DNA of 64,000 bases from positions 558,001 to 622,000 of the forward strand of contig NZ_AVPK01000001.1 in the NCBI RefSeq assembly GCF_000768685.1, written 5' to 3'. Shown here in pieces: positions 1 through 64,000 of this stretch; positions within the stretch are counted from its first letter, which is position 1, and each line of letters starts with the position of its first letter. The translations under genes were made by a program, and so were the position numbers. The stretch is from Knoellia subterranea KCTC 19937. Lineage in GTDB: Bacteria > Actinomycetota > Actinomycetes > Actinomycetales > Dermatophilaceae. The notes under the pieces are model-generated. The model saw only the letters and a program-made list of their open reading frames with translations. It was not told where the DNA came from and did no database searches.

Positions 1-17
1 TCGGGCGCCGGACACGC

Positions 18-809
18 TCAGCCCAGGCCGGGCCACTGGGGCGGTCGCTTCTCGGCGAAGGCGCGTACCCCTTCGGCCCGGTCGGCGCTGAAAGCCGTGT
101 CGTGCCAGCGCGCGTCCTCGACGTCGAGACCCTCGTCGAGCGGGAGGTCGAGGCCAACCCTCATGGCGGCCTTCGCGTTGCGCACACCGACCGGAGAGTG
201 GCCGGCGATCGTGGCGGCCAGCTCGAGCGCAGCCTCCCGGGCGTCGGTCACGAGCCGGTCGGCAAGTCCGATGCGATAGGCCTCCGCCGCGTCCAACCGG
301 CGTGCTGTGAAGACCACGTCCGCGGCCCGCGACCAGCCGACCCGTCGAGCGAGAAGTTGGGTGCCACCGGCACCGGGGATGACACCCACCGAGACCTCGG
401 GCAGAGCGAAGACTGCACCCTCCCCCGCGACGATGAGGTCGCAGGTCAACGCAAGTTCGCAGCCGCCACCCATGGCGAACCCACCGACGGCTGCGACCGT
501 CGGCACCGGCAGGTCGAGCAGTGCCCGGTACGCGACCCGGTTGCCCGGTCGTTGGGCCCGGAGCTCGTCATCGCTGAGACCGTTGCGCTCCTTGAGATCC
601 GCGCCGACGCAGAAGGCCCTGGGGTGGCTCGAGGTGAGCACGACGGCCCGAACCGACACATCCGCGCGCAGGGTCTCCCCCACCTCCCGCAGCGCCGTGG
701 CCATGGCCGTCGAAACGGCATTCATCGCCTCCGGTCGATCGAGGACCACCTCGGCCACACCATTGGGGTGACGCTCGAGTCGGATGAGGGATGTCGTCGC
801 GGTCGTCAT
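18..809 (-). CDS. Enoyl-CoA hydratase/isomerase family protein (crotonase fold)
   Basis: Crotonase-fold protein of 263 aa that probably hydrates or isomerises enoyl-CoA in the cytosol, in fatty or branched-chain acid breakdown. The oxyanion-hole region reads CVGADLKE. Both catalytic glutamates of true hydratases are visible, Glu118 in GGGCELAL and Glu138 in PEVSVGVIPGAGG, so real hydratase activity is likely. The substrate cannot be told. An in-frame ATG lies 9 bases upstream (818). I prefer 809 because an AACAAT -10-like box ends 7 bases before it, and no Shine-Dalgarno serves either start. It stands alone, after the initiator tRNA on the same strand. Confidence 0.88.
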   Translation of the reverse strand: MTTATTSLIRLERHPNGVAEVVLDRPEAMNAVSTAMATALREVGETLRADVSVRAVVLTSSHPRAFCVGADLKERNGLSDDELRAQRPGNRVAYRALLDLPVPTVAAVGGFAMGGGCELALTCDLIVAGEGAVFALPEVSVGVIPGAGGTQLLARRVGWSRAADVVFTARRLDAAEAYRIGLADRLVTDAREAALELAATIAGHSPVGVRNAKAAMRVGLDLPLDEGLDVEDARWHDTAFSADRAEGVRAFAEKRPPQWPGLG

Positions 810-861
810 GCCGCCCATTGTTCACAAGGGCCTGCCTCATCAAGCACGTCTGCCCCGACAA

Positions 862-899
862 ACGACAAAGGACCTACGTTGCCGTAGGTCCTTTGTCGT
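862..899 (-). terminator. Perfect 16-bp hairpin, likely terminator of the tRNA transcript
   Basis: ACGACAAAGGACCTAC (862-877) is perfectly complementary to 884-899, with a 6-base loop. It lies 21 bases past the 3' end of the minus-strand tRNA and before the enoyl-CoA hydratase start. No long T tract follows, as is common in actinobacteria, so the terminator role is inferred from position. Confidence 0.7.
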
Positions 900-920
900 C
901 GATGTCTCGCGACATCACAT

Positions 921-997
921 TGGTAGCGGGGGCAGGATTTGAACCTGCGACCTCCGGGTTATGAGCCCGGCGAGCTACCGAGCTGCTCCACCCCGCG
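921..997 (-). tRNA. Initiator tRNA-fMet (CAT), CCA encoded
   Basis: A 77-nt cloverleaf with anticodon CAT in the loop CTCATAA. Two hallmarks mark it as the initiator rather than the elongator methionine tRNA: three consecutive G-C pairs at the bottom of the anticodon stem (GGG/CCC), and an unpaired 1:72 position (C1 against T72). The T loop is TTCAAAT, and the 3' CCA is encoded at 921-923. A 16-bp hairpin follows downstream. Confidence 0.97.
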
Positions 998-1067
998 TCG
1001 GGTGAGTGACCTTGCGGCCTCTCGGTACCCCTAGGTTACGTGACGGTGGCGTGAGCGCCAAATCGGT

Positions 1068-4000
1068 TCAGGGAGAAGGGCTTGGCGTCGGTGTCGGAGT
1101 CGCGCTTCCGGACGGTGCGGGCGTCTGGGTGAGCTGCGGGCTCAGCGCAGCAGCCCTGGCAATGGCGTCCTGGAGATCCTTCTGCGCTTCACCGTATGCC
1201 GCGAAGTCACCCTTCTTGAGTGCCGCCTGACCGGCGGCGTTGGCCGCCTCGATGTCACGGATCACCTCGGCCAACTGGGCGCTCGGTGGCGTGGTCGTGG
1301 GAGTGCCCGGTGTGGTGGGCGTCGGAGTTTCCGTTCCTGTTCCACTGTCGCCCGCGGTCGCTCCCGAGTTGCCACCGAAGAGGCCATCGAGGGCCTGGTC
1401 GAGCGTCTCGCCCCACGCGATGCGCTTGCCGAAGACCGCCACGGTGGCCTTGTTCTGGGGGAACGAACCACCCTCTCGCGACGCCTGCACATACATCGGC
1501 TGGACGTACAGCAGGCCCTCCCCGACGGGCAGGGTGAGGAGGTTGCCGTACGTCAGCTGCTTGCCGGACTGGCGGTTCTGCGCGATGAACTGGCTGAGGT
1601 TGAGCGGTTCGGACGGGCTCTGCGACCGCGCCGTCGAGACCTCGATCTGGTTCTGGACCTGACCCGGGCCGTCGACGGCGGAGTTGCGAGGCAGCTCGAG
1701 CAGCCGCATCTTGCCGTAACTCTCGGCCGGCTTGCCCTCGCTCGATCCGGCGTCGGCATCAACCGCGAGGAAGCCGCGAAGGATCTCTCGACCGCTTCCG
1801 GCCGGGATGAACGTCGAGGTGAGCGAGAACGCCGGCGCCTGCTGGTCCGGCATGGCCAGCGACTGGTAGTAGACCGGCTGGTCCTGCGTCGCGTGCGTCG
1901 GGTCCTTCGGCACGCTCCAGAAGTCGCCACCGCCGTAGAACGAGTCGGCGTCGGTGACGTGGTAGCGGGCGAGCAACTGGCGCTGGACCTTGAAGAGGTC
2001 CTGCGGGTAGCGCACGTGCGACATCAGGGCTGCGGACATCTCCGACAGAGGCGACACGGAATCCGGGAAAGCCTTGCTCCACGCCTTGAGGATGGGGTCG
2101 CTCGTGTCCCACCCGTAGAGCTTCACGGAGCCGTCCTCGGCATCGACCGTGGCCTTGACCGAGTTGCGGATGTAGTTGACCTGACCGGCACCGGTGACCA
2201 CGGTGCGCGACGTCGCGCTCACCGAGTCGGAGGTGGCCTCGGTCAGGTCGGTCAGTCGGCTGTTGGGGTAGCGAGCCGTCGTCGTGTAGCCGTCGACGAT
2301 CCACTTGACCCGGCCATCGACGACGGCCGGGTAGGCGTTGCCGTCGATCGTCAGCCAGGGAGCGACCCGCTCGACCCGCTCACGCGGTTGCCGGTGGTCG
2401 AGGATCCGCGACTCGGAGTTGACCGCGTTCGACAGGAGGAACTTCGGCTCGCGGTACTTCACCGCGTAGGCGAGTTTGCGCACGAACGATCCGATGGCCA
2501 CGCCACCCTTGCCGTCGTAGGTGTTGTTGGACTGGCCGCCCTCCCCCTCGTCATTGGGGTAGTCGAACTCGAGCGGTCGGGAACCCTCGGGTGCGCCGAC
2601 GATCGAGTAGCTCGGGGACAGCTCGCCGAAGTAGATGCGCGGCTCGTAGTCGACGCCCATCGGCCCCTTGTCGGAGAACCCGCTGGAGAAGAACTGCGGA
2701 TCACCCTCACTCGTGCGGCGGTTGCCGTAGGCGCCGATGAAACCGAAGCCGTGGGTGTAGACCGTGTGGTCGTTGAGCCAGTTGCGCTGCCCCTCGGGGA
2801 GGCCCTCGATGTTGAGTTCACGCACCGCCACGACCGAGTCGCTCTTCTTGCCGTCGATGGCATAGCGGTCGACGTCGAGAATGTCCGGGAAGGCGTAGTA
2901 CTGCCTCAACCCCTCGAACTGGCGGAACGTCGGGGAGACGATGTTGGGGTCGACGAGGCGGATGCCGGGGATCGTCTCGGCATCGGCACGCAGCTGGCCA
3001 GGCTCGGCATCCGTCGTCGCCGTGTACGGAGTCTTCTCGATGCCATCGATGCCGAAAGCCTTCCTCGTCGCATCGATGTTGCGCTGGATGTATTGCGCTT
3101 CCAGCGACTTCTCCGACGGTCGCACCTTGAGTGACTGCACCGCAGCCGGGTACAGCCCTCCGGCCACGACTGACAGGGCCGTGAGCAGACCGACACCCAC
3201 GAGCGGCAGGCGCCAGCTGCGGGTCCAGATCGAGGCGATGAAGAAGCCGGCGCACATGACGGTGGCGACAGCGAGGATCGCCTTGATGGGGAGGACCGCG
3301 TTGGCATCGGTGTACTTGATCCCCGTGATGAGCGAGGACTCCTTGGTCGTCAGCGTGTAGCGGTCCAGCCAGTAGGCCGCCGCGCGGACCAGGGCCAGCA
3401 GGGAGGCCAGCGTGGCGATCTGGACAAACGCCGCCCGCGTCGTCGTCCCGCGTCCCGGGAGCTGCAGACCGCCGTAGACGTAGTGGGTGAAGGCCCCGGC
3501 GATGAGGGCGAGGAGGAGGACGACGGTGAAGAAGCTGACGAGGAAGCGCAGCCACGGGAGCGTGAAGACGAAGAAGCCCACGTCGAGACCGAACTGCGGA
3601 TCCTTCGTTCCGAACGGAACAGCGTTGCGCCACAACAGGAACGTCTTCCAGGCGCCCATCGCTGCCGCGCCGGCAAGGAGGCCGAGGAACCCCGGAATGA
3701 CGATCGTGGCGAGACGGCGCAGCGGGTCGAGCACCTGTCGGTACTGATCGAGGACCTGGGCCTGCGGGGAGGTGGGGATGCGCAGCGGCCGGGTGCGGTA
3801 GGCGATGATCAGGCTGGCGGCCACCGCTCCGGCCGTCAGGACGAAGGCGGCGATGAAGAGCAGCACGCGGGTGCCGAGCTGCTTCACGAAGACGTCGCGG
3901 AATCCGATCGCGTCGAACCACCAGAGGTCGGTGATGATGCCGGAGCCGAGAAGGGCCAGGACGGCGATCGCACCGAGAATCGCGAGCGTCGTGCCGAGCG

Positions 4001-4145
4001 GACCTCGACGGGGCGGCACCCCGGCTCCCCGCGGAGCGGATCCACCGGGTCGCGGCGGACGCCCCTGACCACCCGGACCGGACGCACCGGACCCCTTGTC
4101 CGCATCCTCGGGGTCGATCCCGTCAAACCAGTCTGAGCGGCTCAC
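1068..4145 (-). CDS. UPF0182 family large membrane protein
   Basis: About 1025 aa. A charged, Pro/Gly-rich cytoplasmic N-terminus of about 55 residues precedes about seven hydrophobic segments in roughly residues 60-330. A large soluble, presumably extracytoplasmic domain follows, and the C-terminus is a Thr/Pro/Ser-rich tail of about 90 residues. This matches COG1615/UPF0182, whose function is unknown. An open frame continues upstream to 4304 but would overlap the divergent PPA1309-family gene. The GTG at 4145 opens the typical N-terminus (SRSDWFDGIDP) and has GGAG 10 bases upstream. The M. tuberculosis counterpart by order is Rv3193c. Confidence 0.93.
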   Translation of the reverse strand: MSRSDWFDGIDPEDADKGSGASGPGGQGRPPRPGGSAPRGAGVPPRRGPLGTTLAILGAIAVLALLGSGIITDLWWFDAIGFRDVFVKQLGTRVLLFIAAFVLTAGAVAASLIIAYRTRPLRIPTSPQAQVLDQYRQVLDPLRRLATIVIPGFLGLLAGAAAMGAWKTFLLWRNAVPFGTKDPQFGLDVGFFVFTLPWLRFLVSFFTVVLLLALIAGAFTHYVYGGLQLPGRGTTTRAAFVQIATLASLLALVRAAAYWLDRYTLTTKESSLITGIKYTDANAVLPIKAILAVATVMCAGFFIASIWTRSWRLPLVGVGLLTALSVVAGGLYPAAVQSLKVRPSEKSLEAQYIQRNIDATRKAFGIDGIEKTPYTATTDAEPGQLRADAETIPGIRLVDPNIVSPTFRQFEGLRQYYAFPDILDVDRYAIDGKKSDSVVAVRELNIEGLPEGQRNWLNDHTVYTHGFGFIGAYGNRRTSEGDPQFFSSGFSDKGPMGVDYEPRIYFGELSPSYSIVGAPEGSRPLEFDYPNDEGEGGQSNNTYDGKGGVAIGSFVRKLAYAVKYREPKFLLSNAVNSESRILDHRQPRERVERVAPWLTIDGNAYPAVVDGRVKWIVDGYTTTARYPNSRLTDLTEATSDSVSATSRTVVTGAGQVNYIRNSVKATVDAEDGSVKLYGWDTSDPILKAWSKAFPDSVSPLSEMSAALMSHVRYPQDLFKVQRQLLARYHVTDADSFYGGGDFWSVPKDPTHATQDQPVYYQSLAMPDQQAPAFSLTSTFIPAGSGREILRGFLAVDADAGSSEGKPAESYGKMRLLELPRNSAVDGPGQVQNQIEVSTARSQSPSEPLNLSQFIAQNRQSGKQLTYGNLLTLPVGEGLLYVQPMYVQASREGGSFPQNKATVAVFGKRIAWGETLDQALDGLFGGNSGATAGDSGTGTETPTPTTPGTPTTTPPSAQLAEVIRDIEAANAAGQAALKKGDFAAYGEAQKDLQDAIARAAALSPQLTQTPAPSGSATPTPTPSPSP

Positions 4146-4238
4146 TTGTCGCTGACTCCACGTCCGTGCCTCCCCGGGGTCCACCCCGGGCTGGAGGGCC
4201 AACCTATCTCGCGAAGATGTGTGCGGCACGATGGGTTC

Positions 4239-4775
4239 GTGACCGACGCATCGCAGCCCGTGACCGACCCCCTGTCCCTCGCCGCTCTCGACACCGAGCG
4301 ACACGTCGCGTCAGCCGGTTGGGACCAGCCACCGCGCCTCTTCGCCCTGGTCCCCACGGCCGATCTGCTCCGGCGAGAACCCCAGCTGGCCGCGGGCCTC
4401 ACGGTGTCCGACCAGGTGTCCGGAGCCCTCACGGCGGTCGAGCAGGAGGACCTCCCCGAGGCGGACTCCATCGAGACCCTGCTCGGTCGGATCGCCTGGC
4501 CGGACACCGTCGAGGGGTGCGCCATCGTCCTCGAGCGCCTCGTCGTGCCACCGGATGCCGAGCGGGGACTCCCGAAGGACCGCGACAAGGCCCTCGAAGC
4601 CCTGGCGTCCCACCCCGAGCGTCGGGATGTGCGCCTGCTCGCCGCCGCCACCCGAGACGGTCGCAGCATCTGTCTCCTGCGCCAGCGCGATCACGACCGG
4701 GACGACCGGGTCGCCACGGGCAGCGACATTGCGCCCGGTCTCGTCGCCGCGCTGCGTGCGACCCTGGCCGGCTGA
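4239..4775 (+). CDS. PPA1309 family protein (conserved actinobacterial)
   Basis: A 178-aa soluble protein of the PPA1309 family: conserved, uncharacterised, and usually beside UPF0182. No catalytic motif is visible. The GTG at 4239 gives the usual length. There is no Shine-Dalgarno, but CACGAT ends 6 bases before the start, which suits a leaderless transcript. It is divergent from UPF0182 and convergent with the Lon-like protease 27 bases downstream. Confidence 0.75.
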   Translation: MTDASQPVTDPLSLAALDTERHVASAGWDQPPRLFALVPTADLLRREPQLAAGLTVSDQVSGALTAVEQEDLPEADSIETLLGRIAWPDTVEGCAIVLERLVVPPDAERGLPKDRDKALEALASHPERRDVRLLAAATRDGRSICLLRQRDHDRDDRVATGSDIAPGLVAALRATLAG

Positions 4776-4802
4776 CCCGACCCAACCGGGCCGGTCAGTG
4801 CA

Positions 4803-5933
4803 TCAGCACCCGGGCAGCGTGTCCGCCTTGCCCGCGGCGATGGCGCGCACGGCACCCAGCGCATCGTCGAAGCTCCCGATGCGGACCACGGTGAGACCGT
4901 CGGGGACGTGACCCGCAACCTCGTTGCAGTTGTCCGTTGGTGCGAGGAAGTAGTCCGCTCCCCCGTTGCGCGCGCCGTGCAGCTTCTGACGGATTCCGCC
5001 GATGGGTCCCACCGACTCGTCCGGCTCCATGGTCCCCGTCCCGGCGATCCGCTTGCCTCCGGTGAGATCGCCCGGGGTCAGGACGTCATAGACCGCCAGC
5101 GTGAACATCGTTCCGGCAGAAGGTCCTCCGACCTCTCCGGCGGTGATCGTCACATCCACCGGCAGGTCGTAGTGGCGCCCGAGAAGGACGCCGATGATCG
5201 TCACACCGTCGTTGTCCCGCGTGGGGACCGACAGGGCCTTCTCGGCACCCTTGCGTTTCACGACGATGTCGATGGGGGTCCCGGCAGCGTGCGCCCGCAC
5301 GGCTTCCTGGACCGCCGTGGCGTCCGTCGCCTGCGCGCCCGCCACGGACACGAACTCGTCGCCCGCCTCGAGGACTCCCTTGGCCGGGGAACCCTCGGGC
5401 AGTTGTGACACGACGACTCGCTCGGGCACGGTGTGGCCGGTCTCGCGCAGAGCGATGGCTGCTGCGACCTCCTGCGAATCGACCATCTCCGCCGCGTTCT
5501 CCTGTTGGATCTCCTCCCGGGTCGCCGTCTCGGGATAGATCTCCTCGCGCTTGAAGACCTCCTGGTCGTCACGCAGCTTGGCCACTGCGAGGTCGAAGAC
5601 GTTGACACGCACACCCGGCCCACCGATGACCCGCACGGTCGTGAAGTCGAGGGCCCCCTTGGCCGGATAGGCGGTCGCACCGGAGACCTGCACGATGTCC
5701 TTGCCGTCGAGCTTGCCCAGGGTGTTGGTGATGGGTCCGGGCTCCAGCACGACATAGGGCAACGGGACGAAGGAGAGCCCGGCTGCGAGGAGGATGGTGA
5801 CGAAGACGGCCGTGAGCAGGGCCGAGCTCCGGCGGCTCACTGCGTAGGGCTGCACCGGCGAAACGGACTCATGGGGCGCAGGCGTGGACCCGGCCCCCTC
5901 GCTCGGCGAGAAGGGCGACTGCGGCGAGCTCAC
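4803..5933 (-). CDS. Lon-like membrane-anchored PDZ serine protease (YlbL family)
   Basis: About 376 aa. A short cytoplasmic N-terminus leads to one transmembrane helix (about residues 36-56), then a PDZ domain around residues 170-240, and a C-terminal S16 (Lon) protease domain. The Ser-Lys dyad is visible: Ser272 in GGPSAGT and Lys317 in GIRQKLHGA. There is no ATPase domain, so it probably cleaves substrates outside the membrane without ATP. The GTG start overlaps the moaE stop in GTGA, so the two are translationally coupled. Its position matches Rv3194c. Confidence 0.92.
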   Translation of the reverse strand: MSSPQSPFSPSEGAGSTPAPHESVSPVQPYAVSRRSSALLTAVFVTILLAAGLSFVPLPYVVLEPGPITNTLGKLDGKDIVQVSGATAYPAKGALDFTTVRVIGGPGVRVNVFDLAVAKLRDDQEVFKREEIYPETATREEIQQENAAEMVDSQEVAAAIALRETGHTVPERVVVSQLPEGSPAKGVLEAGDEFVSVAGAQATDATAVQEAVRAHAAGTPIDIVVKRKGAEKALSVPTRDNDGVTIIGVLLGRHYDLPVDVTITAGEVGGPSAGTMFTLAVYDVLTPGDLTGGKRIAGTGTMEPDESVGPIGGIRQKLHGARNGGADYFLAPTDNCNEVAGHVPDGLTVVRIGSFDDALGAVRAIAAGKADTLPGC

Positions 5934-6385
5934 GGCATACCCACCCATTCGGTGCCCCCGCCGCCGAGGTGCTGGTGCTTCCAGATCGGAACTTCCGCCT
6001 TGAGCGTGTCGATCAGGTCGCGGCATGCCGCGAACGCGGCGTCACGATGCGGCGCCGATGCGGCCACCACCACGGCGATCTCCCCGATGCCGAGGTGCCC
6101 GCTGCGGTGCACGGCGGCCAACCGCGCTGCCTGCGACCGCCCCGCAACCTCCTCGGCGACCTCGACCAGTCGCGCGACGGCCGTCGGGTGCACGGAGTAG
6201 TCGAGGGAATCGACGTCCTGTCCCCGATCATGGTCACGGACGACACCGACGAAGAGCGTGACACCCCCGCACGAAGGGTCCTGAACGGCGTCCAGGACCT
6301 CGTCCACGGACAGCCGCTGCTCGCGGATCTCGGCCAGGACGACCGTGCCGGTCCTCGGTCCCACACCGGTCACGTCGTGCTCCAC
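5930..6385 (-). CDS. moaE: Molybdopterin synthase catalytic subunit MoaE
   Basis: A 151-aa large subunit of molybdopterin synthase, which transfers sulfur from MoaD thiocarboxylate to precursor Z. Catalytic lysines are seen as Lys129 (TLKAE) and Lys136 (PIWKHQ) near the end. The GTG start is chosen by AGGAGG with a 5-base spacer; longer in-frame starts lack such a site. No moaD, moaA or moaC lies here, so the partner must be encoded elsewhere. A MoeZ-type activating enzyme sits at 26.3-27.6 kb. The stop overlaps the start of the Lon-like protease gene. Confidence 0.93.
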   Translation of the reverse strand: MEHDVTGVGPRTGTVVLAEIREQRLSVDEVLDAVQDPSCGGVTLFVGVVRDHDRGQDVDSLDYSVHPTAVARLVEVAEEVAGRSQAARLAAVHRSGHLGIGEIAVVVAASAPHRDAAFAACRDLIDTLKAEVPIWKHQHLGGGGTEWVGMP

Positions 6386-6473
6386 ACGTTCCTCCTCGGA
6401 ACTATCCCCGGGACATCCGTGGTTGGGTACTGATGAGAACACATCCTCTCACCGTCAGTTCAGGAGACCCGCA

Positions 6474-7901
6474 GTGACCGCATCGCAGGACCGCCCCGAC
6501 GAGCCCGAGGACTCGGGCCTCCCGCCGGAGCTCGAAGAGGTCCTGCGCGGACTGACCGGCGGTCGCGACCTGGACCCGCAGATGCTCGAGATGATGCGCG
6601 GCATGGGGTTGGACAAGATCGACCCGCAGACGTTGCAGATGGTCGCCGGTCAGGTGCAGTCGATGTTTGCCGGCGCCGACGAGAGCGGCGCCGTGGACGC
6701 GACCGTCGCCACCGACATCGCCCGCAAAACGGTTGCGGCAGAGGGCGATCCGACCATCTCGGCGGCCACGTCGAACGAGGCGAAGCAGGCGGTCGACGTC
6801 GCAAACCTCTGGCTCGACACGGTGACCGATCTGGACCACTCCGGCCTCGTCGGTCGGGCGTGGAGCCGGGCCGAATGGGTCGAGGCCACGGTGCCGGTGT
6901 GGCGCGAGCTCGTCGACCCCATCGCGGTCGGAGTCAGCGACGCCATGGGCAAGGCGCTGACCAAGCAGCTGGGCAATCTCGGCGAGGGCGGCCTCCCCGA
7001 AGGCCTGGTGCCGCCGGGCATCAACCCGGCCCAGATGATGAGCCAGATGGGGCCGATGCTCCGTCGCATGCAGGGGTCGATGTTCTCCGTCCAGTTGGGC
7101 CAGGCCGTCGGCACCCTCGCGGGCGAGATCCTCACCGGCAGTGAGGTGTCCCTCCCGCTCGTGCCCGCACCCGACGTCGTGCTCATGCCACAGGCCATCA
7201 CGGCCTTCGCCGAAGGGCTCGAGATCGACGAGCCCCAGGCGCGACTGCTCCTCGCGGTGCGCGAGAGCGCTCGCACCCGCCTCTTCCACGTCGTGCCGTG
7301 GCTCGGACCGCAGCTGCTCACCGCAGTGCAGGACTACGCCCGCGACACCACCATCGACACCGATGCCATCGAGGAGGGGCTGCGATCGATCGACCCCACC
7401 GACGCCGAGGCGATGCAACAGGCCCTGGCCGGCCGCCTCTTCGCGCCGCAGCAGTCCGCGGCCCAGAAGGCCGCCCTCCTCCGCCTCGAGACGCTGCTCG
7501 CCCTCGTCGAGGGCTGGGTCGACGTCGTCACCGCAGCAGCCGTGAAGCCGCACCTCCCCCAGTCCGAGGCACTCGGCGAGGCCATCCGTCGCCGCCGTGC
7601 CTCCGGTGGGCCCGCGGAGAAGACCTTCGCTGCCCTGGTCAGCCTCGAACTTCGCCCCCGCCGCCTCCGCGATGCGGCAAACCTGTTCGCCGCACTCGAG
7701 GCCTCCGGTGGCGCGCAAGCCCGTGACGCCGCGTGGGCGCACCCCGACGTCGCACCGACCGCCGCCGACCTCGACGACCCTCTGGGCTACGTCGAGCGCT
7801 CGACCGCCCAGTCGACGGGCACCGACTGGGACGCCGGCCTCGACGAACTGCTGCGGGGCGAGAGCGGCGACGGCGCCCCCGAAGGCCCTTCGGCCTCGTG
7901 A
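6474..7901 (+). CDS. Zincin_2 (DUF2342) family putative hydrolase, degenerate metal site
   Basis: 475 aa, related to the 'zinc-dependent metalloprotease' family Zincin_2/DUF2342. The stretch where active zincins carry HEXXH reads VRESARTRLFH: the glutamate stays but the zinc-binding histidines do not line up. This looks like the putative-hydrolase clade rather than a working metalloprotease. The start is GTG with CAGGAG 7 bases upstream. The stop overlaps the following NUDIX gene in GTGA. By order it corresponds to Rv3195. Confidence 0.82.
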   Translation: MTASQDRPDEPEDSGLPPELEEVLRGLTGGRDLDPQMLEMMRGMGLDKIDPQTLQMVAGQVQSMFAGADESGAVDATVATDIARKTVAAEGDPTISAATSNEAKQAVDVANLWLDTVTDLDHSGLVGRAWSRAEWVEATVPVWRELVDPIAVGVSDAMGKALTKQLGNLGEGGLPEGLVPPGINPAQMMSQMGPMLRRMQGSMFSVQLGQAVGTLAGEILTGSEVSLPLVPAPDVVLMPQAITAFAEGLEIDEPQARLLLAVRESARTRLFHVVPWLGPQLLTAVQDYARDTTIDTDAIEEGLRSIDPTDAEAMQQALAGRLFAPQQSAAQKAALLRLETLLALVEGWVDVVTAAAVKPHLPQSEALGEAIRRRRASGGPAEKTFAALVSLELRPRRLRDAANLFAALEASGGAQARDAAWAHPDVAPTAADLDDPLGYVERSTAQSTGTDWDAGLDELLRGESGDGAPEGPSAS

Positions 7902-8479
7902 CGGCGGTGGATCAGGGCGTGACGGAGCGCTTCGCCCACCTCCACGCCGACGCGGTCACTGCGTTGTCCGCATGGACGTCCCCGGACGCAACCCAGGAAC
8001 GGTTGCGGACGGCATACCTCGCTCATCTGGAAGCACACCGGGACGCGGTCGCCAAAGCCGGCCCACCCGCACACCTCACCGTCGGCTGCCTCGTCATCAG
8101 CCCGGACGGTGAGCACGTCCTCCTCACGCACCACCGGCGGGCCCGCGAGTGGTTCCAGTTCGGCGGTCACCTCGAGGCCGGCGATGCGTCCCTCCACGCC
8201 GCGGCGACCCGCGAGGGGCGCGAGGAGTCCGGCATCGCCGGGTTGGTGCCCGAGCGAACGCTCGTCCAACTCGACCGGCACACGCTGAGTGGCGACTTCG
8301 GACGATGCCGCGAGCACCTCGACGTGCGTTTCGCGGCCGTCCTCGACCGAGACGTGGAACCACATGTGAGTGACGAGTCGCTCGACGTCGCCTGGTGGCC
8401 GACGAACGCACTGCCGGAAGGGACGCGCGACGAGCTGTCCCTGCTCGTGGAGGCGACGCGGCGGACTCTGGGGCTCTGA
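7898..8479 (+). CDS. NUDIX hydrolase
   Basis: 193 aa. The Nudix box is GHLEAGDASLHAAA followed by TREGREESGI, with the catalytic REGREESG core intact. An Asp replaces the first box Glu and the spacing is one residue longer, a variant seen in other actinobacterial Nudix enzymes. Substrate unknown. It is translationally coupled to the upstream Zincin_2 gene (GTGA overlap) and convergent with the YgjP-like protease. Confidence 0.85.
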   Translation: MTAVDQGVTERFAHLHADAVTALSAWTSPDATQERLRTAYLAHLEAHRDAVAKAGPPAHLTVGCLVISPDGEHVLLTHHRRAREWFQFGGHLEAGDASLHAAATREGREESGIAGLVPERTLVQLDRHTLSGDFGRCREHLDVRFAAVLDRDVEPHVSDESLDVAWWPTNALPEGTRDELSLLVEATRRTLGL

Positions 8480-8509
8480 GCGCGGGCCGCTGTCCACGCG
8501 GGACGGGTG

Positions 8510-9058
8510 TCAAGCGGTGGCGTCCTCGGCCGACTCCACGTCGTCGTCATCGGTGATGTCAAACCCGCGGGCCAGCGCGACCCCGTCGAGGAAGCCGCGC
8601 GCCCGCTCGAGTTTGGGATAGGACCGCAAGAGGGTCCAGAAGTCGCGGCTGTGACCGGCCACGAGGAGGTGAGCCAACTCGTGAAGGATCACATAGTCGA
8701 CGACATAGCTCGGCATGCCCTGCAGACGGTCCGAGAGCCGGATCGAGCCGTCCGAGGGGGTGCAGCTCCCCCACCGTGACTTCTGGTTGGTGACCCAGCG
8801 GATGCTGCGCGGTCGCGCGTGACCCCCGAGGTAGCGCTCGGACAGGTCCGTGGCGCGCGCGAGGAGGTCGGCGTCACTCGGCTTCCGTCGCCGCTCCCCC
8901 GCCTTGAGCCGGTCGAGCATCCGGGCGACCCACACGCGCTCCTCGGCGCGCGACATCGAGGCGGGGATGAGCACGACGACCCGATCACCCTCGCGGCGTG
9001 CACTGACCGTGCGCCGCCGACGGGCGCTGCGCCGGACCTCCACGTCCTCGCTGCTCAC
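8510..9058 (-). CDS. YgjP/WLM-type metallopeptidase
   Basis: 182 aa. The HEXXH motif is HELAH (His126, His130), with a third ligand at His136 in GHSRDFW, the exact pattern of the DUF45/YgjP metallopeptidase family. The family also has NQKSRWGSC, and this is present upstream of the motif. The GTG at 9058 is preceded by TACCGT and 7 bases, a leaderless start; the open frame extends far upstream but without any support. The natural substrate is unknown. Confidence 0.88.
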   Translation of the reverse strand: MSSEDVEVRRSARRRRTVSARREGDRVVVLIPASMSRAEERVWVARMLDRLKAGERRRKPSDADLLARATDLSERYLGGHARPRSIRWVTNQKSRWGSCTPSDGSIRLSDRLQGMPSYVVDYVILHELAHLLVAGHSRDFWTLLRSYPKLERARGFLDGVALARGFDITDDDDVESAEDATA

Positions 9059-9304
9059 CTTCCCCACGGTAGGCCAGACGCCGGACAACGGGCCCGGGGA
9101 CGCGCTGCGGCGACGCCTCGCGACCCACCAAAAGTGACGGATGGGTTGGGTGGGGCAGATGAGACGAATGAGCCACTTTCGTGCACAGCCACCCCCACGC
9201 CACGCCGCCGCACGTGGTCCAGCTGAGCACGAATCCCGCCCTGACCGGTCTAGTGTGAAAACTGTCCTCGCCGCCCACGGCGGCACCACGACCAAGGAGT
9301 TGCA

Positions 9305-9466
9305 ATGGCTGACGAGACCTACAAGGGCGAGTTCTACTGCGTGAAGTGCAAGGAGAAGCGCGAGGCCGAGGGCAACGTCGTCGTCTCCGACAACGGCCGC
9401 CGCATGGCCAAGGGCAAGTGCCCCGTGTGCGGCACCAACCTCAACCGCATCCTCGGCAAGGCCTGA
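9305..9466 (+). CDS. DUF5679-type small zinc-ribbon protein
   Basis: A 53-aa protein with two CXXC pairs, CVKC near residue 12 and CPVC near residue 39. These presumably bind one zinc ion, as in DUF5679 proteins of actinobacteria. The start is firm: AAGGAG lies 5 bases upstream of the ATG. A TAGTGT -10-like box is at 9251-9256. The protein is rich in Lys/Glu, and its function is unknown. Confidence 0.85.
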   Translation: MADETYKGEFYCVKCKEKREAEGNVVVSDNGRRMAKGKCPVCGTNLNRILGKA

Positions 9467-9492
9467 GCGCCCGCCCCAGACCCTCAACGCCA

Positions 9493-9522
9493 GCGGCCCC
9501 CGGAACTCCACCGGGGGGCCGC
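9493..9522 (+). terminator. GC-rich hairpin after DUF5679 gene
   Basis: An imperfect inverted repeat of about 11 bp with a 7-base loop starts 27 bases after the DUF5679 stop. It is very GC-rich and has no T tract, so it is only a probable terminator. The rest of the 220-base gap before the ThiF-like gene shows nothing else I can name. Confidence 0.5.
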
Positions 9523-9689
9523 CGCGTATCCCTGGGGCCGCCGCGTCTCCGCGGCCGCCGCAGGTCCGGGTCGGCCCCCACCGAACCACCGCGCGCGCCC
9601 CGTCGAGGCCGGGCCTGTGGATAGTCGGCGGGCGCACCCCACGAGGTGTGCCAGATTGTCGGGACCACACATTCTCAGGGGAGGCGTTC

Positions 9690-10301
9690 ATGGTCCGGGC
9701 GGCGATCGTCGTGGACGGCAGGGGTGGACTCCCCGAGGAGATCTGCCGCCAGCTGCGTCAGGCGGGTGCATCCCGCGTGCAGGGAGGCCCGTACGCGGCC
9801 GATGCGGCCGAGGCACACCTCGGACTGCGGCCGCGGGAGTTGCCCTCAATCGTGGTGTTCGTGCGACCGAAGACGCTGACGATCGACACCACCGCACCCT
9901 GGCAGCGCGTCGGCGTGCCGCACCTGCCGGTCCTTTGCGACGGACGTGCTGCCGTCGTCGGTCCGCTCATCGTCCCGGGACGCGGGGCGTGCTGGAGGTG
10001 TCACGCGCTCACCTCGCACGACCTCGATGCGGTCGGTGCCCTGCCGGTCGGACGCTTCACGCTCGACACGGTGGCGCTCCCCGAAGGGGGTCTCGGGATC
10101 CTGACGGCGGCTGTCGCAGCCAGCGTCGCGCTCGCCGCTGCGGCCGGAGCCACTCGCCTCACGGGTGTGTCGACGGAGCTCGAACTCGAGGGTCCCAGCG
10201 TCGTGCACCGCTTCTGGCCCCGGCATCCGCTGTGTTCCGAGTGCGTCGGTTCGGGATCCGGCCCATGGCCGACCGGAGGTCACGACACAATGGCAGGGTG
10301 A
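9690..10301 (+). CDS. ThiF/TOMM-cyclodehydratase-like zinc-ribbon protein
   Basis: 203 aa. It resembles the N-terminal part of TOMM leader-binding/ThiF-like proteins: VGPLIVPGRGACWRCH, then CSECV near the end. Cys101, Cys104, Cys182 and Cys185 form a plausible structural zinc site. No GXGXXG nucleotide-binding motif is present, so adenylation is unlikely. No peptide precursor or YcaO gene is nearby. GGGGAGG lies 5 bases upstream of the ATG. The stop overlaps the ABC1 kinase start (GTGA), which argues for a joint role. By order it is the Rv3196 counterpart. Confidence 0.7.
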   Translation: MVRAAIVVDGRGGLPEEICRQLRQAGASRVQGGPYAADAAEAHLGLRPRELPSIVVFVRPKTLTIDTTAPWQRVGVPHLPVLCDGRAAVVGPLIVPGRGACWRCHALTSHDLDAVGALPVGRFTLDTVALPEGGLGILTAAVAASVALAAAAGATRLTGVSTELELEGPSVVHRFWPRHPLCSECVGSGSGPWPTGGHDTMAG

Positions 10302-11632
10302 GTGACATTCCCCGCCGGTCCCTGACGCGCACGGCCAAGCTGGTCGGCCTGCCGCTCGGACACGCGGGCCGAGCGGCGGTCGGGTTGGGCCGACGGGTGG
10401 GCGGCGCTCCGGCAGAGGCGATCGCTGCGGAGCTCCAGACCAGGACCGCTGAGCAGTTGTTCGCCGTCCTCGGCGAACTCAAGGGCGGCGCCATGAAGTT
10501 CGGGCAGGCACTCTCCGTCATGGAGGCGGCCATGCCCGAAGAACTCGCCGGCCCCTACCGGGCGACCCTCACCAAACTCCAGGACGCAGCACCGCCCATG
10601 CCCGTGGACCGCGTCCACGCGATCCTCGCCGAACAGCTCGGACCTCGTTGGCGGTCGGCCAAGTTCCAGTCCTTCGATGACCGACCCGTCGCGGCCGCCT
10701 CGATCGGTCAGGTGCATCGGGCCGTCTGGCGCGACGGGCGCGAGGTCGCCGTCAAGGTCCAGTACCCCGGGGCCGGGGCTGCGCTGCTGTCCGACCTCAA
10801 CCAGCTCTCGCGCGTCGCTCGACTCGCGGGCGCGTGGATCCCCGGCATCGCCATGGGGCCGATCCTCGACGAGGTGCGCGACCGCATGAGCGAGGAACTG
10901 GACTACAACCTCGAGGCCACGCACCAGAAGGCGTTCGCCAGGGCGTTCCGCGGCGACGACGAGGTCATGGTCCCCGACGTTCTCGCCCAGTCCGACCAGG
11001 TCATCGTGTCCGAATGGGTCGAGGGCCGCCCTCTGTCGCAGGTCATCGCTGATGGCACGCCCGCCGAACGAGACCAGGCGGCGGCGCTCTATCTCGAGTT
11101 CCTGCTCCGTGGCCCGAACCGTGCGCGCCTGCTGCATGCCGACCCTCACCCCGGCAACTTCCGGATCACCCCCGACGGTCGTCTCGGCGTGCTCGACTTC
11201 GGTGCCGTGAACCGCCTCCCCGACGGCATGCCCGCCGACATGGGGCAGCTCATCACGCACACCCTCGCCGGCGATTCGGACGCGCTCGGCATCGTCCTCC
11301 GGCGCGCTGGATTCATCCGTCCGGGCGTCGAGGTCTCGGACGAGGCGCTGCTGAACTACCTCTCGTCCTTCGTCGAACCCCTGCAGCACGAGACCTTCAC
11401 CTTCAGCCGGAGCTGGCTGCGCTCGGTGTCGGCGACGATCCAGGACCCGCGACGCCAGGAGTTCCTCGTCGGGCTGCGCCTGAACCTGCCCCCGGACTAC
11501 CTGCTCATCCACCGGGTCTGGTTGGGGAGCATCGGGGTCCTGTGTCAGGTCGGTGGGACCGTGCCGATGCGTGACATGGTCTTCGCGCACGTCCCCGGAA
11601 TCGACGAGGACGTCATTCCGCCGGTCGTCTGA
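10298..11632 (+). CDS. ABC1/UbiB (AarF) family atypical kinase
   Basis: 444 aa. All ABC1 family signatures are visible in order: the KxGQ motif (AMKFGQAL), the alanine-rich loop (AAASIGQVHRA), the lysine of VAVKVQYPG, the ExD motif (EELDYN), the catalytic loop HADPHPGNF, and DFG in LDFGAVN. Such proteins are ATPases or atypical kinases linked to isoprenoid quinone or lipid metabolism. Actinobacteria mostly use menaquinone, so the target is unknown. It is coupled to the ThiF-like gene upstream. Confidence 0.92.
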   Translation: MSDIPRRSLTRTAKLVGLPLGHAGRAAVGLGRRVGGAPAEAIAAELQTRTAEQLFAVLGELKGGAMKFGQALSVMEAAMPEELAGPYRATLTKLQDAAPPMPVDRVHAILAEQLGPRWRSAKFQSFDDRPVAAASIGQVHRAVWRDGREVAVKVQYPGAGAALLSDLNQLSRVARLAGAWIPGIAMGPILDEVRDRMSEELDYNLEATHQKAFARAFRGDDEVMVPDVLAQSDQVIVSEWVEGRPLSQVIADGTPAERDQAAALYLEFLLRGPNRARLLHADPHPGNFRITPDGRLGVLDFGAVNRLPDGMPADMGQLITHTLAGDSDALGIVLRRAGFIRPGVEVSDEALLNYLSSFVEPLQHETFTFSRSWLRSVSATIQDPRRQEFLVGLRLNLPPDYLLIHRVWLGSIGVLCQVGGTVPMRDMVFAHVPGIDEDVIPPVV

Positions 11633-11702
11633 GCGGTCGCGACCTGACCCGACTGCGCACGAGCGATGCCGGGTATGCCGTCCGCCCGCCTTCGGACGCA
11701 CC

Positions 11703-12173
11703 TCACCCCGGCGCCCCGACCCCCACGGCAAGGTCGCGGATGAGTGCGTCAATTCCGCTGGGGTACAACGGGATTGACACGTTCGAGGCATCGACGGGGC
11801 GCCACTCCACGGGGATCGCGCGGCCGTTCTCGTGGAGCATCCCTCCCTCTGGCGGGATGACCGCCGCGGCGTCGAGGCGACCGCTGTGCACGAGGATGAT
11901 CTCGTGAGCGGGGCTCCCGTTGTAGTCGAAGATGCTCTCCACGACGGCGTGACGCACCACGTCGTGAACCCCTGCCCCGAGTTCCTCGGCCACCTCGCGG
12001 ACCACTGCCGCCTCGCCGGTCTCGCCGAACTCCACACCGCCGCCGATGAGTCGGTGGAAGCCCTCCGGGTTCTCCCTGTTCGCCTCGTAACGCGCCACGG
12101 CGTGGGCCGCCCCGTCGGGCGAGAGCAGCACCACAACGGCCGTGACCCGGATGGCCCGGCGTTCCAGACCCAC
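11703..12173 (-). CDS. NUDIX hydrolase, last gene of the cysteine dioxygenase operon
   Basis: 156 aa with a canonical Nudix box (GGGVEFGETGEAAV, then VREVAEELGA). The GTG start lies 5 bases after the stop of the HhH-GPD gene, so the two are cotranscribed and probably coupled. Pairing a Nudix enzyme with a glycosylase-like repair protein suggests sanitising nucleotides, but this is inference. It is convergent with the ABC1 kinase gene. Confidence 0.85.
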   Translation of the reverse strand: MGLERRAIRVTAVVVLLSPDGAAHAVARYEANRENPEGFHRLIGGGVEFGETGEAAVVREVAEELGAGVHDVVRHAVVESIFDYNGSPAHEIILVHSGRLDAAAVIPPEGGMLHENGRAIPVEWRPVDASNVSIPLYPSGIDALIRDLAVGVGAPG

Positions 12174-12178
12174 GAACC

Positions 12179-12754
12179 TCAGGCCTTCGCGGCCTTGGCC
12201 GCAGCCTTCGCGGACTTCTTGAAGTCGCGCACCTTCTGCAGCGACTCGGCGTCGACGACATCCGCAACGGAGCGGAAGCTGCCGGTCTCGGAGTAGTCAC
12301 CGGCGGCCTTCTCCCAACCGGCGGGCTGGACGTTGAGCTGCTTGGCCAGCAGCGCGACGAAGATCTTGGCCTTCTGCTCGCCGAAGCCCGGGAGCTTCTT
12401 GACGCGGCCGAGCAGTTCGGCGCCGGTCGCCGCGTCCGACCAGATGCGGCTGGCGTCACCGGAGTAGTCGTCCCGCACGACGGTGGCCAGCGCCTGGATG
12501 CGCCCCGCCATCGACCGCCCGTAGCGATGGACCGCGGGCGGAGTGGCGCACAGGTCGGCGAACGCCTCGGGGTCGGCGTCGGCGATCTCGGCAACGTCGA
12601 GGGTGCCGAAGCGCGCGAGGACCTTGGCCGGTCCGGCGAAGGCGCGCTCCATGGGGAACTGTTGGTCGAGGAGCATCCCTGTCAGCAACGCGAACGGATC
12701 CTCGCTGAGCACCTTGTCCGCTGTCGGGTCCTGGGCGATCGTCAGTGTGACCAT
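12179..12754 (-). CDS. HhH-GPD family base-excision repair-like protein
   Basis: 191 aa. It matches the actinobacterial HhH-GPD family of about 190 residues, with the helix-hairpin-helix at VKKLPGFGEQKAKIF. The C-terminus is Lys/Ala-rich (FKKSAKAAAKAAKA), probably for DNA contact. The catalytic Lys/Asp of classical glycosylases is not evident to me. The ATG at 12754 overlaps the rhodanese stop by 13 bases, showing tight coupling within the cysteine dioxygenase operon. Confidence 0.85.
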   Translation of the reverse strand: MVTLTIAQDPTADKVLSEDPFALLTGMLLDQQFPMERAFAGPAKVLARFGTLDVAEIADADPEAFADLCATPPAVHRYGRSMAGRIQALATVVRDDYSGDASRIWSDAATGAELLGRVKKLPGFGEQKAKIFVALLAKQLNVQPAGWEKAAGDYSETGSFRSVADVVDAESLQKVRDFKKSAKAAAKAAKA

Positions 12755-13179
12755 GGGGCCAGCGTAGAACGCCGGTCGCTCACCACCCGCCGGGCCACGG
12801 GCAGCCCTTGATCCCGCCACGCCGCGAAGCCTCCGACGACGTCCGTCGCGCGCGTCAGACCCAGCGACCTCAACGCGTCGGCGGCGAGACTCGACGTGTA
12901 GCCCTCCTGGCACAGGACCACCACTCTCGTCCCGAAGTCCACCCCGGGAAGCACGGCATCCTGACGAGGGTCGAAGCGCCACTCGAGGACATTGCGCTCG
13001 ATGACGAGCGGCGCCAGCCCCGGCGCCACCTCGCCCTCTTCGGCGCGCTGGGCCTCCGGCCGAATGTCCACGAGCCACGCCGCACCCGACCGGACCTCGC
13101 GCCAGGCGTCCCGGGCACTCAGGCGAGTCAATCTCGACCGCGCCTGCGCCAGCTGCTCGTCGATCCCGATACCGGTCAC
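12742..13179 (-). CDS. Rhodanese-like sulfurtransferase
   Basis: A single-domain rhodanese of 145 aa, with catalytic Cys90 in the loop VVVLCQEGYTSS. It probably moves sulfane sulfur. The first GTG of a GTG-GTG pair (13182) sits too close to the GGGGAG site; the second, at 13179, has a 5-base spacer and overlaps the upstream stop as GTGA. Lying directly after cysteine dioxygenase, it plausibly handles sulfur released in cysteine oxidation or sulfane-sulfur detoxification. Confidence 0.9.
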   Translation of the reverse strand: MTGIGIDEQLAQARSRLTRLSARDAWREVRSGAAWLVDIRPEAQRAEEGEVAPGLAPLVIERNVLEWRFDPRQDAVLPGVDFGTRVVVLCQEGYTSSLAADALRSLGLTRATDVVGGFAAWRDQGLPVARRVVSDRRSTLAPWSH

Positions 13180-13670
13180 CACGACTCCCCCCGCTGCTCA
13201 ACACCCGACGGCACGAGCTCACCGTCGACGAGGTCGTAGTGCGTCATCTGGTCGAGACGCGGCGAGTACGCGTGGACACTCAGGGCTGCCACGTCACCGG
13301 TGTTGACGACGTCGTGCAGATGGTTGGCGCCGAAGGCCCGACCCTCGCCCTCACGCAGCCGGCGCTCGTGGATCACGCCGTGGACGACCTGCCGTTCGGT
13401 CAGTGCTCCCCGGACCACGGTGAACGCACCACGCGATCCGCCGTGGTCGTGGAAGCCGGTGCCCGCGCCCGGCGGCCACTCGATGACCCACAGCTGCAGG
13501 TGATGGGTCTCGGCGAGCTGGTGCCAGCGACGGCCACCCGGGTCCTCCGAACGCGGCGGGAGCAGTTCGGGGAGATCGGGATCGCTGGCAAAGAGGTGGG
13601 CGACGCGCAGCAGCTGGACGGGAGTGAAGGTGTTGACGCCGGGAAGGGTCGAGGGACGGGCGAGTGCCAT
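13176..13670 (-). CDS. Cysteine dioxygenase family cupin
   Basis: 164 aa of the CDO type I cupin family. The non-haem iron ligands would be His74 and His76 (GFHDHGG) and His119 (NHLHDVVN). The enzyme oxidises cysteine, or a related thiol, to the sulfinate. The ATG at 13670 has GGAG 6 bases upstream. It is the first gene of the CDO-rhodanese-HhH-NUDIX operon and is preceded, 91 bases upstream, by a leader ORF ending in five cysteine codons, which points to regulation by cysteine supply. Confidence 0.9.
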   Translation of the reverse strand: MALARPSTLPGVNTFTPVQLLRVAHLFASDPDLPELLPPRSEDPGGRRWHQLAETHHLQLWVIEWPPGAGTGFHDHGGSRGAFTVVRGALTERQVVHGVIHERRLREGEGRAFGANHLHDVVNTGDVAALSVHAYSPRLDQMTHYDLVDGELVPSGVEQRGESW

Positions 13671-13761
13671 GAGGTGCTCCAAGGAATGTCGTCGAGGCGG
13701 TCGCGCAACAGAGGGCGACGCGGGGTGCTGGTGAGGCTGTGGTGCGGCTGAAGACGGAAGG

Positions 13762-13836
13762 TCAGCGGCAACAGCAACAGCACATGACGGCAGCGGGCAT
13801 CACCGGGGCGATCCGGGAGGCTGCGGTCGACGACAT
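13762..13836 (-). CDS. Poly-cysteine leader peptide (24 aa; core MPAAVMCCCCCR)
   Basis: An ORF of 24 codons whose last codons read Met, five consecutive Cys (TGC TGT TGC TGT TGC), Arg, stop. In-frame ATGs lie at 13836, 13800 and 13785, and none has a convincing Shine-Dalgarno, so the true start is open. It ends 91 bases before the cysteine dioxygenase ATG on the same strand. Mycobacteria are known to use poly-cysteine upstream ORFs for cysteine-responsive attenuation of sulfur genes. Here the controlled gene would be catabolic. Confidence 0.68.
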   Translation of the reverse strand: MSSTAASRIAPVMPAAVMCCCCCR

Positions 13837-13953
13837 GGGACGAGCGAACCACGCCACACAAAACGGGTCCACCCGGAAAGGCCGGCGTCTCAGCACGTGG
13901 TCGGCGGACGGCATACGCGTCAGGAGTGGTGCGGCAGAACGGATCCGGACATG

Positions 13954-13991
13954 AAACGGCGCCGCCCCCGACGTTCGGGGAGCGGCGCCGT
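13954..13991 (-). terminator. Strong intrinsic terminator of the whiB7 transcription unit
   Basis: ACGGCGCCGC plus CCCCGA pairs with the complementary arm across a 3-base loop; the only flaw is a single bulged base. TTTCAT follows on the minus strand. It starts 9 bases after the stop of the small ORF at 14000-14131 and would end any transcript that includes whiB7. Confidence 0.82.
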
Positions 13992-13999
13992 CCTGGCGG

Positions 14000-14131
14000 T
14001 CATCGCACCATCATGCGGACCTCGGCGAGCATGCGCTCGCGTTCGAGGTGCGCCTGCGCCTTGCGCTGCGCCTCGTGGACGTTGCGCTCGTGCAGGGTGC
14101 GACGAACCTGTTGCATTCGCCTGCGATACAT
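14000..14131 (-). CDS. Small basic protein downstream of whiB7 (43 aa)
   Basis: A 43-codon ORF with GGAGG 4 bases before its ATG. The product is very basic (about 13 Arg, 1 Lys, several His) and Gln/Glu-rich, and is predicted as one long amphipathic helix with no Cys (MYRRRMQQVRR... ending EVRMMVR). Third positions are G/C-rich after the first ten codons, as in real genes here. It lies between whiB7 and the shared terminator, so it is probably expressed with whiB7. I do not recognise a family; ribosome or nucleic acid binding is a guess. Confidence 0.6.
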   Translation of the reverse strand: MYRRRMQQVRRTLHERNVHEAQRKAQAHLERERMLAEVRMMVR

Positions 14132-14167
14132 GGTTCCTCCAGGGATCCAGTCGTGTGGTCATGAGAT

Positions 14168-14230
14168 TCAGTGCCCGATCACGAGGGTGGTCGGGTGAGC
14201 GATCGTGCTGGTGGTGCGAGCGACGGTCAT
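14168..14230 (-). CDS. Micro-ORF overlapping the whiB7 stop (20 aa)
   Basis: The ATG overlaps the whiB7 TGA (ATGA), a typical translational coupling arrangement. The ORF encodes 20 residues (MTVARTTSTIAHPTTLVIGH) and ends 36 bases before the next small ORF. No Shine-Dalgarno of its own can be singled out. It could be a chance frame. Confidence 0.3.
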   Translation of the reverse strand: MTVARTTSTIAHPTTLVIGH

Positions 14231-14514
14231 GCCGCAACCGTGTCCTTGCGCGGGCGGCCACGGGGCCGCTTGCGGGGGATCACGACGCCCTGCTCGAAGA
14301 GCTCGCCACCCCAGACACCCCAGGGCTCCTGGCGATCGAGGGCACCCGCGAGGCAGGCGCTCCTGATCGGGCAGGTGGCACAGAGGGTCTTGGCGAACTC
14401 GACACCTGCAGGGGTGTCGGCGAACCAGAGCTCGGCGTCGTTCTCGCGACATGGCACGGAGTCACCGAGTTCGGCAGTGCACTCCTGTGCGTCGATGAGG
14501 TCGGTCAGCTGCAC
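14227..14514 (-). CDS. whiB7: WhiB7-type iron-sulfur transcription regulator
   Basis: 95 aa. Four cluster cysteines follow the Wbl pattern (Cys22, Cys45, Cys48, Cys54), then the GVWGGEL turn (66-72), then an AT-hook, RPRGRPRK (83-90), which singles out WhiB7/WblC among Wbl proteins. WhiB7 binds the primary sigma factor and AT-rich sites to induce intrinsic antibiotic resistance. The GTG start has a perfect AAGGAGGTGA. The leader carries an AT-rich promoter, an upstream ORF and an intrinsic attenuator, all described separately. Confidence 0.95.
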   Translation of the reverse strand: MQLTDLIDAQECTAELGDSVPCRENDAELWFADTPAGVEFAKTLCATCPIRSACLAGALDRQEPWGVWGGELFEQGVVIPRKRPRGRPRKDTVAA

Positions 14515-14599
14515 GGGGTGTCACCTCCTTCTCCGCCCGGTCGGGGCGGGGTTGTTGTTGCGTCGGTTGAGCGGTGGTCGGATGGATCGACGGACAACG

Positions 14600-14634
14600 A
14601 AAAGGCCGCGGATCCCGGGTGGGTTCCGCGGCCT
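14600..14634 (-). terminator. Intrinsic attenuator in the whiB7 leader
   Basis: AGGCCGCGGA (14634-14625) pairs perfectly with TCCGCGGCCT (14612-14603) across a 12-base loop, followed by TTTCGTT. It sits between the upstream ORF stop (14655) and the whiB7 start (14514), so it can only act by attenuation. GGCC at 14641-14638 can pair with the GGCC at 14633-14630 across TCCA; this small competing hairpin would use up the left terminator arm. Confidence 0.85.
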
Positions 14635-14654
14635 GGAGGCCAATCGCTGCTGTT

Positions 14655-14879
14655 CTAGAGCGGCGACGCCAGACAGGAGGCGGACGGATCACCCGTGGTG
14701 AGGTCGAAGGCGGCATCTGCGCGGACACCGGTGCCGATCGGGGCACCCATACCGGCGGCGGACACACTGATCCCCTGGACCGGAACGGCGATGGGCGCGA
14801 GGGTCGGCAGAGCGCCCAGGTGCTCACGCGTGCGGAACGGGACTGCGTAGTCCGTTGCGATGCTCTTCGTGGTCTCCAT
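14655..14879 (-). CDS. whiB7 upstream ORF (leader peptide, 74 aa)
   Basis: An ORF of 74 codons in the whiB7 leader. AAGGAGG lies 10 bases upstream of the ATG, a good ribosome site. The peptide is hydrophobic and Ala/Pro-rich in the middle (LPTLAPIAVPVQGISVSAAG). It ends 21 bases before the attenuator. In mycobacteria and Streptomyces, translation of a whiB7/wblC upstream ORF controls read-through when ribosomes stall. This one is longer than I would expect, so part of it may be a shorter functional ORF. Confidence 0.65.
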   Translation of the reverse strand: METTKSIATDYAVPFRTREHLGALPTLAPIAVPVQGISVSAAGMGAPIGTGVRADAAFDLTTGDPSASCLASPL

Positions 14880-14945
14880 AGCGGCCAACCCTCCTTCGGT
14901 GATCTCGGTGCGGTCGCACGGCAACTCGCCGTGCGTTGTGCATTC

Positions 14946-14985
14946 AGAGTAGGGGGCCGCGAGAACGGCCTGCAACGGAATTAAT
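14946..14985 (-). promoter_or_regulatory. whiB7 promoter with AT-rich WhiB7 element
   Basis: Read on the minus strand: ATTAATT (14985-14979), a 3-base spacer CCG, -35 TTGCAG (14975-14970), 18 bases, then -10 TACTCT (14951-14946). An AT-rich stretch 3 bases from the -35 is the known signature of WhiB7-dependent promoters, including the autoregulated whiB7 promoter. It lies 37 bases after the uvrD2 stop. Transcription would start near 14939, giving a leader of about 425 bases. Confidence 0.78.
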
Positions 14986-15021
14986 CGCTTGATTTGCCCG
15001 AGAACCCGACCACGGAGCGAA

Positions 15022-17196
15022 TTACGTTGTGGCAGAACCGGATTCGTCCGGAAAAAAAGTTTCAGAAATATCGGAATCGGCGCGTTCGGCACCACTCAGG
15101 AGCGCGAGAACGGCCGCGCCGTAGCGGTCGAGCTTGGCCTGACCCACACCGCTGATCGTCGCGAGCTCGCGCAGATCGGCCGGCGTGCGCTCGGCGATGG
15201 CCGTGAGCGTCGCATCCGTGAAGACGACGTATGCCGGGACGCTGGCTTCCCGGGCCGTCTCCAGTCGCCACTCGCGCAGACGCTCGAATGTCGCCTCGTC
15301 GTAGGTGGCGGGGCAGGTCTTGCAGCGGCCCACGGTCCGCTCGGCCGCCGTGCCCAGATCAGCACCGCACGTGCGGCAGGTGCTGCGGCGGGCGGGCTTG
15401 GTGGCTCCGCCACCCGCCCCGCCGACGCGCGTCGATCGTTTGGGCTGCGAACGCGCACCCTCGCCGAGGACGCTCGCGGTGCCGTCGAGGAATCGCGAGG
15501 GACGGCGCGTGGCGCGAGCACCCGGGGTGCGCGCGCCCGCCCACGAGAGGACGAGCCGGTCCCGTGCCCGCGTGACGCCGACATAGAGCAACCGTCGCTC
15601 CTCCTCGATCGCCTCGGGTGTGTCCGCCATCGTGATCGGGAGATAGCCGTCGGAGCAGCCGATCAGGAAGACCGTTCCCCATTCGAGGCCCTTGGCAGCA
15701 TGCAGGGACGCGAGGGTGACGCCCTGGACCGACGGTGCGTGCTGGGCAGCCATCCGCTCGTCGAGTTCGCGGATGAACGCAGGCATCCGGGCTTCGGAGT
15801 CGGCGACGAACAGGTCGTCCGCGAGCGCCGCGAGCGCCGCCAGGGACTCCCAGCGTTCGCGGGCAGCACCTCCGGCCACCGGCACTTCACGCGACCAGCC
15901 GGCACCGAGGAGGACGTCCCGGACCAGTTCGGGGAGCTGGACCGAGCCATCGTCCGAGCGGGCGGCACCACGCAGGAGCACGATCGCGTCGCGCACTTCC
16001 TTGCGCTGGAAGAAGCGCTCACCGCCTCGGACGAGGTAGGGGATGCCCTGGTCGGCGAGCGCCGACTCGACGACCTCGGACTGACCGTTCGTGCGGAAGA
16101 GGACGGCGATGTCTGCCGGCGAGACCCCGTCGGAGATGAGGTCGGCGATGCGGGCCGCGACGGCTGCGGCCTCGGCGGGGTCGTCGGGGTGGTTCTGCAG
16201 CTCCGGATCCGGCCCGGTCGCCCGCTGTGCCTCGAGCACCACCGATCCACTGCGTCGTCCACCGCTCGGCGTGCGCAGCACGAGGTTGGCCAGGCCCACG
16301 ATCTCGGGTGTCGATCGGTAGTTGCGCACGAGCTCGACCTGACGCGACTTCGGGTGGCGGGACCGGAAGCCGAGGAGGTGAGCCGGCGTGGCCCCGGTGA
16401 ACGAATAGATCGTCTGGGCCGGGTCACCGACGACGCAGATGTCCTGTCGGTCCGCGAGCCACAGGTCGAGCAGTCGCTGCTGGAGGGCGTTGACGTCCTG
16501 GTACTCGTCCACGACGAAGCTTCGGTACTGCTCGCGAACGGCACGCGCGACCGTGTCGTTCTCCTCGAGGATGCCCACCAGGACGAGCAGGACGTCCTCG
16601 AAGTCGATGACTCCCCGCTCCGCCTTGACCTCCTCGTAGGCCGCGAGCACGCGCGCCATCGCGGTGAGGTCGAGCCCCGGCGCCTCGCGCCCGGCCGCCC
16701 GTGCCGCGGCTGCATAGGTCTCGGCCGTCAGCATGCTGACCTTGGCCCACTCCACCTCGGCCGCGAGGTCGCGAATTCCGGTGCGGTCAAAGCGCATTCG
16801 CAGCCGACCGGCCGCCTCTGCCACGGCCCCCGCCTTGTGCGGCATGACCTCGGGCGCGGCACCACCGATGGCCTGGGGCCAGAAATAGTGGAGTTGTCGC
16901 AGGGCGGCGGCGTGGAAGGTCCGGGCCTGTACTCCCCCGACTCCGAGGTCACGCAACCGCGTCCGCATCTCACCCGCGGCCCGCGCGGTGAAGGTGACCG
17001 CCAGCGTGCGCTGCGGCTGCTGCGCACCGGACAGGACGGCATACGCAATGCGGTGGGTGATCGCGCGGGTCTTGCCGGTCCCGGCTCCGGCGAGCACCAC
17101 CATCGGACCGGTGGGGTTCGCGGCAACCTCGCGCTGCTCCGGGTCGAGGCCGTCGAGGACCGCATCGGCGGACGGGTGTGCGGGCAGGGAGGACAT
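15022..17196 (-). CDS. uvrD2: ATP-dependent DNA helicase UvrD2
   Basis: 724 aa, superfamily 1A helicase. Walker A is GAGTGKT (37-43), motif II is VVDEYQDVN, and further helicase motifs include GDPAQTIYSFTGA and VTRARDRL. After the motor come a four-cysteine zinc element (CRTCGADLG... CKTCP) and a C-terminal HRDC domain, the UvrD2 layout. The ATG at 17196 is preceded by TAGGAT plus 7 bases, a leaderless start that discards the longer frame. It is divergent from mrx1 and upstream of whiB7 on the same strand. Confidence 0.95.
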   Translation of the reverse strand: MSSLPAHPSADAVLDGLDPEQREVAANPTGPMVVLAGAGTGKTRAITHRIAYAVLSGAQQPQRTLAVTFTARAAGEMRTRLRDLGVGGVQARTFHAAALRQLHYFWPQAIGGAAPEVMPHKAGAVAEAAGRLRMRFDRTGIRDLAAEVEWAKVSMLTAETYAAAARAAGREAPGLDLTAMARVLAAYEEVKAERGVIDFEDVLLVLVGILEENDTVARAVREQYRSFVVDEYQDVNALQQRLLDLWLADRQDICVVGDPAQTIYSFTGATPAHLLGFRSRHPKSRQVELVRNYRSTPEIVGLANLVLRTPSGGRRSGSVVLEAQRATGPDPELQNHPDDPAEAAAVAARIADLISDGVSPADIAVLFRTNGQSEVVESALADQGIPYLVRGGERFFQRKEVRDAIVLLRGAARSDDGSVQLPELVRDVLLGAGWSREVPVAGGAARERWESLAALAALADDLFVADSEARMPAFIRELDERMAAQHAPSVQGVTLASLHAAKGLEWGTVFLIGCSDGYLPITMADTPEAIEEERRLLYVGVTRARDRLVLSWAGARTPGARATRRPSRFLDGTASVLGEGARSQPKRSTRVGGAGGGATKPARRSTCRTCGADLGTAAERTVGRCKTCPATYDEATFERLREWRLETAREASVPAYVVFTDATLTAIAERTPADLRELATISGVGQAKLDRYGAAVLALLSGAERADSDISETFFPDESGSATT

Positions 17197-17254
17197 CGGT
17201 GCGATCCTAGGTGTCGGGTCCGACGACCCTCGCCCGCCTGTCCACAGGAGCATC

Positions 17255-17515
17255 ATGACCAACCGCATCCCCACCGCCGGCACCGTGACGATGTACTCGA
17301 CCACGTGGTGCGGCTACTGCCGCCGCCTCAAGAGCCAGCTCGACCGTGAAGGGATCACCGTCGAGGTGATCGACATCGAGCGCGATGACGACGCAGCGGT
17401 CTACGTCATGCAGGTCAACGGGGGCAACCAGACCGTGCCGACCGTCGTCTTCCCCGACGGCAGCGCCGCGACCAACCCCTCGCTCGCCGAGGTCAAGCAG
17501 CGCATCGGCGCCTGA
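17255..17515 (+). CDS. mrx1: Mycoredoxin (glutaredoxin-like)
   Basis: 86 aa, thioredoxin fold, with the active site WCGYC near residues 18-22 and the cis-Pro loop TVPTVVF. Such actinobacterial glutaredoxin-like proteins reduce mycothiol mixed disulfides, and the neighbourhood (uvrD2, nudC) is that of Mrx1 (Rv3198A). AGGAG lies 5 bases before the ATG. The presence of mycothiol in the cell is inferred, not seen. Confidence 0.93.
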   Translation: MTNRIPTAGTVTMYSTTWCGYCRRLKSQLDREGITVEVIDIERDDDAAVYVMQVNGGNQTVPTVVFPDGSAATNPSLAEVKQRIGA

Positions 17516-17541
17516 CGTTCCCGACGGGGGACCCGCGGGAC

Positions 17542-18483
17542 TCAGCCACGCAGCGGGCGGTCCGGGACGTCGATCTCCTCGCCGTACCAGTGCTCGATGA
17601 GGCGCCGGGCGATCGAAATGCGCTGGGAGATCCGCAGGGACCCGTCCTCGACGGCGCGGCGCAGCTCGTCGCGCTCGAACCACCGCGCCTCCTCGATCTC
17701 ACTCTCCTGCAGGGTGAGCTCGGTCGACGTGGCCCGAGCCGTGAACCCGACCATGAGCGACGACGGGAACGGCCACGGTTGGTCACCCAGATAGGTCACG
17801 TCGTCGACCGTGACGCCGACCTCCTCGTGCACCTCGCGTGCGACAGCACCGGCCAGACTCTCCCCCGGCTCGACGAACCCCGCGAGCACGGACATGCCCT
17901 GCGGTGCAAAGCCCACGCCGCGGGCGAGCAGGAGCCGGTCGTGATCGTCGACGACCGACATGATCACCGCCGGGTCCGTCCGGGGATAGTGCTCGCTCTC
18001 GTCGCGCGGGCAGACCCGGATCCACCCCGAGTGGGCAGGCTCCGTAGGAGAGCCACACACGGAGCAGAACCCGTGGCGCGCATGCCAATTGGCCAGACCC
18101 GTAGCGGTCGTGAGGACGCCGGCATCGAGGTCGGGCAGTTGCGCCCCGACGGAGCGCAGTCCCTTCCAGCGAGGATCGTCGGCGACCGCTGGGGTCCCCT
18201 CCGAGACGATGAGCACGTATGCCGTCCCGCCCGCCGGAGCGTCGTGCCCCAGGTAGGCGGCAAAGCCGCCGCGGTCGGCCGCCGTCGGCGCCCGGAAGCG
18301 CAGACCCAGCTCGCCCTGCGGGTCCTCGACCACCTCGGCCCGGCCGCCGGCGAGCTCGAGCACGCGGGTCGCCGGGTCGTCGAGAAGGACGTCGAGAAGT
18401 CCCGGTTCGGTGCGGAGTTCGCTGTGGCGGTCAAGACCACCACGCGAGAGGGCGAGGGACGGGAGACTCGCTGCACGGGCCAC
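17542..18483 (-). CDS. nudC: NAD+ diphosphatase / NADH pyrophosphatase NudC
   Basis: 313 aa with the GTG at 18483, preceded by TAGGGT plus 7 bases (leaderless), which agrees with the M. tuberculosis enzyme length as I recall it. Zinc-ribbon cysteines are seen at CSVCGS and in RVCPRD, but the fourth ligand is not a Cys. The Nudix box is GFVEPGESLAGAVA followed by REVHEEVGV, and the NudC-specific motif is GDQPWPFPSSLM. It hydrolyses NAD(H) or NAD-capped RNA 5' ends. Confidence 0.93.
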   Translation of the reverse strand: MARAASLPSLALSRGGLDRHSELRTEPGLLDVLLDDPATRVLELAGGRAEVVEDPQGELGLRFRAPTAADRGGFAAYLGHDAPAGGTAYVLIVSEGTPAVADDPRWKGLRSVGAQLPDLDAGVLTTATGLANWHARHGFCSVCGSPTEPAHSGWIRVCPRDESEHYPRTDPAVIMSVVDDHDRLLLARGVGFAPQGMSVLAGFVEPGESLAGAVAREVHEEVGVTVDDVTYLGDQPWPFPSSLMVGFTARATSTELTLQESEIEEARWFERDELRRAVEDGSLRISQRISIARRLIEHWYGEEIDVPDRPLRG

Positions 18484-18524
18484 GTTCACCACCCTACGGG
18501 GCCACACGGCATACGGTGAACGGG
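18483..18524. promoter_or_regulatory. Compact divergent leaderless promoters (nudC / phosphotransferase)
   Basis: Both genes start within 41 bases of each other. On the plus strand TACGGT (18512-18517) lies 6 bases before the GTG at 18524. On the minus strand TAGGGT (18496-18491) lies 7 bases before the GTG at 18483. The -35 regions must overlap the opposite promoter, so the two genes probably compete for polymerase. Confidence 0.6.
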
Positions 18525-19900
18525 TGGAACGCACACCGACCTTTCTCGCCGCGCTGGCGAGTGCCGGCGTGCCGGGTCTCGACCCGGTGAGTGTCGAAGC
18601 GCTGCCCAGCGTTCCCTCACAGGACTACGACGTGGCCTTCGTGCAGGACACCGAGCACCGCCGGTGGGTCGTGCGCGCGCCCCGCAGCGAGGCGGCTGCG
18701 GCGCGGATGGACCTGACGGTGATGCTGCTCCAGCTGCTCGCGCGCCGCCTGCCGTTCGCCGTGCCGGCGCCCCGCGGTTTCGTCGAGCTGCGGACGGGTG
18801 GGCGAGCGATGATCTATCCGTACCTACCCGGCCACAACCTCGCGTTCGACGCGCTGCCGCCCGGAGCGGGGCCTGCTGCCGATCTCGGCCGTGCTCTGGC
18901 GGCGCTGCACAACACCGACCCCCGCCTCTTCGACGAAGCGGGGGTGCCGTCCTATGACACCGACGCCTACCGGACCCGTCGGCTCGCGGAGTTGGATCGC
19001 GCAGCCGAATCGGGTCGGGTGCCCACGGCCCTGTTGGCGCGGTGGGAGCACGCGCTCGAGGACGTTGCTCTGTGGCGCTTCGCGCCGACCCCGATCCACG
19101 GCGACCTCACCGGGGACCAGGTGCTCGCCGTCTTCGAGGACGACTCGGACGCCGCCACCGGTCGCATTCGGGGCATCACGGGCTGGGAGGACGCCAAGGT
19201 CGCCGACCCCGCGGACGACTTCGCCGCGTTGGTCGACGAGGCCGACGCCGCGACCGTCGAAACCGTCCTTGAGGCCTATGCCCACGCCCGGGTCGAACGG
19301 CCGGATCCCAATCTGCTGGTGCGGGCCCGCTTGAGTGCCGAGCTCACCGTGCTCGCCGAGCTCATGCGGGCCGATGCCCGGGGCGACGAGGACGCCATCG
19401 AGGGCCTGTCGAGCCGGCTCCGTCGCCTCGACGAGGAGGTTCACGCAGAGGACTCGACCGATGACTACCGCCGGACCTCGCTGACGCCGGTGGCCCTGCG
19501 CGGTCGCTCTGCGCCGCCGCCGGACGTGCCCGAGGAGGACGACGACGAGGACATCGTCGAGGTGGAGCCCGCCGACTCGGCCGCGACCGAGAGCGCACCC
19601 GAGACGAATCCCGATCCCGAGTCCGAGACGGAGTCCGAGTCGCAGTCCGAGTCCGAGTCCGAAGCCGATGGACTCTCAGCGGACGTCGATTCCCCTGCGG
19701 ATTCCACCGTCGGGACAGACTCCGAGCCCACCCCTGCGGGCGGAGCCCCGGACGCCGACGCCGATGCTGCGGAGGCGGTCGTCCACGAGACGGAGCACGA
19801 CGACGTTGCCTGGACGCCCCGTCGGCTGGGCGCGGACTCCAACCCGGTCACCTACGAGGACGACGTCACGGGCGAGGAACCGCCGCGAGCAGCTCGCTGA
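18524..19900 (+). CDS. APH-fold phosphotransferase with acidic tail
   Basis: 458 aa. The first ~300 residues are an aminoglycoside/macrolide phosphotransferase-type kinase fold with catalytic loop IHGDLTGDQVL. Where the metal-binding Asp normally sits (IDW...), this protein reads ITGWEDAKVADPADD, so the Asp-Trp pair has become Gly-Trp. The last ~130 residues are acidic and low complexity (Glu/Ser/Asp/Pro). Leaderless start (TACGGT plus 6 bases). The 3' end overlaps adnB by 35 bases in convergent orientation. I would not call it an antibiotic kinase. Confidence 0.82.
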   Translation: MERTPTFLAALASAGVPGLDPVSVEALPSVPSQDYDVAFVQDTEHRRWVVRAPRSEAAAARMDLTVMLLQLLARRLPFAVPAPRGFVELRTGGRAMIYPYLPGHNLAFDALPPGAGPAADLGRALAALHNTDPRLFDEAGVPSYDTDAYRTRRLAELDRAAESGRVPTALLARWEHALEDVALWRFAPTPIHGDLTGDQVLAVFEDDSDAATGRIRGITGWEDAKVADPADDFAALVDEADAATVETVLEAYAHARVERPDPNLLVRARLSAELTVLAELMRADARGDEDAIEGLSSRLRRLDEEVHAEDSTDDYRRTSLTPVALRGRSAPPPDVPEEDDDEDIVEVEPADSAATESAPETNPDPESETESESQSESESEADGLSADVDSPADSTVGTDSEPTPAGGAPDADADAAEAVVHETEHDDVAWTPRRLGADSNPVTYEDDVTGEEPPRAAR

Positions 19901-22900
19901 TCTCCGCTTCGTCCGGCAGGTTGGGCCAGACCGTCTCGCCGGTGCCTGCGTAGTAGAACGCTCCTCGGACGCGCTCCGGCTCGACTCCCCGCAGCCGGGC
20001 CCACGCGATCCGGTATGCCGCGAGCTGGAGTGCACGGATCCGCGCCACCTCCCCGGCCGGCCGGGACCCGGTCTTCCAGTCGACGATGACGAAGTCGGCG
20101 CCGTCGATGTCGGCGAAGACCGCGTCGATCCGCCCGCGAATCGCCACGTCGTCGATGACCGTCTCGAGTGCGGTCTCGATCTCGAGCGGCGTGCGGCCCG
20201 CCCACGGACTGGCGAGGAAGCGCTCGCGCATGATCGGGAGTTCCTCGTCGCCCATCGGGTCATCGTCGGCGCTTCCGGGCAGGTCGAAGAGGTCCACGAT
20301 CGCCGCCCGCGCATAGTGCTCCTCCACCCACGCGTGGAAGGCGGTACCCCTGCGAGCAGCCGAGGCCGGAGCCGCCGGCATCGGACGACGCAACTCCGAC
20401 GTGAACCGCTGCGGGTCACTCGCGAAGGCCACCAGTGACGACGTGGACAGGTGTGATGGCAGCTCGACGACGTCCTCGTGACGGGACTGGCGCGAGCGCC
20501 TCTCGGAGAGCAGGACCTCGATCTCGCGGGCCCAATCACCGTGCTGCGACTCGGGCGGTGCTGCCCCGGCCTCCCCGGGGGCCACGGCGCGAATTGCGTC
20601 GGCCGCAGCCGTGGCGCGAACGCGCCGGTGGGCGAGGTGGTCGACCGGCCACACGAACTCAGCCCCCTCCTCGCTGCCCGGCTTGGTGGGCGGAGTTCCG
20701 TCGTCATCGGGTTCGGGTAGGTCGGCCCAGTGGCTGCTGCGGATCGGCGCGTTCCCGTGCCCGACGAGCTCGCGCGCCTCGTCGAGGAAGCGGGACGCGA
20801 TGCGCGGCGTGCGGGGTCGACTCCACACGCTCGCCGTGAGGAGCAGCGCGTGCCGCGCCCGAGTGGCCGCGACATAGGCGAGGCGTCGTTCCTCGGCCAC
20901 GGCGTGCTCGCCTCCGGCCTGCGCGAACTCCTCGAGACCGGCATGGAGATCGTCCCAACCCGATGCGCTGAGCCAGCCGAAGTGGGGCAGCCCGTCGCGG
21001 TCACCACGCAGTTCGTAGGGAAGGCCACCGTCCTGAAGACCCGCGAGCCATCCCTTGTCTCGGGGTTCGGAGAGGCGCCACGCGCCGTCCTTGAAGTTCG
21101 GGGTGTGGTTGTTGTGGGCCGGGAACGTGCTCTCCACGAGCGCCGGCACGGCCACGACGTCCCATTCGAGGCCCTTGGCGGCGTGGATGGTCATGACCTG
21201 CACGGCATCGGGGGTGGCGTCGGCGTAGCCGCGATCCAGACCCCGCTCCTCGTCGATGGCCGCCTTGATCCAATCGAGGAACCCACCGAGCGTTGGCCGG
21301 TCGGCGCTCTGGGAGAACTGGGCCGCGACGTCGGCAAAGGCGTCGAGGTGGGCCCGGGCCGCGGCCGGGGTGTATTCGGGCCGGGCCAGCACCTCGATGT
21401 CGAGTCCGAGAGCCCGCTCGGCCTCGACCACGAGATCGGCGAGCGGAAGGAAGGTCAGGCCGCGGAGCCTGCGCACGGTGTCGGCCAGCCCGAGGAGGCG
21501 CTCTCGCGCAAGGTCGGAAAGGTGCTCGCCCACTTCACCCACCCAACCCCGGGGCGGCGGGGAGTCCAGGGCCTCGACGATGCTCGGGTCGTCGGCGGCG
21601 TCCGGGGCGAGGTCCCGTTCGTGACGGGCCTGAGTGTCTCCGCGTAGCCGTTGCTGCACGCGTGACCAGGCCGCAAGTCCGTCGAGGTCGGCGATGCCCA
21701 GACGCATCATCGGACCGGTCAGCAGCCGGAGCAGGTGGTCTCCGCGGGAGGGATCCTGCACGACATGTAGGAGCGCCACGACGTCCTCGACCTCGGGCGT
21801 GAGCAGGAGCCCACCCAGTCCGACGACCTCGTGCGGGATGTCGTGGTCATCGAGTGCCGCGGTCACCGTGGCGAACTCGGCGCGCTTGCGGCAGAGCACG
21901 GCGGCGCTGACGGGGCCTCGGGAGCGGTGGTCGGCGAGCCACGTGGCGATGTGTTGGGCCTCCTCCGCGGCTGTGGCGAGGCGGGCCACCTCGACCGATC
22001 CCGTCCCTGCGCCGGGACGCGGCGCCAGCGGCTCCACGGGGACACGAGACTTCGCCCGCAAGGGGGTGGCGAGGTGGTTGGCGACCGTGAGGATGGCCTC
22101 GTCATTGCGCCAACTCGTCGACAGGTCGAGCTTCTGCGCCGGATCGGGATCCGCGAACTCGTCGGCGAACCGCGTCAGCGTCGTGGCGCTCGCACCCCGC
22201 CATCCGTAGATCGACTGGTGCGGGTCGCCCACCGCCGTGACGGCCGAGGTCTCCCCCGGCGCCACGTAGAGCGCACGAAGCAGCGCCAGCTGCGCCTCGG
22301 AGGTGTCCTGGAACTCGTCGAGGAGGACGACCCGGTGCCGGGCCCGCTCGATCGCTCCGATGTCGTCGAACTCCATCGCGAGGCGTGCCGCGAGTGCCAT
22401 CTGGTCCGCGAAGTCCATGGCGTCGCGCTGGCGCTTGAGCTCCGCGTAGCGCCCGACGATGGGCAGGACCGCTCGCCGCAGACGGAGGTTCGTCAACTCC
22501 GTCGCCGCGGGATGGTTGCGTCGACGGGTCTCCCCTCGCTCCATCTGCTCCAGGTGGGAGATCACCCGATCGAGGTGTGCCGCAACGGTTTCGGGTGTTT
22601 GGAGGTGCTCGGCCATCTCACCGGCGAGGTCGACGACTGCGGCGGTGACGGTGGACTCTGCCTTGTCGACCTCGTCCATCGGTCCGTCATAGCGCACGAC
22701 CGCTTCGTGTGCCGTCTGCCAGGCTGCGGCCTCGGACAGCAGTCGGGTGTCGGCTTCGTAGCCCAGCCGGAGGCCGTGCTCACGAACCAGCCGACCGGCA
22801 TACGAGTGGTAGGTCGCGACGGTCACGGCGGAACCGAGTGCCGGAGCGCCATCGACCTCCTGCGGCGTCCAGAGCCCGACCCGGCGCAGTTGCCCCAGCC

Positions 22901-23159
22901 GGTTGCCGATGCGGTCGGCCAGCTCCGTGGCGGCCTTGCGGGTGAAGGTGAGTCCGAGGACGTCCTCGGGCTCGACGAACCCGTTGGCCACGAGCCAGAC
23001 GACGCGTGCCGCCATCGTCTCGGTCTTGCCGGAGCCGGCGCCGGCGATGACCAGGAGCGGCCGAAGCGGGGCTTCGATCACCGCAGTCTGTTCGGGCGTC
23101 GGCCGGTGCGCGAGACCGATCGCGTCGGCGACCTGGGCAGCAGAGAACCGTGCGTTCAC
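19866..23159 (-). CDS. adnB: AdnB-like helicase-nuclease subunit
   Basis: 1097 aa. The N-terminal UvrD-type motor has Walker A GAGSGKT (40-46), motif II VVLLDEFQD, and GDPHQSIYGWRGAS. The C-terminal RecB-type nuclease has FVIVDWKTGSRP. This is the layout of AdnB (Rv3201c), the ATP-driving subunit of the AdnAB end-resection machine that replaces RecBCD in many actinobacteria. The GTG start overlaps the adnA stop (GTGA), fixing the start and implying equal production of both subunits. Confidence 0.93.
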   Translation of the reverse strand: MNARFSAAQVADAIGLAHRPTPEQTAVIEAPLRPLLVIAGAGSGKTETMAARVVWLVANGFVEPEDVLGLTFTRKAATELADRIGNRLGQLRRVGLWTPQEVDGAPALGSAVTVATYHSYAGRLVREHGLRLGYEADTRLLSEAAAWQTAHEAVVRYDGPMDEVDKAESTVTAAVVDLAGEMAEHLQTPETVAAHLDRVISHLEQMERGETRRRNHPAATELTNLRLRRAVLPIVGRYAELKRQRDAMDFADQMALAARLAMEFDDIGAIERARHRVVLLDEFQDTSEAQLALLRALYVAPGETSAVTAVGDPHQSIYGWRGASATTLTRFADEFADPDPAQKLDLSTSWRNDEAILTVANHLATPLRAKSRVPVEPLAPRPGAGTGSVEVARLATAAEEAQHIATWLADHRSRGPVSAAVLCRKRAEFATVTAALDDHDIPHEVVGLGGLLLTPEVEDVVALLHVVQDPSRGDHLLRLLTGPMMRLGIADLDGLAAWSRVQQRLRGDTQARHERDLAPDAADDPSIVEALDSPPPRGWVGEVGEHLSDLARERLLGLADTVRRLRGLTFLPLADLVVEAERALGLDIEVLARPEYTPAAARAHLDAFADVAAQFSQSADRPTLGGFLDWIKAAIDEERGLDRGYADATPDAVQVMTIHAAKGLEWDVVAVPALVESTFPAHNNHTPNFKDGAWRLSEPRDKGWLAGLQDGGLPYELRGDRDGLPHFGWLSASGWDDLHAGLEEFAQAGGEHAVAEERRLAYVAATRARHALLLTASVWSRPRTPRIASRFLDEARELVGHGNAPIRSSHWADLPEPDDDGTPPTKPGSEEGAEFVWPVDHLAHRRVRATAAADAIRAVAPGEAGAAPPESQHGDWAREIEVLLSERRSRQSRHEDVVELPSHLSTSSLVAFASDPQRFTSELRRPMPAAPASAARRGTAFHAWVEEHYARAAIVDLFDLPGSADDDPMGDEELPIMRERFLASPWAGRTPLEIETALETVIDDVAIRGRIDAVFADIDGADFVIVDWKTGSRPAGEVARIRALQLAAYRIAWARLRGVEPERVRGAFYYAGTGETVWPNLPDEAEISELLAAVPRP

Positions 23160-26100
23160 AGGGCTCTCCCCTCGGCCTGCGCCGGACACGACGTCCTGAC
23201 CGGGCACGTCCGGCACACATCGTCGCTCGGTGTTGCGACGAAGGTGGCCCCGGCCATGAGTTCTCCCGTGCCGACGACGAGGTCGTGTGCCCACTTCGGG
23301 TCCTCGTCATCGCCCAGGGGCGGTTGAACCTGCATCGACGTCGACTTGCCCGCCGCCTTGCCGAGGTGCAGCAGCGCCGCCCCCGACGCGTTCCTGGGGA
23401 CGTCGACACCCTCGAACCCCCCGGCTTCGACCGCGAGTTGATAGGCACCCAACTGCGCATGTCGCGGGACATCCGCCGTGCGCGGCTTGCTCGACCCCGT
23501 CTTGTAGTCGATGACCCGCACCTCGCCCGTGGGCCGGACGTCGAGGCGGTCCACCGACCCGGACAGGACGACGCGGCCCAGTACCACCCGCATGCGTGCC
23601 TCTGCCGCGAGTCGTGACCAGCCCGCGGCCGAGTTCTCGTCGAAGAAGCGGGCCAGCCGAGCGACCATCTGCTCGGCGAGGCGACGTTTGTGGTCGGTCG
23701 GCCACCCCCGGGGCAGGCCCAGTCGCGGCCATCGCTCGTCGAGGGTGGCCCGCATCGAGGCAGCGTCCCGGTCACCCTCCGCGGCGATCTCGTGGATCAG
23801 CGTGCCGATGTCTCGCTGGCCGATGGTCGGGCCGTCGCCACCGACCTTGGTCAACGCCCACTTGAGCTGACAGGAGCCGAACCCGTCGATCGAGGAGGGG
23901 CCGACCCGAACGGGGTCCTCCGGACCGCGCCTCGGCCGGTCGTCACTGGGTCTGCGGAGCACCCACCAGGACGCAGGGTCCGCGCCCGGCACCCCGTCGC
24001 GGGCCAATCGCGCGAGTGAGGTGATGGCCGCCCCACGGCGGCGCGGATCCGAGTCGACGACATCGCGACGCAGCGCACCCACCAGCGCCGGGAGGGTCAT
24101 CGGGTGCGACCAGTCGCTGAGTTCGCGGCGGTCGGCGTCGTCGGGCAAGGGGTCGACGACGTCGAGATAGGGCGAGGGCTGCTCGTCCTCGCTGCGCACC
24201 GCCGTGACGAGGAGCGATCTGCTCGCCCGCGACACGGCGACGTGGAACAAGCGGGTCTCGTCGTGGCGCACGGCGGCGAGGGCTGCCCGGTGACCGCCCT
24301 CGCGGCCCCGCACGACGTCCACGAGGTCCTGGGATCCGAGGAGTGAGCCGCGCAGCCGCAGGTCGGGCCAGCTCCCCTCCTGCACCCCCGCGACGACGAC
24401 AAGCGGCCAGTGCCGACCCGCGGCCGACTGCGGCGTGAGCAGCGAGACGGCCTCGCCGGCCGGTGCCCTTGCGGCGAGCGTGTCGCCCGGGACGTCCTGC
24501 CCGAGCACATGGTGCAGGAAGGCCTCGGGTGACGACCCGGGCAGTCGTTCCGCGTGGGTTGCGGCGGCCCGGAGCACGGCGAGCACGGCGTCCAGATCAC
24601 GATCGGCCCGGGCACCCGCGGCCCCACCGGCCAGGGCGGACTCGCGCCACGGCCCCGCGAGGCGCGAGGCGTCCCACATGGCCCAGAGGATGCCCTCGGC
24701 GGTGACACCCGCACCCCATTCCCCAGTGCTGGCGCCACAGGCCTCCACGCCCTCGCGGATCATTCGACCGATCCGCTGGATCGAGCGCCCCTCGACCCCG
24801 AGTTGGTCATGGACGGCCGGGCGGAGCAGGACCTCTGCCAGCAGCTCGTCACTTGTGCGCCCACCGCCGGCTTCGAGCTCGTCACGGCGCAGCGTCCGGC
24901 GCAGCCGTCGAAGCTCCACCGGATCGGCGGCCCCCAGCGGTGACACCAGCAGGTCGAGGGCGGCTTCGACGGGCACGTCCTCGGTTCGGCCCAGGGCGAG
25001 GTCCGACACGACCTGGAGCAGTGCGAGCAGCGGTCGGACGGCCGGCTCGTCGCGGACCGGCAGCTCCGCCTCGGCTGCCGTGACCGGAACGCCCGAGGTC
25101 TGGAGGGCGCGGCGCAACGCGGCGCTGCGCGACTGCCCGCGCACGACCACAGCCATGTCGGACCAGGGCACCCCGTCGAGCAGGTGCGCGGCACGCAGCC
25201 GGGCCGCGATGAACCCGCACTCCTGACTCACCGACCGGAGGAGGTGGACCCCCACGGATCCGCCCTCCCCCACGGCTTCGGCACGGCGGTGCCCGACATC
25301 GCCCACGACGCCGATGTGACCGGCGACGGAACGAGCCACGTCGCGCAGCCGCTCGGGCCGGTGGCTCTGCGGCAGGACCACCGTCGGCCCGTCGCCGAGG
25401 ACCGCCCACTCGCGCGCCAGCAGAGTGGGGTCGCCACCACGGAAGGTCTGCGTCGCGCTGTCGGGGTCACCGAGCAGCACCATCCCCACGCCCGGCGACA
25501 CGCTGCGCAGCACCTGCAGCAGATGGAGCGCAGCCGGGGTCATCTCCTGGGCGTCGTCCACGACGACGAGTCGCAAGGACCCCACGACGGAGCGCGCGAG
25601 GTCGTCGTCCCCCTCGAGTGCGCTGGCGGCGGCGCCGAGGATGAGCGCCGGGTCGAACGCACCCGGCGTCAGGAGGGCGGTGACTTCGTCGTACTCCCGC
25701 AGCAGCTCGGCACCGGCCACCCACTCGTCACGACCGTGTTGGAGCCCCAACGCCCGCAGGTCGTCCGCACCCAGGCCGAGCTCGACAGCGCGCATGAGCA
25801 GGTCTCGCAGCTCGGCCCGAAAGGCCCGGGTCGGCAGCGCGAGCCGCACCCGCTCCGGCCACTGTGGCCCGACGCTCTCCCCCGACGCGTGACCCGCGAG
25901 CAGTTCGCGCAGGACGACGTCCTGCTCGGGACCACTGAGCAGTCGCGGGGGCGGGTCCCCCGCCAGCGCCGCCGCGGCCCTCAGGACACCGAACCCGAAG
26001 GACGGGAAGGTCCGTGCCAGCGGCTCAGTCGAAGTGCCCCCGACGCGTGCCGTCACGCGGTCGCGCAGCCGGGCGGCGCCACGACGGGAGGCGGCGAGGA

Positions 26101-26299
26101 GCAGACACTGGTCCGGTCGCACCCCGTCGTCGACGTGCCCGGCGACGAGTTCGACGGCGACCGTGGACTTGCCCGTCGCGGGCGCGCCGAGCACCCGGAG
26201 AAGTCCACTGCCGCGCCACTCGACGACACCACGTTGCACCGCGTCGAGGTCGGGCGCATCGGTCGTCGCGTCGGTCGCGGCACGTCGCAGGGTCAGCAC
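23156..26299 (-). CDS. adnA: AdnA-like helicase-nuclease subunit
   Basis: 1047 aa. It has an N-terminal SF1 motor-like domain with GAPATGKST (38-46), but Walker B reads VVVDDAQEM rather than DEXXQ. That fits AdnA, whose motor is the weaker or vestigial one. The C-terminal nuclease has VRVIDYKTGSS and an iron-sulfur cysteine set (one Cys in SCQLKW, three in VCRTCPVRTSCP), like AddB/AdnA. The GTG start at 26299 has TGGGAT 6 bases upstream. It forms an operon with adnB. Confidence 0.92.
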   Translation of the reverse strand: MLTLRRAATDATTDAPDLDAVQRGVVEWRGSGLLRVLGAPATGKSTVAVELVAGHVDDGVRPDQCLLLAASRRGAARLRDRVTARVGGTSTEPLARTFPSFGFGVLRAAAALAGDPPPRLLSGPEQDVVLRELLAGHASGESVGPQWPERVRLALPTRAFRAELRDLLMRAVELGLGADDLRALGLQHGRDEWVAGAELLREYDEVTALLTPGAFDPALILGAAASALEGDDDLARSVVGSLRLVVVDDAQEMTPAALHLLQVLRSVSPGVGMVLLGDPDSATQTFRGGDPTLLAREWAVLGDGPTVVLPQSHRPERLRDVARSVAGHIGVVGDVGHRRAEAVGEGGSVGVHLLRSVSQECGFIAARLRAAHLLDGVPWSDMAVVVRGQSRSAALRRALQTSGVPVTAAEAELPVRDEPAVRPLLALLQVVSDLALGRTEDVPVEAALDLLVSPLGAADPVELRRLRRTLRRDELEAGGGRTSDELLAEVLLRPAVHDQLGVEGRSIQRIGRMIREGVEACGASTGEWGAGVTAEGILWAMWDASRLAGPWRESALAGGAAGARADRDLDAVLAVLRAAATHAERLPGSSPEAFLHHVLGQDVPGDTLAARAPAGEAVSLLTPQSAAGRHWPLVVVAGVQEGSWPDLRLRGSLLGSQDLVDVVRGREGGHRAALAAVRHDETRLFHVAVSRASRSLLVTAVRSEDEQPSPYLDVVDPLPDDADRRELSDWSHPMTLPALVGALRRDVVDSDPRRRGAAITSLARLARDGVPGADPASWWVLRRPSDDRPRRGPEDPVRVGPSSIDGFGSCQLKWALTKVGGDGPTIGQRDIGTLIHEIAAEGDRDAASMRATLDERWPRLGLPRGWPTDHKRRLAEQMVARLARFFDENSAAGWSRLAAEARMRVVLGRVVLSGSVDRLDVRPTGEVRVIDYKTGSSKPRTADVPRHAQLGAYQLAVEAGGFEGVDVPRNASGAALLHLGKAAGKSTSMQVQPPLGDDEDPKWAHDLVVGTGELMAGATFVATPSDDVCRTCPVRTSCPAQAEGRAL

Positions 26300-26351
26300 G
26301 TGCCGATCCCATCACGTCGGACCGACAGGCCGGGTGGGCCGGCCCACCGCA

Positions 26352-27572
26352 TCAGTACGTCGGCTGGCTGGGGTCGACGTCGCGAACCCAGGCCAGGACG
26401 CCGCCAGTGACGTCGACCGCGTCGACACCTCGTTCACGCAACAGGGCGACGGCCTCGGCCGAGCGGGCCCCGGACTTGCAATAGATCAATGCCGGTATGC
26501 CGTCCGCGAGCCGAGCGATCGCCTCACCTCCGTCGTCGCGCACCTGACCGATCGGATGGAGCACCGACCCGGGGATGGCCACGACGTCGCGCTCACCCGG
26601 CTCCCGGACGTCGACGAGGAGGAAGGCGTCACCCCCGCGGCTCCTGTCCTCGAGCCTGCGCGCGAGGTCCGCAACCGCAATCAACGGTGCCGCCGATTCG
26701 GTTGTGACAGAACCACTCTCAGCCTCTTCGACCGAGTCGTTCTCGATGCCCAGGGATCGGTGCGGATCCGCATCGGCCCCACAGACGAGGCAGTCGGGGT
26801 TGGCGGCGACGGGCACCGTGCCCCATTCCTGGCGCCACGCGTCGTGCACCAGGAGTCGTCCGACCAGCGGCGCACCCACCCCCACCACGAGCTTGACCAC
26901 TTCCTCGGCCATGACCGAACCGATCGCCCCGACACTCGCTCCGAGGACCCCACCGGTCGAACAGGACGGAACGGCCCCGGGCGGCGGCGGCTCCGGGAAG
27001 ATGCAGCGATAGCAGGGGCCCTCGCCCGCCCACCACACGCTGACCTGCGCGTCGTGCTGGTAGACCGAGCCCCAGACGTGGGGGACGCCCAGCCGGGCGC
27101 ACGCGTCCCCCACGAGGTATCGCGTCGGGAAGTTGTCGGCCCCGTCCACGACGACATCGTGATCGGCGACGAGATCCAGGACGTTGTCGGCCGTGAGCCG
27201 CTCCGCGAGCGGCACCACGTCGGTGTCGGGCGCGAGGGCGGCAAGCGCATCCACGGCCGAGTCCACCTTGGGGCGTCCGACGTCGGCCACCCCGTGGATC
27301 ACCTGTCGCTGCAGGTTGGTGAGGTCGACAGCGTCGTCATCGACCACGGTGAGACGTCCGACCCCCGCGCCCGCGAGATAGAGCAGAACGGGCGACCCCA
27401 GCCCTCCGGCACCCACGACGAGAACCCGGGCAGCTCGCAGCCGTCGCTGCCCCTCGTCGCCCACCCCGGGCAGGATGACGTGACGTGCGAAACGGGTGCG
27501 CTCCGCGGACGAGAGCGGACCGCCCACCGGGGCGACCGGCATACGCGCGCTTGTCCGACGATCCACGTCCAC
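26352..27572 (-). CDS. moeZ: MoeZ-type adenylyltransferase/sulfurtransferase (ThiF plus rhodanese)
   Basis: 406 aa. The E1-like domain has GAGGLG (54-59), the zinc cysteines Cys187/Cys190 and Cys261/Cys264, and the Cys204 region SCSTGG. A C-terminal rhodanese domain follows, with catalytic Cys365 in IYCKSGARS. It activates the C-terminus of ubiquitin-like sulfur carriers (MoaD, CysO, ThiS) and loads sulfur. The GTG at 27572 has TATCGT plus 6 bases (leaderless); an alternative ATG is at 27542. It likely serves the MoaE product encoded at 6 kb. Confidence 0.92.
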   Translation of the reverse strand: MDVDRRTSARMPVAPVGGPLSSAERTRFARHVILPGVGDEGQRRLRAARVLVVGAGGLGSPVLLYLAGAGVGRLTVVDDDAVDLTNLQRQVIHGVADVGRPKVDSAVDALAALAPDTDVVPLAERLTADNVLDLVADHDVVVDGADNFPTRYLVGDACARLGVPHVWGSVYQHDAQVSVWWAGEGPCYRCIFPEPPPPGAVPSCSTGGVLGASVGAIGSVMAEEVVKLVVGVGAPLVGRLLVHDAWRQEWGTVPVAANPDCLVCGADADPHRSLGIENDSVEEAESGSVTTESAAPLIAVADLARRLEDRSRGGDAFLLVDVREPGERDVVAIPGSVLHPIGQVRDDGGEAIARLADGIPALIYCKSGARSAEAVALLRERGVDAVDVTGGVLAWVRDVDPSQPTY

Positions 27573-27671
27573 CCGGCCACGATACGACCGGGCAGCGGCC
27601 GAACCAGCCTCGGTTCCGTACTATGACGCGCACCACACCGAACCGCCAGCGCAGACGGGACAGAGGCACAC

Positions 27672-28313
27672 ATGGACACCAGCACTCACCGCGGACAGCG
27701 CATGCCCCGATCCGAGCGCCGCGCCCAGTTGCTCGAGGCAGCGCAGTCGGTCTTCGTCGAACGGGGCTACCACGCGGCGGCCATGGACGACATCGCCGAG
27801 CACGCCGGAGTCTCCAAGCCGGTGCTCTACCAACACTTCCCCGGCAAGCTCGAGCTCTACCTCGCCCTGCTCGACGCGCACTGCGAGACCCTCGAGCGGC
27901 TCGTGCGCGAGGCCCTGTCGCAGCCGGCGGACAGCAACGAGGACCGCGTGCAGGCGACGACCGGTGCGTACTTCGACTTCGTCGCGCGCGAGGACGGGGC
28001 GTTCCGCATGATCTTCGAGTCCGACCTGACGAGTGAGCCGCAGGTCCGGGCACGGCTCGACAGCGTCGAACTCGCCTGCGCCGAGGCCATTGCCGAGGTC
28101 ATCGCCCACGACGCGGGCATCCCGGAGGAGCAGGCGATGCTCGTCGCATCCGGACTAGCGGGGATGTCACAGATCACCGCCCGCTACTGGCTCGCCGCGG
28201 AGACCGGCCTCAAGCGCGAGGAAGCCGCCGGGATCGCCTCCAGCCTCATCTGGCGCGGCATCGGTTCGCTGCCGCTGGTGGGTGGGGAACGATCCGAAGC
28301 CGCTCGGGGTTAG
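27672..28313 (+). CDS. TetR family regulator
   Basis: 213 aa. The N-terminal helix-turn-helix is about residues 15-60 (IAEHAGVSKPVLYQHFPGK), and the C-terminal domain is for ligand binding. CAGAGG lies upstream of the ATG, and a TACTAT -10-like box is at 27619-27624. By order it is the counterpart of Rv3208. It is divergent from moeZ and upstream of the DUF3107 gene, either of which could be a target. Confidence 0.9.
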   Translation: MDTSTHRGQRMPRSERRAQLLEAAQSVFVERGYHAAAMDDIAEHAGVSKPVLYQHFPGKLELYLALLDAHCETLERLVREALSQPADSNEDRVQATTGAYFDFVAREDGAFRMIFESDLTSEPQVRARLDSVELACAEAIAEVIAHDAGIPEEQAMLVASGLAGMSQITARYWLAAETGLKREEAAGIASSLIWRGIGSLPLVGGERSEAARG

Positions 28314-28375
28314 CCTCTCGTGAACCGGTCGCTCGCTCCTGGCGGGCGATCCCCACGAACGAAAGGTGACTGACC

Positions 28376-28600
28376 GTGGAGGTCAACATCGGCGTGCAGA
28401 ACGTCGCACGCGAGATCGCACTCGAGACCGACGCCTCGGCCGAGGACGTGGCCAAGGCCATCGACGCCGCCCTGAGTGACGGGGGCGTCCTGCGCCTCAC
28501 CGACACCAAGGGGCGCGAGATCCTCGTGCCCGGGCGAGCCCTGGGCTGGGTCCAGGTGGGCGAGTCCGAGAAGAGCAAGGTCGGCTTCGGCCAGCTCTGA
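28376..28600 (+). CDS. DUF3107 family small protein
   Basis: 74 aa, matching DUF3107 (the TB9.4/Rv3208A family), a conserved actinobacterial protein of unknown function. It is a soluble acidic protein ending VGESEKSKVGFGQL. The GTG start has AAAGGTGA upstream. It lies 62 bases after the TetR gene and probably shares its transcript. Confidence 0.88.
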   Translation: MEVNIGVQNVAREIALETDASAEDVAKAIDAALSDGGVLRLTDTKGREILVPGRALGWVQVGESEKSKVGFGQL

Positions 28601-28799
28601 GCCCGCCACCGGTCGGCGTCGCGCGGACGAACGCCGGCGAAACACTGTCTGACCTGCCCGGATGACAAACCTTCAGACCCAGAAAATGCGCGGCGCGCTG
28701 CCCACGCTGGGGCTCTGAAGTGGCATATGGTCAAAAGGTCAAGGTCATCACTGCGATGACCACTCTCGCGCCCGTCAGGGCCAGAAAGGAGCGGTTCCC

Positions 28800-29069
28800 G
28801 TGATCGGAACCATCATCGGCGCCATCATCGTCGGTGCCATCATCGGAGCGCTGGCGCGCCTCGTGCTGCCTGGTCGCCAGAGCATCTCGACCGCCGTGAC
28901 CGTGATCCTCGGCATCCTCGGATCGCTCGTCGGATCCTGGCTCGTCTACCAGCTCGGCTACAACAACGACAACGGCGGGTTCAAGTTCATCCCGTTCCTC
29001 GCCGGCATCGTCGTCGCCGCCCTGCTCATCGTCGGCTACGGCATGGCCACCGGCAAGAAGCAGGTCTGA
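28800..29069 (+). CDS. GlsB/YeaQ/YmgE family small membrane protein
   Basis: 89 aa with three hydrophobic segments and Gly-rich helices (GTIIGAIIVGAIIGALARL at the start), the layout of the transglycosylase-associated family, often stress-induced. The GTG start has AAAGGAG 8 bases upstream. The 199 bases before it hold no other gene; a TATGGT box at about 28724 is the only promoter hint. A strong terminator follows. Confidence 0.88.
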   Translation: MIGTIIGAIIVGAIIGALARLVLPGRQSISTAVTVILGILGSLVGSWLVYQLGYNNDNGGFKFIPFLAGIVVAALLIVGYGMATGKKQV

Positions 29070-29091
29070 CGCTCGACGCCAGCAGCTGAAC

Positions 29092-29130
29092 ACGAAGGCC
29101 CCGATCCCCATGAGGGATCGGGGCCTTCGT
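29092..29130. terminator. Perfect 17-bp intrinsic terminator
   Basis: ACGAAGGCCCCGATCCC (29092-29108) pairs with 29114-29130 across a 5-base loop. It serves the small membrane protein gene and, read on the other strand, could also stop the ferritin-like transcript. Confidence 0.85.
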
Positions 29131-29145
29131 CGTCCCACCCTTTCC

Positions 29146-29227
29146 GCGCCGGTCGCGCGACCGGCGCGGTTGTTGGTGACCGGCGCTCGCATACCTGCGC
29201 CGGTCACCACGATGAGCGCCGGTCACC
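29146..29227. repeat. Intergenic palindromic repeat, copy 1
   Basis: Starts with a perfect 22-bp palindrome (GCGCCGGTC, 4 bases, GACCGGCGC), followed by GTGACCGGCGC, ATACCT and GCGCCGGTCA units. The same order of units recurs at 52751-52840. It lies between two convergent genes. A REP-like element is the closest description. Confidence 0.78.
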
Positions 29228-29283
29228 CTTGGACCCCACGAGGCCGCCTCCGCCCGAGCCAACGGGCCCAACGACCTGGCGAG

Positions 29284-29362
29284 GGCGATCTCGAGTATTC
29301 GTGGTGCGTGCGTTTGCGACGAAGGAGCAACTGAGCGCGCATCACGAATACTCGAGAGCGCC
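29284..29362. repeat. Constant-loop/variable-stem intergenic element, copy 1
   Basis: An inverted repeat of about 23 of 25 pairs (29284-29308 with 29338-29362) encloses a core around GCGACGAAGGAGC. The same core, about 38 of 43 bases identical, occurs inverted at 61725-61793 inside a different stem. With the terminator and the palindromic repeat, it accounts for most of the 320-base gap between the convergent genes. Confidence 0.75.
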
Positions 29363-29390
29363 GTGAGCTCTCGTAGGTCTCGCGAATGGC

Positions 29391-30080
29391 TCAGGCGGAG
29401 AGGCCGAGCCGTCCCATGCGCTGCGTGTGCCGATCCGTGAGGCGCGTGAACATCTGACCGATCGCGGTGAGGTCTGCTCCCCCACCGACGAGCAGCCCCG
29501 CGAGCGAGTCGCGCTCGACTGCCACGGCCTGGCCCTGGCTCAGCGCCTCGCCCAGGAGCCGTCGGCCCCACAGGCTCAGCCTTCCCGACGCCGTCGGGTC
29601 GGTCTTCAGCGTGTCTCGCACGACCCCGACGACGAAGTCGCCCGTTCCCTCGTCGTCGAGGGCGCGGTCCATCACCGCCCGCGTCTCGTCGTCGACGAAC
29701 GATCCCATCTCGCGATAGAAGTCCTTGGCGATGCCGTCACCGACGTACGCCTTGATGAGCCCCTCGATCCAGCTCTTGGGCCGGGTGCGATCGTGGTACG
29801 CCGAGAACGGCGCGACGAACGGCTGCATGGCTGCTTCGGCGTCGACTCCCATCTCGGTCAGGCGCGCCACGAGGAGTTCGTACTGGCGGTACTCAGTGGC
29901 CGCGAACCCCGCCATCTGCGCCTTGATCCGCAGCGAGGGCGCGAGGTCCGAGTCGGTGGCCATCCGAATGCAGGCCGTGAGTTCGCCGTACGCGAGGACT
30001 CCCAGCAGGTCCACCACAGCCGCCTTGTATGCCGGGTCGTCCAGTGCCGCTGCGTCTCCCGGCGTCGCGTTCGTCTCCAT
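29391..30080 (-). CDS. Ferritin-like fold-containing protein
   Basis: 229 aa, mostly helical, resembling the actinobacterial ferritin-like family of Rv3210c (tRNA-MiaE-like helical bundle). Acidic and His residues such as YGELTA and ATEYRQYELL could form a metal site, but I cannot confirm a di-iron set. The ATG at 30080 is leaderless (TAGGCT plus 7 bases). It is divergent from the DEAD-box helicase. Confidence 0.8.
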   Translation of the reverse strand: METNATPGDAAALDDPAYKAAVVDLLGVLAYGELTACIRMATDSDLAPSLRIKAQMAGFAATEYRQYELLVARLTEMGVDAEAAMQPFVAPFSAYHDRTRPKSWIEGLIKAYVGDGIAKDFYREMGSFVDDETRAVMDRALDDEGTGDFVVGVVRDTLKTDPTASGRLSLWGRRLLGEALSQGQAVAVERDSLAGLLVGGGADLTAIGQMFTRLTDRHTQRMGRLGLSA

Positions 30081-30275
30081 GCGCCGAAGCCTAGCGATCC
30101 GCACTGTTCGGGGCGGACGGCATACAGAAGGTAGTCTGGACGTGTCCACGGTGCCCGGTCGGCACGACGCACACCTGATGTGGGACTCCACGGGAGCCCC
30201 ACCCGAAGACCTCCGATCGGCCCGCCACAGCGGCGACGAGCCTCCTGCGCGAGAGCCGCCGATCAGAGAGTTTCC

Positions 30276-31904
30276 ATGACTGACGCATCAACGATCCCTG
30301 CCGACCCGACCGCTGAGGCGATCGCCGACGAGGTCGCCATCGAGGCGACGAAGCAGGCCACGGCCGCCGACCAGACGTTCGGTGACTTCGACATCCACCC
30401 CGACATCGTCGCGGCCCTCGCGTCGCACGGCATCACGACGCCGTTCCCGATCCAGGCGATGACCCTTCCCGTGGCCCTCTCCGGCCACGACATCATCGGC
30501 CAGGCCAAGACCGGCACGGGCAAGACCCTCGGCTTCGGCATCCCGCTCCTCAACAAGGTCATCGCCCGCGGCGACGACGCGTGGGACGCCTTCCCACACC
30601 AGGGCAAGCCGCAGGCCCTCGCGGTCGCCCCGACTCGTGAGCTCGCCGTCCAGGTGGCCGCCGACCTCGAGCGCGCCGGCGCCCAGCGCGGCATCCGCGT
30701 CCTCACCGTCTACGGCGGTCGCGCCTACGAGCCGCAGATCGAGGCGCTCCAGAAGGGCATCGACGTCGTCGTCGGCACGCCCGGTCGCCTCATCGACCTC
30801 GCCAAGCAGGGCCACCTCGACCTCTCCCGCACCAAGACCGTCGTCCTCGACGAGGCCGACGAGATGCTCGACCTCGGCTTCCTCCCCGACGTCGAGAAGT
30901 TGCTCGCGATGACGTCGCCGGCCCGCCAGACGATGCTCTTCTCGGCCACGATGCCGGGTGCCGTCGTGGCCCTCGCGCGCCGCTACATGACGCAGCCGAC
31001 GCACATCCGCGCCATGCAGGAGGGCGAGGGCGACACCTCGCAGACCGTCAAGGCCATCACGCAGTACGTCTTCCGCGCGCACGCGATGGACAAGATCGAG
31101 ATGCTCGCGCGCATCCTCCAGGCCAAGGAGCGCGGTCTGACGATCGTGTTCAGCCGGACCAAGCGCACCGCCGCCAAGGTTGCCGACGAGCTCGTCGACC
31201 GCGGCTTCGCCGCCGCCTCGATCCACGGCGACCTCGGTCAGGGCGCCCGCGAGCAGGCGCTGCGCGCGTTCCGCTCCGGCAAGGTCGACGTCCTCGTCGC
31301 CACCGATGTCGCCGCCCGCGGCATCGACGTCGAGAACGTCACCCACGTCATCAACTACCAGTGCCCCGAGGACGAGAAGACCTACGTCCACCGCATCGGC
31401 CGCACCGGCCGCGCGGGCCAGACCGGCATCGCGGTCACGTTCGTCGACTGGGACGACCTGCACCGCTGGACCATGATCAACAAGGCTCTGGACCTCGGCA
31501 TCCCGGACCCGGAGGAGACCTACTCCTCCTCCGACCACCTCTACTCCGAGCTCGACATCCCGCGGGAGGCCAAGGGTCGCCTCCCGAAGTCGGCGCAGAC
31601 CCGCGCCGGCCTCGACGCCGAGAAGCTCGAGGACCTTGGCGAGACGGGCAAGTCGAGCGGTCGTCGCCCGGCTGGTGGCCGCGGCGGTTCCCGAGACGGT
31701 GGCCGGGGCCGCAGCCAGGGCTCCCGTGACGGTGGACGCGACGGTGGCCGCGACGGTGGCCGCGAGGGCGGCCGCGAGCGCAGTGGACGCGACGGCGGCA
31801 CCGGTGAGGTGCGCGCCGAGGGTGCAGCACCCCGCCGCAACCGCAACCGTCGTCGGACCCGTGGCGGCCAGCCCGACGCCGGCACGTCGGTCGCGACCGA
31901 CTGA
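30276..31904 (+). CDS. DEAD-box ATP-dependent RNA helicase
   Basis: 542 aa. All DEAD-box motifs are present: Q motif (TPFPIQ), GQAKTGTGKT, PTRELA, GTPGR, VLDEADEML, FSATMP, and HRIGRTGR. The last ~90 residues are an Arg/Gly/Asp-rich tail (repeated GGRDGG) that likely binds RNA. The ATG at 30276 has only a weak AGAGAG site. A leader of about 140 bases after a TAGTCT box (about 30131) could carry regulation. By order it is Rv3211, annotated rhlE. Confidence 0.93.
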   Translation: MTDASTIPADPTAEAIADEVAIEATKQATAADQTFGDFDIHPDIVAALASHGITTPFPIQAMTLPVALSGHDIIGQAKTGTGKTLGFGIPLLNKVIARGDDAWDAFPHQGKPQALAVAPTRELAVQVAADLERAGAQRGIRVLTVYGGRAYEPQIEALQKGIDVVVGTPGRLIDLAKQGHLDLSRTKTVVLDEADEMLDLGFLPDVEKLLAMTSPARQTMLFSATMPGAVVALARRYMTQPTHIRAMQEGEGDTSQTVKAITQYVFRAHAMDKIEMLARILQAKERGLTIVFSRTKRTAAKVADELVDRGFAAASIHGDLGQGAREQALRAFRSGKVDVLVATDVAARGIDVENVTHVINYQCPEDEKTYVHRIGRTGRAGQTGIAVTFVDWDDLHRWTMINKALDLGIPDPEETYSSSDHLYSELDIPREAKGRLPKSAQTRAGLDAEKLEDLGETGKSSGRRPAGGRGGSRDGGRGRSQGSRDGGRDGGRDGGREGGRERSGRDGGTGEVRAEGAAPRRNRNRRRTRGGQPDAGTSVATD

Positions 31905-31924
31905 GGCGACCACCCGGCATACGC

Positions 31925-31959
31925 AAAGGCCCGTCCCGCATCGAGCGGGACGGGCCTTT
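31925..31959. terminator. Bidirectional 15-bp intrinsic terminator
   Basis: AAAGGCCCGTCCCGC (31925-31939) pairs with 31945-31959 across ATCGA, with A- and T-runs at both ends. It serves the helicase on the plus strand and the alcohol dehydrogenase on the minus strand. Confidence 0.9.
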
Positions 31960-31970
31960 CCGTGTACGGC

Positions 31971-33032
31971 TCAGGCGGACGGGATGGTCGCCGTGTCGAT
32001 GACGTAGCGGTAGCGCACGTCCCCCGCAACGACCTTGTCGTATGCCGCGTCGACGGTCGTCGTGTCACTCGCGTCGAGCGTCTCGATGGTCGCCCCGATG
32101 CCGTGCTCTGCACAGAAGTCGAGCATCTCCTGGGTCTCACCGATGCCGCCGATGTTGCTGCCGGTGAGGACTTTGTTGCCGCCGATGAGGCTGCCCGGGC
32201 GGACCGCGAGTTTGCTCGGCGGGAGACCGACGTTGACGAGCGCACCGTTGGGGCGGAGCAGTCGGACGTAGGTGTCCATGTCGAGGTCGGCACTCACCGT
32301 GTTGACGATGAGGTCGAAGTTGCCCTTGGCGGCCCGCATCGCCTCGGTGTCGCTCGTGGCGATGTGCTGGCTCGATCCGAGCTCCTTGGCGTCCTCGGCC
32401 TTGGCCATCGAACGGGACAGGGTCGTGACCTCGGCACCCAGGGCGGCTGCGAGCTTGACCGCCATGTGGCCGAGCCCGCCGACGCCGACGACGGCGACCT
32501 TGCGACCGGGGCCGGCGCCCCAGCGCTTGAGGGGCGAATACGTCGTGATGCCGGCGCACAGGAGCGGCGCGGCCTCGTCGAGCTCGATGCCCTCGGGCAC
32601 GCGCACGACCATGCGCTCGGTGACGACGATCTGCTGGCTGTAGCCGCCGGCTGCCCACTCGCCGTCGTAGTTCTGGCTGTTGTAGGTGCCGACGGACCCC
32701 TTGCTGCAGAACATCTCCTGGCCGTTCTTGCAGTGCTCGCACTCGCCGCACGAGTCGACGAGACAACCGACGCCGACGCGGTCACCGACCTTGAACTTCG
32801 TCACGCCGTCACCGACGGCGCTCACGGTGCCGGCGATCTCGTGGCCGGTGACGATCGGGTAGTGCGCGGCGCCCCACTCGTCGCGGACGGTGTGGATGTC
32901 GCTGTGGCAGATGCCGGCGAAGGCGATGTCAATGCGGACGTCGTCGTCCCGGAGGTCGCGACGCTCGAGGTCGACGGCCTCGAAGGGTGCTCCGGCCGAC
33001 GGGACGGAGAGTGCTCGGGTTGTGGTGGGCAT
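31971..33032 (-). CDS. Zinc-dependent NAD(P) alcohol dehydrogenase
   Basis: 353 aa, medium-chain dehydrogenase. Catalytic zinc ligands Cys42 (GICHSD) and His64 (GHEIAG) and a structural zinc site (Cys95, Cys98, Cys101, Cys109) are visible. The Rossmann motif is GVGGLG. It resembles the YahK/cinnamyl-alcohol dehydrogenase clade, usually NADPH-linked aldehyde reductases. Leaderless ATG (TACCGT plus 7 bases); a GTG 9 bases upstream is less likely. No linked pathway genes. Confidence 0.9.
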   Translation of the reverse strand: MPTTTRALSVPSAGAPFEAVDLERRDLRDDDVRIDIAFAGICHSDIHTVRDEWGAAHYPIVTGHEIAGTVSAVGDGVTKFKVGDRVGVGCLVDSCGECEHCKNGQEMFCSKGSVGTYNSQNYDGEWAAGGYSQQIVVTERMVVRVPEGIELDEAAPLLCAGITTYSPLKRWGAGPGRKVAVVGVGGLGHMAVKLAAALGAEVTTLSRSMAKAEDAKELGSSQHIATSDTEAMRAAKGNFDLIVNTVSADLDMDTYVRLLRPNGALVNVGLPPSKLAVRPGSLIGGNKVLTGSNIGGIGETQEMLDFCAEHGIGATIETLDASDTTTVDAAYDKVVAGDVRYRYVIDTATIPSA

Positions 33033-33097
33033 GGATCCCACGGTAAACCCGTCCGCGGCACCGCCCGGTCGGGGGTCATCACCCGACCCCCGACCCG

Positions 33098-33883
33098 TCA
33101 GGGCAACCGAGGCAGGAGCGACTCGGCGACCTTGCGATAGGCCTGCGCACCCTTGGAGGTGCGCGATGTCGCGAGGATCGAACGCCCCACCGCGGGCGCC
33201 TCGGCGAAGCGGACCGTGCGCGGAATCGGCGGCGACAACACGGGCAGGTCGTAGCGCTCCCCCACGTCGGCCAGAACCTCCTGCGCATGGTTGCTCCGGC
33301 CGTCGAAGAGTGTCGGGAGGATGCCGATGACCTCGAGCTTCTTGTTGAGGAACTTCGTGACGTCGGCGACGGTGTCGAGCAGCTGCCCGACGCCGCGGTG
33401 GCTCAACATCTCGCAGGGCATCGGGATGATGAGGCCCTGAGCCGCGGTGAGGGCGTTGAGCGTGAGCACGCCGAGGCTCGGTGAGCAGTCCAACAGGATG
33501 ACGTCGTAGTCGTCACGCGCGTCCTGGAGCGCCGTCTGGAGGACGAACTCGCGTGCGGGCCTCCCCAGGAGGATCGCCTCGGTCCCCGCGAGATCGATCG
33601 AGCTGGGCACGAGGTCGACGCCGTCCTCGCAGGTGATGACGAGTTCGCTGAGCTCCGCCTGCCCGAGCAGGACGTGGTGGATCGACTCCTCCACCTCGTC
33701 GGGGTCGACTCCCAGGCTGAACGTCAGACAGGCCTGGGCGTCGAGGTCGACGAGCAGCACCCGCTTGCCGAGTTCGGCGAACGCCGCGCCGAGCGAGGCG
33801 ACGGACGTGGTTTTGGCGACGCCGCCCTTCTGGTTGGCGACGGCGATGATCGTGGCACCTGAGGGGCGCTTGCGAGGAGGCAC
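33098..33883 (-). CDS. ParA family ATPase
   Basis: 261 aa. Deviant Walker A KGGVAKTT (19-26) and Walker B-type VILLDCSPSLG. It is an orphan: no parB or parS-like repeat is nearby, so a role in chromosome partition is not implied; cargo positioning is possible. GTG start with AAGGA and a 6-base spacer. It holds the position of the Soj-like Rv3213c. Confidence 0.9.
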   Translation of the reverse strand: MPPRKRPSGATIIAVANQKGGVAKTTSVASLGAAFAELGKRVLLVDLDAQACLTFSLGVDPDEVEESIHHVLLGQAELSELVITCEDGVDLVPSSIDLAGTEAILLGRPAREFVLQTALQDARDDYDVILLDCSPSLGVLTLNALTAAQGLIIPMPCEMLSHRGVGQLLDTVADVTKFLNKKLEVIGILPTLFDGRSNHAQEVLADVGERYDLPVLSPPIPRTVRFAEAPAVGRSILATSRTSKGAQAYRKVAESLLPRLP

Positions 33884-33973
33884 GGGCGGTCCTTGGAGTC
33901 GTCGGTATGCCGTCCGCCCCAGTCTCTCAGGCCGCGCGCCTTCGTGTGCGCGCGTCTTCGCGAGGAAGACGCG

Positions 33974-34414
33974 TCAGGTGTCGTCGCCCGCAGGTGGCAG
34001 CACGGATTCACCGATCGGACCGGGGTTGTGGGCGACCTCCCACCGGAAGCCGTCCGGGTCGGCGAAGTAGCCGGTGTAGCCACCCCAATCACGCTCGACG
34101 GCGTCCGAGACGAGGCTCGCCCCAGCGCGGCGCGCGTCAGCAAGCACGGCGTCGACCTCGGCGGGCGTTTGGACGTTGTGCGCGATCGTGATGGGAAGGA
34201 CGCCCGGCAGGTCGGCGGGAGCGAGGGTGCCGATCTCCTCGGCCATGTGCGCGCGGTCCCAGAGCGACAGCACGAGCAGGGGCCCGGCGGAGAACATGAT
34301 GACCTCCCCGGCGACGTCGAGCTCGGGCTGCCAGCCCAGCCCGTCGACGTAGAAGCGTCGAGTGACGTCGAGGTCGTGGACCCCAAGGGTGACGAACGAG
34401 ATGCGCTGATCCAT
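33974..34414 (-). CDS. VOC/glyoxalase-fold protein
   Basis: 146 aa, paired beta-alpha-beta-beta-beta modules: FVTLGVHDLDVTRRFYVDGLGW at the start and GYTGYFADPDGFRWEVAHNP later. It is a vicinal oxygen chelate family protein, function unknown. GAGGAG lies 7 bases before the ATG at 34414. A short hairpin (33951-33973) directly follows the stop and may end the transcript. The ERCC4-domain gene lies 11 bases upstream on the same strand. Confidence 0.85.
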   Translation of the reverse strand: MDQRISFVTLGVHDLDVTRRFYVDGLGWQPELDVAGEVIMFSAGPLLVLSLWDRAHMAEEIGTLAPADLPGVLPITIAHNVQTPAEVDAVLADARRAGASLVSDAVERDWGGYTGYFADPDGFRWEVAHNPGPIGESVLPPAGDDT

Positions 34415-34425
34415 GTTGACTCTCC

Positions 34426-35265
34426 TCACTCCGCCTCGTTGGCCGCCGGGAGGATTCGCCGGGCGGCTTCGCCCATCCGGTGCTCCTGAACCGCGCCGGC
34501 AAGGAAGCGGTAGGTCCACTCCTGAGCCAGCGCGCGGTTCTCCGCCCAGATGATCGGGACGGTGGGCCAGCGCACCTGACACTCACCCACCTGGTCCGCG
34601 ATGAGTGAGGGACGCACATGTTCGAGCTTGAAGATCGACGAGTAGCGGTCCTCGACGACCAGAGCGGACCGGCCAAGCGTGGCAAGTTCCCCCATGCGAT
34701 AGGCCAGCCGACCGGACGACAGGCTCCCGGCGAGGTCGGCCAGCGACTTCCGCTCGACGACCGCGACAAGCTCTCCGTCAACGAAGGCCCCGTAGTCCCC
34801 GGTGTCGAGGGCGCGCTTCGTCGTCGTCGCCTGCTGGTGACTGAACTTCCACGCGTAGCGCTCACGCGTGTCGACGACGATCTCCAGGTCCTCCAGGCCG
34901 CCGGCCCGCGCCGTGGGCAGATCGATGTTTGGGCGGGCCGCCTTGGCCACTTTCGCGGTTTGCCAGAAGATCATTTCCCGACCACGGGCGCGGGTCAGGA
35001 CGAATTGCGATCGGGCCTCTCGTCGGCGGTCCGCGACCACGTCGATAGCAGCCCCGCGCCGTCGGCACTCGGTGAGTGGCACCTCCTCGACCACATCAGC
35101 GTCGTCCGGCCACGGTGCGTCGTGCCGGTGGCAGTACACCTTGGAAGTGCGCGGCCACGTCTCCCTCGCCCTCAGGACGAGGCCATCGCCCAGGGGGATG
35201 CGCAGGAGGTAGGGCAGGCTCGAGTCCGGATCGGGGTTGCGGGCAACGAGCAGTGTCAAGGGCAC
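34426..35265 (-). CDS. ERCC4 domain-containing nuclease-like protein
   Basis: 279 aa. The C-terminal half carries XPF/ERCC4 nuclease signatures: IVVDTRERYAWKF with Asp132, GDYGAF, and the ERKxxxD motif VERKSLADL (about 171-177). No helicase or HhH domain is fused. The N-terminal half is unrecognised. The GTG at 35265 is chosen because TAGCGT plus 6 bases precedes it; the GTG at 35271 lies inside that spacer. It probably cuts branched or damaged DNA, though no bacterial function is established. Confidence 0.82.
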   Translation of the reverse strand: MPLTLLVARNPDPDSSLPYLLRIPLGDGLVLRARETWPRTSKVYCHRHDAPWPDDADVVEEVPLTECRRRGAAIDVVADRRREARSQFVLTRARGREMIFWQTAKVAKAARPNIDLPTARAGGLEDLEIVVDTRERYAWKFSHQQATTTKRALDTGDYGAFVDGELVAVVERKSLADLAGSLSSGRLAYRMGELATLGRSALVVEDRYSSIFKLEHVRPSLIADQVGECQVRWPTVPIIWAENRALAQEWTYRFLAGAVQEHRMGEAARRILPAANEAE

Positions 35266-35293
35266 GGTCACACGCTAGGCCCAGCCAGCGACG

Positions 35294-36187
35294 TCAGTCG
35301 ACCTCGGCAGCGCGAGGAACCTCGGAGGGTTCCAGGGCCGCCCAGCCGGACTTCTCGGGACCTGCCGTCTGCCCCTCGGGGCAATGCGCCCGGAAGTCGC
35401 ACCACGTGCACAGCGGACCGACAACGGGCGGGAACAGCGTCGACTCGACTCCCCGTTCGGCGAAGTCCGCATCGGCGCGGCGGGCGTCCTGAGCGATCGA
35501 CTTCGCCTCATCGACCTTGCGCGTGAGCGACTCGGGCGTGTGCGTGTGCGACACGATCTCCCCCGACGGCACGTGGTGGAGCTCGACCCGAAGACACGGG
35601 TGACGGAACATCTTCCAGACCGCCGCGGCATACAGGGCAAGGGGCAGGGACGTGCGCGCGTCGTCCTCCCCGAGCGGTCGCTGGCTCGTCTTGTAGTCGA
35701 CGACGACGAGCTCACGGTCGCGTTCGTCGAGGCGGTCAATGCGGCCGGTGAGTCGCAGGGTGCCGCTGATGAACGACACGGTTCGCTCGATGCCACGCGG
35801 CGGGTCGTCCGGATCCACTCTGCCGAGGTAGTCGACGACGTGCTCCTGCGCCCGCTTGCGCCAGGCGAGCGACTGGTCTGCGTCGCGGAACCCGACGTCG
35901 ATCCAGGAGTGGCGGACCAGTTCGCGCCCGGCCGAGGCCGTGCGCCGATCACGAGGAAGGTCCCACCAGTCGCGCAGGGCATTGTGCACCGCGAGCCCGA
36001 AGGACGTGTGCGCCCGTTGCGCGCGCGCCTCGGGGCGCGGCTTGTCGAGGTACTGCATCCGATAACGCCGCGGGCAGTCGACGAGAGCGAGCAGGCGTGA
36101 CGGGCTCGCGGCATACAACTTCGGCGGCATGCCCGCGAACTCCTGCTGGACCGGCCGCCCGGTGCCGACGTCGCTCACCTGACTCAC
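35294..36187 (-). CDS. RecB/Cas4-type PD-(D/E)XK nuclease with Fe-S cysteines
   Basis: 297 aa. It begins with LYAASPSRLLALVDCPRRY (Cys38) and ends with CTWCDFRAHC (Cys260, Cys263, Cys269), the four-cysteine iron-sulfur arrangement of Cas4/AddB nucleases. The nuclease core has GRIDRLDERD and VVVDYKTSQ. No CRISPR array or cas genes lie here, so it belongs with the stand-alone repair exonucleases. Leaderless GTG (TAGGTT plus 6 bases). It lies 28 bases upstream of the ERCC4-domain gene. Confidence 0.9.
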   Translation of the reverse strand: MSQVSDVGTGRPVQQEFAGMPPKLYAASPSRLLALVDCPRRYRMQYLDKPRPEARAQRAHTSFGLAVHNALRDWWDLPRDRRTASAGRELVRHSWIDVGFRDADQSLAWRKRAQEHVVDYLGRVDPDDPPRGIERTVSFISGTLRLTGRIDRLDERDRELVVVDYKTSQRPLGEDDARTSLPLALYAAAVWKMFRHPCLRVELHHVPSGEIVSHTHTPESLTRKVDEAKSIAQDARRADADFAERGVESTLFPPVVGPLCTWCDFRAHCPEGQTAGPEKSGWAALEPSEVPRAAEVD

Positions 36188-36242
36188 CCACCCAACCTAG
36201 CCAGCCCGACCGACAACTCCACGCACCCATCCACAGGGCGCG

Positions 36243-37133
36243 TCAGCTGAAGACGATCGTGCGGTCCTCGTTGAGGATGATGCGACTCTCGCAGTGCCAC
36301 TTCACGGCCCGCGCGAACACCCGTGACTCGACTTCCTCACCGGCGGCAACGAGATCCTCGGCGTTCATGCGGTGGTCGACGCGGTGGATGTCCTGCTCGA
36401 TGATCGGGCCCTCGTCGAGGTCGGCCGTCACGTAGTGCGCCGTGGCCCCGATGACCTTGACCCCTCGCGCAAAGGCCTGGTGATAGGGCTTGGCCCCCTT
36501 GAAGCTCGGGAGGAAGGAGTGGTGGATGTTGATGACCCGCCCGCCGAGGTCGCGGCACAGGTCGTCACTCAGCACCTGCATGTAGCGCGCCAGGGCAATG
36601 AGCTCGACATCGTGCGCGGCGACGAGTTCACGGAGCTGCGCCTCCGCCCCGGCCTTGGTCTCGCGGGTCACCGGGATGTGGTGGAACGGGATGCCGTAGG
36701 AGCGTGCCATGGGCTCGAGATCGGTGTGGTTGCTGACGATGCCGACGATGTCCGCGTTGATCTGTCCGGACTTCCAGCGGAACAGGAGGTCGTTGAGGAC
36801 GTGGCCGAATCGGCTCACCATCACCACCATCCGGTATGCCGTGACCGCCTTGCGCAGCTCCCACACCATTCCGAATTCGCCTGCGACAGAATCGAACTCA
36901 CGCCTCCAGTCCTCGACGTCGACGTCTGCCAGGCCCGTGTCGAACCGCACGCGCATGAAATATCGTCCGGTGCGGTGGTCGCTGAACTGCTGACTCTCCT
37001 CGATGTTCGCCCGGCGCTCGAACAGGTGCTGCGTCACCGCAGCCACGATTCCGGGGCGGTCCGGGCAGGACAGGGTGAGGACGAGGTCACCCTCGTCCTC
37101 GGGGTTGAGTCGCCTCGTCACGCTGTCGGTCAT
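36243..37133 (-). CDS. purU: Formyltetrahydrofolate deformylase
   Basis: 296 aa. An N-terminal ACT domain (VLTLSCPDRPGIVAAVTQHL) is followed by a formyltransferase-like domain with the catalytic Asn-His pair in INIHHSFLPSF and the Asp in DLDEGPI. It releases formate from 10-formyl-THF to balance one-carbon pools and feed PurT. Its ATG overlaps the stop of the PHP gene (ATGA), so the two are coupled. Confidence 0.95.
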   Translation of the reverse strand: MTDSVTRRLNPEDEGDLVLTLSCPDRPGIVAAVTQHLFERRANIEESQQFSDHRTGRYFMRVRFDTGLADVDVEDWRREFDSVAGEFGMVWELRKAVTAYRMVVMVSRFGHVLNDLLFRWKSGQINADIVGIVSNHTDLEPMARSYGIPFHHIPVTRETKAGAEAQLRELVAAHDVELIALARYMQVLSDDLCRDLGGRVINIHHSFLPSFKGAKPYHQAFARGVKVIGATAHYVTADLDEGPIIEQDIHRVDHRMNAEDLVAAGEEVESRVFARAVKWHCESRIILNEDRTIVFS

Positions 37134-37975
37134 GGTTCGATCACCTTCACTCCGTGGGCCTGCTCCAGGAGTCGGGCCCACTCACGGGGCTTCGTCGTGT
37201 TCTCGCCGAGTCGGTTGAGTTTGCCGGTCCCGTGGTAGTCGCTGCTCCCGGTGACGACGAGGTCGTGCTGCCCGGCCAGTCGAACCGCGCGCTCGACCTC
37301 CTCGGGTTCGTGGTCGCGGTGGTGGGCCTCGAGGCCGGCCAGACCCGCGTCCGCGAACTCCTCGATCATCTCGTCCGTGACCGGAGCCATCCGCATCGCG
37401 AACGGGTGTGCGAGCACCGGCACTCCCCCGGCCGAGCGGACGATGCGGATCGCCGTCACTGGATCGGGTGCGTAGTGGCCCACGTAGTACTTGCTGCCGT
37501 CGTGCAGCAGCTCGCGGAACGCCTCGTCGCGGGTGGCCACGACGCCCTTGGCGACCAGCGCGTCAGCGAGGTGGGGCCTCCCGAGCGTCGCGCCCGGGGC
37601 CACCTGGGCGCGGACCTCCTCCACCGTCACCGGGATGCCGTCGTCGGCCATGCGCTGGATCATCCGGTCCATGCGGGTCACGCGGCTGTCCCGCGCCCGG
37701 GCCAACTCGATGGCCAGCCGCGGGTCGTCGGGATCGGGGAGGTACCCCAACAGGTGGATGCTGCGGTGTGCGCGACTGCACGAGATCTCGATGCCCCGCA
37801 CGAGCCGAATGCCCACGGTCATCGCCGCATCGGTGGCTTCCTGCCATCCGGCCGTGGTGTCGTGGTCGGTCAGGGCCACCATGCCCAGTCCGGCTGCCTT
37901 GGCCTGGGCCACGAGGTCAGCCGCACTCTGGGTCCCGTCGCTGGCGCTCGAGTGCGCGTGCAGGTCGATCTTCAC
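37130..37975 (-). CDS. PHP domain metallophosphoesterase
   Basis: 281 aa. PHP motifs: DLHAHSSASDGT at the N-terminus, VALTDHDTT, RGIEISC, PVLAHPF and GSSDYHG near the end. It is close to the family of 3',5'-nucleotide bisphosphate phosphatases and RNase AM (TrpH-like). The start is GTG with TACGCT plus 6 bases (leaderless). It is coupled to purU, which is unusual company. Confidence 0.88.
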   Translation of the reverse strand: MKIDLHAHSSASDGTQSAADLVAQAKAAGLGMVALTDHDTTAGWQEATDAAMTVGIRLVRGIEISCSRAHRSIHLLGYLPDPDDPRLAIELARARDSRVTRMDRMIQRMADDGIPVTVEEVRAQVAPGATLGRPHLADALVAKGVVATRDEAFRELLHDGSKYYVGHYAPDPVTAIRIVRSAGGVPVLAHPFAMRMAPVTDEMIEEFADAGLAGLEAHHRDHEPEEVERAVRLAGQHDLVVTGSSDYHGTGKLNRLGENTTKPREWARLLEQAHGVKVIEP

Positions 37976-38015
37976 GCTCGTAGCGTAGGTCCGCGACCGG
38001 GTGCGACGCGGGAGG

Positions 38016-38040
38016 CAACCTTTCACGGCATACCTCCGTA
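38016..38040 (+). promoter_or_regulatory. ECF-type promoter of module 1 (CAACC-N15-CCGTA)
   Basis: CAACC at 38016-38020, 15 bases, CCGTA at 38036-38040, ahead of the decayed sigma gene. The same spacing occurs before the other two modules. Confidence 0.65.
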
Positions 38041-38073
38041 GTGCTGGGTGAGACCACGAGAAGGGGGACATCA

Positions 38074-38885
38074 ATGGGACGAGAGTCCAAGGATGAGCGC
38101 GATGCGTCGTTCACGGCCTTCATGACGGACGCGACACCGTCACTGCTGCGCACGGCATGGCTGGTCACCGGCTCGCACGACCGGGCCCAGGAACTCGTCC
38201 AGGCGGCGTTCGTCAAGACGTATGCCGAGTGGCCCAGCCCCATGACGGCACTCTGCCGGCGCTCCCTACACCCACGCCCACAGCGACAACACCGGATCCG
38301 ACGCCGACGATCACGAGCAGCGTGCTGATACCGACGGTGTCGACGTCGGCTTCTCCGTCGGCGACTCACACCACTGCCCCCACCACCACATCGGTCGCTC
38401 CGACATCCACCGGCGAGACCGAGTCCGAGCCGAGCCCCTCCTCGACGCCCACGGGGCCCGGTTGGTCCGAGCCCGTCACCGTGGCAGGGACGACCTACCG
38501 GGCGCGGCTCACCCCGACGACGGGAGACCACAACTTCGACCTCATGCTCGAAGCGGACGGGGCCGCGGTGTTCACGCCGGGCGCCGTCTTCAACACCGAG
38601 GGCCGCTGGGGCCGGAAGGCCGACGACCGGCGGATCGCCTACTACCTGGGTGCGACGCGCCTGATCGACCTCGTGTCCGTCGACGGACGGGCGGCCGACT
38701 CCGAGGTCATCGGACACGTGGAAGTGCCGACGCCGGAGGGCGATGACGTCACCGGTACGCCGTTCACCGACCTCGTTGTCACGATCATCCGCACCCACGC
38801 AGAGAGCACGTGGGGGCAAGGTCGCCCGAGCGGCTGGGTCGTCCGAACCAGCGATGGTGGGCTGTGGAACCTCGACGAGGACTGA
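38074..38885 (+). pseudogene. Decayed ECF sigma / partner module (deletion fusion, out of frame)
   Basis: The first ~54 codons (ATG at 38074, AAGGGGG upstream) encode the sigma-2 start of a SigE-family ECF factor (FMTDATPSLLRTAWLVTGSHDRAQELVQAAFVKTYAEWP, compared in two halves with the intact copies). The homology stops near 38235. From about 38250, in another frame, a Thr/Pro-rich linker and an extracytoplasmic domain run to a stop at 38885, like the 3' part of the partner genes. A deletion removed sigma-4 and the partner's membrane segment. The N-terminal ORF itself runs to 38328. Confidence 0.72.
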
Positions 38886-38911
38886 GGAACCGGTCGATCG
38901 ACGCCGCGTGA

Positions 38912-38936
38912 CAACCTTTCGGACCGGACGCCCGTA
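38912..38936 (+). promoter_or_regulatory. ECF-type promoter of module 2 (CAACC-N15-CCGTA)
   Basis: CAACC at 38912-38916, then 15 bases, then CCGTA at 38932-38936. The -35 context is ACAACCTTTCGG. The sigma start lies 42 bases downstream. Probable autoregulation by the sigma factor it drives. Confidence 0.7.
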
Positions 38937-38977
38937 TCAAGGGCGTCCGGTCCAACCAGGTGAGAGAAGGTGGTGTC

Positions 38978-39475
38978 GTGAGCAGTCGCCACGACGGCTC
39001 GTTCGACGAGTTCTTGCGGTCGAGTTCCCCTCGACTGCTCAAGCTGGCATGGCTGCTCACCGGCAGCTCCGTGAGCGCCGAGGACCTCGTCCAGGAGACC
39101 CTCGAGCGCGTCTACGTTGCCTGGCCGCGCATCGACCACGGCGGCAGCCACAACTACGCCCGCCGCGTTCTCGTCAACCTCCACACGGATGCGCACCGCC
39201 GCACCTGGCGGGAACAGGTCACCGCAGAACTCCCCGAGTCCGGGGCAGCCGACCGCTCCGAACATGTCGCTCTCGCAGACGCGCTCACCACGGCCCTCGC
39301 CACCCTGCCGGTCCGCGAACGCCAGTGCGTCGTCCTGCGTCACCACATCGGCCTATCCGAGCGCGAGACCGCCGACACCCTCAACATCAGCACCGGCACC
39401 GTGAAGTCCTCGACCTCCCGAGGGCTCGCCCGCCTGCGCACCCTGCTCGTCACCGATGGAGGTCGCCATGTCTGA
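38978..39475 (+). CDS. SigE-subfamily ECF RNA polymerase sigma factor (module 2)
   Basis: 165 aa. The sigma-2 region includes LLKLAWLLTGSSVSAEDLVQE, and sigma-4 includes LPVRERQCVVLRHHIGLSERETAD with STGTVKSSTSRGL as recognition helix. GTG start with GAGAAGG 7 bases upstream. It overlaps the partner gene by 8 bases. No zinc-finger anti-sigma factor is linked; the membrane partner protein probably takes that role. Confidence 0.92.
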   Translation: MSSRHDGSFDEFLRSSSPRLLKLAWLLTGSSVSAEDLVQETLERVYVAWPRIDHGGSHNYARRVLVNLHTDAHRRTWREQVTAELPESGAADRSEHVALADALTTALATLPVRERQCVVLRHHIGLSERETADTLNISTGTVKSSTSRGLARLRTLLVTDGGRHV

Positions 39476-40487
39476 CCCGATCCTCGAGTTGCTCGCCGCG
39501 CCCCCGTCGCCGTCGATGTCCGTCGACGAGAACGCCGTGTATGCCGGTGGGCGCCGTCGCGTCCGCCGTCGGGCGTTGCGCCGCACCGGTTTTGGGCTGG
39601 GTGCCGCTGCCGCAGCTGCCGCCATCGCGTTCGCCGTGGTCGGCCCGGGTGTCGGTGGCGACGCGCTGCCCGCAGACCGTCCATCCCAGATGGAGGGTGC
39701 GGGGAAGGCCGTGTCGGCAAACCTCTTCGACGGGACCTACGCCGTCGAGGTGATTCCCGGGGCACCTGCCGACCAGCCCAACGTGAAGTTCTACAAGGTC
39801 GACGGTGGCAAGCGGTCACTCCTCGCGGGATCGAGCGCCGACGCCAACGTGGTCTCGATGGGGACCGGCTCGGGCGCCGACGGCATCATGCTCGGCACGG
39901 CACCCGCCACCTTGGCCAAGTCCCTGACGATTGCCCCTGGGTCCAAGGGCGGCATCCAGCAGGACGAGGCGTTGCTGCCGGGCACGGACTACAAGGCGTA
40001 CGCCCTGAAGTTCGACAATCCGGCGGACGTCGAGACCTACCAGGGCACGATCTGGATGGACGACACCGACTCCGCAGTGGTTCGGGACGCGATGGGCAAC
40101 CGTCTTGCGAGCACGAAGATCGGCGCCACCGACACCTTCTTCGTTCATCGTGACGCCGACGTCATGGGTGTGTTCACGGCCGACGGAGGCTCCACGAAGC
40201 AGCTCGGGACGTCCTCCATCACGACCTTGGGCACCGGCCAGAGGCACGAGGGCGAGGACTGGTCCTGGCTCTCGATCACCCTGCTCCCCGAGGGTTCCCG
40301 GAACGTCACCTTCGAGTGGGCCGACGCTGCGACCCATCACGACGCGGTCGTCACCGACAGCTCGGGCACTGACGGGGCAGTTGCATGGGCCACAGGGACA
40401 GCCCCTGGCGATGGACCCGGCCCCCGCGTCACCAGGGTGACGTGGACCGACAAGGCGGGCACCCGGCATACCGAAGCTGCGAACTGA
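39468..40487 (+). CDS. Membrane-anchored ECF partner protein (module 2), putative anti-sigma
   Basis: 339 aa. A short cytoplasmic N-terminus of about 45 residues (MSDPILELLAAPPSPSMSVD) has Arg-rich positive charges before one transmembrane helix (about 47-70), then a large secreted domain. There is no HXXXCXXC motif, so it is not a ZAS-type anti-sigma factor. It is homologous to the module 3 partner (YAVEV, GKR, GTIW matched to DVIW, and the closing WTDxxGTRHTE). GGAGG lies 5 bases before the ATG. Anti-sigma or sensor function is inferred from coupling. Confidence 0.75.
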   Translation: MSDPILELLAAPPSPSMSVDENAVYAGGRRRVRRRALRRTGFGLGAAAAAAAIAFAVVGPGVGGDALPADRPSQMEGAGKAVSANLFDGTYAVEVIPGAPADQPNVKFYKVDGGKRSLLAGSSADANVVSMGTGSGADGIMLGTAPATLAKSLTIAPGSKGGIQQDEALLPGTDYKAYALKFDNPADVETYQGTIWMDDTDSAVVRDAMGNRLASTKIGATDTFFVHRDADVMGVFTADGGSTKQLGTSSITTLGTGQRHEGEDWSWLSITLLPEGSRNVTFEWADAATHHDAVVTDSSGTDGAVAWATGTAPGDGPGPRVTRVTWTDKAGTRHTEAAN

Positions 40488-40505
40488 AGCCCGGGAGAAC
40501 GGAAC

Positions 40506-40925
40506 TCAGACGATGAGGTGCGCGTAGGGGTCCGGTCGCTCGGCCTCGCTGCGCAGGATGCAGAACTCGTTGCCCTCGGGGTCGAGCATCGTCACCCACC
40601 CCGATCCGGCCGGGCGTCCGGGCAGGTCGCGCAGGTCCTGGTGGACCGTCGCACCGTGGGCGAGGAGACGCTCGACCTCCTCGTCCCGGCTTCGGTCGGT
40701 GGGGGTGAGGTCGAGATGGAGGCGGTTCTTCACCGACTTGCCCTCGGGGACGTCGATGAAGAGCAGCCGCTGGCGCCCGTCGGGGCTGAAGATCATGCAC
40801 TCCTCGTGGCCCGGAAGGTTCGGGTCGTTCTGGTCCTCCGACCAGCCGAGCACCTCGCTCCACCAGTGGGACTGGGCGTGGGCGTCGCGGGCGTCGAAGG
40901 TCGTGTGCGAGATGCGTGACGTCAT
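40506..40925 (-). CDS. VOC family protein
   Basis: 139 aa, glyoxalase/bleomycin-resistance fold: SRISHTTFDARDAHAQSHWW at the start and WVTMLDPEGNEFCILRS near the end. It is inserted between ECF modules 2 and 3 on the opposite strand, leaving 18 bases after the module 2 partner. AAGG lies 8 bases before the ATG. Function unknown. Confidence 0.85.
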   Translation of the reverse strand: MTSRISHTTFDARDAHAQSHWWSEVLGWSEDQNDPNLPGHEECMIFSPDGRQRLLFIDVPEGKSVKNRLHLDLTPTDRSRDEEVERLLAHGATVHQDLRDLPGRPAGSGWVTMLDPEGNEFCILRSEAERPDPYAHLIV

Positions 40926-40977
40926 GCGCGCAGCCTTGCACTCGGCCGGCTGGCACGGCCACCGAGTTGATGGCACT

Positions 40978-41002
40978 CAACCTTCCGGGCCGCTTCCCCG
41001 TT
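40978..41002 (+). promoter_or_regulatory. ECF-type promoter of module 3 (CAACC-N15-CCGTT)
   Basis: CAACC at 40978-40982, 15 bases, CCGTT at 40998-41002, 41 bases before the sigma ATG. Same geometry as modules 1 and 2, with the last base of the -10 changed. Confidence 0.65.
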
Positions 41003-41042
41003 GAGGGAGTGCCACGATGACGACGAGGGAACGAGGGGTGAG

Positions 41043-41543
41043 ATGGCCGGCAAGCACGACGACGAGTTCACCGCGTTCGCGACGGGAGCTGCGCCGCGAC
41101 TGCTGCGGACCGCCTGGATGATCTGTGGGAACCCGACGGATGCGGAGGACCTCGTGCAGTCGGCCATGGTCAAGGTCTACCTGCGATGGGGTCGGCTGCG
41201 AACCCGCGAGCCGCTCGCCTACGCACGCAGGTGCATCCTCAACGACAACATCGACACCCATCGACGACGCAAGCGCGAGAGCCCTGTCGGGGATTTCCCG
41301 GAGCGGGAGCACCTCGATTCCGAACCCGAGGACACGGCACGCCTCGTGTCCCTTCTCGGCCAGCTGCCTCCTCGCGAGCGGCAGGTCGTCGTCCTCCGCC
41401 ACTACGTCGGGCTGCCCGAGTCCGAGGTGGCCGACCTGCTCGACGTCAGCGTCGGCACCGTCAAAAGCAGCGGCTCCCGTGGCCTCGCCCGACTTCGTGA
41501 AGCACTCACAGCCCAGGACCTCAAGGAGGGACACCATGCCTGA
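41043..41543 (+). CDS. SigE-subfamily ECF RNA polymerase sigma factor (module 3)
   Basis: 166 aa. Sigma-2 is seen as FATGAAPRLLRTAWMICGNP then DAEDLVQSAMVKVYLRW, and sigma-4 as LPPRERQVVVLRHYVGLPESEVAD and SVGTVKSSGSRGL. GAGGGGTGAG directly precedes the ATG. It overlaps the partner gene by 8 bases, as in module 2. It is similar to, but clearly diverged from, the module 2 factor, so the duplication is old. Confidence 0.92.
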   Translation: MAGKHDDEFTAFATGAAPRLLRTAWMICGNPTDAEDLVQSAMVKVYLRWGRLRTREPLAYARRCILNDNIDTHRRRKRESPVGDFPEREHLDSEPEDTARLVSLLGQLPPRERQVVVLRHYVGLPESEVADLLDVSVGTVKSSGSRGLARLREALTAQDLKEGHHA

Positions 41544-42600
41544 CTTCGACCACTTCGACGACGCCCGCGTCGTCCGAGACCTCCTGACCGCCACGCCCAC
41601 GCCGGACCTGCGCTACGACGTCAACGCCACCCTGCGGACCGGTCACCGCGTCCGCACCCGCCGGCGCCTCGCTGCCGCCGGGGGCGGGGTCGTCGCAGCC
41701 GGCATCGTCGCCGCCACGCTCGCGCTGTCCGGGGTGCTGCCGACGGACGACGCCCTCCCGTCCGGTCGCAACGACAGCCAGGTTGCCGGCCGGTCCTCGG
41801 TCGAGCTGCTCGACTACCGCTACGCCGTCGAGGTCCAGCCGTCAGCAGACGGACAGGTCTCCGTGACGTCCTACTCCGTTGACGCGGGCAAGCGCACCAA
41901 GCTGGATTCCTGGTCAGCGAGGCGCGGCGTCGTGTCATTGGCTCCCAAGGACGTCACGGACGGCATTCGGTTCGCGGTCGCTCCTGCCCGCGGACGCACG
42001 TTCATGGCCATCGGCCCGAGTGGTCTCATTCCTGCACTGCAGGGGGTGGCCGTACCGCTCCCCGACACGGACCTTCAGGCCGTCGCGTTCCAAGGAGCGG
42101 CCAACCTCCCGCCCGGGCTGTCCGGGGAGGTGCAGGACGTCATCTGGACCGACGAGCTGGGCGCCTACGACCAGGACGGCGCGGCCGTGCCAAGTGTCGT
42201 GGACCCCCTGACCGGGGAGATGACCTTCGTTGATCCGAAGACCCGCCTCTTCATGGTTCAACGGCCGAACGGAAGCTCCGGCTCCGACTACCCGGAGGGG
42301 TCCACCCCCTGGGCCGCGGATGACATGGACTCGAGGACCAACGACATCCAAGTACTGAGCGGCACCTTCGCCATCCCCACGAAGGGTGGTGCGGCCACAG
42401 ATCTCATCGTGACCTGGAACATCGGCGACACGACGCCAGGCACCCCCGTGGCTCCGAACTCCGGCGAGTGGACCTTCCTCCGAACCGCCCGTTCACAGCC
42501 GCCAACGGCGCCCAAGGGCGCGGTCCACCCCACCGCGGTGCAGTGGACAGACGCCTCGGGCACACGCCACACCGAGCCCGTGAAGATGAAGCTGGGCTGA
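41536..42600 (+). CDS. Membrane-anchored ECF partner protein (module 3), putative anti-sigma
   Basis: 354 aa. Cytoplasmic N-terminus of about 45 residues (MPDFDHFDDARVVRDLL), then an RTRRRL stop-transfer charge cluster and one transmembrane helix (about 47-67), then an extracytoplasmic domain ending WTDASGTRHTEPV. Perfect AAGGAGG before the ATG. It lacks any zinc-binding motif. Coupling to the sigma gene supports an anti-sigma or sensor role. A hairpin made of two inverted copies of the window's iterated 13-mer ends the transcript. Confidence 0.75.
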   Translation: MPDFDHFDDARVVRDLLTATPTPDLRYDVNATLRTGHRVRTRRRLAAAGGGVVAAGIVAATLALSGVLPTDDALPSGRNDSQVAGRSSVELLDYRYAVEVQPSADGQVSVTSYSVDAGKRTKLDSWSARRGVVSLAPKDVTDGIRFAVAPARGRTFMAIGPSGLIPALQGVAVPLPDTDLQAVAFQGAANLPPGLSGEVQDVIWTDELGAYDQDGAAVPSVVDPLTGEMTFVDPKTRLFMVQRPNGSSGSDYPEGSTPWAADDMDSRTNDIQVLSGTFAIPTKGGAATDLIVTWNIGDTTPGTPVAPNSGEWTFLRTARSQPPTAPKGAVHPTAVQWTDASGTRHTEPVKMKLG

Positions 42601-42612
42601 CCCGATACGCGA

Positions 42613-42651
42613 GCGGACGGCATACCGAAAATTCATCGGTATGCCGTCCGC
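42613..42651. terminator. Terminator built from two inverted copies of GCGGACGGCATAC
   Basis: GCGGACGGCATACCGA (42613-42628) pairs perfectly with 42636-42651 across the 7-base loop AAATTCA. Each arm is one copy of the over-represented 13-mer. It lies between the convergent ECF partner gene and the maoC-like gene. The arrangement recalls inverted DNA-uptake-sequence terminators of Neisseria and Haemophilus. Confidence 0.85.
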
Positions 42652-42673
42652 TTGCGTTCTGCGAGAAGGAGAC

Positions 42674-43225
42674 TCAGCTCTCGGCGGGCGCTTCCTGCGC
42701 ATCCGGCCCGGGCCAGTTCTTGTCCGGCTGCGGGGTCGGGCGGCCGGGCTGCTCGCCGCCACGCGCCTCGAGGTAGTTGTTCTTGGGGACCATGACCTTG
42801 CGGCGGAAGATGCAGACGACCTTGCCGTCCTGGTTGTAGCCGATGGTCTCGACGTGGACGACACCACGGTCGTCCTTGGACGTCGACTCCCACTTGTCGA
42901 GGACGCGGGTCTCGCCGTAGAGCGTGTCGCCGTGGAACGTCGGCGCGACGTGGCGCAGGCTCTCGATCTCGAGGTTCGCGATGGCCTTGCCGCTGATGTC
43001 GGCGACGCTCATGCCGAGCAGGATCGAGTAGACGTAGTTGCCGACGACGACGTTCTTGCCGAACTGCGTCGTCTCCGTGGCGTAATTGACGTCCAGGTGG
43101 AGCGGGTGGTGGTTCATGGTCAACAGGCAGAACATGTGGTCGTCGAACTCGGTGACCGTCTTCCCGGGCCAGTGCTTGTAGGTCGCTCCGACCTCGAACT
43201 CTTCATAACTGCGTCCGAACTGCAT
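42674..43225 (-). CDS. MaoC family dehydratase (hot-dog fold)
   Basis: 183 aa. Hot-dog fold dehydratase with the region MNHHPLHLDVNYATET, matching the MaoC Asp/His active-site segment in position (here Asn-His-His-Pro), and the partner region VVVGNYVYSILLGMS. The ATG at 43225 has AGGATGG upstream; the ATG at 43234 sits right on a GAGG and is less likely. MaoC, CitE and acyl-CoA dehydrogenase genes often form one leucine or methylmalyl-CoA cluster (Rv2498c-Rv2500c); here those partners lie at 53-58 kb. Confidence 0.88.
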   Translation of the reverse strand: MQFGRSYEEFEVGATYKHWPGKTVTEFDDHMFCLLTMNHHPLHLDVNYATETTQFGKNVVVGNYVYSILLGMSVADISGKAIANLEIESLRHVAPTFHGDTLYGETRVLDKWESTSKDDRGVVHVETIGYNQDGKVVCIFRRKVMVPKNNYLEARGGEQPGRPTPQPDKNWPGPDAQEAPAES

Positions 43226-43298
43226 GGCGCCCATCCTCGCGTGTCACGCCGCTGAGCACAGCACCGTTGGCGCGTGCGTTCCCTCACAGGCCCCGGCG

Positions 43299-43356
43299 CA
43301 TGACGCGGAAAACGTGGATCGGCCCGGTTGCAACCGGGACCCGTGACGATTTCCGG
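43299..43356. repeat. 58-bp direct repeat, copy 1, left of DUF559 gene
   Basis: About 51 of 58 bases match 44344-44401 in the same orientation. It contains the perfect palindrome CCCGGTTGCAACCGGG inside an outer imperfect stem (CGGAAAACGT with ACGATTTCCG). Confidence 0.85.
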
Positions 43357-43372
43357 GAACCGGCAGCCCCGG

Positions 43373-44275
43373 TCAGGCCGCGAGAGCACGCGTCAGCTTG
43401 GCGGCCACGCGCTCTGGGTGCGACAGGTCCGCCCAGACGAGGCGGACGATGGCGTATCCGAGGGCCCGCAGCTCGTCCTCACGCCGCTTCTCGGCGGCGA
43501 GCGCGGTGAAGCCCTTTGCCCCGGCGCACTTCTTCAGGCCGTCGAACTCGAGGATGACTCGACCCGCAACGAGGAAATCCACCCTGGCGATGAAGCCGCC
43601 GTTGCCGTCGCAGATGGTCACCTGGCTGCGCCACTCGTGCCCGAGATCGTGGAGCAGCAGTCGGGTCCTCGTCTCACCGGGTGACTCGCTCTTGGGGTCC
43701 GCGAGTGCGATGAGGTTCTCGCCGAGGGCCTTGCGGTGACTCGGCACGAGCGTGGCGACGGCGTCGCGGACGTCGCTCAGGGTGCACTTCTTCTGCCGTA
43801 GTGCGGCGTCCAATGGCACGAGCGCGGCTTCGAGCCCGGAACGAAGGAGGACCTGCACCACCGCATGCTCGATGCTCACGGCGCGAGCGCCATCGATTTT
43901 CACGTGTGGCAGTGAGCCCGGCTGAGTGCGCAAACCCGCCGAGAGCCGGACGCGGCCCACCTTCGCCTGAACGTCGACGACGTCCAGGCGCACCCCGTGC
44001 AGGGGAAGCCGCCTCAGCGCCAGAGCCGCCTGGTGCGTGGCCACGTCCTCGCCTCGCGTGCGCAGGATGGCAAGGACACGCAAACGCAGGACCTCCTCGT
44101 GGTCGGCATCGGTCCACGTGGATGCCAGGACATAGGCGCCCCGCCGCACCCGCACGATCTCGCCGGCGCGCACGAGGCTGCGAAGTTCGGCATCGTCGAC
44201 GTCGACCGCGTGCGCCTCGGCGGCCGTGAAGACGTCGTGCTGCACGGAGGCGATGGTGAGGAGCCGTGGGTTCAT
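43373..44275 (-). CDS. AbiEi-like N-terminus plus DUF559 nuclease-like protein
   Basis: 300 aa. The N-terminal winged helix resembles the AbiEi antitoxin family (TAAEAHAVDVDDAELRSLV, RVRRGAYVL). The C-terminus is a Vsr-like PD-(D/E)XK fold, with RVDFLVAGRVILEFDG, then KRREDELRALGYAIVRLVW. No toxin partner is adjacent, so it is an orphan. Such genes are often mobile or accessory. It is bracketed by the 58-bp repeats; the ATG at 44275 has no clear Shine-Dalgarno. Confidence 0.8.
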   Translation of the reverse strand: MNPRLLTIASVQHDVFTAAEAHAVDVDDAELRSLVRAGEIVRVRRGAYVLASTWTDADHEEVLRLRVLAILRTRGEDVATHQAALALRRLPLHGVRLDVVDVQAKVGRVRLSAGLRTQPGSLPHVKIDGARAVSIEHAVVQVLLRSGLEAALVPLDAALRQKKCTLSDVRDAVATLVPSHRKALGENLIALADPKSESPGETRTRLLLHDLGHEWRSQVTICDGNGGFIARVDFLVAGRVILEFDGLKKCAGAKGFTALAAEKRREDELRALGYAIVRLVWADLSHPERVAAKLTRALAA

Positions 44276-44343
44276 GGACCCATCGTGGCCGTTTCCGCCG
44301 ACGCGGCATGGGCGTCATCCACAGGCTCGCGCCCGGCCCGCCC

Positions 44344-44401
44344 CATGACGCGGAAATCGTGGAATGGCCCGGTTGCAACCGGGGCAGTTGACGATTTCCG
44401 G
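44344..44401. repeat. 58-bp direct repeat, copy 2, right of DUF559 gene
   Basis: Direct repeat of 43299-43356. The inner palindrome is intact, and the outer arm CGGAAATCGT now pairs perfectly with ACGATTTCCG, so a base difference from copy 1 improves the stem. It lies between the divergent DUF559 gene and glpK. Confidence 0.85.
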
Positions 44402-44468
44402 ACGGGGCTCGCATCCCCGCGCTCGGTCCCGCGCCCGCACACCTCGGAAGGGTCCCTAGGCTGCCGTC

Positions 44469-45983
<1,515 letters not shown>

Positions 45984-45986
45984 CCG

Positions 45987-46934
45987 TCAGAGCTCGTGGA
46001 CGAGCGCCTTGTGGACGATGCGGGCCAGGCCGTTGATGGTCTCGCGACCGTAGGCAAAACCTCGCGGGCTGCGGGTCAGGATCGCCATGTGGTAGTCGCG
46101 GCGGTCGCCGAAGACGTGACCGATCGAGTTGAGGCGGTAGCCGTCCGCCATGGGCCCCCAGCCGTTCTTGGTCTCGGCGCTGACCTCGCCCGGAAGGGGC
46201 CGATCCGCCACGCCCCAGCGCTGTGAGGAGATGACGCCGGACATGAGGTCACGGATGTAGTAGCGGTCGCCGTCGTCGATGATGGGCCGGCCCGCCGTGG
46301 TGCGCGTGATGGGTGCCGCGTGAACCGCCCCGAGGAGCGTGACCCAGTCCCCCGGGTTCGTGGTGCTGTAGCCCCACCAGTTGGCGGTGCCGGCAGCACC
46401 ACCGCCCCGGACGGTCGTGTTGGTCAGGCCCAACAGCTGCGCCGACTCCGCCACGTGCTCGGTCCCCACCCACTCGAGAAGCGAATCCGTCGCCACGTTG
46501 TCGCTGCGCTGGATCATCCGGCGGGCAGACGTGTGTTGCTGTTCGGTGAGGGCTTCGCCGGTCTCGTGGCACTTGCGCAGGACCGACACGAGGATGAGGA
46601 CCTTGATGGTGCTCAGCGTCTCGTTCGTGAAGGGCTGCCACTCGAACGTCTGCAGGTTGCGGAGGTCGCGCACCGCAAGGCCCTGGACCCCACCCCGCTT
46701 GGCCCGGTAGGCGTCGAGTTCGGTGGTGAGCGCGACCGTGTCGACCTTGGGGATGGTCGGCGTGGGTGAGGGTGTGGGGGTGGCGACCGCAGGTGTGGTG
46801 GTGCTGGGTGCCCCCGACGCAGCCCCCGCCGGAGCGTCCTGCGAGCCGTGCTCGCGCAGCATGAAGCCGCCCCCCACCAGCGCGAGCGTCGCACCGGCGA
46901 GAACTCGACGGGAGACGTGTCGCGACTCAGGCAT
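45987..46934 (-). CDS. Class A beta-lactamase-like serine hydrolase
   Basis: 315 aa. A twin-arginine-like signal (SRRVLAGATLALVGGG) precedes a Pro/Thr-rich linker of about 40 residues and the hydrolase. SXXK is STIK (Ser108-Lys111), SDN is present (about 144), and the KTG triad reads KNG (about 256). Hydrolysis of a beta-lactam is possible but not shown; some family members are cell-wall enzymes. Leaderless ATG (TACCCT plus 7 bases). It is convergent with glpK and divergent from glpD. Confidence 0.85.
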   Translation of the reverse strand: MPESRHVSRRVLAGATLALVGGGFMLREHGSQDAPAGAASGAPSTTTPAVATPTPSPTPTIPKVDTVALTTELDAYRAKRGGVQGLAVRDLRNLQTFEWQPFTNETLSTIKVLILVSVLRKCHETGEALTEQQHTSARRMIQRSDNVATDSLLEWVGTEHVAESAQLLGLTNTTVRGGGAAGTANWWGYSTTNPGDWVTLLGAVHAAPITRTTAGRPIIDDGDRYYIRDLMSGVISSQRWGVADRPLPGEVSAETKNGWGPMADGYRLNSIGHVFGDRRDYHMAILTRSPRGFAYGRETINGLARIVHKALVHEL

Positions 46935-46973
46935 GACCACGAGGGTAATGCTCGGCCCCCTATGCTCGAAGTC

Positions 46974-48680
46974 GTGAGCCTCTCCCCCGCCGCACGCCAC
47001 GCCACCCTCGAACGGCTCCGGTCCGGTGAGGAGTTGGACGTCCTCGTCGTCGGAGGCGGTGTCGTCGGGTGCGGTGCGGCACTCGATGCGGTGACACGTG
47101 GGCTGTCGACGGGCCTCATCGAGGCACGCGACTACGCGAGCGGGACGAGTTCACGATCGAGCAAGCTCATCCACGGCGGTCTGCGTTACCTCGAGATGCT
47201 CGACTTCGGCCTCGTCCACGAGGCACTCCAGGAGCGGCGACTCCTCCTCACGACCATCGCGCCCCACCTCGTGCGACCGGTCCCGTTCATGTATCCGCTG
47301 AAGAAACCGGCGTGGGAGCGCTTCTATGTCGGATCCGGCATCGCGCTCTATGACGGCCTGGCCTTCGGAGTGCGCCAGCAGGCCGGCCTTCCCCGCCACC
47401 GCCACCTCGGCAAGAAGGCGGCCCTTCGACTCATGCCGAGTCTGCGCCCGTCGGCCCTCACGGGTGCGATCCAGTATCACGACGCTCAGGTCGACGACGC
47501 CCGCTTCGTCCTCGAGCTCGCCCGGACGGCAGCGATGCACGGAGCACACGTGGTCAACCGGGTGGCCGCCGTGAGCATGCTGCGCTCCGACGACGGGTCA
47601 CGAATCGTCGGGGTGCGTGCGCGCGACCACCGCACCGGCGAGGAATTCGACATCCGGGCGCGACGGGTCATCGCCGCGGCCGGAGTGTGGACCGACGAGA
47701 TCCAGTCGATGCTCGGCGAGGACGGACCGCTCAAGGTGCGGGCGAGCAAGGGCATCCACCTCGTCGTCCCCCGCGACCGGATCACTTCCGAGACCGGCGT
47801 CATCCTGCGCACCGACAAGTCGGTCCTCTTCATCATCCCGTGGGACGAGCACTGGATCATCGGGACGACCGACACCGAGTGGAGCCTGGACAAGGCTCAC
47901 CCCGCGGCGACATCCGCGGACATCGACTACCTCCTCGACACGGTGAACGCCGTCCTCGTCACCCCCCTGACGCGGGCCGACATCGACGGTGTGTATGCCG
48001 GTCTGCGCCCGCTCATCTCCGGCGACAAGGACGACGACACGACCAAGCTGTCGCGCGAACATGTCGTCGCCACACCGGTTCCCGGACTGACGCTCGTCGC
48101 CGGCGGCAAGTACACGACCTATCGGATCATGGCCAAGGACGCGGTCGACGAGGCGGTCAAGGATTGGGAGTCCGAGGTCGCGGAGTCATCCACCGACAAG
48201 GTGCCTCTCGCGGGCGCGATCGGATGGGAGTGGCTCAGTGAGCGCCCACAGATCCTCGCCCGCTCGGCCGGAATCGACCAGGAGCACATCGAGACGCTCC
48301 TCGAGCGCTACGGCACCCTGACCAAGGAGCTCATCGCGCTCATCAACGCGGAGCCCGGGCTCGGCGAACTCCTGCCCGGCGGTGAGACGCACCTCAAGGT
48401 CGAGGTCGTCTATGCGGCCGCGACGGAGGGTGCGGTCCATCTGACCGACATCCTCACCCGGCGGACCCGGATCTCGATCGAGGCCCGCGACCGAGGGCTC
48501 ACGGCCGCTCCGCATGCCGCGGCTCTGGCTGCTCCGATCCTCGGGTGGGACGAGGCCCGGGTCGCGCAGGAACTCGACATCTATCACCGTCGGGTCGAGG
48601 CGGAGATGTCGAGCCAGACGATGCCGGACGACGAGAGCGCGGATCAGGCCCGTCGCCTCGCGCCCGACGCCGCCCTCTGA
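46974..48680 (+). CDS. glpD: FAD-dependent glycerol-3-phosphate dehydrogenase
   Basis: 568 aa. FAD motif VVGGGVVGCGAALDAVTRG near the N-terminus; HGGLRYLEMLDFGLVHEAL follows, and the GAIQYHDAQVDDARF and GGKYTTYRIMAKDAVD segments are typical of GlpD. It passes electrons from glycerol-3-phosphate to quinone at the membrane. The GTG start at 46974 has TATGCT plus 7 bases (leaderless); the ATG at 46962 overlaps that box and is rejected. Works with glpK. Confidence 0.93.
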   Translation: MSLSPAARHATLERLRSGEELDVLVVGGGVVGCGAALDAVTRGLSTGLIEARDYASGTSSRSSKLIHGGLRYLEMLDFGLVHEALQERRLLLTTIAPHLVRPVPFMYPLKKPAWERFYVGSGIALYDGLAFGVRQQAGLPRHRHLGKKAALRLMPSLRPSALTGAIQYHDAQVDDARFVLELARTAAMHGAHVVNRVAAVSMLRSDDGSRIVGVRARDHRTGEEFDIRARRVIAAAGVWTDEIQSMLGEDGPLKVRASKGIHLVVPRDRITSETGVILRTDKSVLFIIPWDEHWIIGTTDTEWSLDKAHPAATSADIDYLLDTVNAVLVTPLTRADIDGVYAGLRPLISGDKDDDTTKLSREHVVATPVPGLTLVAGGKYTTYRIMAKDAVDEAVKDWESEVAESSTDKVPLAGAIGWEWLSERPQILARSAGIDQEHIETLLERYGTLTKELIALINAEPGLGELLPGGETHLKVEVVYAAATEGAVHLTDILTRRTRISIEARDRGLTAAPHAAALAAPILGWDEARVAQELDIYHRRVEAEMSSQTMPDDESADQARRLAPDAAL

Positions 48681-48730
48681 GAGGTGTCCCCAACCCGGGA
48701 ATTGCGTGAGTTGGGCACGAGGGTCGAGGC

Positions 48731-49768
48731 CTATGTGGCGAGTTCCAGGGGTGGGCCGTGGTGGGTGCACCAGCCGATGACGTCGTCGTCGACCTCGATC
48801 TGAGGGCGCCACCACCCCTCGGTCGGCAGTGGGTCCGGGTCCTCGAGCGCGACCCGCGCGAGCGGCATCCGCGCCCGCGCCTCGTCGACCGCCGCGAGCA
48901 TTGCGTCGTATTCGGCGCGCGGCCAGTACTGCCGCGTGATCGAGTGCCAGACCACGGTGAGTACGTCATCGGCGGCCGGCCGATCGACCTGGTCCCGCAC
49001 CCACTCGGCGCCGCCGGCGCGATCGACGGTCACCGGAGTCCCGCGCAGCGTCTCGAGGGCACCGCGCAGCCGCGCGTCCCGCTCCGGCATGTGCGGCCAG
49101 ATGAAAGAGCGCAGGTATGCCGCCCCCTCACCTGTCGTCGCATCGAACGGTGCGAGGTCGCAGCCTCTGCGTTCGAGGACCTCGAACTCCTCCGGAACGA
49201 AGCCCGGCGCCTCGCAGCCATCCAGCACGAGCGGCGCATCGACGGGCCCTGCGGTCCAACCGTCACCGACGAACCGGTAGCGGTCGACGAGCAGTCCCAG
49301 CCCGGCCGACGCACCGGGCTCGAGCAGCCGAATCTGACGAATTCCGTTGCGGCGCAACGCTTCTGACAGTCCAGCCAAGAGGGCGACAGTCCGACCGACC
49401 TCGTTGGTCTGCGGTGCCACGTCAAGGCCCTCCCGCAACTCGGCCACGTGCGAACGCAGGACGGGCTCCAGAGCCGGCCACACGGCATACACATCCGGCG
49501 CAGCCGAACCACCCGCAGAGGGATAGAACTCCGCGAGCTCGGGAGCGTCCCCACGCAGGACGATCCGGTGGATGCCCGCGAGCAGTCGAAGCTGCACCAT
49601 GTCCCCCGGCGACGCATCCTCATGTCCGGCGAGAATCTCGCGCACGACTCCCCCGCGGTCCCAGTCGTCCGCCAGCACTTGCACGAGTACGCCATAGAGG
49701 TGCTCCGTGCGCCCGCTGAAGTGGTTGCGCATGCGCTGGCCGATATCGGCTCCGTCGTAGGCAGTCAC
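48731..49768 (-). CDS. DUF2332 family protein
   Basis: 345 aa, actinobacterial DUF2332. It has a SAM-methyltransferase-like look in parts (LLEPGASAGLGLLVDRYRF) but no confirmed function; the closing WWRPQIEVDDD... is typical of the family. Leaderless GTG (TATCGT plus 7 bases) overlapping the opposite -10 of the aminopeptidase gene. The 50 bases after its stop hold a weak hairpin (CCCAAC/GTTGGG). Confidence 0.85.
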   Translation of the reverse strand: MTAYDGADIGQRMRNHFSGRTEHLYGVLVQVLADDWDRGGVVREILAGHEDASPGDMVQLRLLAGIHRIVLRGDAPELAEFYPSAGGSAAPDVYAVWPALEPVLRSHVAELREGLDVAPQTNEVGRTVALLAGLSEALRRNGIRQIRLLEPGASAGLGLLVDRYRFVGDGWTAGPVDAPLVLDGCEAPGFVPEEFEVLERRGCDLAPFDATTGEGAAYLRSFIWPHMPERDARLRGALETLRGTPVTVDRAGGAEWVRDQVDRPAADDVLTVVWHSITRQYWPRAEYDAMLAAVDEARARMPLARVALEDPDPLPTEGWWRPQIEVDDDVIGWCTHHGPPLELAT

Positions 49769-49786
49769 GCATGTCACGATAGAGCG

Positions 49787-51283
49787 GTGAGCGAAGAGCA
49801 GAAGCAGGCAGAGAACCGGGCCCGTCCGACGACCGAGGAGTTCCGCGGTTTCGTCCGCGAGGACTGGGCCGAGCGCCGACCTCAGGCCGACGCCCAGTCG
49901 CCCGTCGCTCCGTATGCCGCAGCTCGTCGTGCGCTCGTGAGCGCCGCATTCCCGAAGCAGCGGCTCATCGTGCCCGCCGGCGGTCTCAAGGTCCGCAGCA
50001 ACGACACGGACTACGTCTTCCGCCCGCACAGCGCGTTCGCGCACCTCACCGGCCTCGGCGCCGACCGTGAGCCGGACGCGGTGCTCGTCCTCGAGCCGAC
50101 CGACGACGGGCACGAGGCGATGCTCTATTTCCGCCCCCTCGGCGAGCGCGACAGCGACGAGTTCTTCGCCGATGCTCGCTACGGCGAGTTCTGGGTCGGG
50201 GCACGTCCCAGCCTGGCCGACATCGAGCTCGAGCTCGGCCTCACCGCGAAGCACATCGATGAGTTCGAGGCCGCCGCGGCCAAGGACGCCGGTGAGATCA
50301 CCGTGCGTCTGGTCCGTGACGCCGACAAGGACCTCACGGCCGTTCTCGACACGGCCCGCGTCGAGAACGGCGCCACCGAGGAGACCTTCGTCGAGCAGGA
50401 CGACTCGCTGGCGCACGCCCTGTCCGTGCTCCGCCTGACCAAGGACGAGTACGAGATCGAGCAGATGCGTGAGGCCGTCGCCGGCACGCACGTCGGGTTC
50501 GAGGCCGTCATCGCCGAGCTCGAGCGAGCCGTAGAACTGGGTCGCGGTGAGCGCTGGATCGAGGGCATCTTCGGTCTCCACGCCCGCCATCAGGGCAACG
50601 GCGTCGGCTACGACTCGATCTGTGCGGCTGGCGACCACGCCAACACGCTGCACTGGATCCGCAACACCGGCGAGGTCACCGACGGCGAGCTCGTCCTCCT
50701 CGATGCGGGTGTCGAGGTCGATTCCCTCTACACCGCCGACATCACCCGCACCCTCCCCGTGTCCGGAACCTTCACGGACGCGCAGCGCGAGATCTACGAC
50801 GCGGTGTATGCCGCGCAGGAGGCCGGGATCGCGGCGGCCCAGCCGGGGGCGAAGTTCTCGGACATCCACGCCGCAGCGATTCGCGTCATTGCCGAGCACC
50901 TCCACGCGTGGGGTCTGCTCCCCGAGGGCGTCACCGTCGAGGACACCCTCGACACCGAGCACGGCCAGTACCACCGCCGCTGGATGGTCCACGGCACCTC
51001 GCACCACCTCGGCATCGATGTCCACGACTGCGCCCTCGCGACCCGCACTGAGTACATGGACGCCGAGCTGCAGCCGGGCATGGTCCTCACGGTCGAGCCG
51101 GGCCTCTACTTCAAGGCCGACGACCTCAAGGTCCCTGAGCGGTTCCGGGGCATCGGCGTGCGCATCGAGGACGACATCGTCATCACGCCGGACGGCAACG
51201 AGAACCTCTCGGCCGCCATGCCGCGCAGCAGCGCCGACGTCGAGAAGTGGATCGCCGAGATCCGCGAGGAGACCGCCGACTGA
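49787..51283 (+). CDS. pepP: Xaa-Pro aminopeptidase (M24B)
   Basis: 498 aa. Aminopeptidase P N-terminal domain, then the pita-bread domain with metal ligands Asp in LLDAGVEVDSLYTADITR, His in HGTSHHLGIDVHD, and two Glu (VEPGLYF and RIEDDIVIT). It removes the N-terminal residue before proline. The GTG start has CACGAT 6 bases upstream; it faces DUF2332 across 18 bases. Confidence 0.93.
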   Translation: MSEEQKQAENRARPTTEEFRGFVREDWAERRPQADAQSPVAPYAAARRALVSAAFPKQRLIVPAGGLKVRSNDTDYVFRPHSAFAHLTGLGADREPDAVLVLEPTDDGHEAMLYFRPLGERDSDEFFADARYGEFWVGARPSLADIELELGLTAKHIDEFEAAAAKDAGEITVRLVRDADKDLTAVLDTARVENGATEETFVEQDDSLAHALSVLRLTKDEYEIEQMREAVAGTHVGFEAVIAELERAVELGRGERWIEGIFGLHARHQGNGVGYDSICAAGDHANTLHWIRNTGEVTDGELVLLDAGVEVDSLYTADITRTLPVSGTFTDAQREIYDAVYAAQEAGIAAAQPGAKFSDIHAAAIRVIAEHLHAWGLLPEGVTVEDTLDTEHGQYHRRWMVHGTSHHLGIDVHDCALATRTEYMDAELQPGMVLTVEPGLYFKADDLKVPERFRGIGVRIEDDIVITPDGNENLSAAMPRSSADVEKWIAEIREETAD

Positions 51284-51295
51284 CCCACCCCCGAC

Positions 51296-52045
51296 TCAGC
51301 GGCGGTTGACGACGTCGAGGGCGAGCGCGTGCGTGACGCCCTCGACGTTCGCGGCCTTCGCGCCCATCTCGAGGATCATCGGCACCAGCTGCGCCGGCTT
51401 GGGGAAGTCGTCCGGAAGAGCAGAGTTGTATGCCGCGTGCTCCTCGAGCGATGCGACCGCCACCTCGACCTTGTCCCCGACGTCGACGTAGTGGGTCGGC
51501 GTCATCGGCCCGGCGAAGGCCAGCACCTTGACGTGCCACGGCTCGAAGCCCTCGTCGACGAGTTCCGGGAAGATCCACCGGTTGCCCGCATCGGCGACCG
51601 CGTCCGCGCAGGCCAGACCCACGGCCCGATGGTCGGCCTGGTTGAGCATGCCGCCGACGAACCGGTTGCCGTAGTCGCCCGTGATGACGAGGTCGGGGCG
51701 GCGGCGCCGGATCTCGCGGGCGATGTCGCGGCGCAGGGCGAGGGAGTACTCGACATTGCCGTCCCGGTGGGTGCCGAAGTCGACCTCGGTCACGCCGACG
51801 ACCGCGGCACTGGCTCGCTCCTCCGCCTCCCGGACGGCGCCTGCCTCGTCGGGGTGCATCGTGTCGATGCCCGCCTCCCCGCGCGTGAGCAGGAAGTAGG
51901 TCACGGTCTTGCCCGCCTCAGTCCACTTCGCGACGGCAGCGGCGGTGCCGTACTCGATGTCGTCAGGGTGGGCGACGACGCACAGCACCGACTCGAAGTC
52001 CTCGGGAAACAGTTCCAGCGCAGGCGCGTTCGATACAGAGTCCAT
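51296..52045 (-). CDS. PIG-L family deacetylase (N-acetylglucosamine-type)
   Basis: 249 aa. The zinc motif AHPDDIEYG (residues 25-33) and later MLNQADHRAVG define the PIG-L/LmbE family (MshB, BshB). It deacetylates a GlcNAc-type or related substrate; mycothiol relatives belong here but the MshB identity cannot be claimed. Leaderless ATG (TAGCGT plus 7 bases). Convergent with pepP. Confidence 0.88.
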   Translation of the reverse strand: MDSVSNAPALELFPEDFESVLCVVAHPDDIEYGTAAAVAKWTEAGKTVTYFLLTRGEAGIDTMHPDEAGAVREAEERASAAVVGVTEVDFGTHRDGNVEYSLALRRDIAREIRRRRPDLVITGDYGNRFVGGMLNQADHRAVGLACADAVADAGNRWIFPELVDEGFEPWHVKVLAFAGPMTPTHYVDVGDKVEVAVASLEEHAAYNSALPDDFPKPAQLVPMILEMGAKAANVEGVTHALALDVVNRR

Positions 52046-52055
52046 GCCGCCCACG

Positions 52056-52667
52056 CTAGACCTGATGCGGTGGCGCGGGCGGCTCGTTCGAGTGAGTCTG
52101 CTGGGTCGAAGCAGTCGCCTGCGCCGCCACGTCGCGCATCCGCTGCGCCTCGGCCTGGGCCGCGGCCATCGGGTCCATCTGGGCGAGCAGCTCACGCCCG
52201 CGGGCGGCGAACTTGTGCTCCGTCAGCACTTCGTACTTCGTCGCGACGACCTGCGTGATCGACGTGAAGTCGCGCTGTCCGCCGGTGAACGAGTAGCCGA
52301 CGAGCGCCCAGATCGCGCCGAACACGGCACCGAAGATCACCGTCGCCACGACGGATGTCCACGAGAACCCGCTCGTGTCGAACAGCGCGAAGATCATGCC
52401 GATGAGCAGACCGAGCCACGCACCCGACAGCAGTCCGCCGAGGAGGATTCGGCCTCGCGTCAGACGCCCGGTGACCCGCTCCAACTGCTTGAGGTCCGTG
52501 CCGACGATGAGCAGGTTCTGCACCGGGAAGTCGTGGTCGGAGAGGTAGTCGACGGCCTTCTGCGCGCTGGCATAGGTGTCATGGACGCCGAGCGACATCG
52601 GGTACTCGAGGGACAGGACCTGAGCGGCAGCTGCCGGCCCGAGGCCACGCGTCGGTTGGGTGCTCAT
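52056..52667 (-). CDS. YflT-type general stress protein with two TM helices
   Basis: 203 aa. The N-terminal third is a YflT-like soluble domain (YASAQKAVDYLSDHDF), and two hydrophobic helices sit around residues 80-100 and 110-130. The C-terminus is Ala/Gln-rich and presumably cytoplasmic. Annotated elsewhere as general stress protein; function unknown. Upstream lies the second intergenic repeat. Confidence 0.8.
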   Translation of the reverse strand: MSTQPTRGLGPAAAAQVLSLEYPMSLGVHDTYASAQKAVDYLSDHDFPVQNLLIVGTDLKQLERVTGRLTRGRILLGGLLSGAWLGLLIGMIFALFDTSGFSWTSVVATVIFGAVFGAIWALVGYSFTGGQRDFTSITQVVATKYEVLTEHKFAARGRELLAQMDPMAAAQAEAQRMRDVAAQATASTQQTHSNEPPAPPHQV

Positions 52668-52750
52668 GCCCTCAGTCTCCCACCCGCGACTGGACGTTCG
52701 CTGGAAGGCAACTGACCGGCATACCTGCGTGTGCAGCGGCGCACACGTCT

Positions 52751-52840
52751 GCGCCGGTCGCGCGACCGGCGCAGACCGTGGTGACCGGCGCAGCCATACC
52801 TGCACCGGTCAACAACAACTGCGCCGGTCGTGCGACCGGC
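52751..52840. repeat. Intergenic palindromic repeat, copy 2
   Basis: It begins with the same perfect 22-bp palindrome as copy 1 at 29146, followed by the same order of GTGACCGGCGC, ATACCT and GCXCCGGTCA units, then an extra GCGCCGGTCGTGCGACCGGC. Most of the 190-base gap upstream of the acyl-CoA dehydrogenase terminus is this element. Confidence 0.78.
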
Positions 52841-52859
52841 AAGCTGTTTGTCCCAGGAC

Positions 52860-54056
52860 TCAGCCCTTGAGTGCGTAGTCCTTGAGCAGGCTGCGGCCGA
52901 TGATCATCTTCTGGATGTCGGACGTGCCCTCGCCGATGAGCATGAACTTGACCTCGCGCATGAGGCGCTCGATCTCGTACTCCTTGGAGTAGCCGTAGCC
53001 GCCGTGGATGCGGAAGGAGTCCTCGACGACCTCGTTGGCGTACTCGCTCGCGAGCATCTTGGCCATGCCGGCCTCGACGTCCATCCGCTGGCCGGTGTCC
53101 TTGAGGCGCGCGGCGCGGACCATCATCGCGTGGATGGTCTCGACCTTCGTGGCCATCTCGGCGAGGCGGAAGAGGACCGCCTGGTGCTCGGCGATGACCT
53201 TGCCGAACGTCTTGCGCTGCTGCGCGTAGGCGATGCCGAGCTCGAAGCCGCGGATCGCCAGACCGCAGGCGCGGGCGGCGACGTTGACGCGGCCGACCTC
53301 GACGCCGTCCATCATCTGGAAGAAGCCCTTGCCCGGCTCGCCGCCGAGGATCTGGTCGGCGCTGATGCGGTGCCCGTCGAGGATGAGCTCGGTCGTCTCG
53401 ACGCCCTTGTAGCCCATCTTCTCGAGCTTGCCGGGGACGGTGACGCCCTGAGCGGTCTCGCCGAAGCCGGCTTCCTTCTCGACGAGGAAGGTCGTCATGT
53501 TCTTGTAGACGCTGTCGGCGCCCTCGTCGGTCTTGACGAGCAGGGCGACGAGGGTCGAGGTGGCGCCGTTGGTCAGCCACATCTTCTGGCCGGTGATCGA
53601 GTAGCCGTCGTCCGTCTTCGTCGCCTTGGTCGAGACGGCGGAGACATCGGAGCCGAGACCGGGCTCGGACATCGAGAACGCACCACGGACCTCGCCGGTC
53701 GCCATGCGCGGCAGGTACTTCTGCTTCTGCTCCTCGGTGCCGTGCTGCATGAGCAGGTAGGCCACGATGAAGTGCGTGTTGATGACACCGGAGACGCTCA
53801 TCCAGCCACGCGCGATCTCCTCGACGACGAGGGCGTAGGTCAGCAGCGACTCGCCGAGTCCTCCGAACTCCTCGGGGATGGTCAGGCCGAAGACACCGAG
53901 CTCCTTGAGCCCGTCGACGATCTCCTGCGGGTACTCGTCGGCGTGCTCGAGCTCCTGGGCGGCGGGGATGATCTGCTCATCCACGAAGACCTTGACGGCC
54001 TTCAGGATCTCGGACTGCTCCTCGGTGAGGCCCTCGGTCTGGGCGAGACGTGCCAT
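52860..54056 (-). CDS. Acyl-CoA dehydrogenase
   Basis: 398 aa. FAD-binding AFSMSEPGLGSDVSA, substrate-loop segments, and the catalytic glutamate at Glu376 within IGEGTSDIQKMIIGR are visible. It oxidises an acyl-CoA to the 2,3-enoyl-CoA, passing electrons to ETF. Chain specificity is unknown. AAGGTGG lies 11 bases before the ATG. Probably acts with the CitE and MaoC proteins of the window. Confidence 0.93.
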   Translation of the reverse strand: MARLAQTEGLTEEQSEILKAVKVFVDEQIIPAAQELEHADEYPQEIVDGLKELGVFGLTIPEEFGGLGESLLTYALVVEEIARGWMSVSGVINTHFIVAYLLMQHGTEEQKQKYLPRMATGEVRGAFSMSEPGLGSDVSAVSTKATKTDDGYSITGQKMWLTNGATSTLVALLVKTDEGADSVYKNMTTFLVEKEAGFGETAQGVTVPGKLEKMGYKGVETTELILDGHRISADQILGGEPGKGFFQMMDGVEVGRVNVAARACGLAIRGFELGIAYAQQRKTFGKVIAEHQAVLFRLAEMATKVETIHAMMVRAARLKDTGQRMDVEAGMAKMLASEYANEVVEDSFRIHGGYGYSKEYEIERLMREVKFMLIGEGTSDIQKMIIGRSLLKDYALKG

Positions 54057-54307
54057 GCGTGAATGCCACCTTCATGAGTGTGGGAAAGACCTTTGTTGAG
54101 TATGCCGTCCGCCCACCTCACGCTGTACCCGCTCGGCGCGTGATTCCCCCCACGCGAGGGCCCCACCGCGGGCGGTTAATTCGTTGGCGAGAGGGCTGCG
54201 AGGTGTGTCACGCTGGGAGGCGAGCACCCGGCATACGCCGTCGTGCCCCGAGATCGAACCCGTCCGCGCGATGCACGAGCATCCCGCCGAGCAGAAGGAG
54301 GCGTGAC

Positions 54308-54409
54308 ATGTCCACGACTGTCCTGGGCCTTTCCCGCGCCCACACCCTTCTCTCGACGGAGTTCACCTGTCATGCAGTTTGCACACGACCTTCCCGAGGC
54401 CGCGGCTGA
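54308..54409 (+). CDS. Upstream ORF overlapping the RIO kinase start (33 aa)
   Basis: The best ribosome site in this 315-base gap (GAAGGAGG, 6 bases from the ATG) belongs to a 33-codon ORF (MSTTVLGLSRAHTLLSTEF..., then TRPSRGRG). It overlaps the RIO kinase ATG by 38 bases in another frame. It may be a translational coupling or attenuation ORF, or the site may be false. No other gene is apparent in 54057-54371. Confidence 0.35.
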   Translation: MSTTVLGLSRAHTLLSTEFTCHAVCTRPSRGRG

Positions 54410-55232
54410 GCCGCTCCTCGTCCGCAGCACCAACGCCGACGTCCCCTCAGAGGGCGATCGGTGGTCCAGTTGGGACGGTGCCATGCACGGTCCCAAGCCT
54501 CGACCCGATTGGGTCATCACCACCCTCGGCGCCGTCGAGGAGGACCTCGGAGTCCTCAAGACCGGCAAGGAGGCCGACGTCCACCTGATCCGACGCTGGG
54601 TGCCCGACGGCACCACCGCTCCGGTCCAGGACAGCCTCCTCGCCGCCAAGCGCTACCGCGGCGCCGAGAACCGGCTGTTCCACCGGGACAGCGGCTACCT
54701 CGATGGCCGACGCGTCCGCAAGACGCGCGACATGCGGGCCATGCAGCGCCGCACGGAGTACGGCCGGGCCCTCATCGCCGGGCAGTGGGCCTTCGCCGAG
54801 TTCGAGGCGCTGGCGAAACTGTGGGAGCTGGGCCTGCCCGTGCCCTATCCCGTGCAGCTCGACGACGCCGAGATGCTCATGGAGTTCTTCGGCACCGGGC
54901 GCGAGGCAGCGCCCCGGCTCGTCCAGACCAAGCCCGGACCCGACCTGCTCGAGGAGCTGTTCGAGCAGTTCCGTCACGTCGTCCTCACTCTGGCCGGCGA
55001 GGGATGGGCACACGGTGACCTGTCGCCCTACAACGTCCTCGTGCACGACGATCGGCTCGTCGTCATCGACTGGCCGCAGATCGTCGACGTCGTGGGGAAC
55101 CCCCACGGGTTCGAGTTCCTCGAGCGGGACGTGCGCGTGATGTGCGAGTGGTTCCAGCGCCGCGGACTCGAGGTCGACACGAACGAGGTCTTCGGGGACG
55201 TGGCGGCCGTGGCCGCCGGCAGCAGCTGGTGA
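54372..55232 (+). CDS. RIO-type serine kinase
   Basis: 286 aa. The kinase core shows GVLKTGKEADVHLI (glycine-rich loop), AAKRY lysine, catalytic loop GWAHGDLSPYNVLV and metal-binding VVIDWPQ, matching RIO1/AceF-like bacterial RIO kinases. Role probably in ribosome or translation regulation. The ATG at 54372 has GGAG 10 bases upstream. Convergent with the L,D-transpeptidase gene 16 bases downstream. Confidence 0.88.
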   Translation: MQFAHDLPEAAAEPLLVRSTNADVPSEGDRWSSWDGAMHGPKPRPDWVITTLGAVEEDLGVLKTGKEADVHLIRRWVPDGTTAPVQDSLLAAKRYRGAENRLFHRDSGYLDGRRVRKTRDMRAMQRRTEYGRALIAGQWAFAEFEALAKLWELGLPVPYPVQLDDAEMLMEFFGTGREAAPRLVQTKPGPDLLEELFEQFRHVVLTLAGEGWAHGDLSPYNVLVHDDRLVVIDWPQIVDVVGNPHGFEFLERDVRVMCEWFQRRGLEVDTNEVFGDVAAVAAGSSW

Positions 55233-55248
55233 CGCCGCCGGGGTGGTT

Positions 55249-55956
55249 TCAGTAGAGGTAGACCCGTCGGCCCATGGCCACGCGACCCTCGGCCCAGAGC
55301 ATGTCCTGGGCGGCCGTGCTGACCCGGCAGCAGCCGTGCGACGCGGGGTAGGGCGGAATGGACTGCGACCCGTGGATGGCGAAGTCGCCCTTCCAGTAGG
55401 TCGGGCGCCACATCGCGCCGAGCGAGCCGTTCTGCCAACCGTTGGGCCAGCGGTACCAGATGTTGTAGCTGCCGGAGGGCGTGCGCGCCGTCTTCCAGCT
55501 GCCGCCCGAGTAATAGCGCTCGCCGCTGCCCGTGCTCGTGTTGAGGACGTAACGCAGCGAGCCGTTGTCGATGACGAAGAGCAGCTGACGCTTGAGGTCG
55601 ACCTCGAGCACGTTGCCCGACGTCGAGCGGGGGCGCGTCCGGCTCCCACGCTCGAGGAGGGCACGCTCGGCTGCGGCGACCTTGCCCGTGGGCGACACCC
55701 CGCCGACTTTCTGGAGGGCCCAGACGGCCTGCTGGGTCAGGTGCCCGAAGTTTCCGTCGGGGGTGCCCAGCCAGTACTTGAGCTGGACGAGTCGCTTCTG
55801 CAGCGCGAGCACGTCGGCACCGGTGTGCCCACGCTCGAGCGTGCGGACGGCGGCCTGGGCTCCGGGTGCTGCCACCACGCCCGAGAGGGCCGCGGCGCCG
55901 AGTCCGAAGCCCGCGGCGAGCGCAGACCGACGGTTGACGAGTTCGTTGTTGTGCAT
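55249..55956 (-). CDS. L,D-transpeptidase with peptidoglycan-binding domain
   Basis: 235 aa. A twin-arginine-like signal peptide (NRRSALAAGFGLGAAAL, cleavage near AQA, residue 35) precedes a peptidoglycan-binding domain (about 38-100) and a YkuD catalytic domain with the motif PASHGCCR: His207 and Cys209. It makes 3-3 cross-links in the cell wall. AGGG upstream of the ATG. Confidence 0.93.
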   Translation of the reverse strand: MHNNELVNRRSALAAGFGLGAAALSGVVAAPGAQAAVRTLERGHTGADVLALQKRLVQLKYWLGTPDGNFGHLTQQAVWALQKVGGVSPTGKVAAAERALLERGSRTRPRSTSGNVLEVDLKRQLLFVIDNGSLRYVLNTSTGSGERYYSGGSWKTARTPSGSYNIWYRWPNGWQNGSLGAMWRPTYWKGDFAIHGSQSIPPYPASHGCCRVSTAAQDMLWAEGRVAMGRRVYLY

Positions 55957-56071
55957 GATCCCTGCCCTTCGCGCTGGCCCCTGTGGCCCGCAACCCCGTG
56001 TACCGATGTTGACGCGCGTGGACGTGTCACAGGTTGCATGTTCAGCGCAAGAAAAGTTCGCTGGGCGAAGC

Positions 56072-56941
56072 CTAGCGGGTGGAGATCACCTCGTGAACCG
56101 CCAGAACGCGCCGGGCGATGTCGACGTGGAGGTTCTCGACCATGCGCCCGTTGTGGGTGACGACGCCGCTGCCGGCGCCGGCCTCCCACGCCTCGAGGAT
56201 CCCGCGGGCGTCTGCGACGGCCTCCTCGCTCGGCGCGAAGATCGCGTTGCAGGGCTCGACCTGCCCCGGGTGGATGAGGGTCTTGCCGTCGAAGCCGAAG
56301 TCACGACCCTGGACGCACTCGGCCTCGAATCCCTCGGCGTTCTTCACGTCGTTGTAGACGCCGTCGAGGATGGCGATCCCCGCCTCGCGCGCCGCGAGGA
56401 GCGAGAGCTGGAGCGAGGTGAGCAGTGGCCCGCGACCGGGGACGTGGTCGGCGCGCAACTCCTTGACGAGGTCATTGGTCCCCATGACGAGGACGGCGAG
56501 TCGCGGTGAGGCAGAAGCGATCTCACGGACGTTGAAGATCGCCTCGGGCGTCTCGATCATCGCCCAGAGCTTCGTGTGCTCCGGCGCACCGGCAGCCTCG
56601 AGGGCAGCCACGAGCGAGCGCACCTCGTCGGCCGAACCGACCTTGGGGACGACGACGCCGGCCGGGCCCGCGGCCGCCGCAGCAGCGAGGTCCGCGTCGT
56701 GCCACTGGGTGCCGATGCCGTTGATCCGGATCGTCACCTCACGCTGGCCGTACTCACCCGAAGCCGCTGCGGCACAGGCGTTCTCGCGCGCAGACTCCTT
56801 GTGGTCGGGACCAACGGCGTCCTCGAGGTCGAGGATGAGTCCGTCGACCGGGAGGGTCTTGGCCTTCTCCAGCGCGCGCTCGTTCGAGCTCGGCATGTAG
56901 AGGACGGAACGACGAGGCGTGTATGCCGCCTGCTCCCCCAT
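56072..56941 (-). CDS. HpcH/HpaI/CitE-type CoA ester lyase (short form)
   Basis: 289 aa. The CitE motif YMPSSNERALEKAKT near the start, LILDLEDAV, then VVPKVGSADEV and IETPEAIFNVREIA fit an acyl-CoA-ester lyase. It cleaves or condenses malyl/citramalyl-type CoA esters; the exact substrate is not known. The ATG overlaps the stop of the second CitE gene (TGATG), so they are translated together. Confidence 0.88.
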   Translation of the reverse strand: MGEQAAYTPRRSVLYMPSSNERALEKAKTLPVDGLILDLEDAVGPDHKESARENACAAAASGEYGQREVTIRINGIGTQWHDADLAAAAAAGPAGVVVPKVGSADEVRSLVAALEAAGAPEHTKLWAMIETPEAIFNVREIASASPRLAVLVMGTNDLVKELRADHVPGRGPLLTSLQLSLLAAREAGIAILDGVYNDVKNAEGFEAECVQGRDFGFDGKTLIHPGQVEPCNAIFAPSEEAVADARGILEAWEAGAGSGVVTHNGRMVENLHVDIARRVLAVHEVISTR

Positions 56942-58050
56942 CAGGACGCCTCACCTTCGGTGCCGGTCGCCTCGGTGCCGGTCGCCTCGGAAGGTGACGG
57001 GACGGCATACAGGCTGGCAAGTTCGGGGTCGTTCGCGGAGAGACGCTCGGCGAGTTCGAGGATGACGAGGCACTGCTTGAGCGAGGCGTCGTCCTCCATC
57101 TTGCCGTCGAGCATGACCGCGCCGGTGCCGTCGCCCATGGCCTCCTTGACGCGGCGCGCGTGCGCGACGTCCTCGGCGGAGGGGCTGAAGACCCGCTTGG
57201 CGATGTCGACCTGCACCGGGTGCAGCGACCACGTGCCGACGCAACCGAGGAGGAAGGCGTTGCGGAACTGGTCCTCGCACGCGACGACGTCCTTGATGTC
57301 GCCGAAGGGGCCGTAGTACGGGAAGATCCCGTGCATCGCGCAGGCGTCGACCATGCGGGCGATCGTGTAGTGCCAGAGGTCCTGCTGGTAGGTCCTGCGG
57401 TCGCCCTCGATGTTGCCGTCGATGGGGTCCTGACGGACGAGGTAGCCCGGGTGACCGCCACCGACGCGCGTCGTCTTCATCCGGCGATCAGCAGCGAGGT
57501 CGGCCGGGCCGAGGCTGATGCCCTGCATGCGCGGGGACGCACCGGCGATCTCCTCGACGTTGGCCATGCCGCGGGCGGTCTCGAGGATGGCGTGGACGAG
57601 GATCGGGCGCTTCAGGCCGGCGCGCGCCTCGAGCTGGGCGAGGATCCGGTCGACGTAATGGATGTCCTCGGGGCCCTGCACCTTGGGCACCATGATGACG
57701 TCGAGCTTGTCGCCGATCTCGGTGACGAGGGTGATGAGGTCGTCCAGGACCCACGGGCTGTCGAGGCTGTTGATGCGCGTCCACAGCTGCGTGCTGTCAC
57801 CGAAGTCGGTCGCCTTCGCGATGTCGACGAGTCCCTGGCGGGCGGCCTCCTTGCGGTCGGCCTTGACGGCGTCCTCGAGGTTGCCGAGCAGGACGTCAAC
57901 GGTGCCGACCATCCCGGGGACCTTGGCGGCCATCTTCTCGTTGCTGGGGTCGAAGAAGTGGATCATCCGGCTGGGGCGGGCCGGGACCTCACGCACGGGT
58001 GCCGGAGCACCCACCGCGAGGGGGCCGAAGAAGTCCTTGGGTGAGCGCAT
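56941..58050 (-). CDS. CitE-type CoA ester lyase, long form (Mcl-like)
   Basis: 369 aa. Related to beta-methylmalyl/malyl-CoA lyases: [50 protein letters not shown], and [20 protein letters not shown]. The C-terminus is a repeated acidic Thr/Gly tail. Leaderless ATG (TACCGT plus 7 bases). It is coupled to the short CitE downstream; with MaoC at 42.7 kb this suggests C5 dicarboxyl-CoA metabolism. Confidence 0.87.
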
Positions 58051-58103
58051 GGGCCGGACGGTAGCAGTGCGCGAGGCCGGGGCGTTATGAGACAGTTCAC
58101 GCC

Positions 58104-58652
58104 GTGAGTGGTTCGCCCGGCCCGGCCCCCGAACATGCCGCAATCAATGTCACGCGCCTCCTCGCCGAGGCCGCGAGCAAGTCCGGCGTGCTCTGGATCG
58201 AGGTGCCCGACAAGGGAACCCACGCGGTCTGGTTCGTCTGGCACGACGATGAGGACCCACGCGGCACCGGCCCGGCGGCCTACGTCGTCTCGGGCCCCGG
58301 CGAACAGACCCTGCCCTTCCTGCCCGATGAGGTCACGGTCATCTTCCGCTCCAAGGACACCGGCGGTCGGCTGCTCCGACTGCGTGCCACCGTGCGGACA
58401 CTCGACCCCACGCAACCCGGCTGGGACGAGGCGGCCGACGTGCTCCGCGCCGACCGGCTCAACGCGACCGGCGACGTCCTCGCCAGGTGGCGCGAAGGCG
58501 CGACGCTCCACGTCCTCTCACCACACGGCATACCGGACGAAGGACCGGGAACGTATGCCGCGGAGTCGGGGCGCGTGACCGTGTCACCTGCGCGCGGCAC
58601 GACGGCGCGCTGGCGACCGTGGCACTGGCGTGGCCGAGGCGGGACCGCGTGA
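58104..58652 (+). CDS. Conserved hypothetical protein beside the MgtE-like gene
   Basis: 182 aa, soluble with a basic Trp/Arg-rich C-terminus ([12 protein letters not shown]). It holds the position of the uncharacterised protein next to the MgtE-like gene in M. tuberculosis. Family not recognised. The GTG start is supported by frame only. It ends 22 bases before the MgtE-like gene. Confidence 0.65.
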
Positions 58653-58674
58653 GGCCACGGCTACCCTGAGCCGT

Positions 58675-59973
58675 GTGAGCACGAGTTCCCGCGTCTTCGT
58701 CGGCCGATTGGCCGAGCTCGCCGTGTTCGACCCCCTGGGCGACCCCGTGGGTCGGGTCCGGGACGTCGTCGTGACCTTCAGCGCCCAGCGCGCCCGACCC
58801 CGCGTCATCGGCCTCGTCGTCGAGGTGCCCGGGCGCCGACGGGTCTTCGTGCCGATGACCCGCGTGACGTCGGTCGACGGCGGTCAGGTCATCACGACCG
58901 GACTCGTCAACATGCGCCGGTTCGAGCAACGACCCAACGAGACCCTCGTGCTCGCCGAGCTGATCGAGCGCAAGGTGCGCGCCCGCGACGAGCAGGGCGA
59001 AACGGTCGACGCCACGGTCGAGGACATCGGTCTGGAGCAGAACCACGCCCGCAGCTGGTCGGTGACGCGCGTGTTCGTGCGCCGGACATCGACACGCAGC
59101 TCGCTCAGTCGGCTCGGACGTCGCCGCGGTGAGACCTTCGTCGTGCCGGTCGAGGACGTCTCCGGACTGCGTGACACGACCGACGAGCAGAGTGCTGCCC
59201 GCCTCCTCGAGCACTACGAGGACCTCAAGCCGGCCGACCTCGCCGAGGCGATCCACGACCTGCCCGTGAAGCGGCGCGCCGAGGTGGCCGCAGCCCTCGC
59301 CGACGACCAGCTCGCCGACGTCCTCGAGGAGCTCCCCGAGGACGAGCAGGTCGAACTCATCGCCGGCCTCGACAACGACCGCGTTGCCGACGTCCTCGAG
59401 GCCATGGAGCCCGACGACGCCGCCGACCTCCTCGCCGAGCTCCCCACGGCCCGCCAGGAGGAGCTCCTCGAACTCATGGAGCCCGACGAGGCGGCCGACC
59501 TGCGCCGACTCCTCACCTACGACGAGGACACCGCCGGCGGTCTCATGACGACCGAGCCCGTCATCCTCGGCCCCGACGCCTCCATCGCCGAGGCGCTCGC
59601 CGTCGTTCGCCGCCAGGAACTGTCCACGACGATGGCGTGCACGGTCTTCGTGTGCCGCCCACCGCTCGAGACCCCGACGGGCAAGTTCCTCGGGATGGTC
59701 CACATCCAGCGCCTGTTGCGTGAACCCCCGCACGCCGCAGTCGGAACGATCCTCGACAAGGACGTCGAGCCGGTCTCGACCGAGGCCACGGTCGGACAGG
59801 TGACCCGTCTGCTCGCCACCTACGACCTCGTCGCCCTGCCCGTCGTCGACGAGAACGGGCTCCTCGTCGGGGCCGTCACCGTCGACGACGTCCTCGACCA
59901 CCTGCTGCCGGACGACTGGCGCGAGGACCGCCACGAGGTCACCGGGTCACACGAGGTGATCCCGCATGGCTGA
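58675..59973 (+). CDS. PRC-barrel/MgtE-N/CBS protein without a channel domain
   Basis: 432 aa. An N-terminal PRC-barrel-like part (VFDPLGDPVGRVRDV) precedes the MgtE N-domain helical repeats (about residues 190-290, EAMEPDDAADLLAELP) and a CBS pair (LLTYDEDTAGGLMTTEP, LLVGAVTVDDVLDHLLPDDW). It ends there: the MgtE transmembrane domain is absent, so it is a soluble relative, maybe a magnesium sensor. GTG with TACCCT plus 7 bases (leaderless). Confidence 0.88.
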   Translation: MSTSSRVFVGRLAELAVFDPLGDPVGRVRDVVVTFSAQRARPRVIGLVVEVPGRRRVFVPMTRVTSVDGGQVITTGLVNMRRFEQRPNETLVLAELIERKVRARDEQGETVDATVEDIGLEQNHARSWSVTRVFVRRTSTRSSLSRLGRRRGETFVVPVEDVSGLRDTTDEQSAARLLEHYEDLKPADLAEAIHDLPVKRRAEVAAALADDQLADVLEELPEDEQVELIAGLDNDRVADVLEAMEPDDAADLLAELPTARQEELLELMEPDEAADLRRLLTYDEDTAGGLMTTEPVILGPDASIAEALAVVRRQELSTTMACTVFVCRPPLETPTGKFLGMVHIQRLLREPPHAAVGTILDKDVEPVSTEATVGQVTRLLATYDLVALPVVDENGLLVGAVTVDDVLDHLLPDDWREDRHEVTGSHEVIPHG

Positions 59974-60550
59974 GCGCCGCGAGCGCAGCTCGCGCCTCGA
60001 CCAGCCGCGCGAGGCCCGCCGCCAGTTCCTCACCCGCCCCGAAGCCTTCACGGAGGAGGCGTTCGGGGTTCTCTCGGAGAAGTTCGCCCGCTTCATGGGG
60101 ACGGCCTACTTCCTCATCGGCATGACCGTCTTCGTCGTCGTCTGGGTGCTGTGGAACCTCCTCGCGCCGCGCGCCTGGCGCTTCGACGACTACCCGTTCA
60201 TCTTCCTCACGCTCATGCTCAGCCTCCAGGCCTCGTATGCCGCGCCGCTGATCCTCCTCGCCCAGAACCGGCAGGCCGACCGCGACCGCGTCATGCTCGA
60301 ACAGGACCGCACCCGCGACGAGCGCAACCTCGCCGACACCGAGTTCCTCACTCGCGAGGTGGCGGCGCTGCGCATCGCCATGCGCGACTCGGCGACCCGT
60401 GACTTCGTCCGCGGCGAACTGCGCGACCTGCTCGACGAGATGGAGGAGCGTGGCCTCGTCGTCACCCGTCGCGTCGACCTCGACGACAGTGACGCGTCAG
60501 ACAGCCCCAAGGCCCGGACCGATGAGGGTGGATCCGCGCAGGCGACTTAG
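59966..60550 (+). CDS. DUF1003 membrane protein
   Basis: 194 aa. Two hydrophobic helices (MGTAYFLIGMTVFVVVWVLW and YPFIFLTLMLSLQASYAAPL, described separately) lie between charged N- and C-terminal regions; a long helical C-terminus follows. DUF1003 function is unknown. It overlaps the MgtE-like gene by 8 bases with GAGGTGAT upstream, which suggests a common complex. Confidence 0.9.
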   Translation: MAERRERSSRLDQPREARRQFLTRPEAFTEEAFGVLSEKFARFMGTAYFLIGMTVFVVVWVLWNLLAPRAWRFDDYPFIFLTLMLSLQASYAAPLILLAQNRQADRDRVMLEQDRTRDERNLADTEFLTREVAALRIAMRDSATRDFVRGELRDLLDEMEERGLVVTRRVDLDDSDASDSPKARTDEGGSAQAT

Positions 60551-60559
60551 CATGGAGCA

Positions 60560-61705
60560 ATGTCTGTCACTGCTGCACCCGTGAGTGACGAGGCGCTGCG
60601 CGCCGCGCTCGCGACGGTCAACGACCCCGAGATCCGCAAGCCCATCACCGAGCTCGGGATGGTCGAGTCGGTCGAGTGTGACGACACCGGCCGCGTGGCG
60701 GTGACGATCCTCCTGACGATCGCCGGCTGCCCCCTCAAGGACACCCTGACCAAGGACACGACCGCTGCCCTCCTGAAGGTCGACGGAGTCACCGCGGTCG
60801 ACGTCACGCTGGGCGTGATGTCCGACGAGCAGCGGGCCGAACTGCGCACGAACCTCCGCGGCGGCGCTGCCGAGAAGGAGATCCCCTTCGCCAAGCCCGG
60901 CAGCCTGACGCGCGTGTATGCCGTGGCGTCCGGAAAGGGCGGTGTCGGCAAGTCCTCCGTGACTGCAAACCTCGCTGCCGCACTCGCCGAGCAGGGCCTC
61001 AAGGTCGGCGTCGTCGACGCCGACATCTACGGCTTCTCCATTCCCCGCATGCTCGGGGTCGAGCACAAGCCGACCCAGGTCGACGAGATGATCCTCCCGC
61101 CCATCTCGCACGACGTGAAGGTCATCTCGATCGGCATGTTCGTGCCGGGCAACCAGCCCGTCGTGTGGCGTGGCCCGATGCTCCACCGTGCGTTGCAGCA
61201 GTTCCTCGCCGACGTCTTCTGGGGCGACCTCGACGTCCTCCTGCTCGACCTCCCGCCGGGCACGGGTGACATCGCCATCTCGGTGGCCCAGCTCATCCCG
61301 GGCGCGGAGATCCTCGTCGTGACCACGCCCCAGCAGGCCGCCGCCGAGGTGGCCGAGCGCGCCGGCGCCATCGCCGTGCAGACCCACCAGCGCGTCGCCG
61401 GCGTCATCGAGAACATGTCGTGGCTCGAGCTCCCGGACGGCTCCCGCCAGGAGATCTTCGGCGCCGGTGGCGGTCAGACGGTCGCCGACTCCCTGACCCG
61501 CAGCATCGGTGCGCCCGTGCCGCTCCTGGGGCAGATCCCCCTCGACACGACCCTGCGCGTCGGCGCCGACCAGGGTATGCCGGTCGTCCTCGGCGAACCC
61601 ACCTCCCCGGCCGCCGTCGCCCTCCGCGGCATCGCCCGCGAGCTCGGCACCCGCAGCCGAGGCCTCGCTGGCCGCTCGCTGGGACTCACCCCCTCAGGTC
61701 GCTGA
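60560..61705 (+). CDS. mrp: Mrp/NBP35-type iron-sulfur carrier ATPase
   Basis: 381 aa. N-terminal MIP18/DUF59 domain (Cys57 in GCPLKDTL) and a ParA-type P-loop GKGGVGKSS (125-133), then VDADIYGFSIPRML and VWRGPMLHRALQQF. It delivers Fe-S clusters. The CXXC that binds the transferable cluster in most homologs is absent here: IENMSWLELPDGSR takes its place. Leaderless ATG (TAGCAT plus 6 bases). Confidence 0.93.
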   Translation: MSVTAAPVSDEALRAALATVNDPEIRKPITELGMVESVECDDTGRVAVTILLTIAGCPLKDTLTKDTTAALLKVDGVTAVDVTLGVMSDEQRAELRTNLRGGAAEKEIPFAKPGSLTRVYAVASGKGGVGKSSVTANLAAALAEQGLKVGVVDADIYGFSIPRMLGVEHKPTQVDEMILPPISHDVKVISIGMFVPGNQPVVWRGPMLHRALQQFLADVFWGDLDVLLLDLPPGTGDIAISVAQLIPGAEILVVTTPQQAAAEVAERAGAIAVQTHQRVAGVIENMSWLELPDGSRQEIFGAGGGQTVADSLTRSIGAPVPLLGQIPLDTTLRVGADQGMPVVLGEPTSPAAVALRGIARELGTRSRGLAGRSLGLTPSGR

Positions 61706-61724
61706 GGGCTCCATCCCCTCTGGC

Positions 61725-61793
61725 GAGGGAGATGGTGGGATGCACGCTCAGTCGCTCCTTCGTCGCGAACGCGCGCACCCCACCATCTTCCTC
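61725..61793. repeat. Constant-loop/variable-stem intergenic element, copy 2
   Basis: Here the stem is GAGGGAGATGGTGGG with its near-complement at the right end, while the loop is the same as at 29284-29362 in inverted orientation. It lies between convergent mrp and tatB. Confidence 0.75.
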
Positions 61794-61855
61794 ACCAGTT
61801 CGGTGTCCGCTCGACGTCCCGTGAGGCGCAGACGGTCGCTCCCGGGTCAGGGGGC

Positions 61856-62287
61856 TCAGGTCGCGTCGACGTCGTAGGGCGTGGGGCGCAGCGGGTCCCA
61901 GCTGCGCGAGTCCGAGCTGAGGTGTGCCGTGGACGCATCGAACGCCGGAACCGCGTCGGTGGAGGCGTTGGTGGCGGCATCGGTTCGGCCGATGCTCTTC
62001 GCGCTCGACTTGAGGTCGGTGACGGTTTCCTCAAGGGGCTCGACGAGGGCCTCGCGCACGATGCGACGGGGGTCGTACTGACGGGGGTCGTACTGACGCC
62101 AGTTGATGTCGTCGTAGTCCGGACCGAGTTGATCCTTGAGCTGCCCCTTGGCGCCCTCGGCCATGACCCGGGCCTTCTTGATGAACTGGGCCAGTTTCTG
62201 CGCGTACTCCGGCAGTCGGTCGGGACCCAGCACGAAGACGGCGATGAGGGCAAGGAGCACAAACTCCCAGCCGTTGATGCCGATCAC
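61856..62287 (-). CDS. tatB: TatB-type Sec-independent translocase component
   Basis: 143 aa. One N-terminal transmembrane helix (GWEFVLLALIAVFVLGP), then the hinge PDRLPEYAQKLAQF and an amphipathic helix (IKKARVMAEGAKGQLKDQLG), then a variable hydrophilic tail with repeated QYDPR. It builds the receptor complex of the twin-arginine pathway. GTG with AGGAGG 7 bases upstream. It follows htrA, as in M. tuberculosis Rv1223-Rv1224. Confidence 0.88.
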   Translation of the reverse strand: MIGINGWEFVLLALIAVFVLGPDRLPEYAQKLAQFIKKARVMAEGAKGQLKDQLGPDYDDINWRQYDPRQYDPRRIVREALVEPLEETVTDLKSSAKSIGRTDAATNASTDAVPAFDASTAHLSSDSRSWDPLRPTPYDVDAT

Positions 62288-62315
62288 GCGTCGTCCTCCT
62301 GGTGCGCCGGGCGCG

Positions 62316-63830
62316 TCAGTTGCTTCTGCCCTGGAGCACCATCTTGACATCCCGCGATGCGCCGTCGCGCACCACGGTCAGAGTCACGGTCGATCCGACC
62401 GGCTTGGACCGGATCGCGACGACGAGTGCGTCCGGGTCGGCCATGGGTCGGCCCTCGAAAGCGGTGATGACATCGCCGGCCTTGAGGCCCGCCTTGTCGG
62501 CCGGTCCACCCGGTGTGACGGCCGGGGTGTCCCCCGAGTCCGTCGCGATCCGCACACCCTCACCCTGGTACTCGCGGTCGAGCAGAACGCCGATGATCGG
62601 GTGCTCGGCCTTGCCCGTCCGGATCAGCTGGTCCACGGTGATCTTGACCTGTGCACTGGGGATGGCGAAGCCCACGCCGATGTTGCCGCTCTGGCCACCG
62701 ATCGCGTTGCCGGCCACCCGCGCGATGGCGGAGTTGATCCCGATGACCCGCCCCTCCATGTCGAGCAGGGGACCGCCCGAGTTGCCGGGGTTGATGGCCG
62801 CGTCGGTCTGGATGGCGTTGATGAAGGACTGGTCGTTCGCCTCACCCGGCGTCACCGGTCGGTTGAGAGCGGAGATGATGCCGGTCGTGACCGTCGACTC
62901 CAGGCCAAGCGGTGCGCCCACCGCGATGACGGGGTCGCCGACCACGACGGTGGTCGAGTCACCGAGGGGCAACGGCGTGAGGTCGGTGCGGTCCACCTTG
63001 AGCACGGCAAGGTCGTAGGAGACATCGCGTCCCACGATCTCGGCCTTGGACTGCTTCCCGTTGGTCAACACGACGGTGATCTCGCCACCGTTCGCAGCGG
63101 ACGAGACGACGTGGTTGTTGGTGACGATGTGTCCTTTGTCGTCGAGGACCCACCCCGAGCCGGTGCCGTCGCCATCAGCGGCCTCGACCCGAATCGTGAC
63201 CACGCTGGGGATCGCCTTGGCCGCGATGTTGGCCACGGACCCATCCGGCCGGGTCGTCGCGCCGGGACCCGGCTCCGGGGTCGCCCCCGAGGACACCGGG
63301 TCGAAGCCGTCCAGCCGGTCCGAAGACCCGAGCCACCCGCCGAGAAGCCCACCGCCGAGTCCGGCAAGAAGCGCAGTGAGGCCAGCGATGAGGAAGACGG
63401 CCAGCCACCCCGGGCCGCGCCGTTCGCGTGCCGGGGCGGCAGCGGGCGTCGACAAGGCATAGGGGTTGGCCGACGGGTCCTGATGGTGTGCGGTCGGTGC
63501 GGCGTACGAGCCCGGCGACGCGTAGGGGTTCGAGGTGGCGTGGGGGCCCGACGCGGCATACGGATTCTGTGCAGGAGGCGCGTACGGCGAGGGCGCGGCC
63601 TGGGTCGACCGATCCGACGGCTCGTGCGCCCAAGCGGTCCACGCAGTCTGGGCCGACGCCTCGGCCGACTCATCGACAGGGAGCCGCGGGGCCTGCCCCG
63701 GAGCCGGCCCGAACTCCTGGGTGCGGCTCAGATCGACCTCCAGAGTACGACTCAGGTCGACCTCCTCCGTGGGCTCGGGGTCGACATGGGGCCGGTCGGC
63801 GTCGTCGGGGCGTCCGCTGTCCTCGGTCAT
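62316..63830 (-). CDS. htrA: HtrA/DegP-like serine protease with PDZ domain
   Basis: 504 aa. A disordered Pro/Ala-rich cytoplasmic N-terminus of about 135 residues, a TM helix (about 142-164), then the protease with His240 (NNHVV), Asp273 (YDLAV) and Ser351 (GNSGGPL), then a PDZ domain. It acts on misfolded proteins outside the membrane. The ATG at 63830 lies 7 bases after a CAGAAT box. Usually regulated with SigE/RseA, but these are beyond the window edge. Confidence 0.95.
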   Translation of the reverse strand: MTEDSGRPDDADRPHVDPEPTEEVDLSRTLEVDLSRTQEFGPAPGQAPRLPVDESAEASAQTAWTAWAHEPSDRSTQAAPSPYAPPAQNPYAASGPHATSNPYASPGSYAAPTAHHQDPSANPYALSTPAAAPARERRGPGWLAVFLIAGLTALLAGLGGGLLGGWLGSSDRLDGFDPVSSGATPEPGPGATTRPDGSVANIAAKAIPSVVTIRVEAADGDGTGSGWVLDDKGHIVTNNHVVSSAANGGEITVVLTNGKQSKAEIVGRDVSYDLAVLKVDRTDLTPLPLGDSTTVVVGDPVIAVGAPLGLESTVTTGIISALNRPVTPGEANDQSFINAIQTDAAINPGNSGGPLLDMEGRVIGINSAIARVAGNAIGGQSGNIGVGFAIPSAQVKITVDQLIRTGKAEHPIIGVLLDREYQGEGVRIATDSGDTPAVTPGGPADKAGLKAGDVITAFEGRPMADPDALVVAIRSKPVGSTVTLTVVRDGASRDVKMVLQGRSN

Positions 63831-63866
63831 GCCCGAGATTCTGCCTCGCACACGACGAGGTTTCGA

Positions 63867-64000
63867 ATGGAGGTGTCACTCACCCAGGTCGTCGACACGG
63901 TGCGGACCCGCGCACCGCTGGCGCCACCGGAGGGTGTGGCGACAGCCGGACGCGTCGTGGGCGACGGTCCACCCACCGACGTCACGGTCGTCGTCACCGA
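63867..64000 (+). CDS. Partial CDS, cut by the right edge
   Basis: An ATG with GAGG 6 bases upstream opens a frame that stays open to the window edge (44 codons). Codon third positions are mostly G/C. The start MEVSLTQVVDTVRTRAPLAP followed by GRVVGDGPPT does not match a family I can name firmly; a NIF3-like start is one guess. It would be divergent from htrA. Confidence 0.4.
   Translation, partial: MEVSLTQVVDTVRTRAPLAPPEGVATAGRVVGDGPPTDVTVVVT

What the first reader, a model, noticed from the sequence alone, without database searches (positions are those of the whole stretch)
1194..63561. A highly iterated octamer, GTATGCCG, with ten exact 13-mer extensions
I counted about 47 copies of GTATGCCG or its complement in 64 kb. 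From base composition alone (about 70% GC assumed) only two or three would be expected, and the 13-mer GCGGACGGCATAC, seen ten times exactly, would be expected essentially never. Copies occur in both orientations, within genes and between them. Tyr-Ala is spelled TAT-GCC at these sites against the TAC preference, so selection acts on DNA, not protein. One inverted pair forms a terminator (42613-42651), as DNA-uptake sequences do in Neisseria and Pasteurellaceae. Other options: a nucleoid-protein site, a recombination signal for AdnAB, or a spreading repeat.
Basis: partly seen in the sequence, partly recalled or inferred. Interest (0 to 1): 0.85.

Follow-up and report, generated by a model that had tools for sequence, protein, structure and literature searches.

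The report
Self-DNA tag octamer in actinobacteria
An eight-letter DNA word repeated thousands of times in this actinobacterium, and replaced by different words in related genera, behaves like the tags that a few other bacteria use to recognise and take up DNA of their own kind, a strategy described so far for two Gram-negative families.

Summary
It is a bare octamer with a preferred extension (TCCGC), not a spread repeat.

It is maintained as DNA: 205 coding copies against 15.4 under synonymous shuffling; 41 of 46 alignable window copies are unchanged in a congener at 82% identity, where random octamers keep 25%. It is denser between genes, forms long hairpins, shows no strand bias in 400 kb, and is missing from a low-GC polysaccharide-type locus.

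Of 119 genomes of its family, 61 are rich in GTATGCCG and 24 more in GTACGCCG, GGATGCCG, CCCCTTCG or CGATGCGG. Between close lineages with different words, 0 of 26 old sites are kept.

Best explanation: a DNA uptake sequence with dialects, read by the competence machinery (ComEA/ComEC, probably a Tad/Flp pilus). Uptake and receptor are untested, and the machinery genes do not separate word-rich from word-poor genomes. Chi-like signals are the main rival. None of the paper listings that I saw reports uptake sequences in Actinobacteria.

The parts
1194..1201 (+). octamer
   Evidence: same in congener G065
5933..5940 (-). octamer
   Evidence: same in G065
8005..8017 (-). octamer with 13-mer extension
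   Evidence: octamer same in G065
11673..11685 (+). octamer with 13-mer extension
   Evidence: octamer same in G065
13904..13916 (-). octamer with 13-mer extension
   Evidence: octamer same in G065
15229..15236 (+). octamer
   Evidence: same in G065
17037..17044 (-). octamer
   Evidence: same in G065
18217..18224 (+). octamer
   Evidence: same in G065
18507..18514 (-). octamer
   Evidence: same in G065
20013..20020 (+). octamer
   Evidence: same in G065
22796..22803 (-). octamer
   Evidence: same in G065
26495..26507 (+). octamer with 13-mer extension
   Evidence: octamer same in G065
27537..27544 (-). octamer
   Evidence: same in G065
30027..30034 (+). octamer
   Evidence: same in G065
30113..30125 (-). 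octamer with 13-mer extension
   Evidence: octamer reads GGATGCCG in G065
31915..31922 (-). octamer
   Evidence: same in G065
32040..32047 (+). octamer
   Evidence: same in G065
33905..33917 (+). octamer with 13-mer extension
   Evidence: octamer same in G065
35626..35633 (-). octamer
   Evidence: same in G065
36109..36116 (-). octamer
   Evidence: same in G065
36834..36841 (+). octamer
   Evidence: same in G065
38026..38033 (-). octamer
   Evidence: same in G065
38220..38227 (+). octamer
   Evidence: same in G065
39539..39546 (+). octamer
   Evidence: same in G065
40464..40471 (-). octamer
   Evidence: same in G065
42607..42657 (.). 22-bp stem with 7-nt loop made of an inverted octamer pair, between convergent predicted genes; terminator-like, no T run
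42613..42625 (-). octamer with 13-mer extension (left arm of hairpin)
   Evidence: octamer same in G065
42639..42651 (+). octamer with 13-mer extension (right arm of hairpin)
   Evidence: octamer same in G065
45140..45152 (-). octamer with 13-mer extension
   Evidence: octamer reads GTATGACG in G065
45812..45819 (+). octamer
   Evidence: same in G065
45926..45933 (+). octamer
   Evidence: same in G065
47993..48000 (+). octamer
   Evidence: same in G065
49115..49122 (+). octamer
   Evidence: changed in G065
49483..49490 (-). octamer
   Evidence: same in G065
49912..49919 (+). octamer
   Evidence: same in G065
50806..50813 (+). octamer
   Evidence: same in G065
51428..51435 (+). octamer
   Evidence: changed in G065
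52717..52724 (-). octamer
   Evidence: same in G065
54100..54112 (+). octamer with 13-mer extension
   Evidence: octamer same in G065
54229..54236 (-). octamer
   Evidence: same in G065
56921..56928 (+). octamer
   Evidence: same in G065
57003..57010 (-). octamer
   Evidence: same in G065
58526..58533 (-). octamer (inverted pair with 58553)
   Evidence: same in G065
58553..58560 (+). octamer (inverted pair with 58526)
   Evidence: same in G065
60235..60242 (+). octamer
   Evidence: same in G065
60916..60923 (+). octamer
   Evidence: same in G065
61575..61582 (+). octamer
   Evidence: changed in G065
63554..63561 (-). octamer
   Evidence: not aligned to G065

Best explanation
GTATGCCG (best form GTATGCCGTCCGC) is the DNA uptake sequence of this actinobacterium: a self-recognition word that makes DNA of its own kind preferred during natural transformation. 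Shown: extreme genome-wide iteration, selection at the DNA level, persistence at orthologous sites, and replacement of the word by other words (dialects) in related genera. Inferred: a surface DNA receptor binds the word on double-stranded DNA, most likely a minor pilin of a Tad/Flp pilus (candidate: TadE or TadE/G-like of the locus at own C28, about 101-107 kb), the DNA is pulled in, and ComEA and ComEC carry one strand inside for RecA recombination. Copies accumulate and are repaired because fragments that hold the word enter and replace alleles that lack it. A change of receptor specificity changes the dialect, after which the old sites decay.
For: Copies: 2444 in 3.57 Mb, one per 1.46 kb. 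Synonymous-codon shuffles give 15.4 (sd 3.7) coding copies against 205 seen (200 shuffles). 174 of 205 genic copies lie in two of six frames, and codon choice there is reversed against usage. Density 1.36/kb between genes, 0.52/kb within. 14 inverted pairs within 60 bases (about 5.8 expected from uniform placing) against 1 direct pair; by eye most have arms that pair beyond the octamer. No strand bias in any of eight 50-kb bins (119 +, 135 - in 400 kb). Persistence: 41 of 46 against 25% for random octamers and 9 of 33 for near-miss octamers; against G022, of another genus, at 75% identity 6 of 8 own sites (6 of 7 seen from G022), random 12-13%. Dialects: GTATGCCG density is bimodal; 85 of 119 genomes and 41 of 53 genera pass my cut-offs for one of five words; none of the 288 genomes of other families in the class sample is iterated alike. 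Sites lost when the dialect differs: 0 of 26 kept between close lineages (G039 to G026 0 of 10; G025 to G069 0 of 3 and 0 of 3; G096 to G069 0 of 10). Zero copies in a 15.1-kb, 62.5%-GC polysaccharide-type locus; window DNA not alignable to G065 0.13/kb against 0.81/kb (1 copy in 7.5 kb). Competence genes: ComEC in 115 of 119, ComEA with helix-hairpin-helix beside it in the own genome, a Tad-type ATPase in 28 of 28 genomes tested, its pilin genes in most loci. In Micrococcus luteus comEA/comEC and two tad loci serve transformation (PMC12849477, PMC6370729, passages).
Against: No uptake or binding experiment; no receptor identified. ComEC and the Tad ATPase occur equally in genomes without an iterated word, so their presence does not predict it. 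In G032, rich in the word (2476 copies), the candidate Tad locus is broken: TadA is cut short and the rest of the locus is not found in the following 9 kb, which speaks against that locus or for another Tad locus there. One-mismatch copies are not in excess, whereas single-mismatch elements are described in Neisseria (PMC2397512, passage). Same-dialect persistence was poor in one pair: G096 to G025 2 of 9 (G025 to G096 2 of 3). In several samples intergenic enrichment is absent (density ratio 0.92 in G040, 0.55 in G081, 0.94 in G023, 0.81 in G007, 0.38 in G057, none intergenic of 13 in G016), and G040, G081, G069 and G016 showed no inverted pairs. Spacing is close to random (CV 0.95). CGATGCGG in G057 is only modestly enriched.
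Confidence: 0.8

Rival explanations
1. Chi-like signal: the word regulates the end-processing helicase-nuclease (AdnAB or RecBCD) in break repair, and its dialects follow changes in that enzyme.
For: Octamers with lineage-specific versions, absent from a foreign-looking locus, conserved at sites, all also expected of Chi. Chi in E. coli is an octamer (recalled).
Against: No strand bias in eight 50-kb bins, where Chi is typically biased to one replication strand (recalled); inverted pairs favoured over direct ones 14 to 1, with extended hairpins; 34 of 119 genomes fall under my cut-offs for all five words though all need break repair (13 of the 34 were screened for other words on 20-60 kb); the 30- to 45-fold excess is above what I recall for Chi.
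Confidence: 0.1
2. Site of a chromosome-organising or nucleoid protein, or of an unknown defence system that marks self DNA.
For: Spread along the sampled chromosome, both strands, within and between genes; lower in foreign-looking DNA.
Against: No regional or strand pattern seen in 400 kb; replacement by other words across genera is unusual for such proteins (recalled); hairpin pairing has no obvious role.
Confidence: 0.07
3. A spreading short repeat (REP, MITE-like or selfish element) without cellular function.
For: Many copies, some in hairpins.
Against: Flanks carry little information beyond the octamer (at most about 0.5 bit per position); copies in genes sit mostly in two codon-tolerable frames and stay at orthologous sites even against another genus.
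Confidence: 0.02
4. By-product of codon or oligonucleotide bias.
For: GTACGCCG, GGATGCCG and CGATGCGG are moderately common in all 119 GC-rich genomes.
Against: Synonymous shuffles give 15.4 against 205; intergenic density is higher than genic; control pattern 54 against 2444.
Confidence: 0.01

Closest known systems
DNA uptake sequence (DUS) of Neisseriaceae, read by minor pilin ComP
   Same: Thousands of copies, intergenic preference, inverted hairpin pairs, high persistence at sites, absence from new DNA, family-wide dialects that follow phylogeny (PMC3630211 and PMC2397512, passages).
   Different: Different word (core 5'-CTG-3' in Neisseria), different phylum and envelope, Tad/Flp rather than type IVa pili (PilM in 5 of 119 genomes); receptor unknown; uptake untested.
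Uptake signal sequence (USS) of Pasteurellaceae
   Same: Short word, thousands of copies, two versions within a family (PMC3630211 passages).
   Different: 9-mer core with different letters; receptor only predicted there (ComN, PMC12616744, title and start of abstract in the listing).
Chi sites of RecBCD/AddAB
   Same: Iterated octamer-sized words that differ between lineages (recalled).
   Different: No strand bias here, hairpin pairs present.
HIP1 of cyanobacteria
   Same: Highly iterated octamer in coding and non-coding DNA (recalled).
   Different: HIP1 is a palindrome (recalled); GTATGCCG is not, and it has dialects.

Membership tests
DNA uptake sequence (DUS/USS) | Word iterated far above expectation through the whole genome | tested here: met
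   2444 copies, control 54; 205 against 15.4 in coding DNA of 464 kb
DNA uptake sequence (DUS/USS) | Conserved at orthologous sites more than surrounding DNA | tested here: met
   41 of 46 against 25%; 6 of 8 against another genus, random 12%; weaker in G096 to G025, 2 of 9
DNA uptake sequence (DUS/USS) | Prefers permissive places; inverted pairs as terminator-like hairpins | tested here: met
   own genome; not seen in several dialect samples
DNA uptake sequence (DUS/USS) | Lacking in recently acquired DNA | tested here: inconclusive
   For: 15.1-kb low-GC locus without a copy; unaligned window DNA 1 copy in 7.5 kb, 0.13 against 0.81/kb. Few loci, acquisition not shown; the G065-side figure (0.39 against 0.94/kb) includes DNA beyond the window's ends and is no test
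DNA uptake sequence (DUS/USS) | Related taxa share it or carry dialects | tested here: met
   85 of 119 genomes, five words
DNA uptake sequence (DUS/USS) | Competence uptake machinery present | tested here: met
   ComEC 115 of 119; T2SSE/Tad ATPase 28 of 28; ComEA in own genome. Does not separate word-rich from word-poor genomes; Tad locus broken in G032
DNA uptake sequence (DUS/USS) | Word enhances DNA uptake/transformation | not testable with these tools
   needs transformation assay
DNA uptake sequence (DUS/USS) | Cognate receptor binds the word | not testable with these tools
   candidate pilins only
Chi site | Orientation bias along each replichore | tested here: not met
   eight 50-kb bins all near 1:1; 400 kb of one contig only, ori and ter positions not determined
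Chi site | Regulates helicase-nuclease | not testable with these tools
   -
FtsK/KOPS or similar polar word | Strong strand polarity | tested here: not met
REP/MITE repeat | Conserved sequence beyond a short core, mobilised as a unit | tested here: not met
   flank information at most about 0.5 bit per position

The most novel reading that the evidence does not exclude
A whole family of high-GC Gram-positive bacteria (GTDB Dermatophilaceae by inference and recall) evolved, independently of Neisseria and Pasteurellaceae, sequence-specific DNA uptake through Tad/Flp pili, and has diversified it into at least five dialects (GTATGCCG, GTACGCCG, GGATGCCG, CGAAGGGG, and CGATGCGG in a genome of the length of Kytococcus sedentarius; a sixth, GTACGGCG, in samples of one genome), which all fit the frame NNANGNNG and partition gene flow between genera.
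Probability: 0.68. Interest if true: 0.92.

Novelty: new variant of a known kind. Interest (0 to 1): 0.86.

Why it matters
[quoted passage not shown] An independent origin in actinobacteria, with nearly as many dialects in one family as Neisseriaceae (eight), would give replicate evolutionary experiments on the old question whether uptake words are selfish drive products or selected for conspecific sex. It predicts which of these bacteria are transformable and with what tagged DNA, makes the receptor of Tad-type uptake searchable by its dialect, and offers a simple genomic barcode for gene flow between genera.

Tried and rejected
PilM as a type IVa pilus marker: 5 of 119 genomes, not linked to the word. 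ComEC presence: 115 of 119, not discriminating. Plasmid search of window:1-25000: the ten rows listed of 95 records were a tRNA stretch and one weak gene match. No Rfam family other than one tRNA reached its gathering score in the window. Tad-locus comparison did not reveal a pilin that tracks dialect.

Literature. The octamer strings occur in 3,142 papers; the 20 listed were unrelated by title. Full listings: 2 papers; 7; 2; 9; 0; partial listings: 20 of 50; 20 of 2,632; 12 of 216. No listed title reports uptake sequences in Actinobacteria. Beyond listings I saw passages only, of PMC12849477, PMC3630211, PMC2397512, PMC12236230, PMC6370729 and PMC3035214. Subscription papers and preprints are not covered.

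Rejected: codon bias, spreading repeat, strand-polar words.

Dropped before counts: L030, L032, L034 and L048 (short or partial contigs) were not used in the screen; unaligned sites are left out of persistence percentages and are given. In one search the cut-offs (200 copies per Mb for GTATGCCG; for the other words a list of the high counts picked by me) were chosen after seeing the counts; intermediate genomes such as G104 (404 GTATGCCG), G105 (785 GTACGCCG) and G019 (752 GTACGCCG) are counted among the 34 without a word.
Full report
What was claimed. Both counts are exact: 26 + and 21 - copies, 1.28 expected, and 10 copies of GTATGCCGTCCGC.

Scale. The own genome (3,566,056 bases, 33 contigs) holds 1233 + 1211 copies, against 54 for the reversed control. 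In 464 kb that I could read (C1:1-400000 and the window) there are 301; the one-mismatch octamers together are at expectation. The preferred continuation is TCCGC (56 of 301 copies; 35 of 90 intergenic and 20 of 205 genic). Beyond that the flanks carry little information, so this is a word, not a dispersed element.

Selection on DNA. With a simple gene finder of my own (405 genes, 86% coding) I placed 205 copies in genes, 90 between, 6 at edges; density 0.52/kb and 1.36/kb. Shuffling synonymous codons over all genes, which keeps every protein and the overall codon usage, gives 15.4 coding copies (sd 3.7, maximum 24 in 200 shuffles) against 205. 174 of 205 use two of six frames: sense nnG-TAT-GCC-G (Tyr-Ala) and antisense nCG-GCA-TAC (Ala-Tyr). 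In G-Tyr-GCC-G contexts TAT beats TAC 104 to 14, though TAT is 506 of 2411 Tyr codons; as the Ala codon before TAC, GCA is used 70 of 109 times after a codon ending in CG and 5 of 170 times otherwise.

Geometry. Eight 50-kb bins show no orientation bias (119 + and 135 - in 400 kb). Spacing is nearly random (CV 0.95; KS against exponential p = 0.03). There are 14 inverted pairs within 60 bases (5.8 expected) and 1 direct pair; by eye most of the 14 have arms that pair beyond the octamer. That at 42607-42657 has a 22-bp stem and lies between convergent predicted genes, without a T run. The biggest gap, 15.1 kb at 62.5% GC, covers genes that I read from their proteins, without a database search, as polysaccharide genes (chain-length determinant, glycosyltransferase, UDP-sugar dehydrogenase, sugar transferase). 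Its length is unlikely by chance (0.015 after correction for 253 gaps under random spacing).

Persistence. Against congener G065 (82% identity) 41 of 46 aligned window copies are identical, random octamers 25.4% (binomial p about 1e-19), near-miss octamers 9 of 33. From the G065 side 42 of 53 aligned copies are kept. Around comEC, own copies are kept 10 of 12, 10 of 12, 9 of 12 and 6 of 8 (4 unaligned) in four congeners at about 80% identity. In the Tad locus against G017, 10 of 10 own copies aligned are kept, 8 of 13 the other way. Against another genus with the same word (G022, 75% identity) six sites are shared, 6 of 8 from the own side and 6 of 7 from the other; random 12-13%.

Dialects. 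In 119 genomes of the family GTATGCCG is bimodal: 61 genomes at 200 per Mb or more, 50 below 60 per Mb, 8 between. In the class sample of 296 genomes (8 of them of this family) none of the 288 others is iterated alike; by my reading none reaches 60 per Mb. K-mer screens of genomes poor in GTATGCCG gave other words, then counted genome-wide: GTACGCCG above 1000 copies in 10 of 119 (to 4185; own 211); GGATGCCG above 2000 in 7 of 119 (to 4480) and 1336 in G001, the rest at most 1040 (own 571); CCCCTTCG 1813-3180 in 7 of 119, being all sampled members of two genera, next highest 396; CGATGCGG 2007 in G057 alone, about 2.4 times the density of the next genome, so weaker. GTACGGCG was seen in samples of G069 and not counted genome-wide. 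Counts on the two strands are close to equal in all these. Genus g44 carries GGATGCCG and GTATGCCG together (G044 2195 and 1217; G103 4480 and 361), which looks like a change in progress. In all, 85 of 119 genomes and 41 of 53 genera pass the cut-offs for one of five words; of the other 34, some are intermediate and 13 were screened for new words, on 20-60 kb each, without a clear one. Read as GTATGCCG, GTACGCCG, GTACGGCG, GGATGCCG, CGATGCGG and CGAAGGGG, the words share the frame NNANGNNG; this may be partly chance, as I chose strand and register.

The natural experiment. Between close lineages (79-82% identity) with different words, old GTATGCCG sites are not kept: G039 to G026 0 of 10, with one in the other dialect and most at TAC-type spellings; G025 to G069 0 of 3 and 0 of 3; G096 to G069 0 of 10 (overlapping the same G069 region). 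Random octamers in these pairs are kept 20-29% of the time. In four more distant pairs (own against G040, G103, G081, G001; 73-76% identity) 0 of 21 were kept, 4 read in the other genome's dialect. So conservation goes with sharing the word, not with the protein or DNA shape. Against this, the same-dialect pair G096 to G025 kept only 2 of 9 (2 of 3 the other way); G025 has few copies (221 per Mb), so it may be losing the word.

Other dialect samples. Hairpin pairs and intergenic density vary: inverted against direct pairs 6 to 2 and 7 to 1 for CGAAGGGG (G037, G038), 4 to 0 and 3 to 2 for GGATGCCG (G026, G103), none in G040, G081, G069, G016; density ratio between genes to within from 4.9 (G037) down to 0.38 (G057), and none intergenic of 13 in G016. 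These are samples of 20-140 kb.

Machinery. ComEC in 115 of 119 genomes; the own comEC follows a ComEA with SLBB and helix-hairpin-helix domains. A Tad/Flp locus (CpaE-like, TadA, TadB, TadC, DUF4244 pilin, TadE-like, TadE/G-like, then a helicase on the other strand) is at own C28 about 100.7-106.7 kb (the TadE and TadE/G matches are below Pfam's cut-offs). Among 28 genomes with a PF00437 match, its TadA was found in 28 of 28 loci, TadE in 26 and the Flp pilin in 24; one locus (G024) is cut by a contig end. In G032, rich in the word, TadA is truncated and the rest of the locus does not follow. In Micrococcus luteus comEA/comEC and two tad loci serve transformation (passages). The TadA tree of 26 rows partly groups the words (one clade holds the four GTACGCCG genomes together with two without a word and the two g9 genomes; GTATGCCG is in both halves), with 8 of 23 inner branches well supported. 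Since word-poor genomes have the same genes, the machinery does not prove the point.

Identity. Names are withheld in the genome collection. Contig C1 of G057 has 2,785,024 bases, the published length of Kytococcus sedentarius 541T (passages). With that, the family is by recall GTDB Dermatophilaceae; the genus of the window is unknown.

Mechanism. I take the word to be an uptake sequence (0.8). Shown: iteration, DNA-level selection, persistence, dialects, site loss when words differ. Inferred: receptor on a Tad pilus, biased uptake, recombination-driven spread. Chi-like signals (0.1) share much of this pattern but not the hairpins and the lack of strand bias.

Novelty. The features match published passages on Neisseria uptake sequences. 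No title in the listings that I saw reports such sequences in Actinobacteria (three of these listings were partial), and subscription papers and preprints are not covered. New variant of a known kind: same logic, new phylum, pilus type and words. On checking I lowered the probability of the most novel reading from 0.70 to 0.68 because of the broken Tad locus in G032.

Noticed in passing
L101:12310-13635 (own genome C28 about 104.3-105.6 kb): Two tandem sortase-domain genes (Pfam PF04203, E 3e-18 and 3e-17; 66% identical) sit inside the Tad pilus locus between tadC and flp; no homologue among the predicted proteins of the other 27 Tad loci compared (one of these cut by a contig end).
   Followed up: partly
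own genome C1:209843-224976: 15.1-kb low-GC (62.5%) polysaccharide-type locus without a single octamer, perhaps horizontally acquired.
   Followed up: partly
L108:10263-17111 (G032): TadA of the conserved Tad locus is truncated and followed by unrelated genes, one of which looks to me like a restriction-type endonuclease; probably an insertion.
   Followed up: partly
genus g44 (G044, G079, G103, G118): Genomes carry two words at once, GGATGCCG and GTATGCCG, in differing proportions: a possible dialect switch in progress.
   Followed up: no
G025 C2:210707-221974: One family member has a PilM gene and a strong T2SSE ATPase match nearby (type IVa-like pilus); PilM is in 5 of 119.
   Followed up: no
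G393 (family f29): 170 copies of GTATGCCG against 27 control in a genome of another family; mild excess, not explained.
   Followed up: no
own genome C1:1-5000: 55.9% GC stretch at a contig start without the octamer; nature not determined.
   Followed up: no
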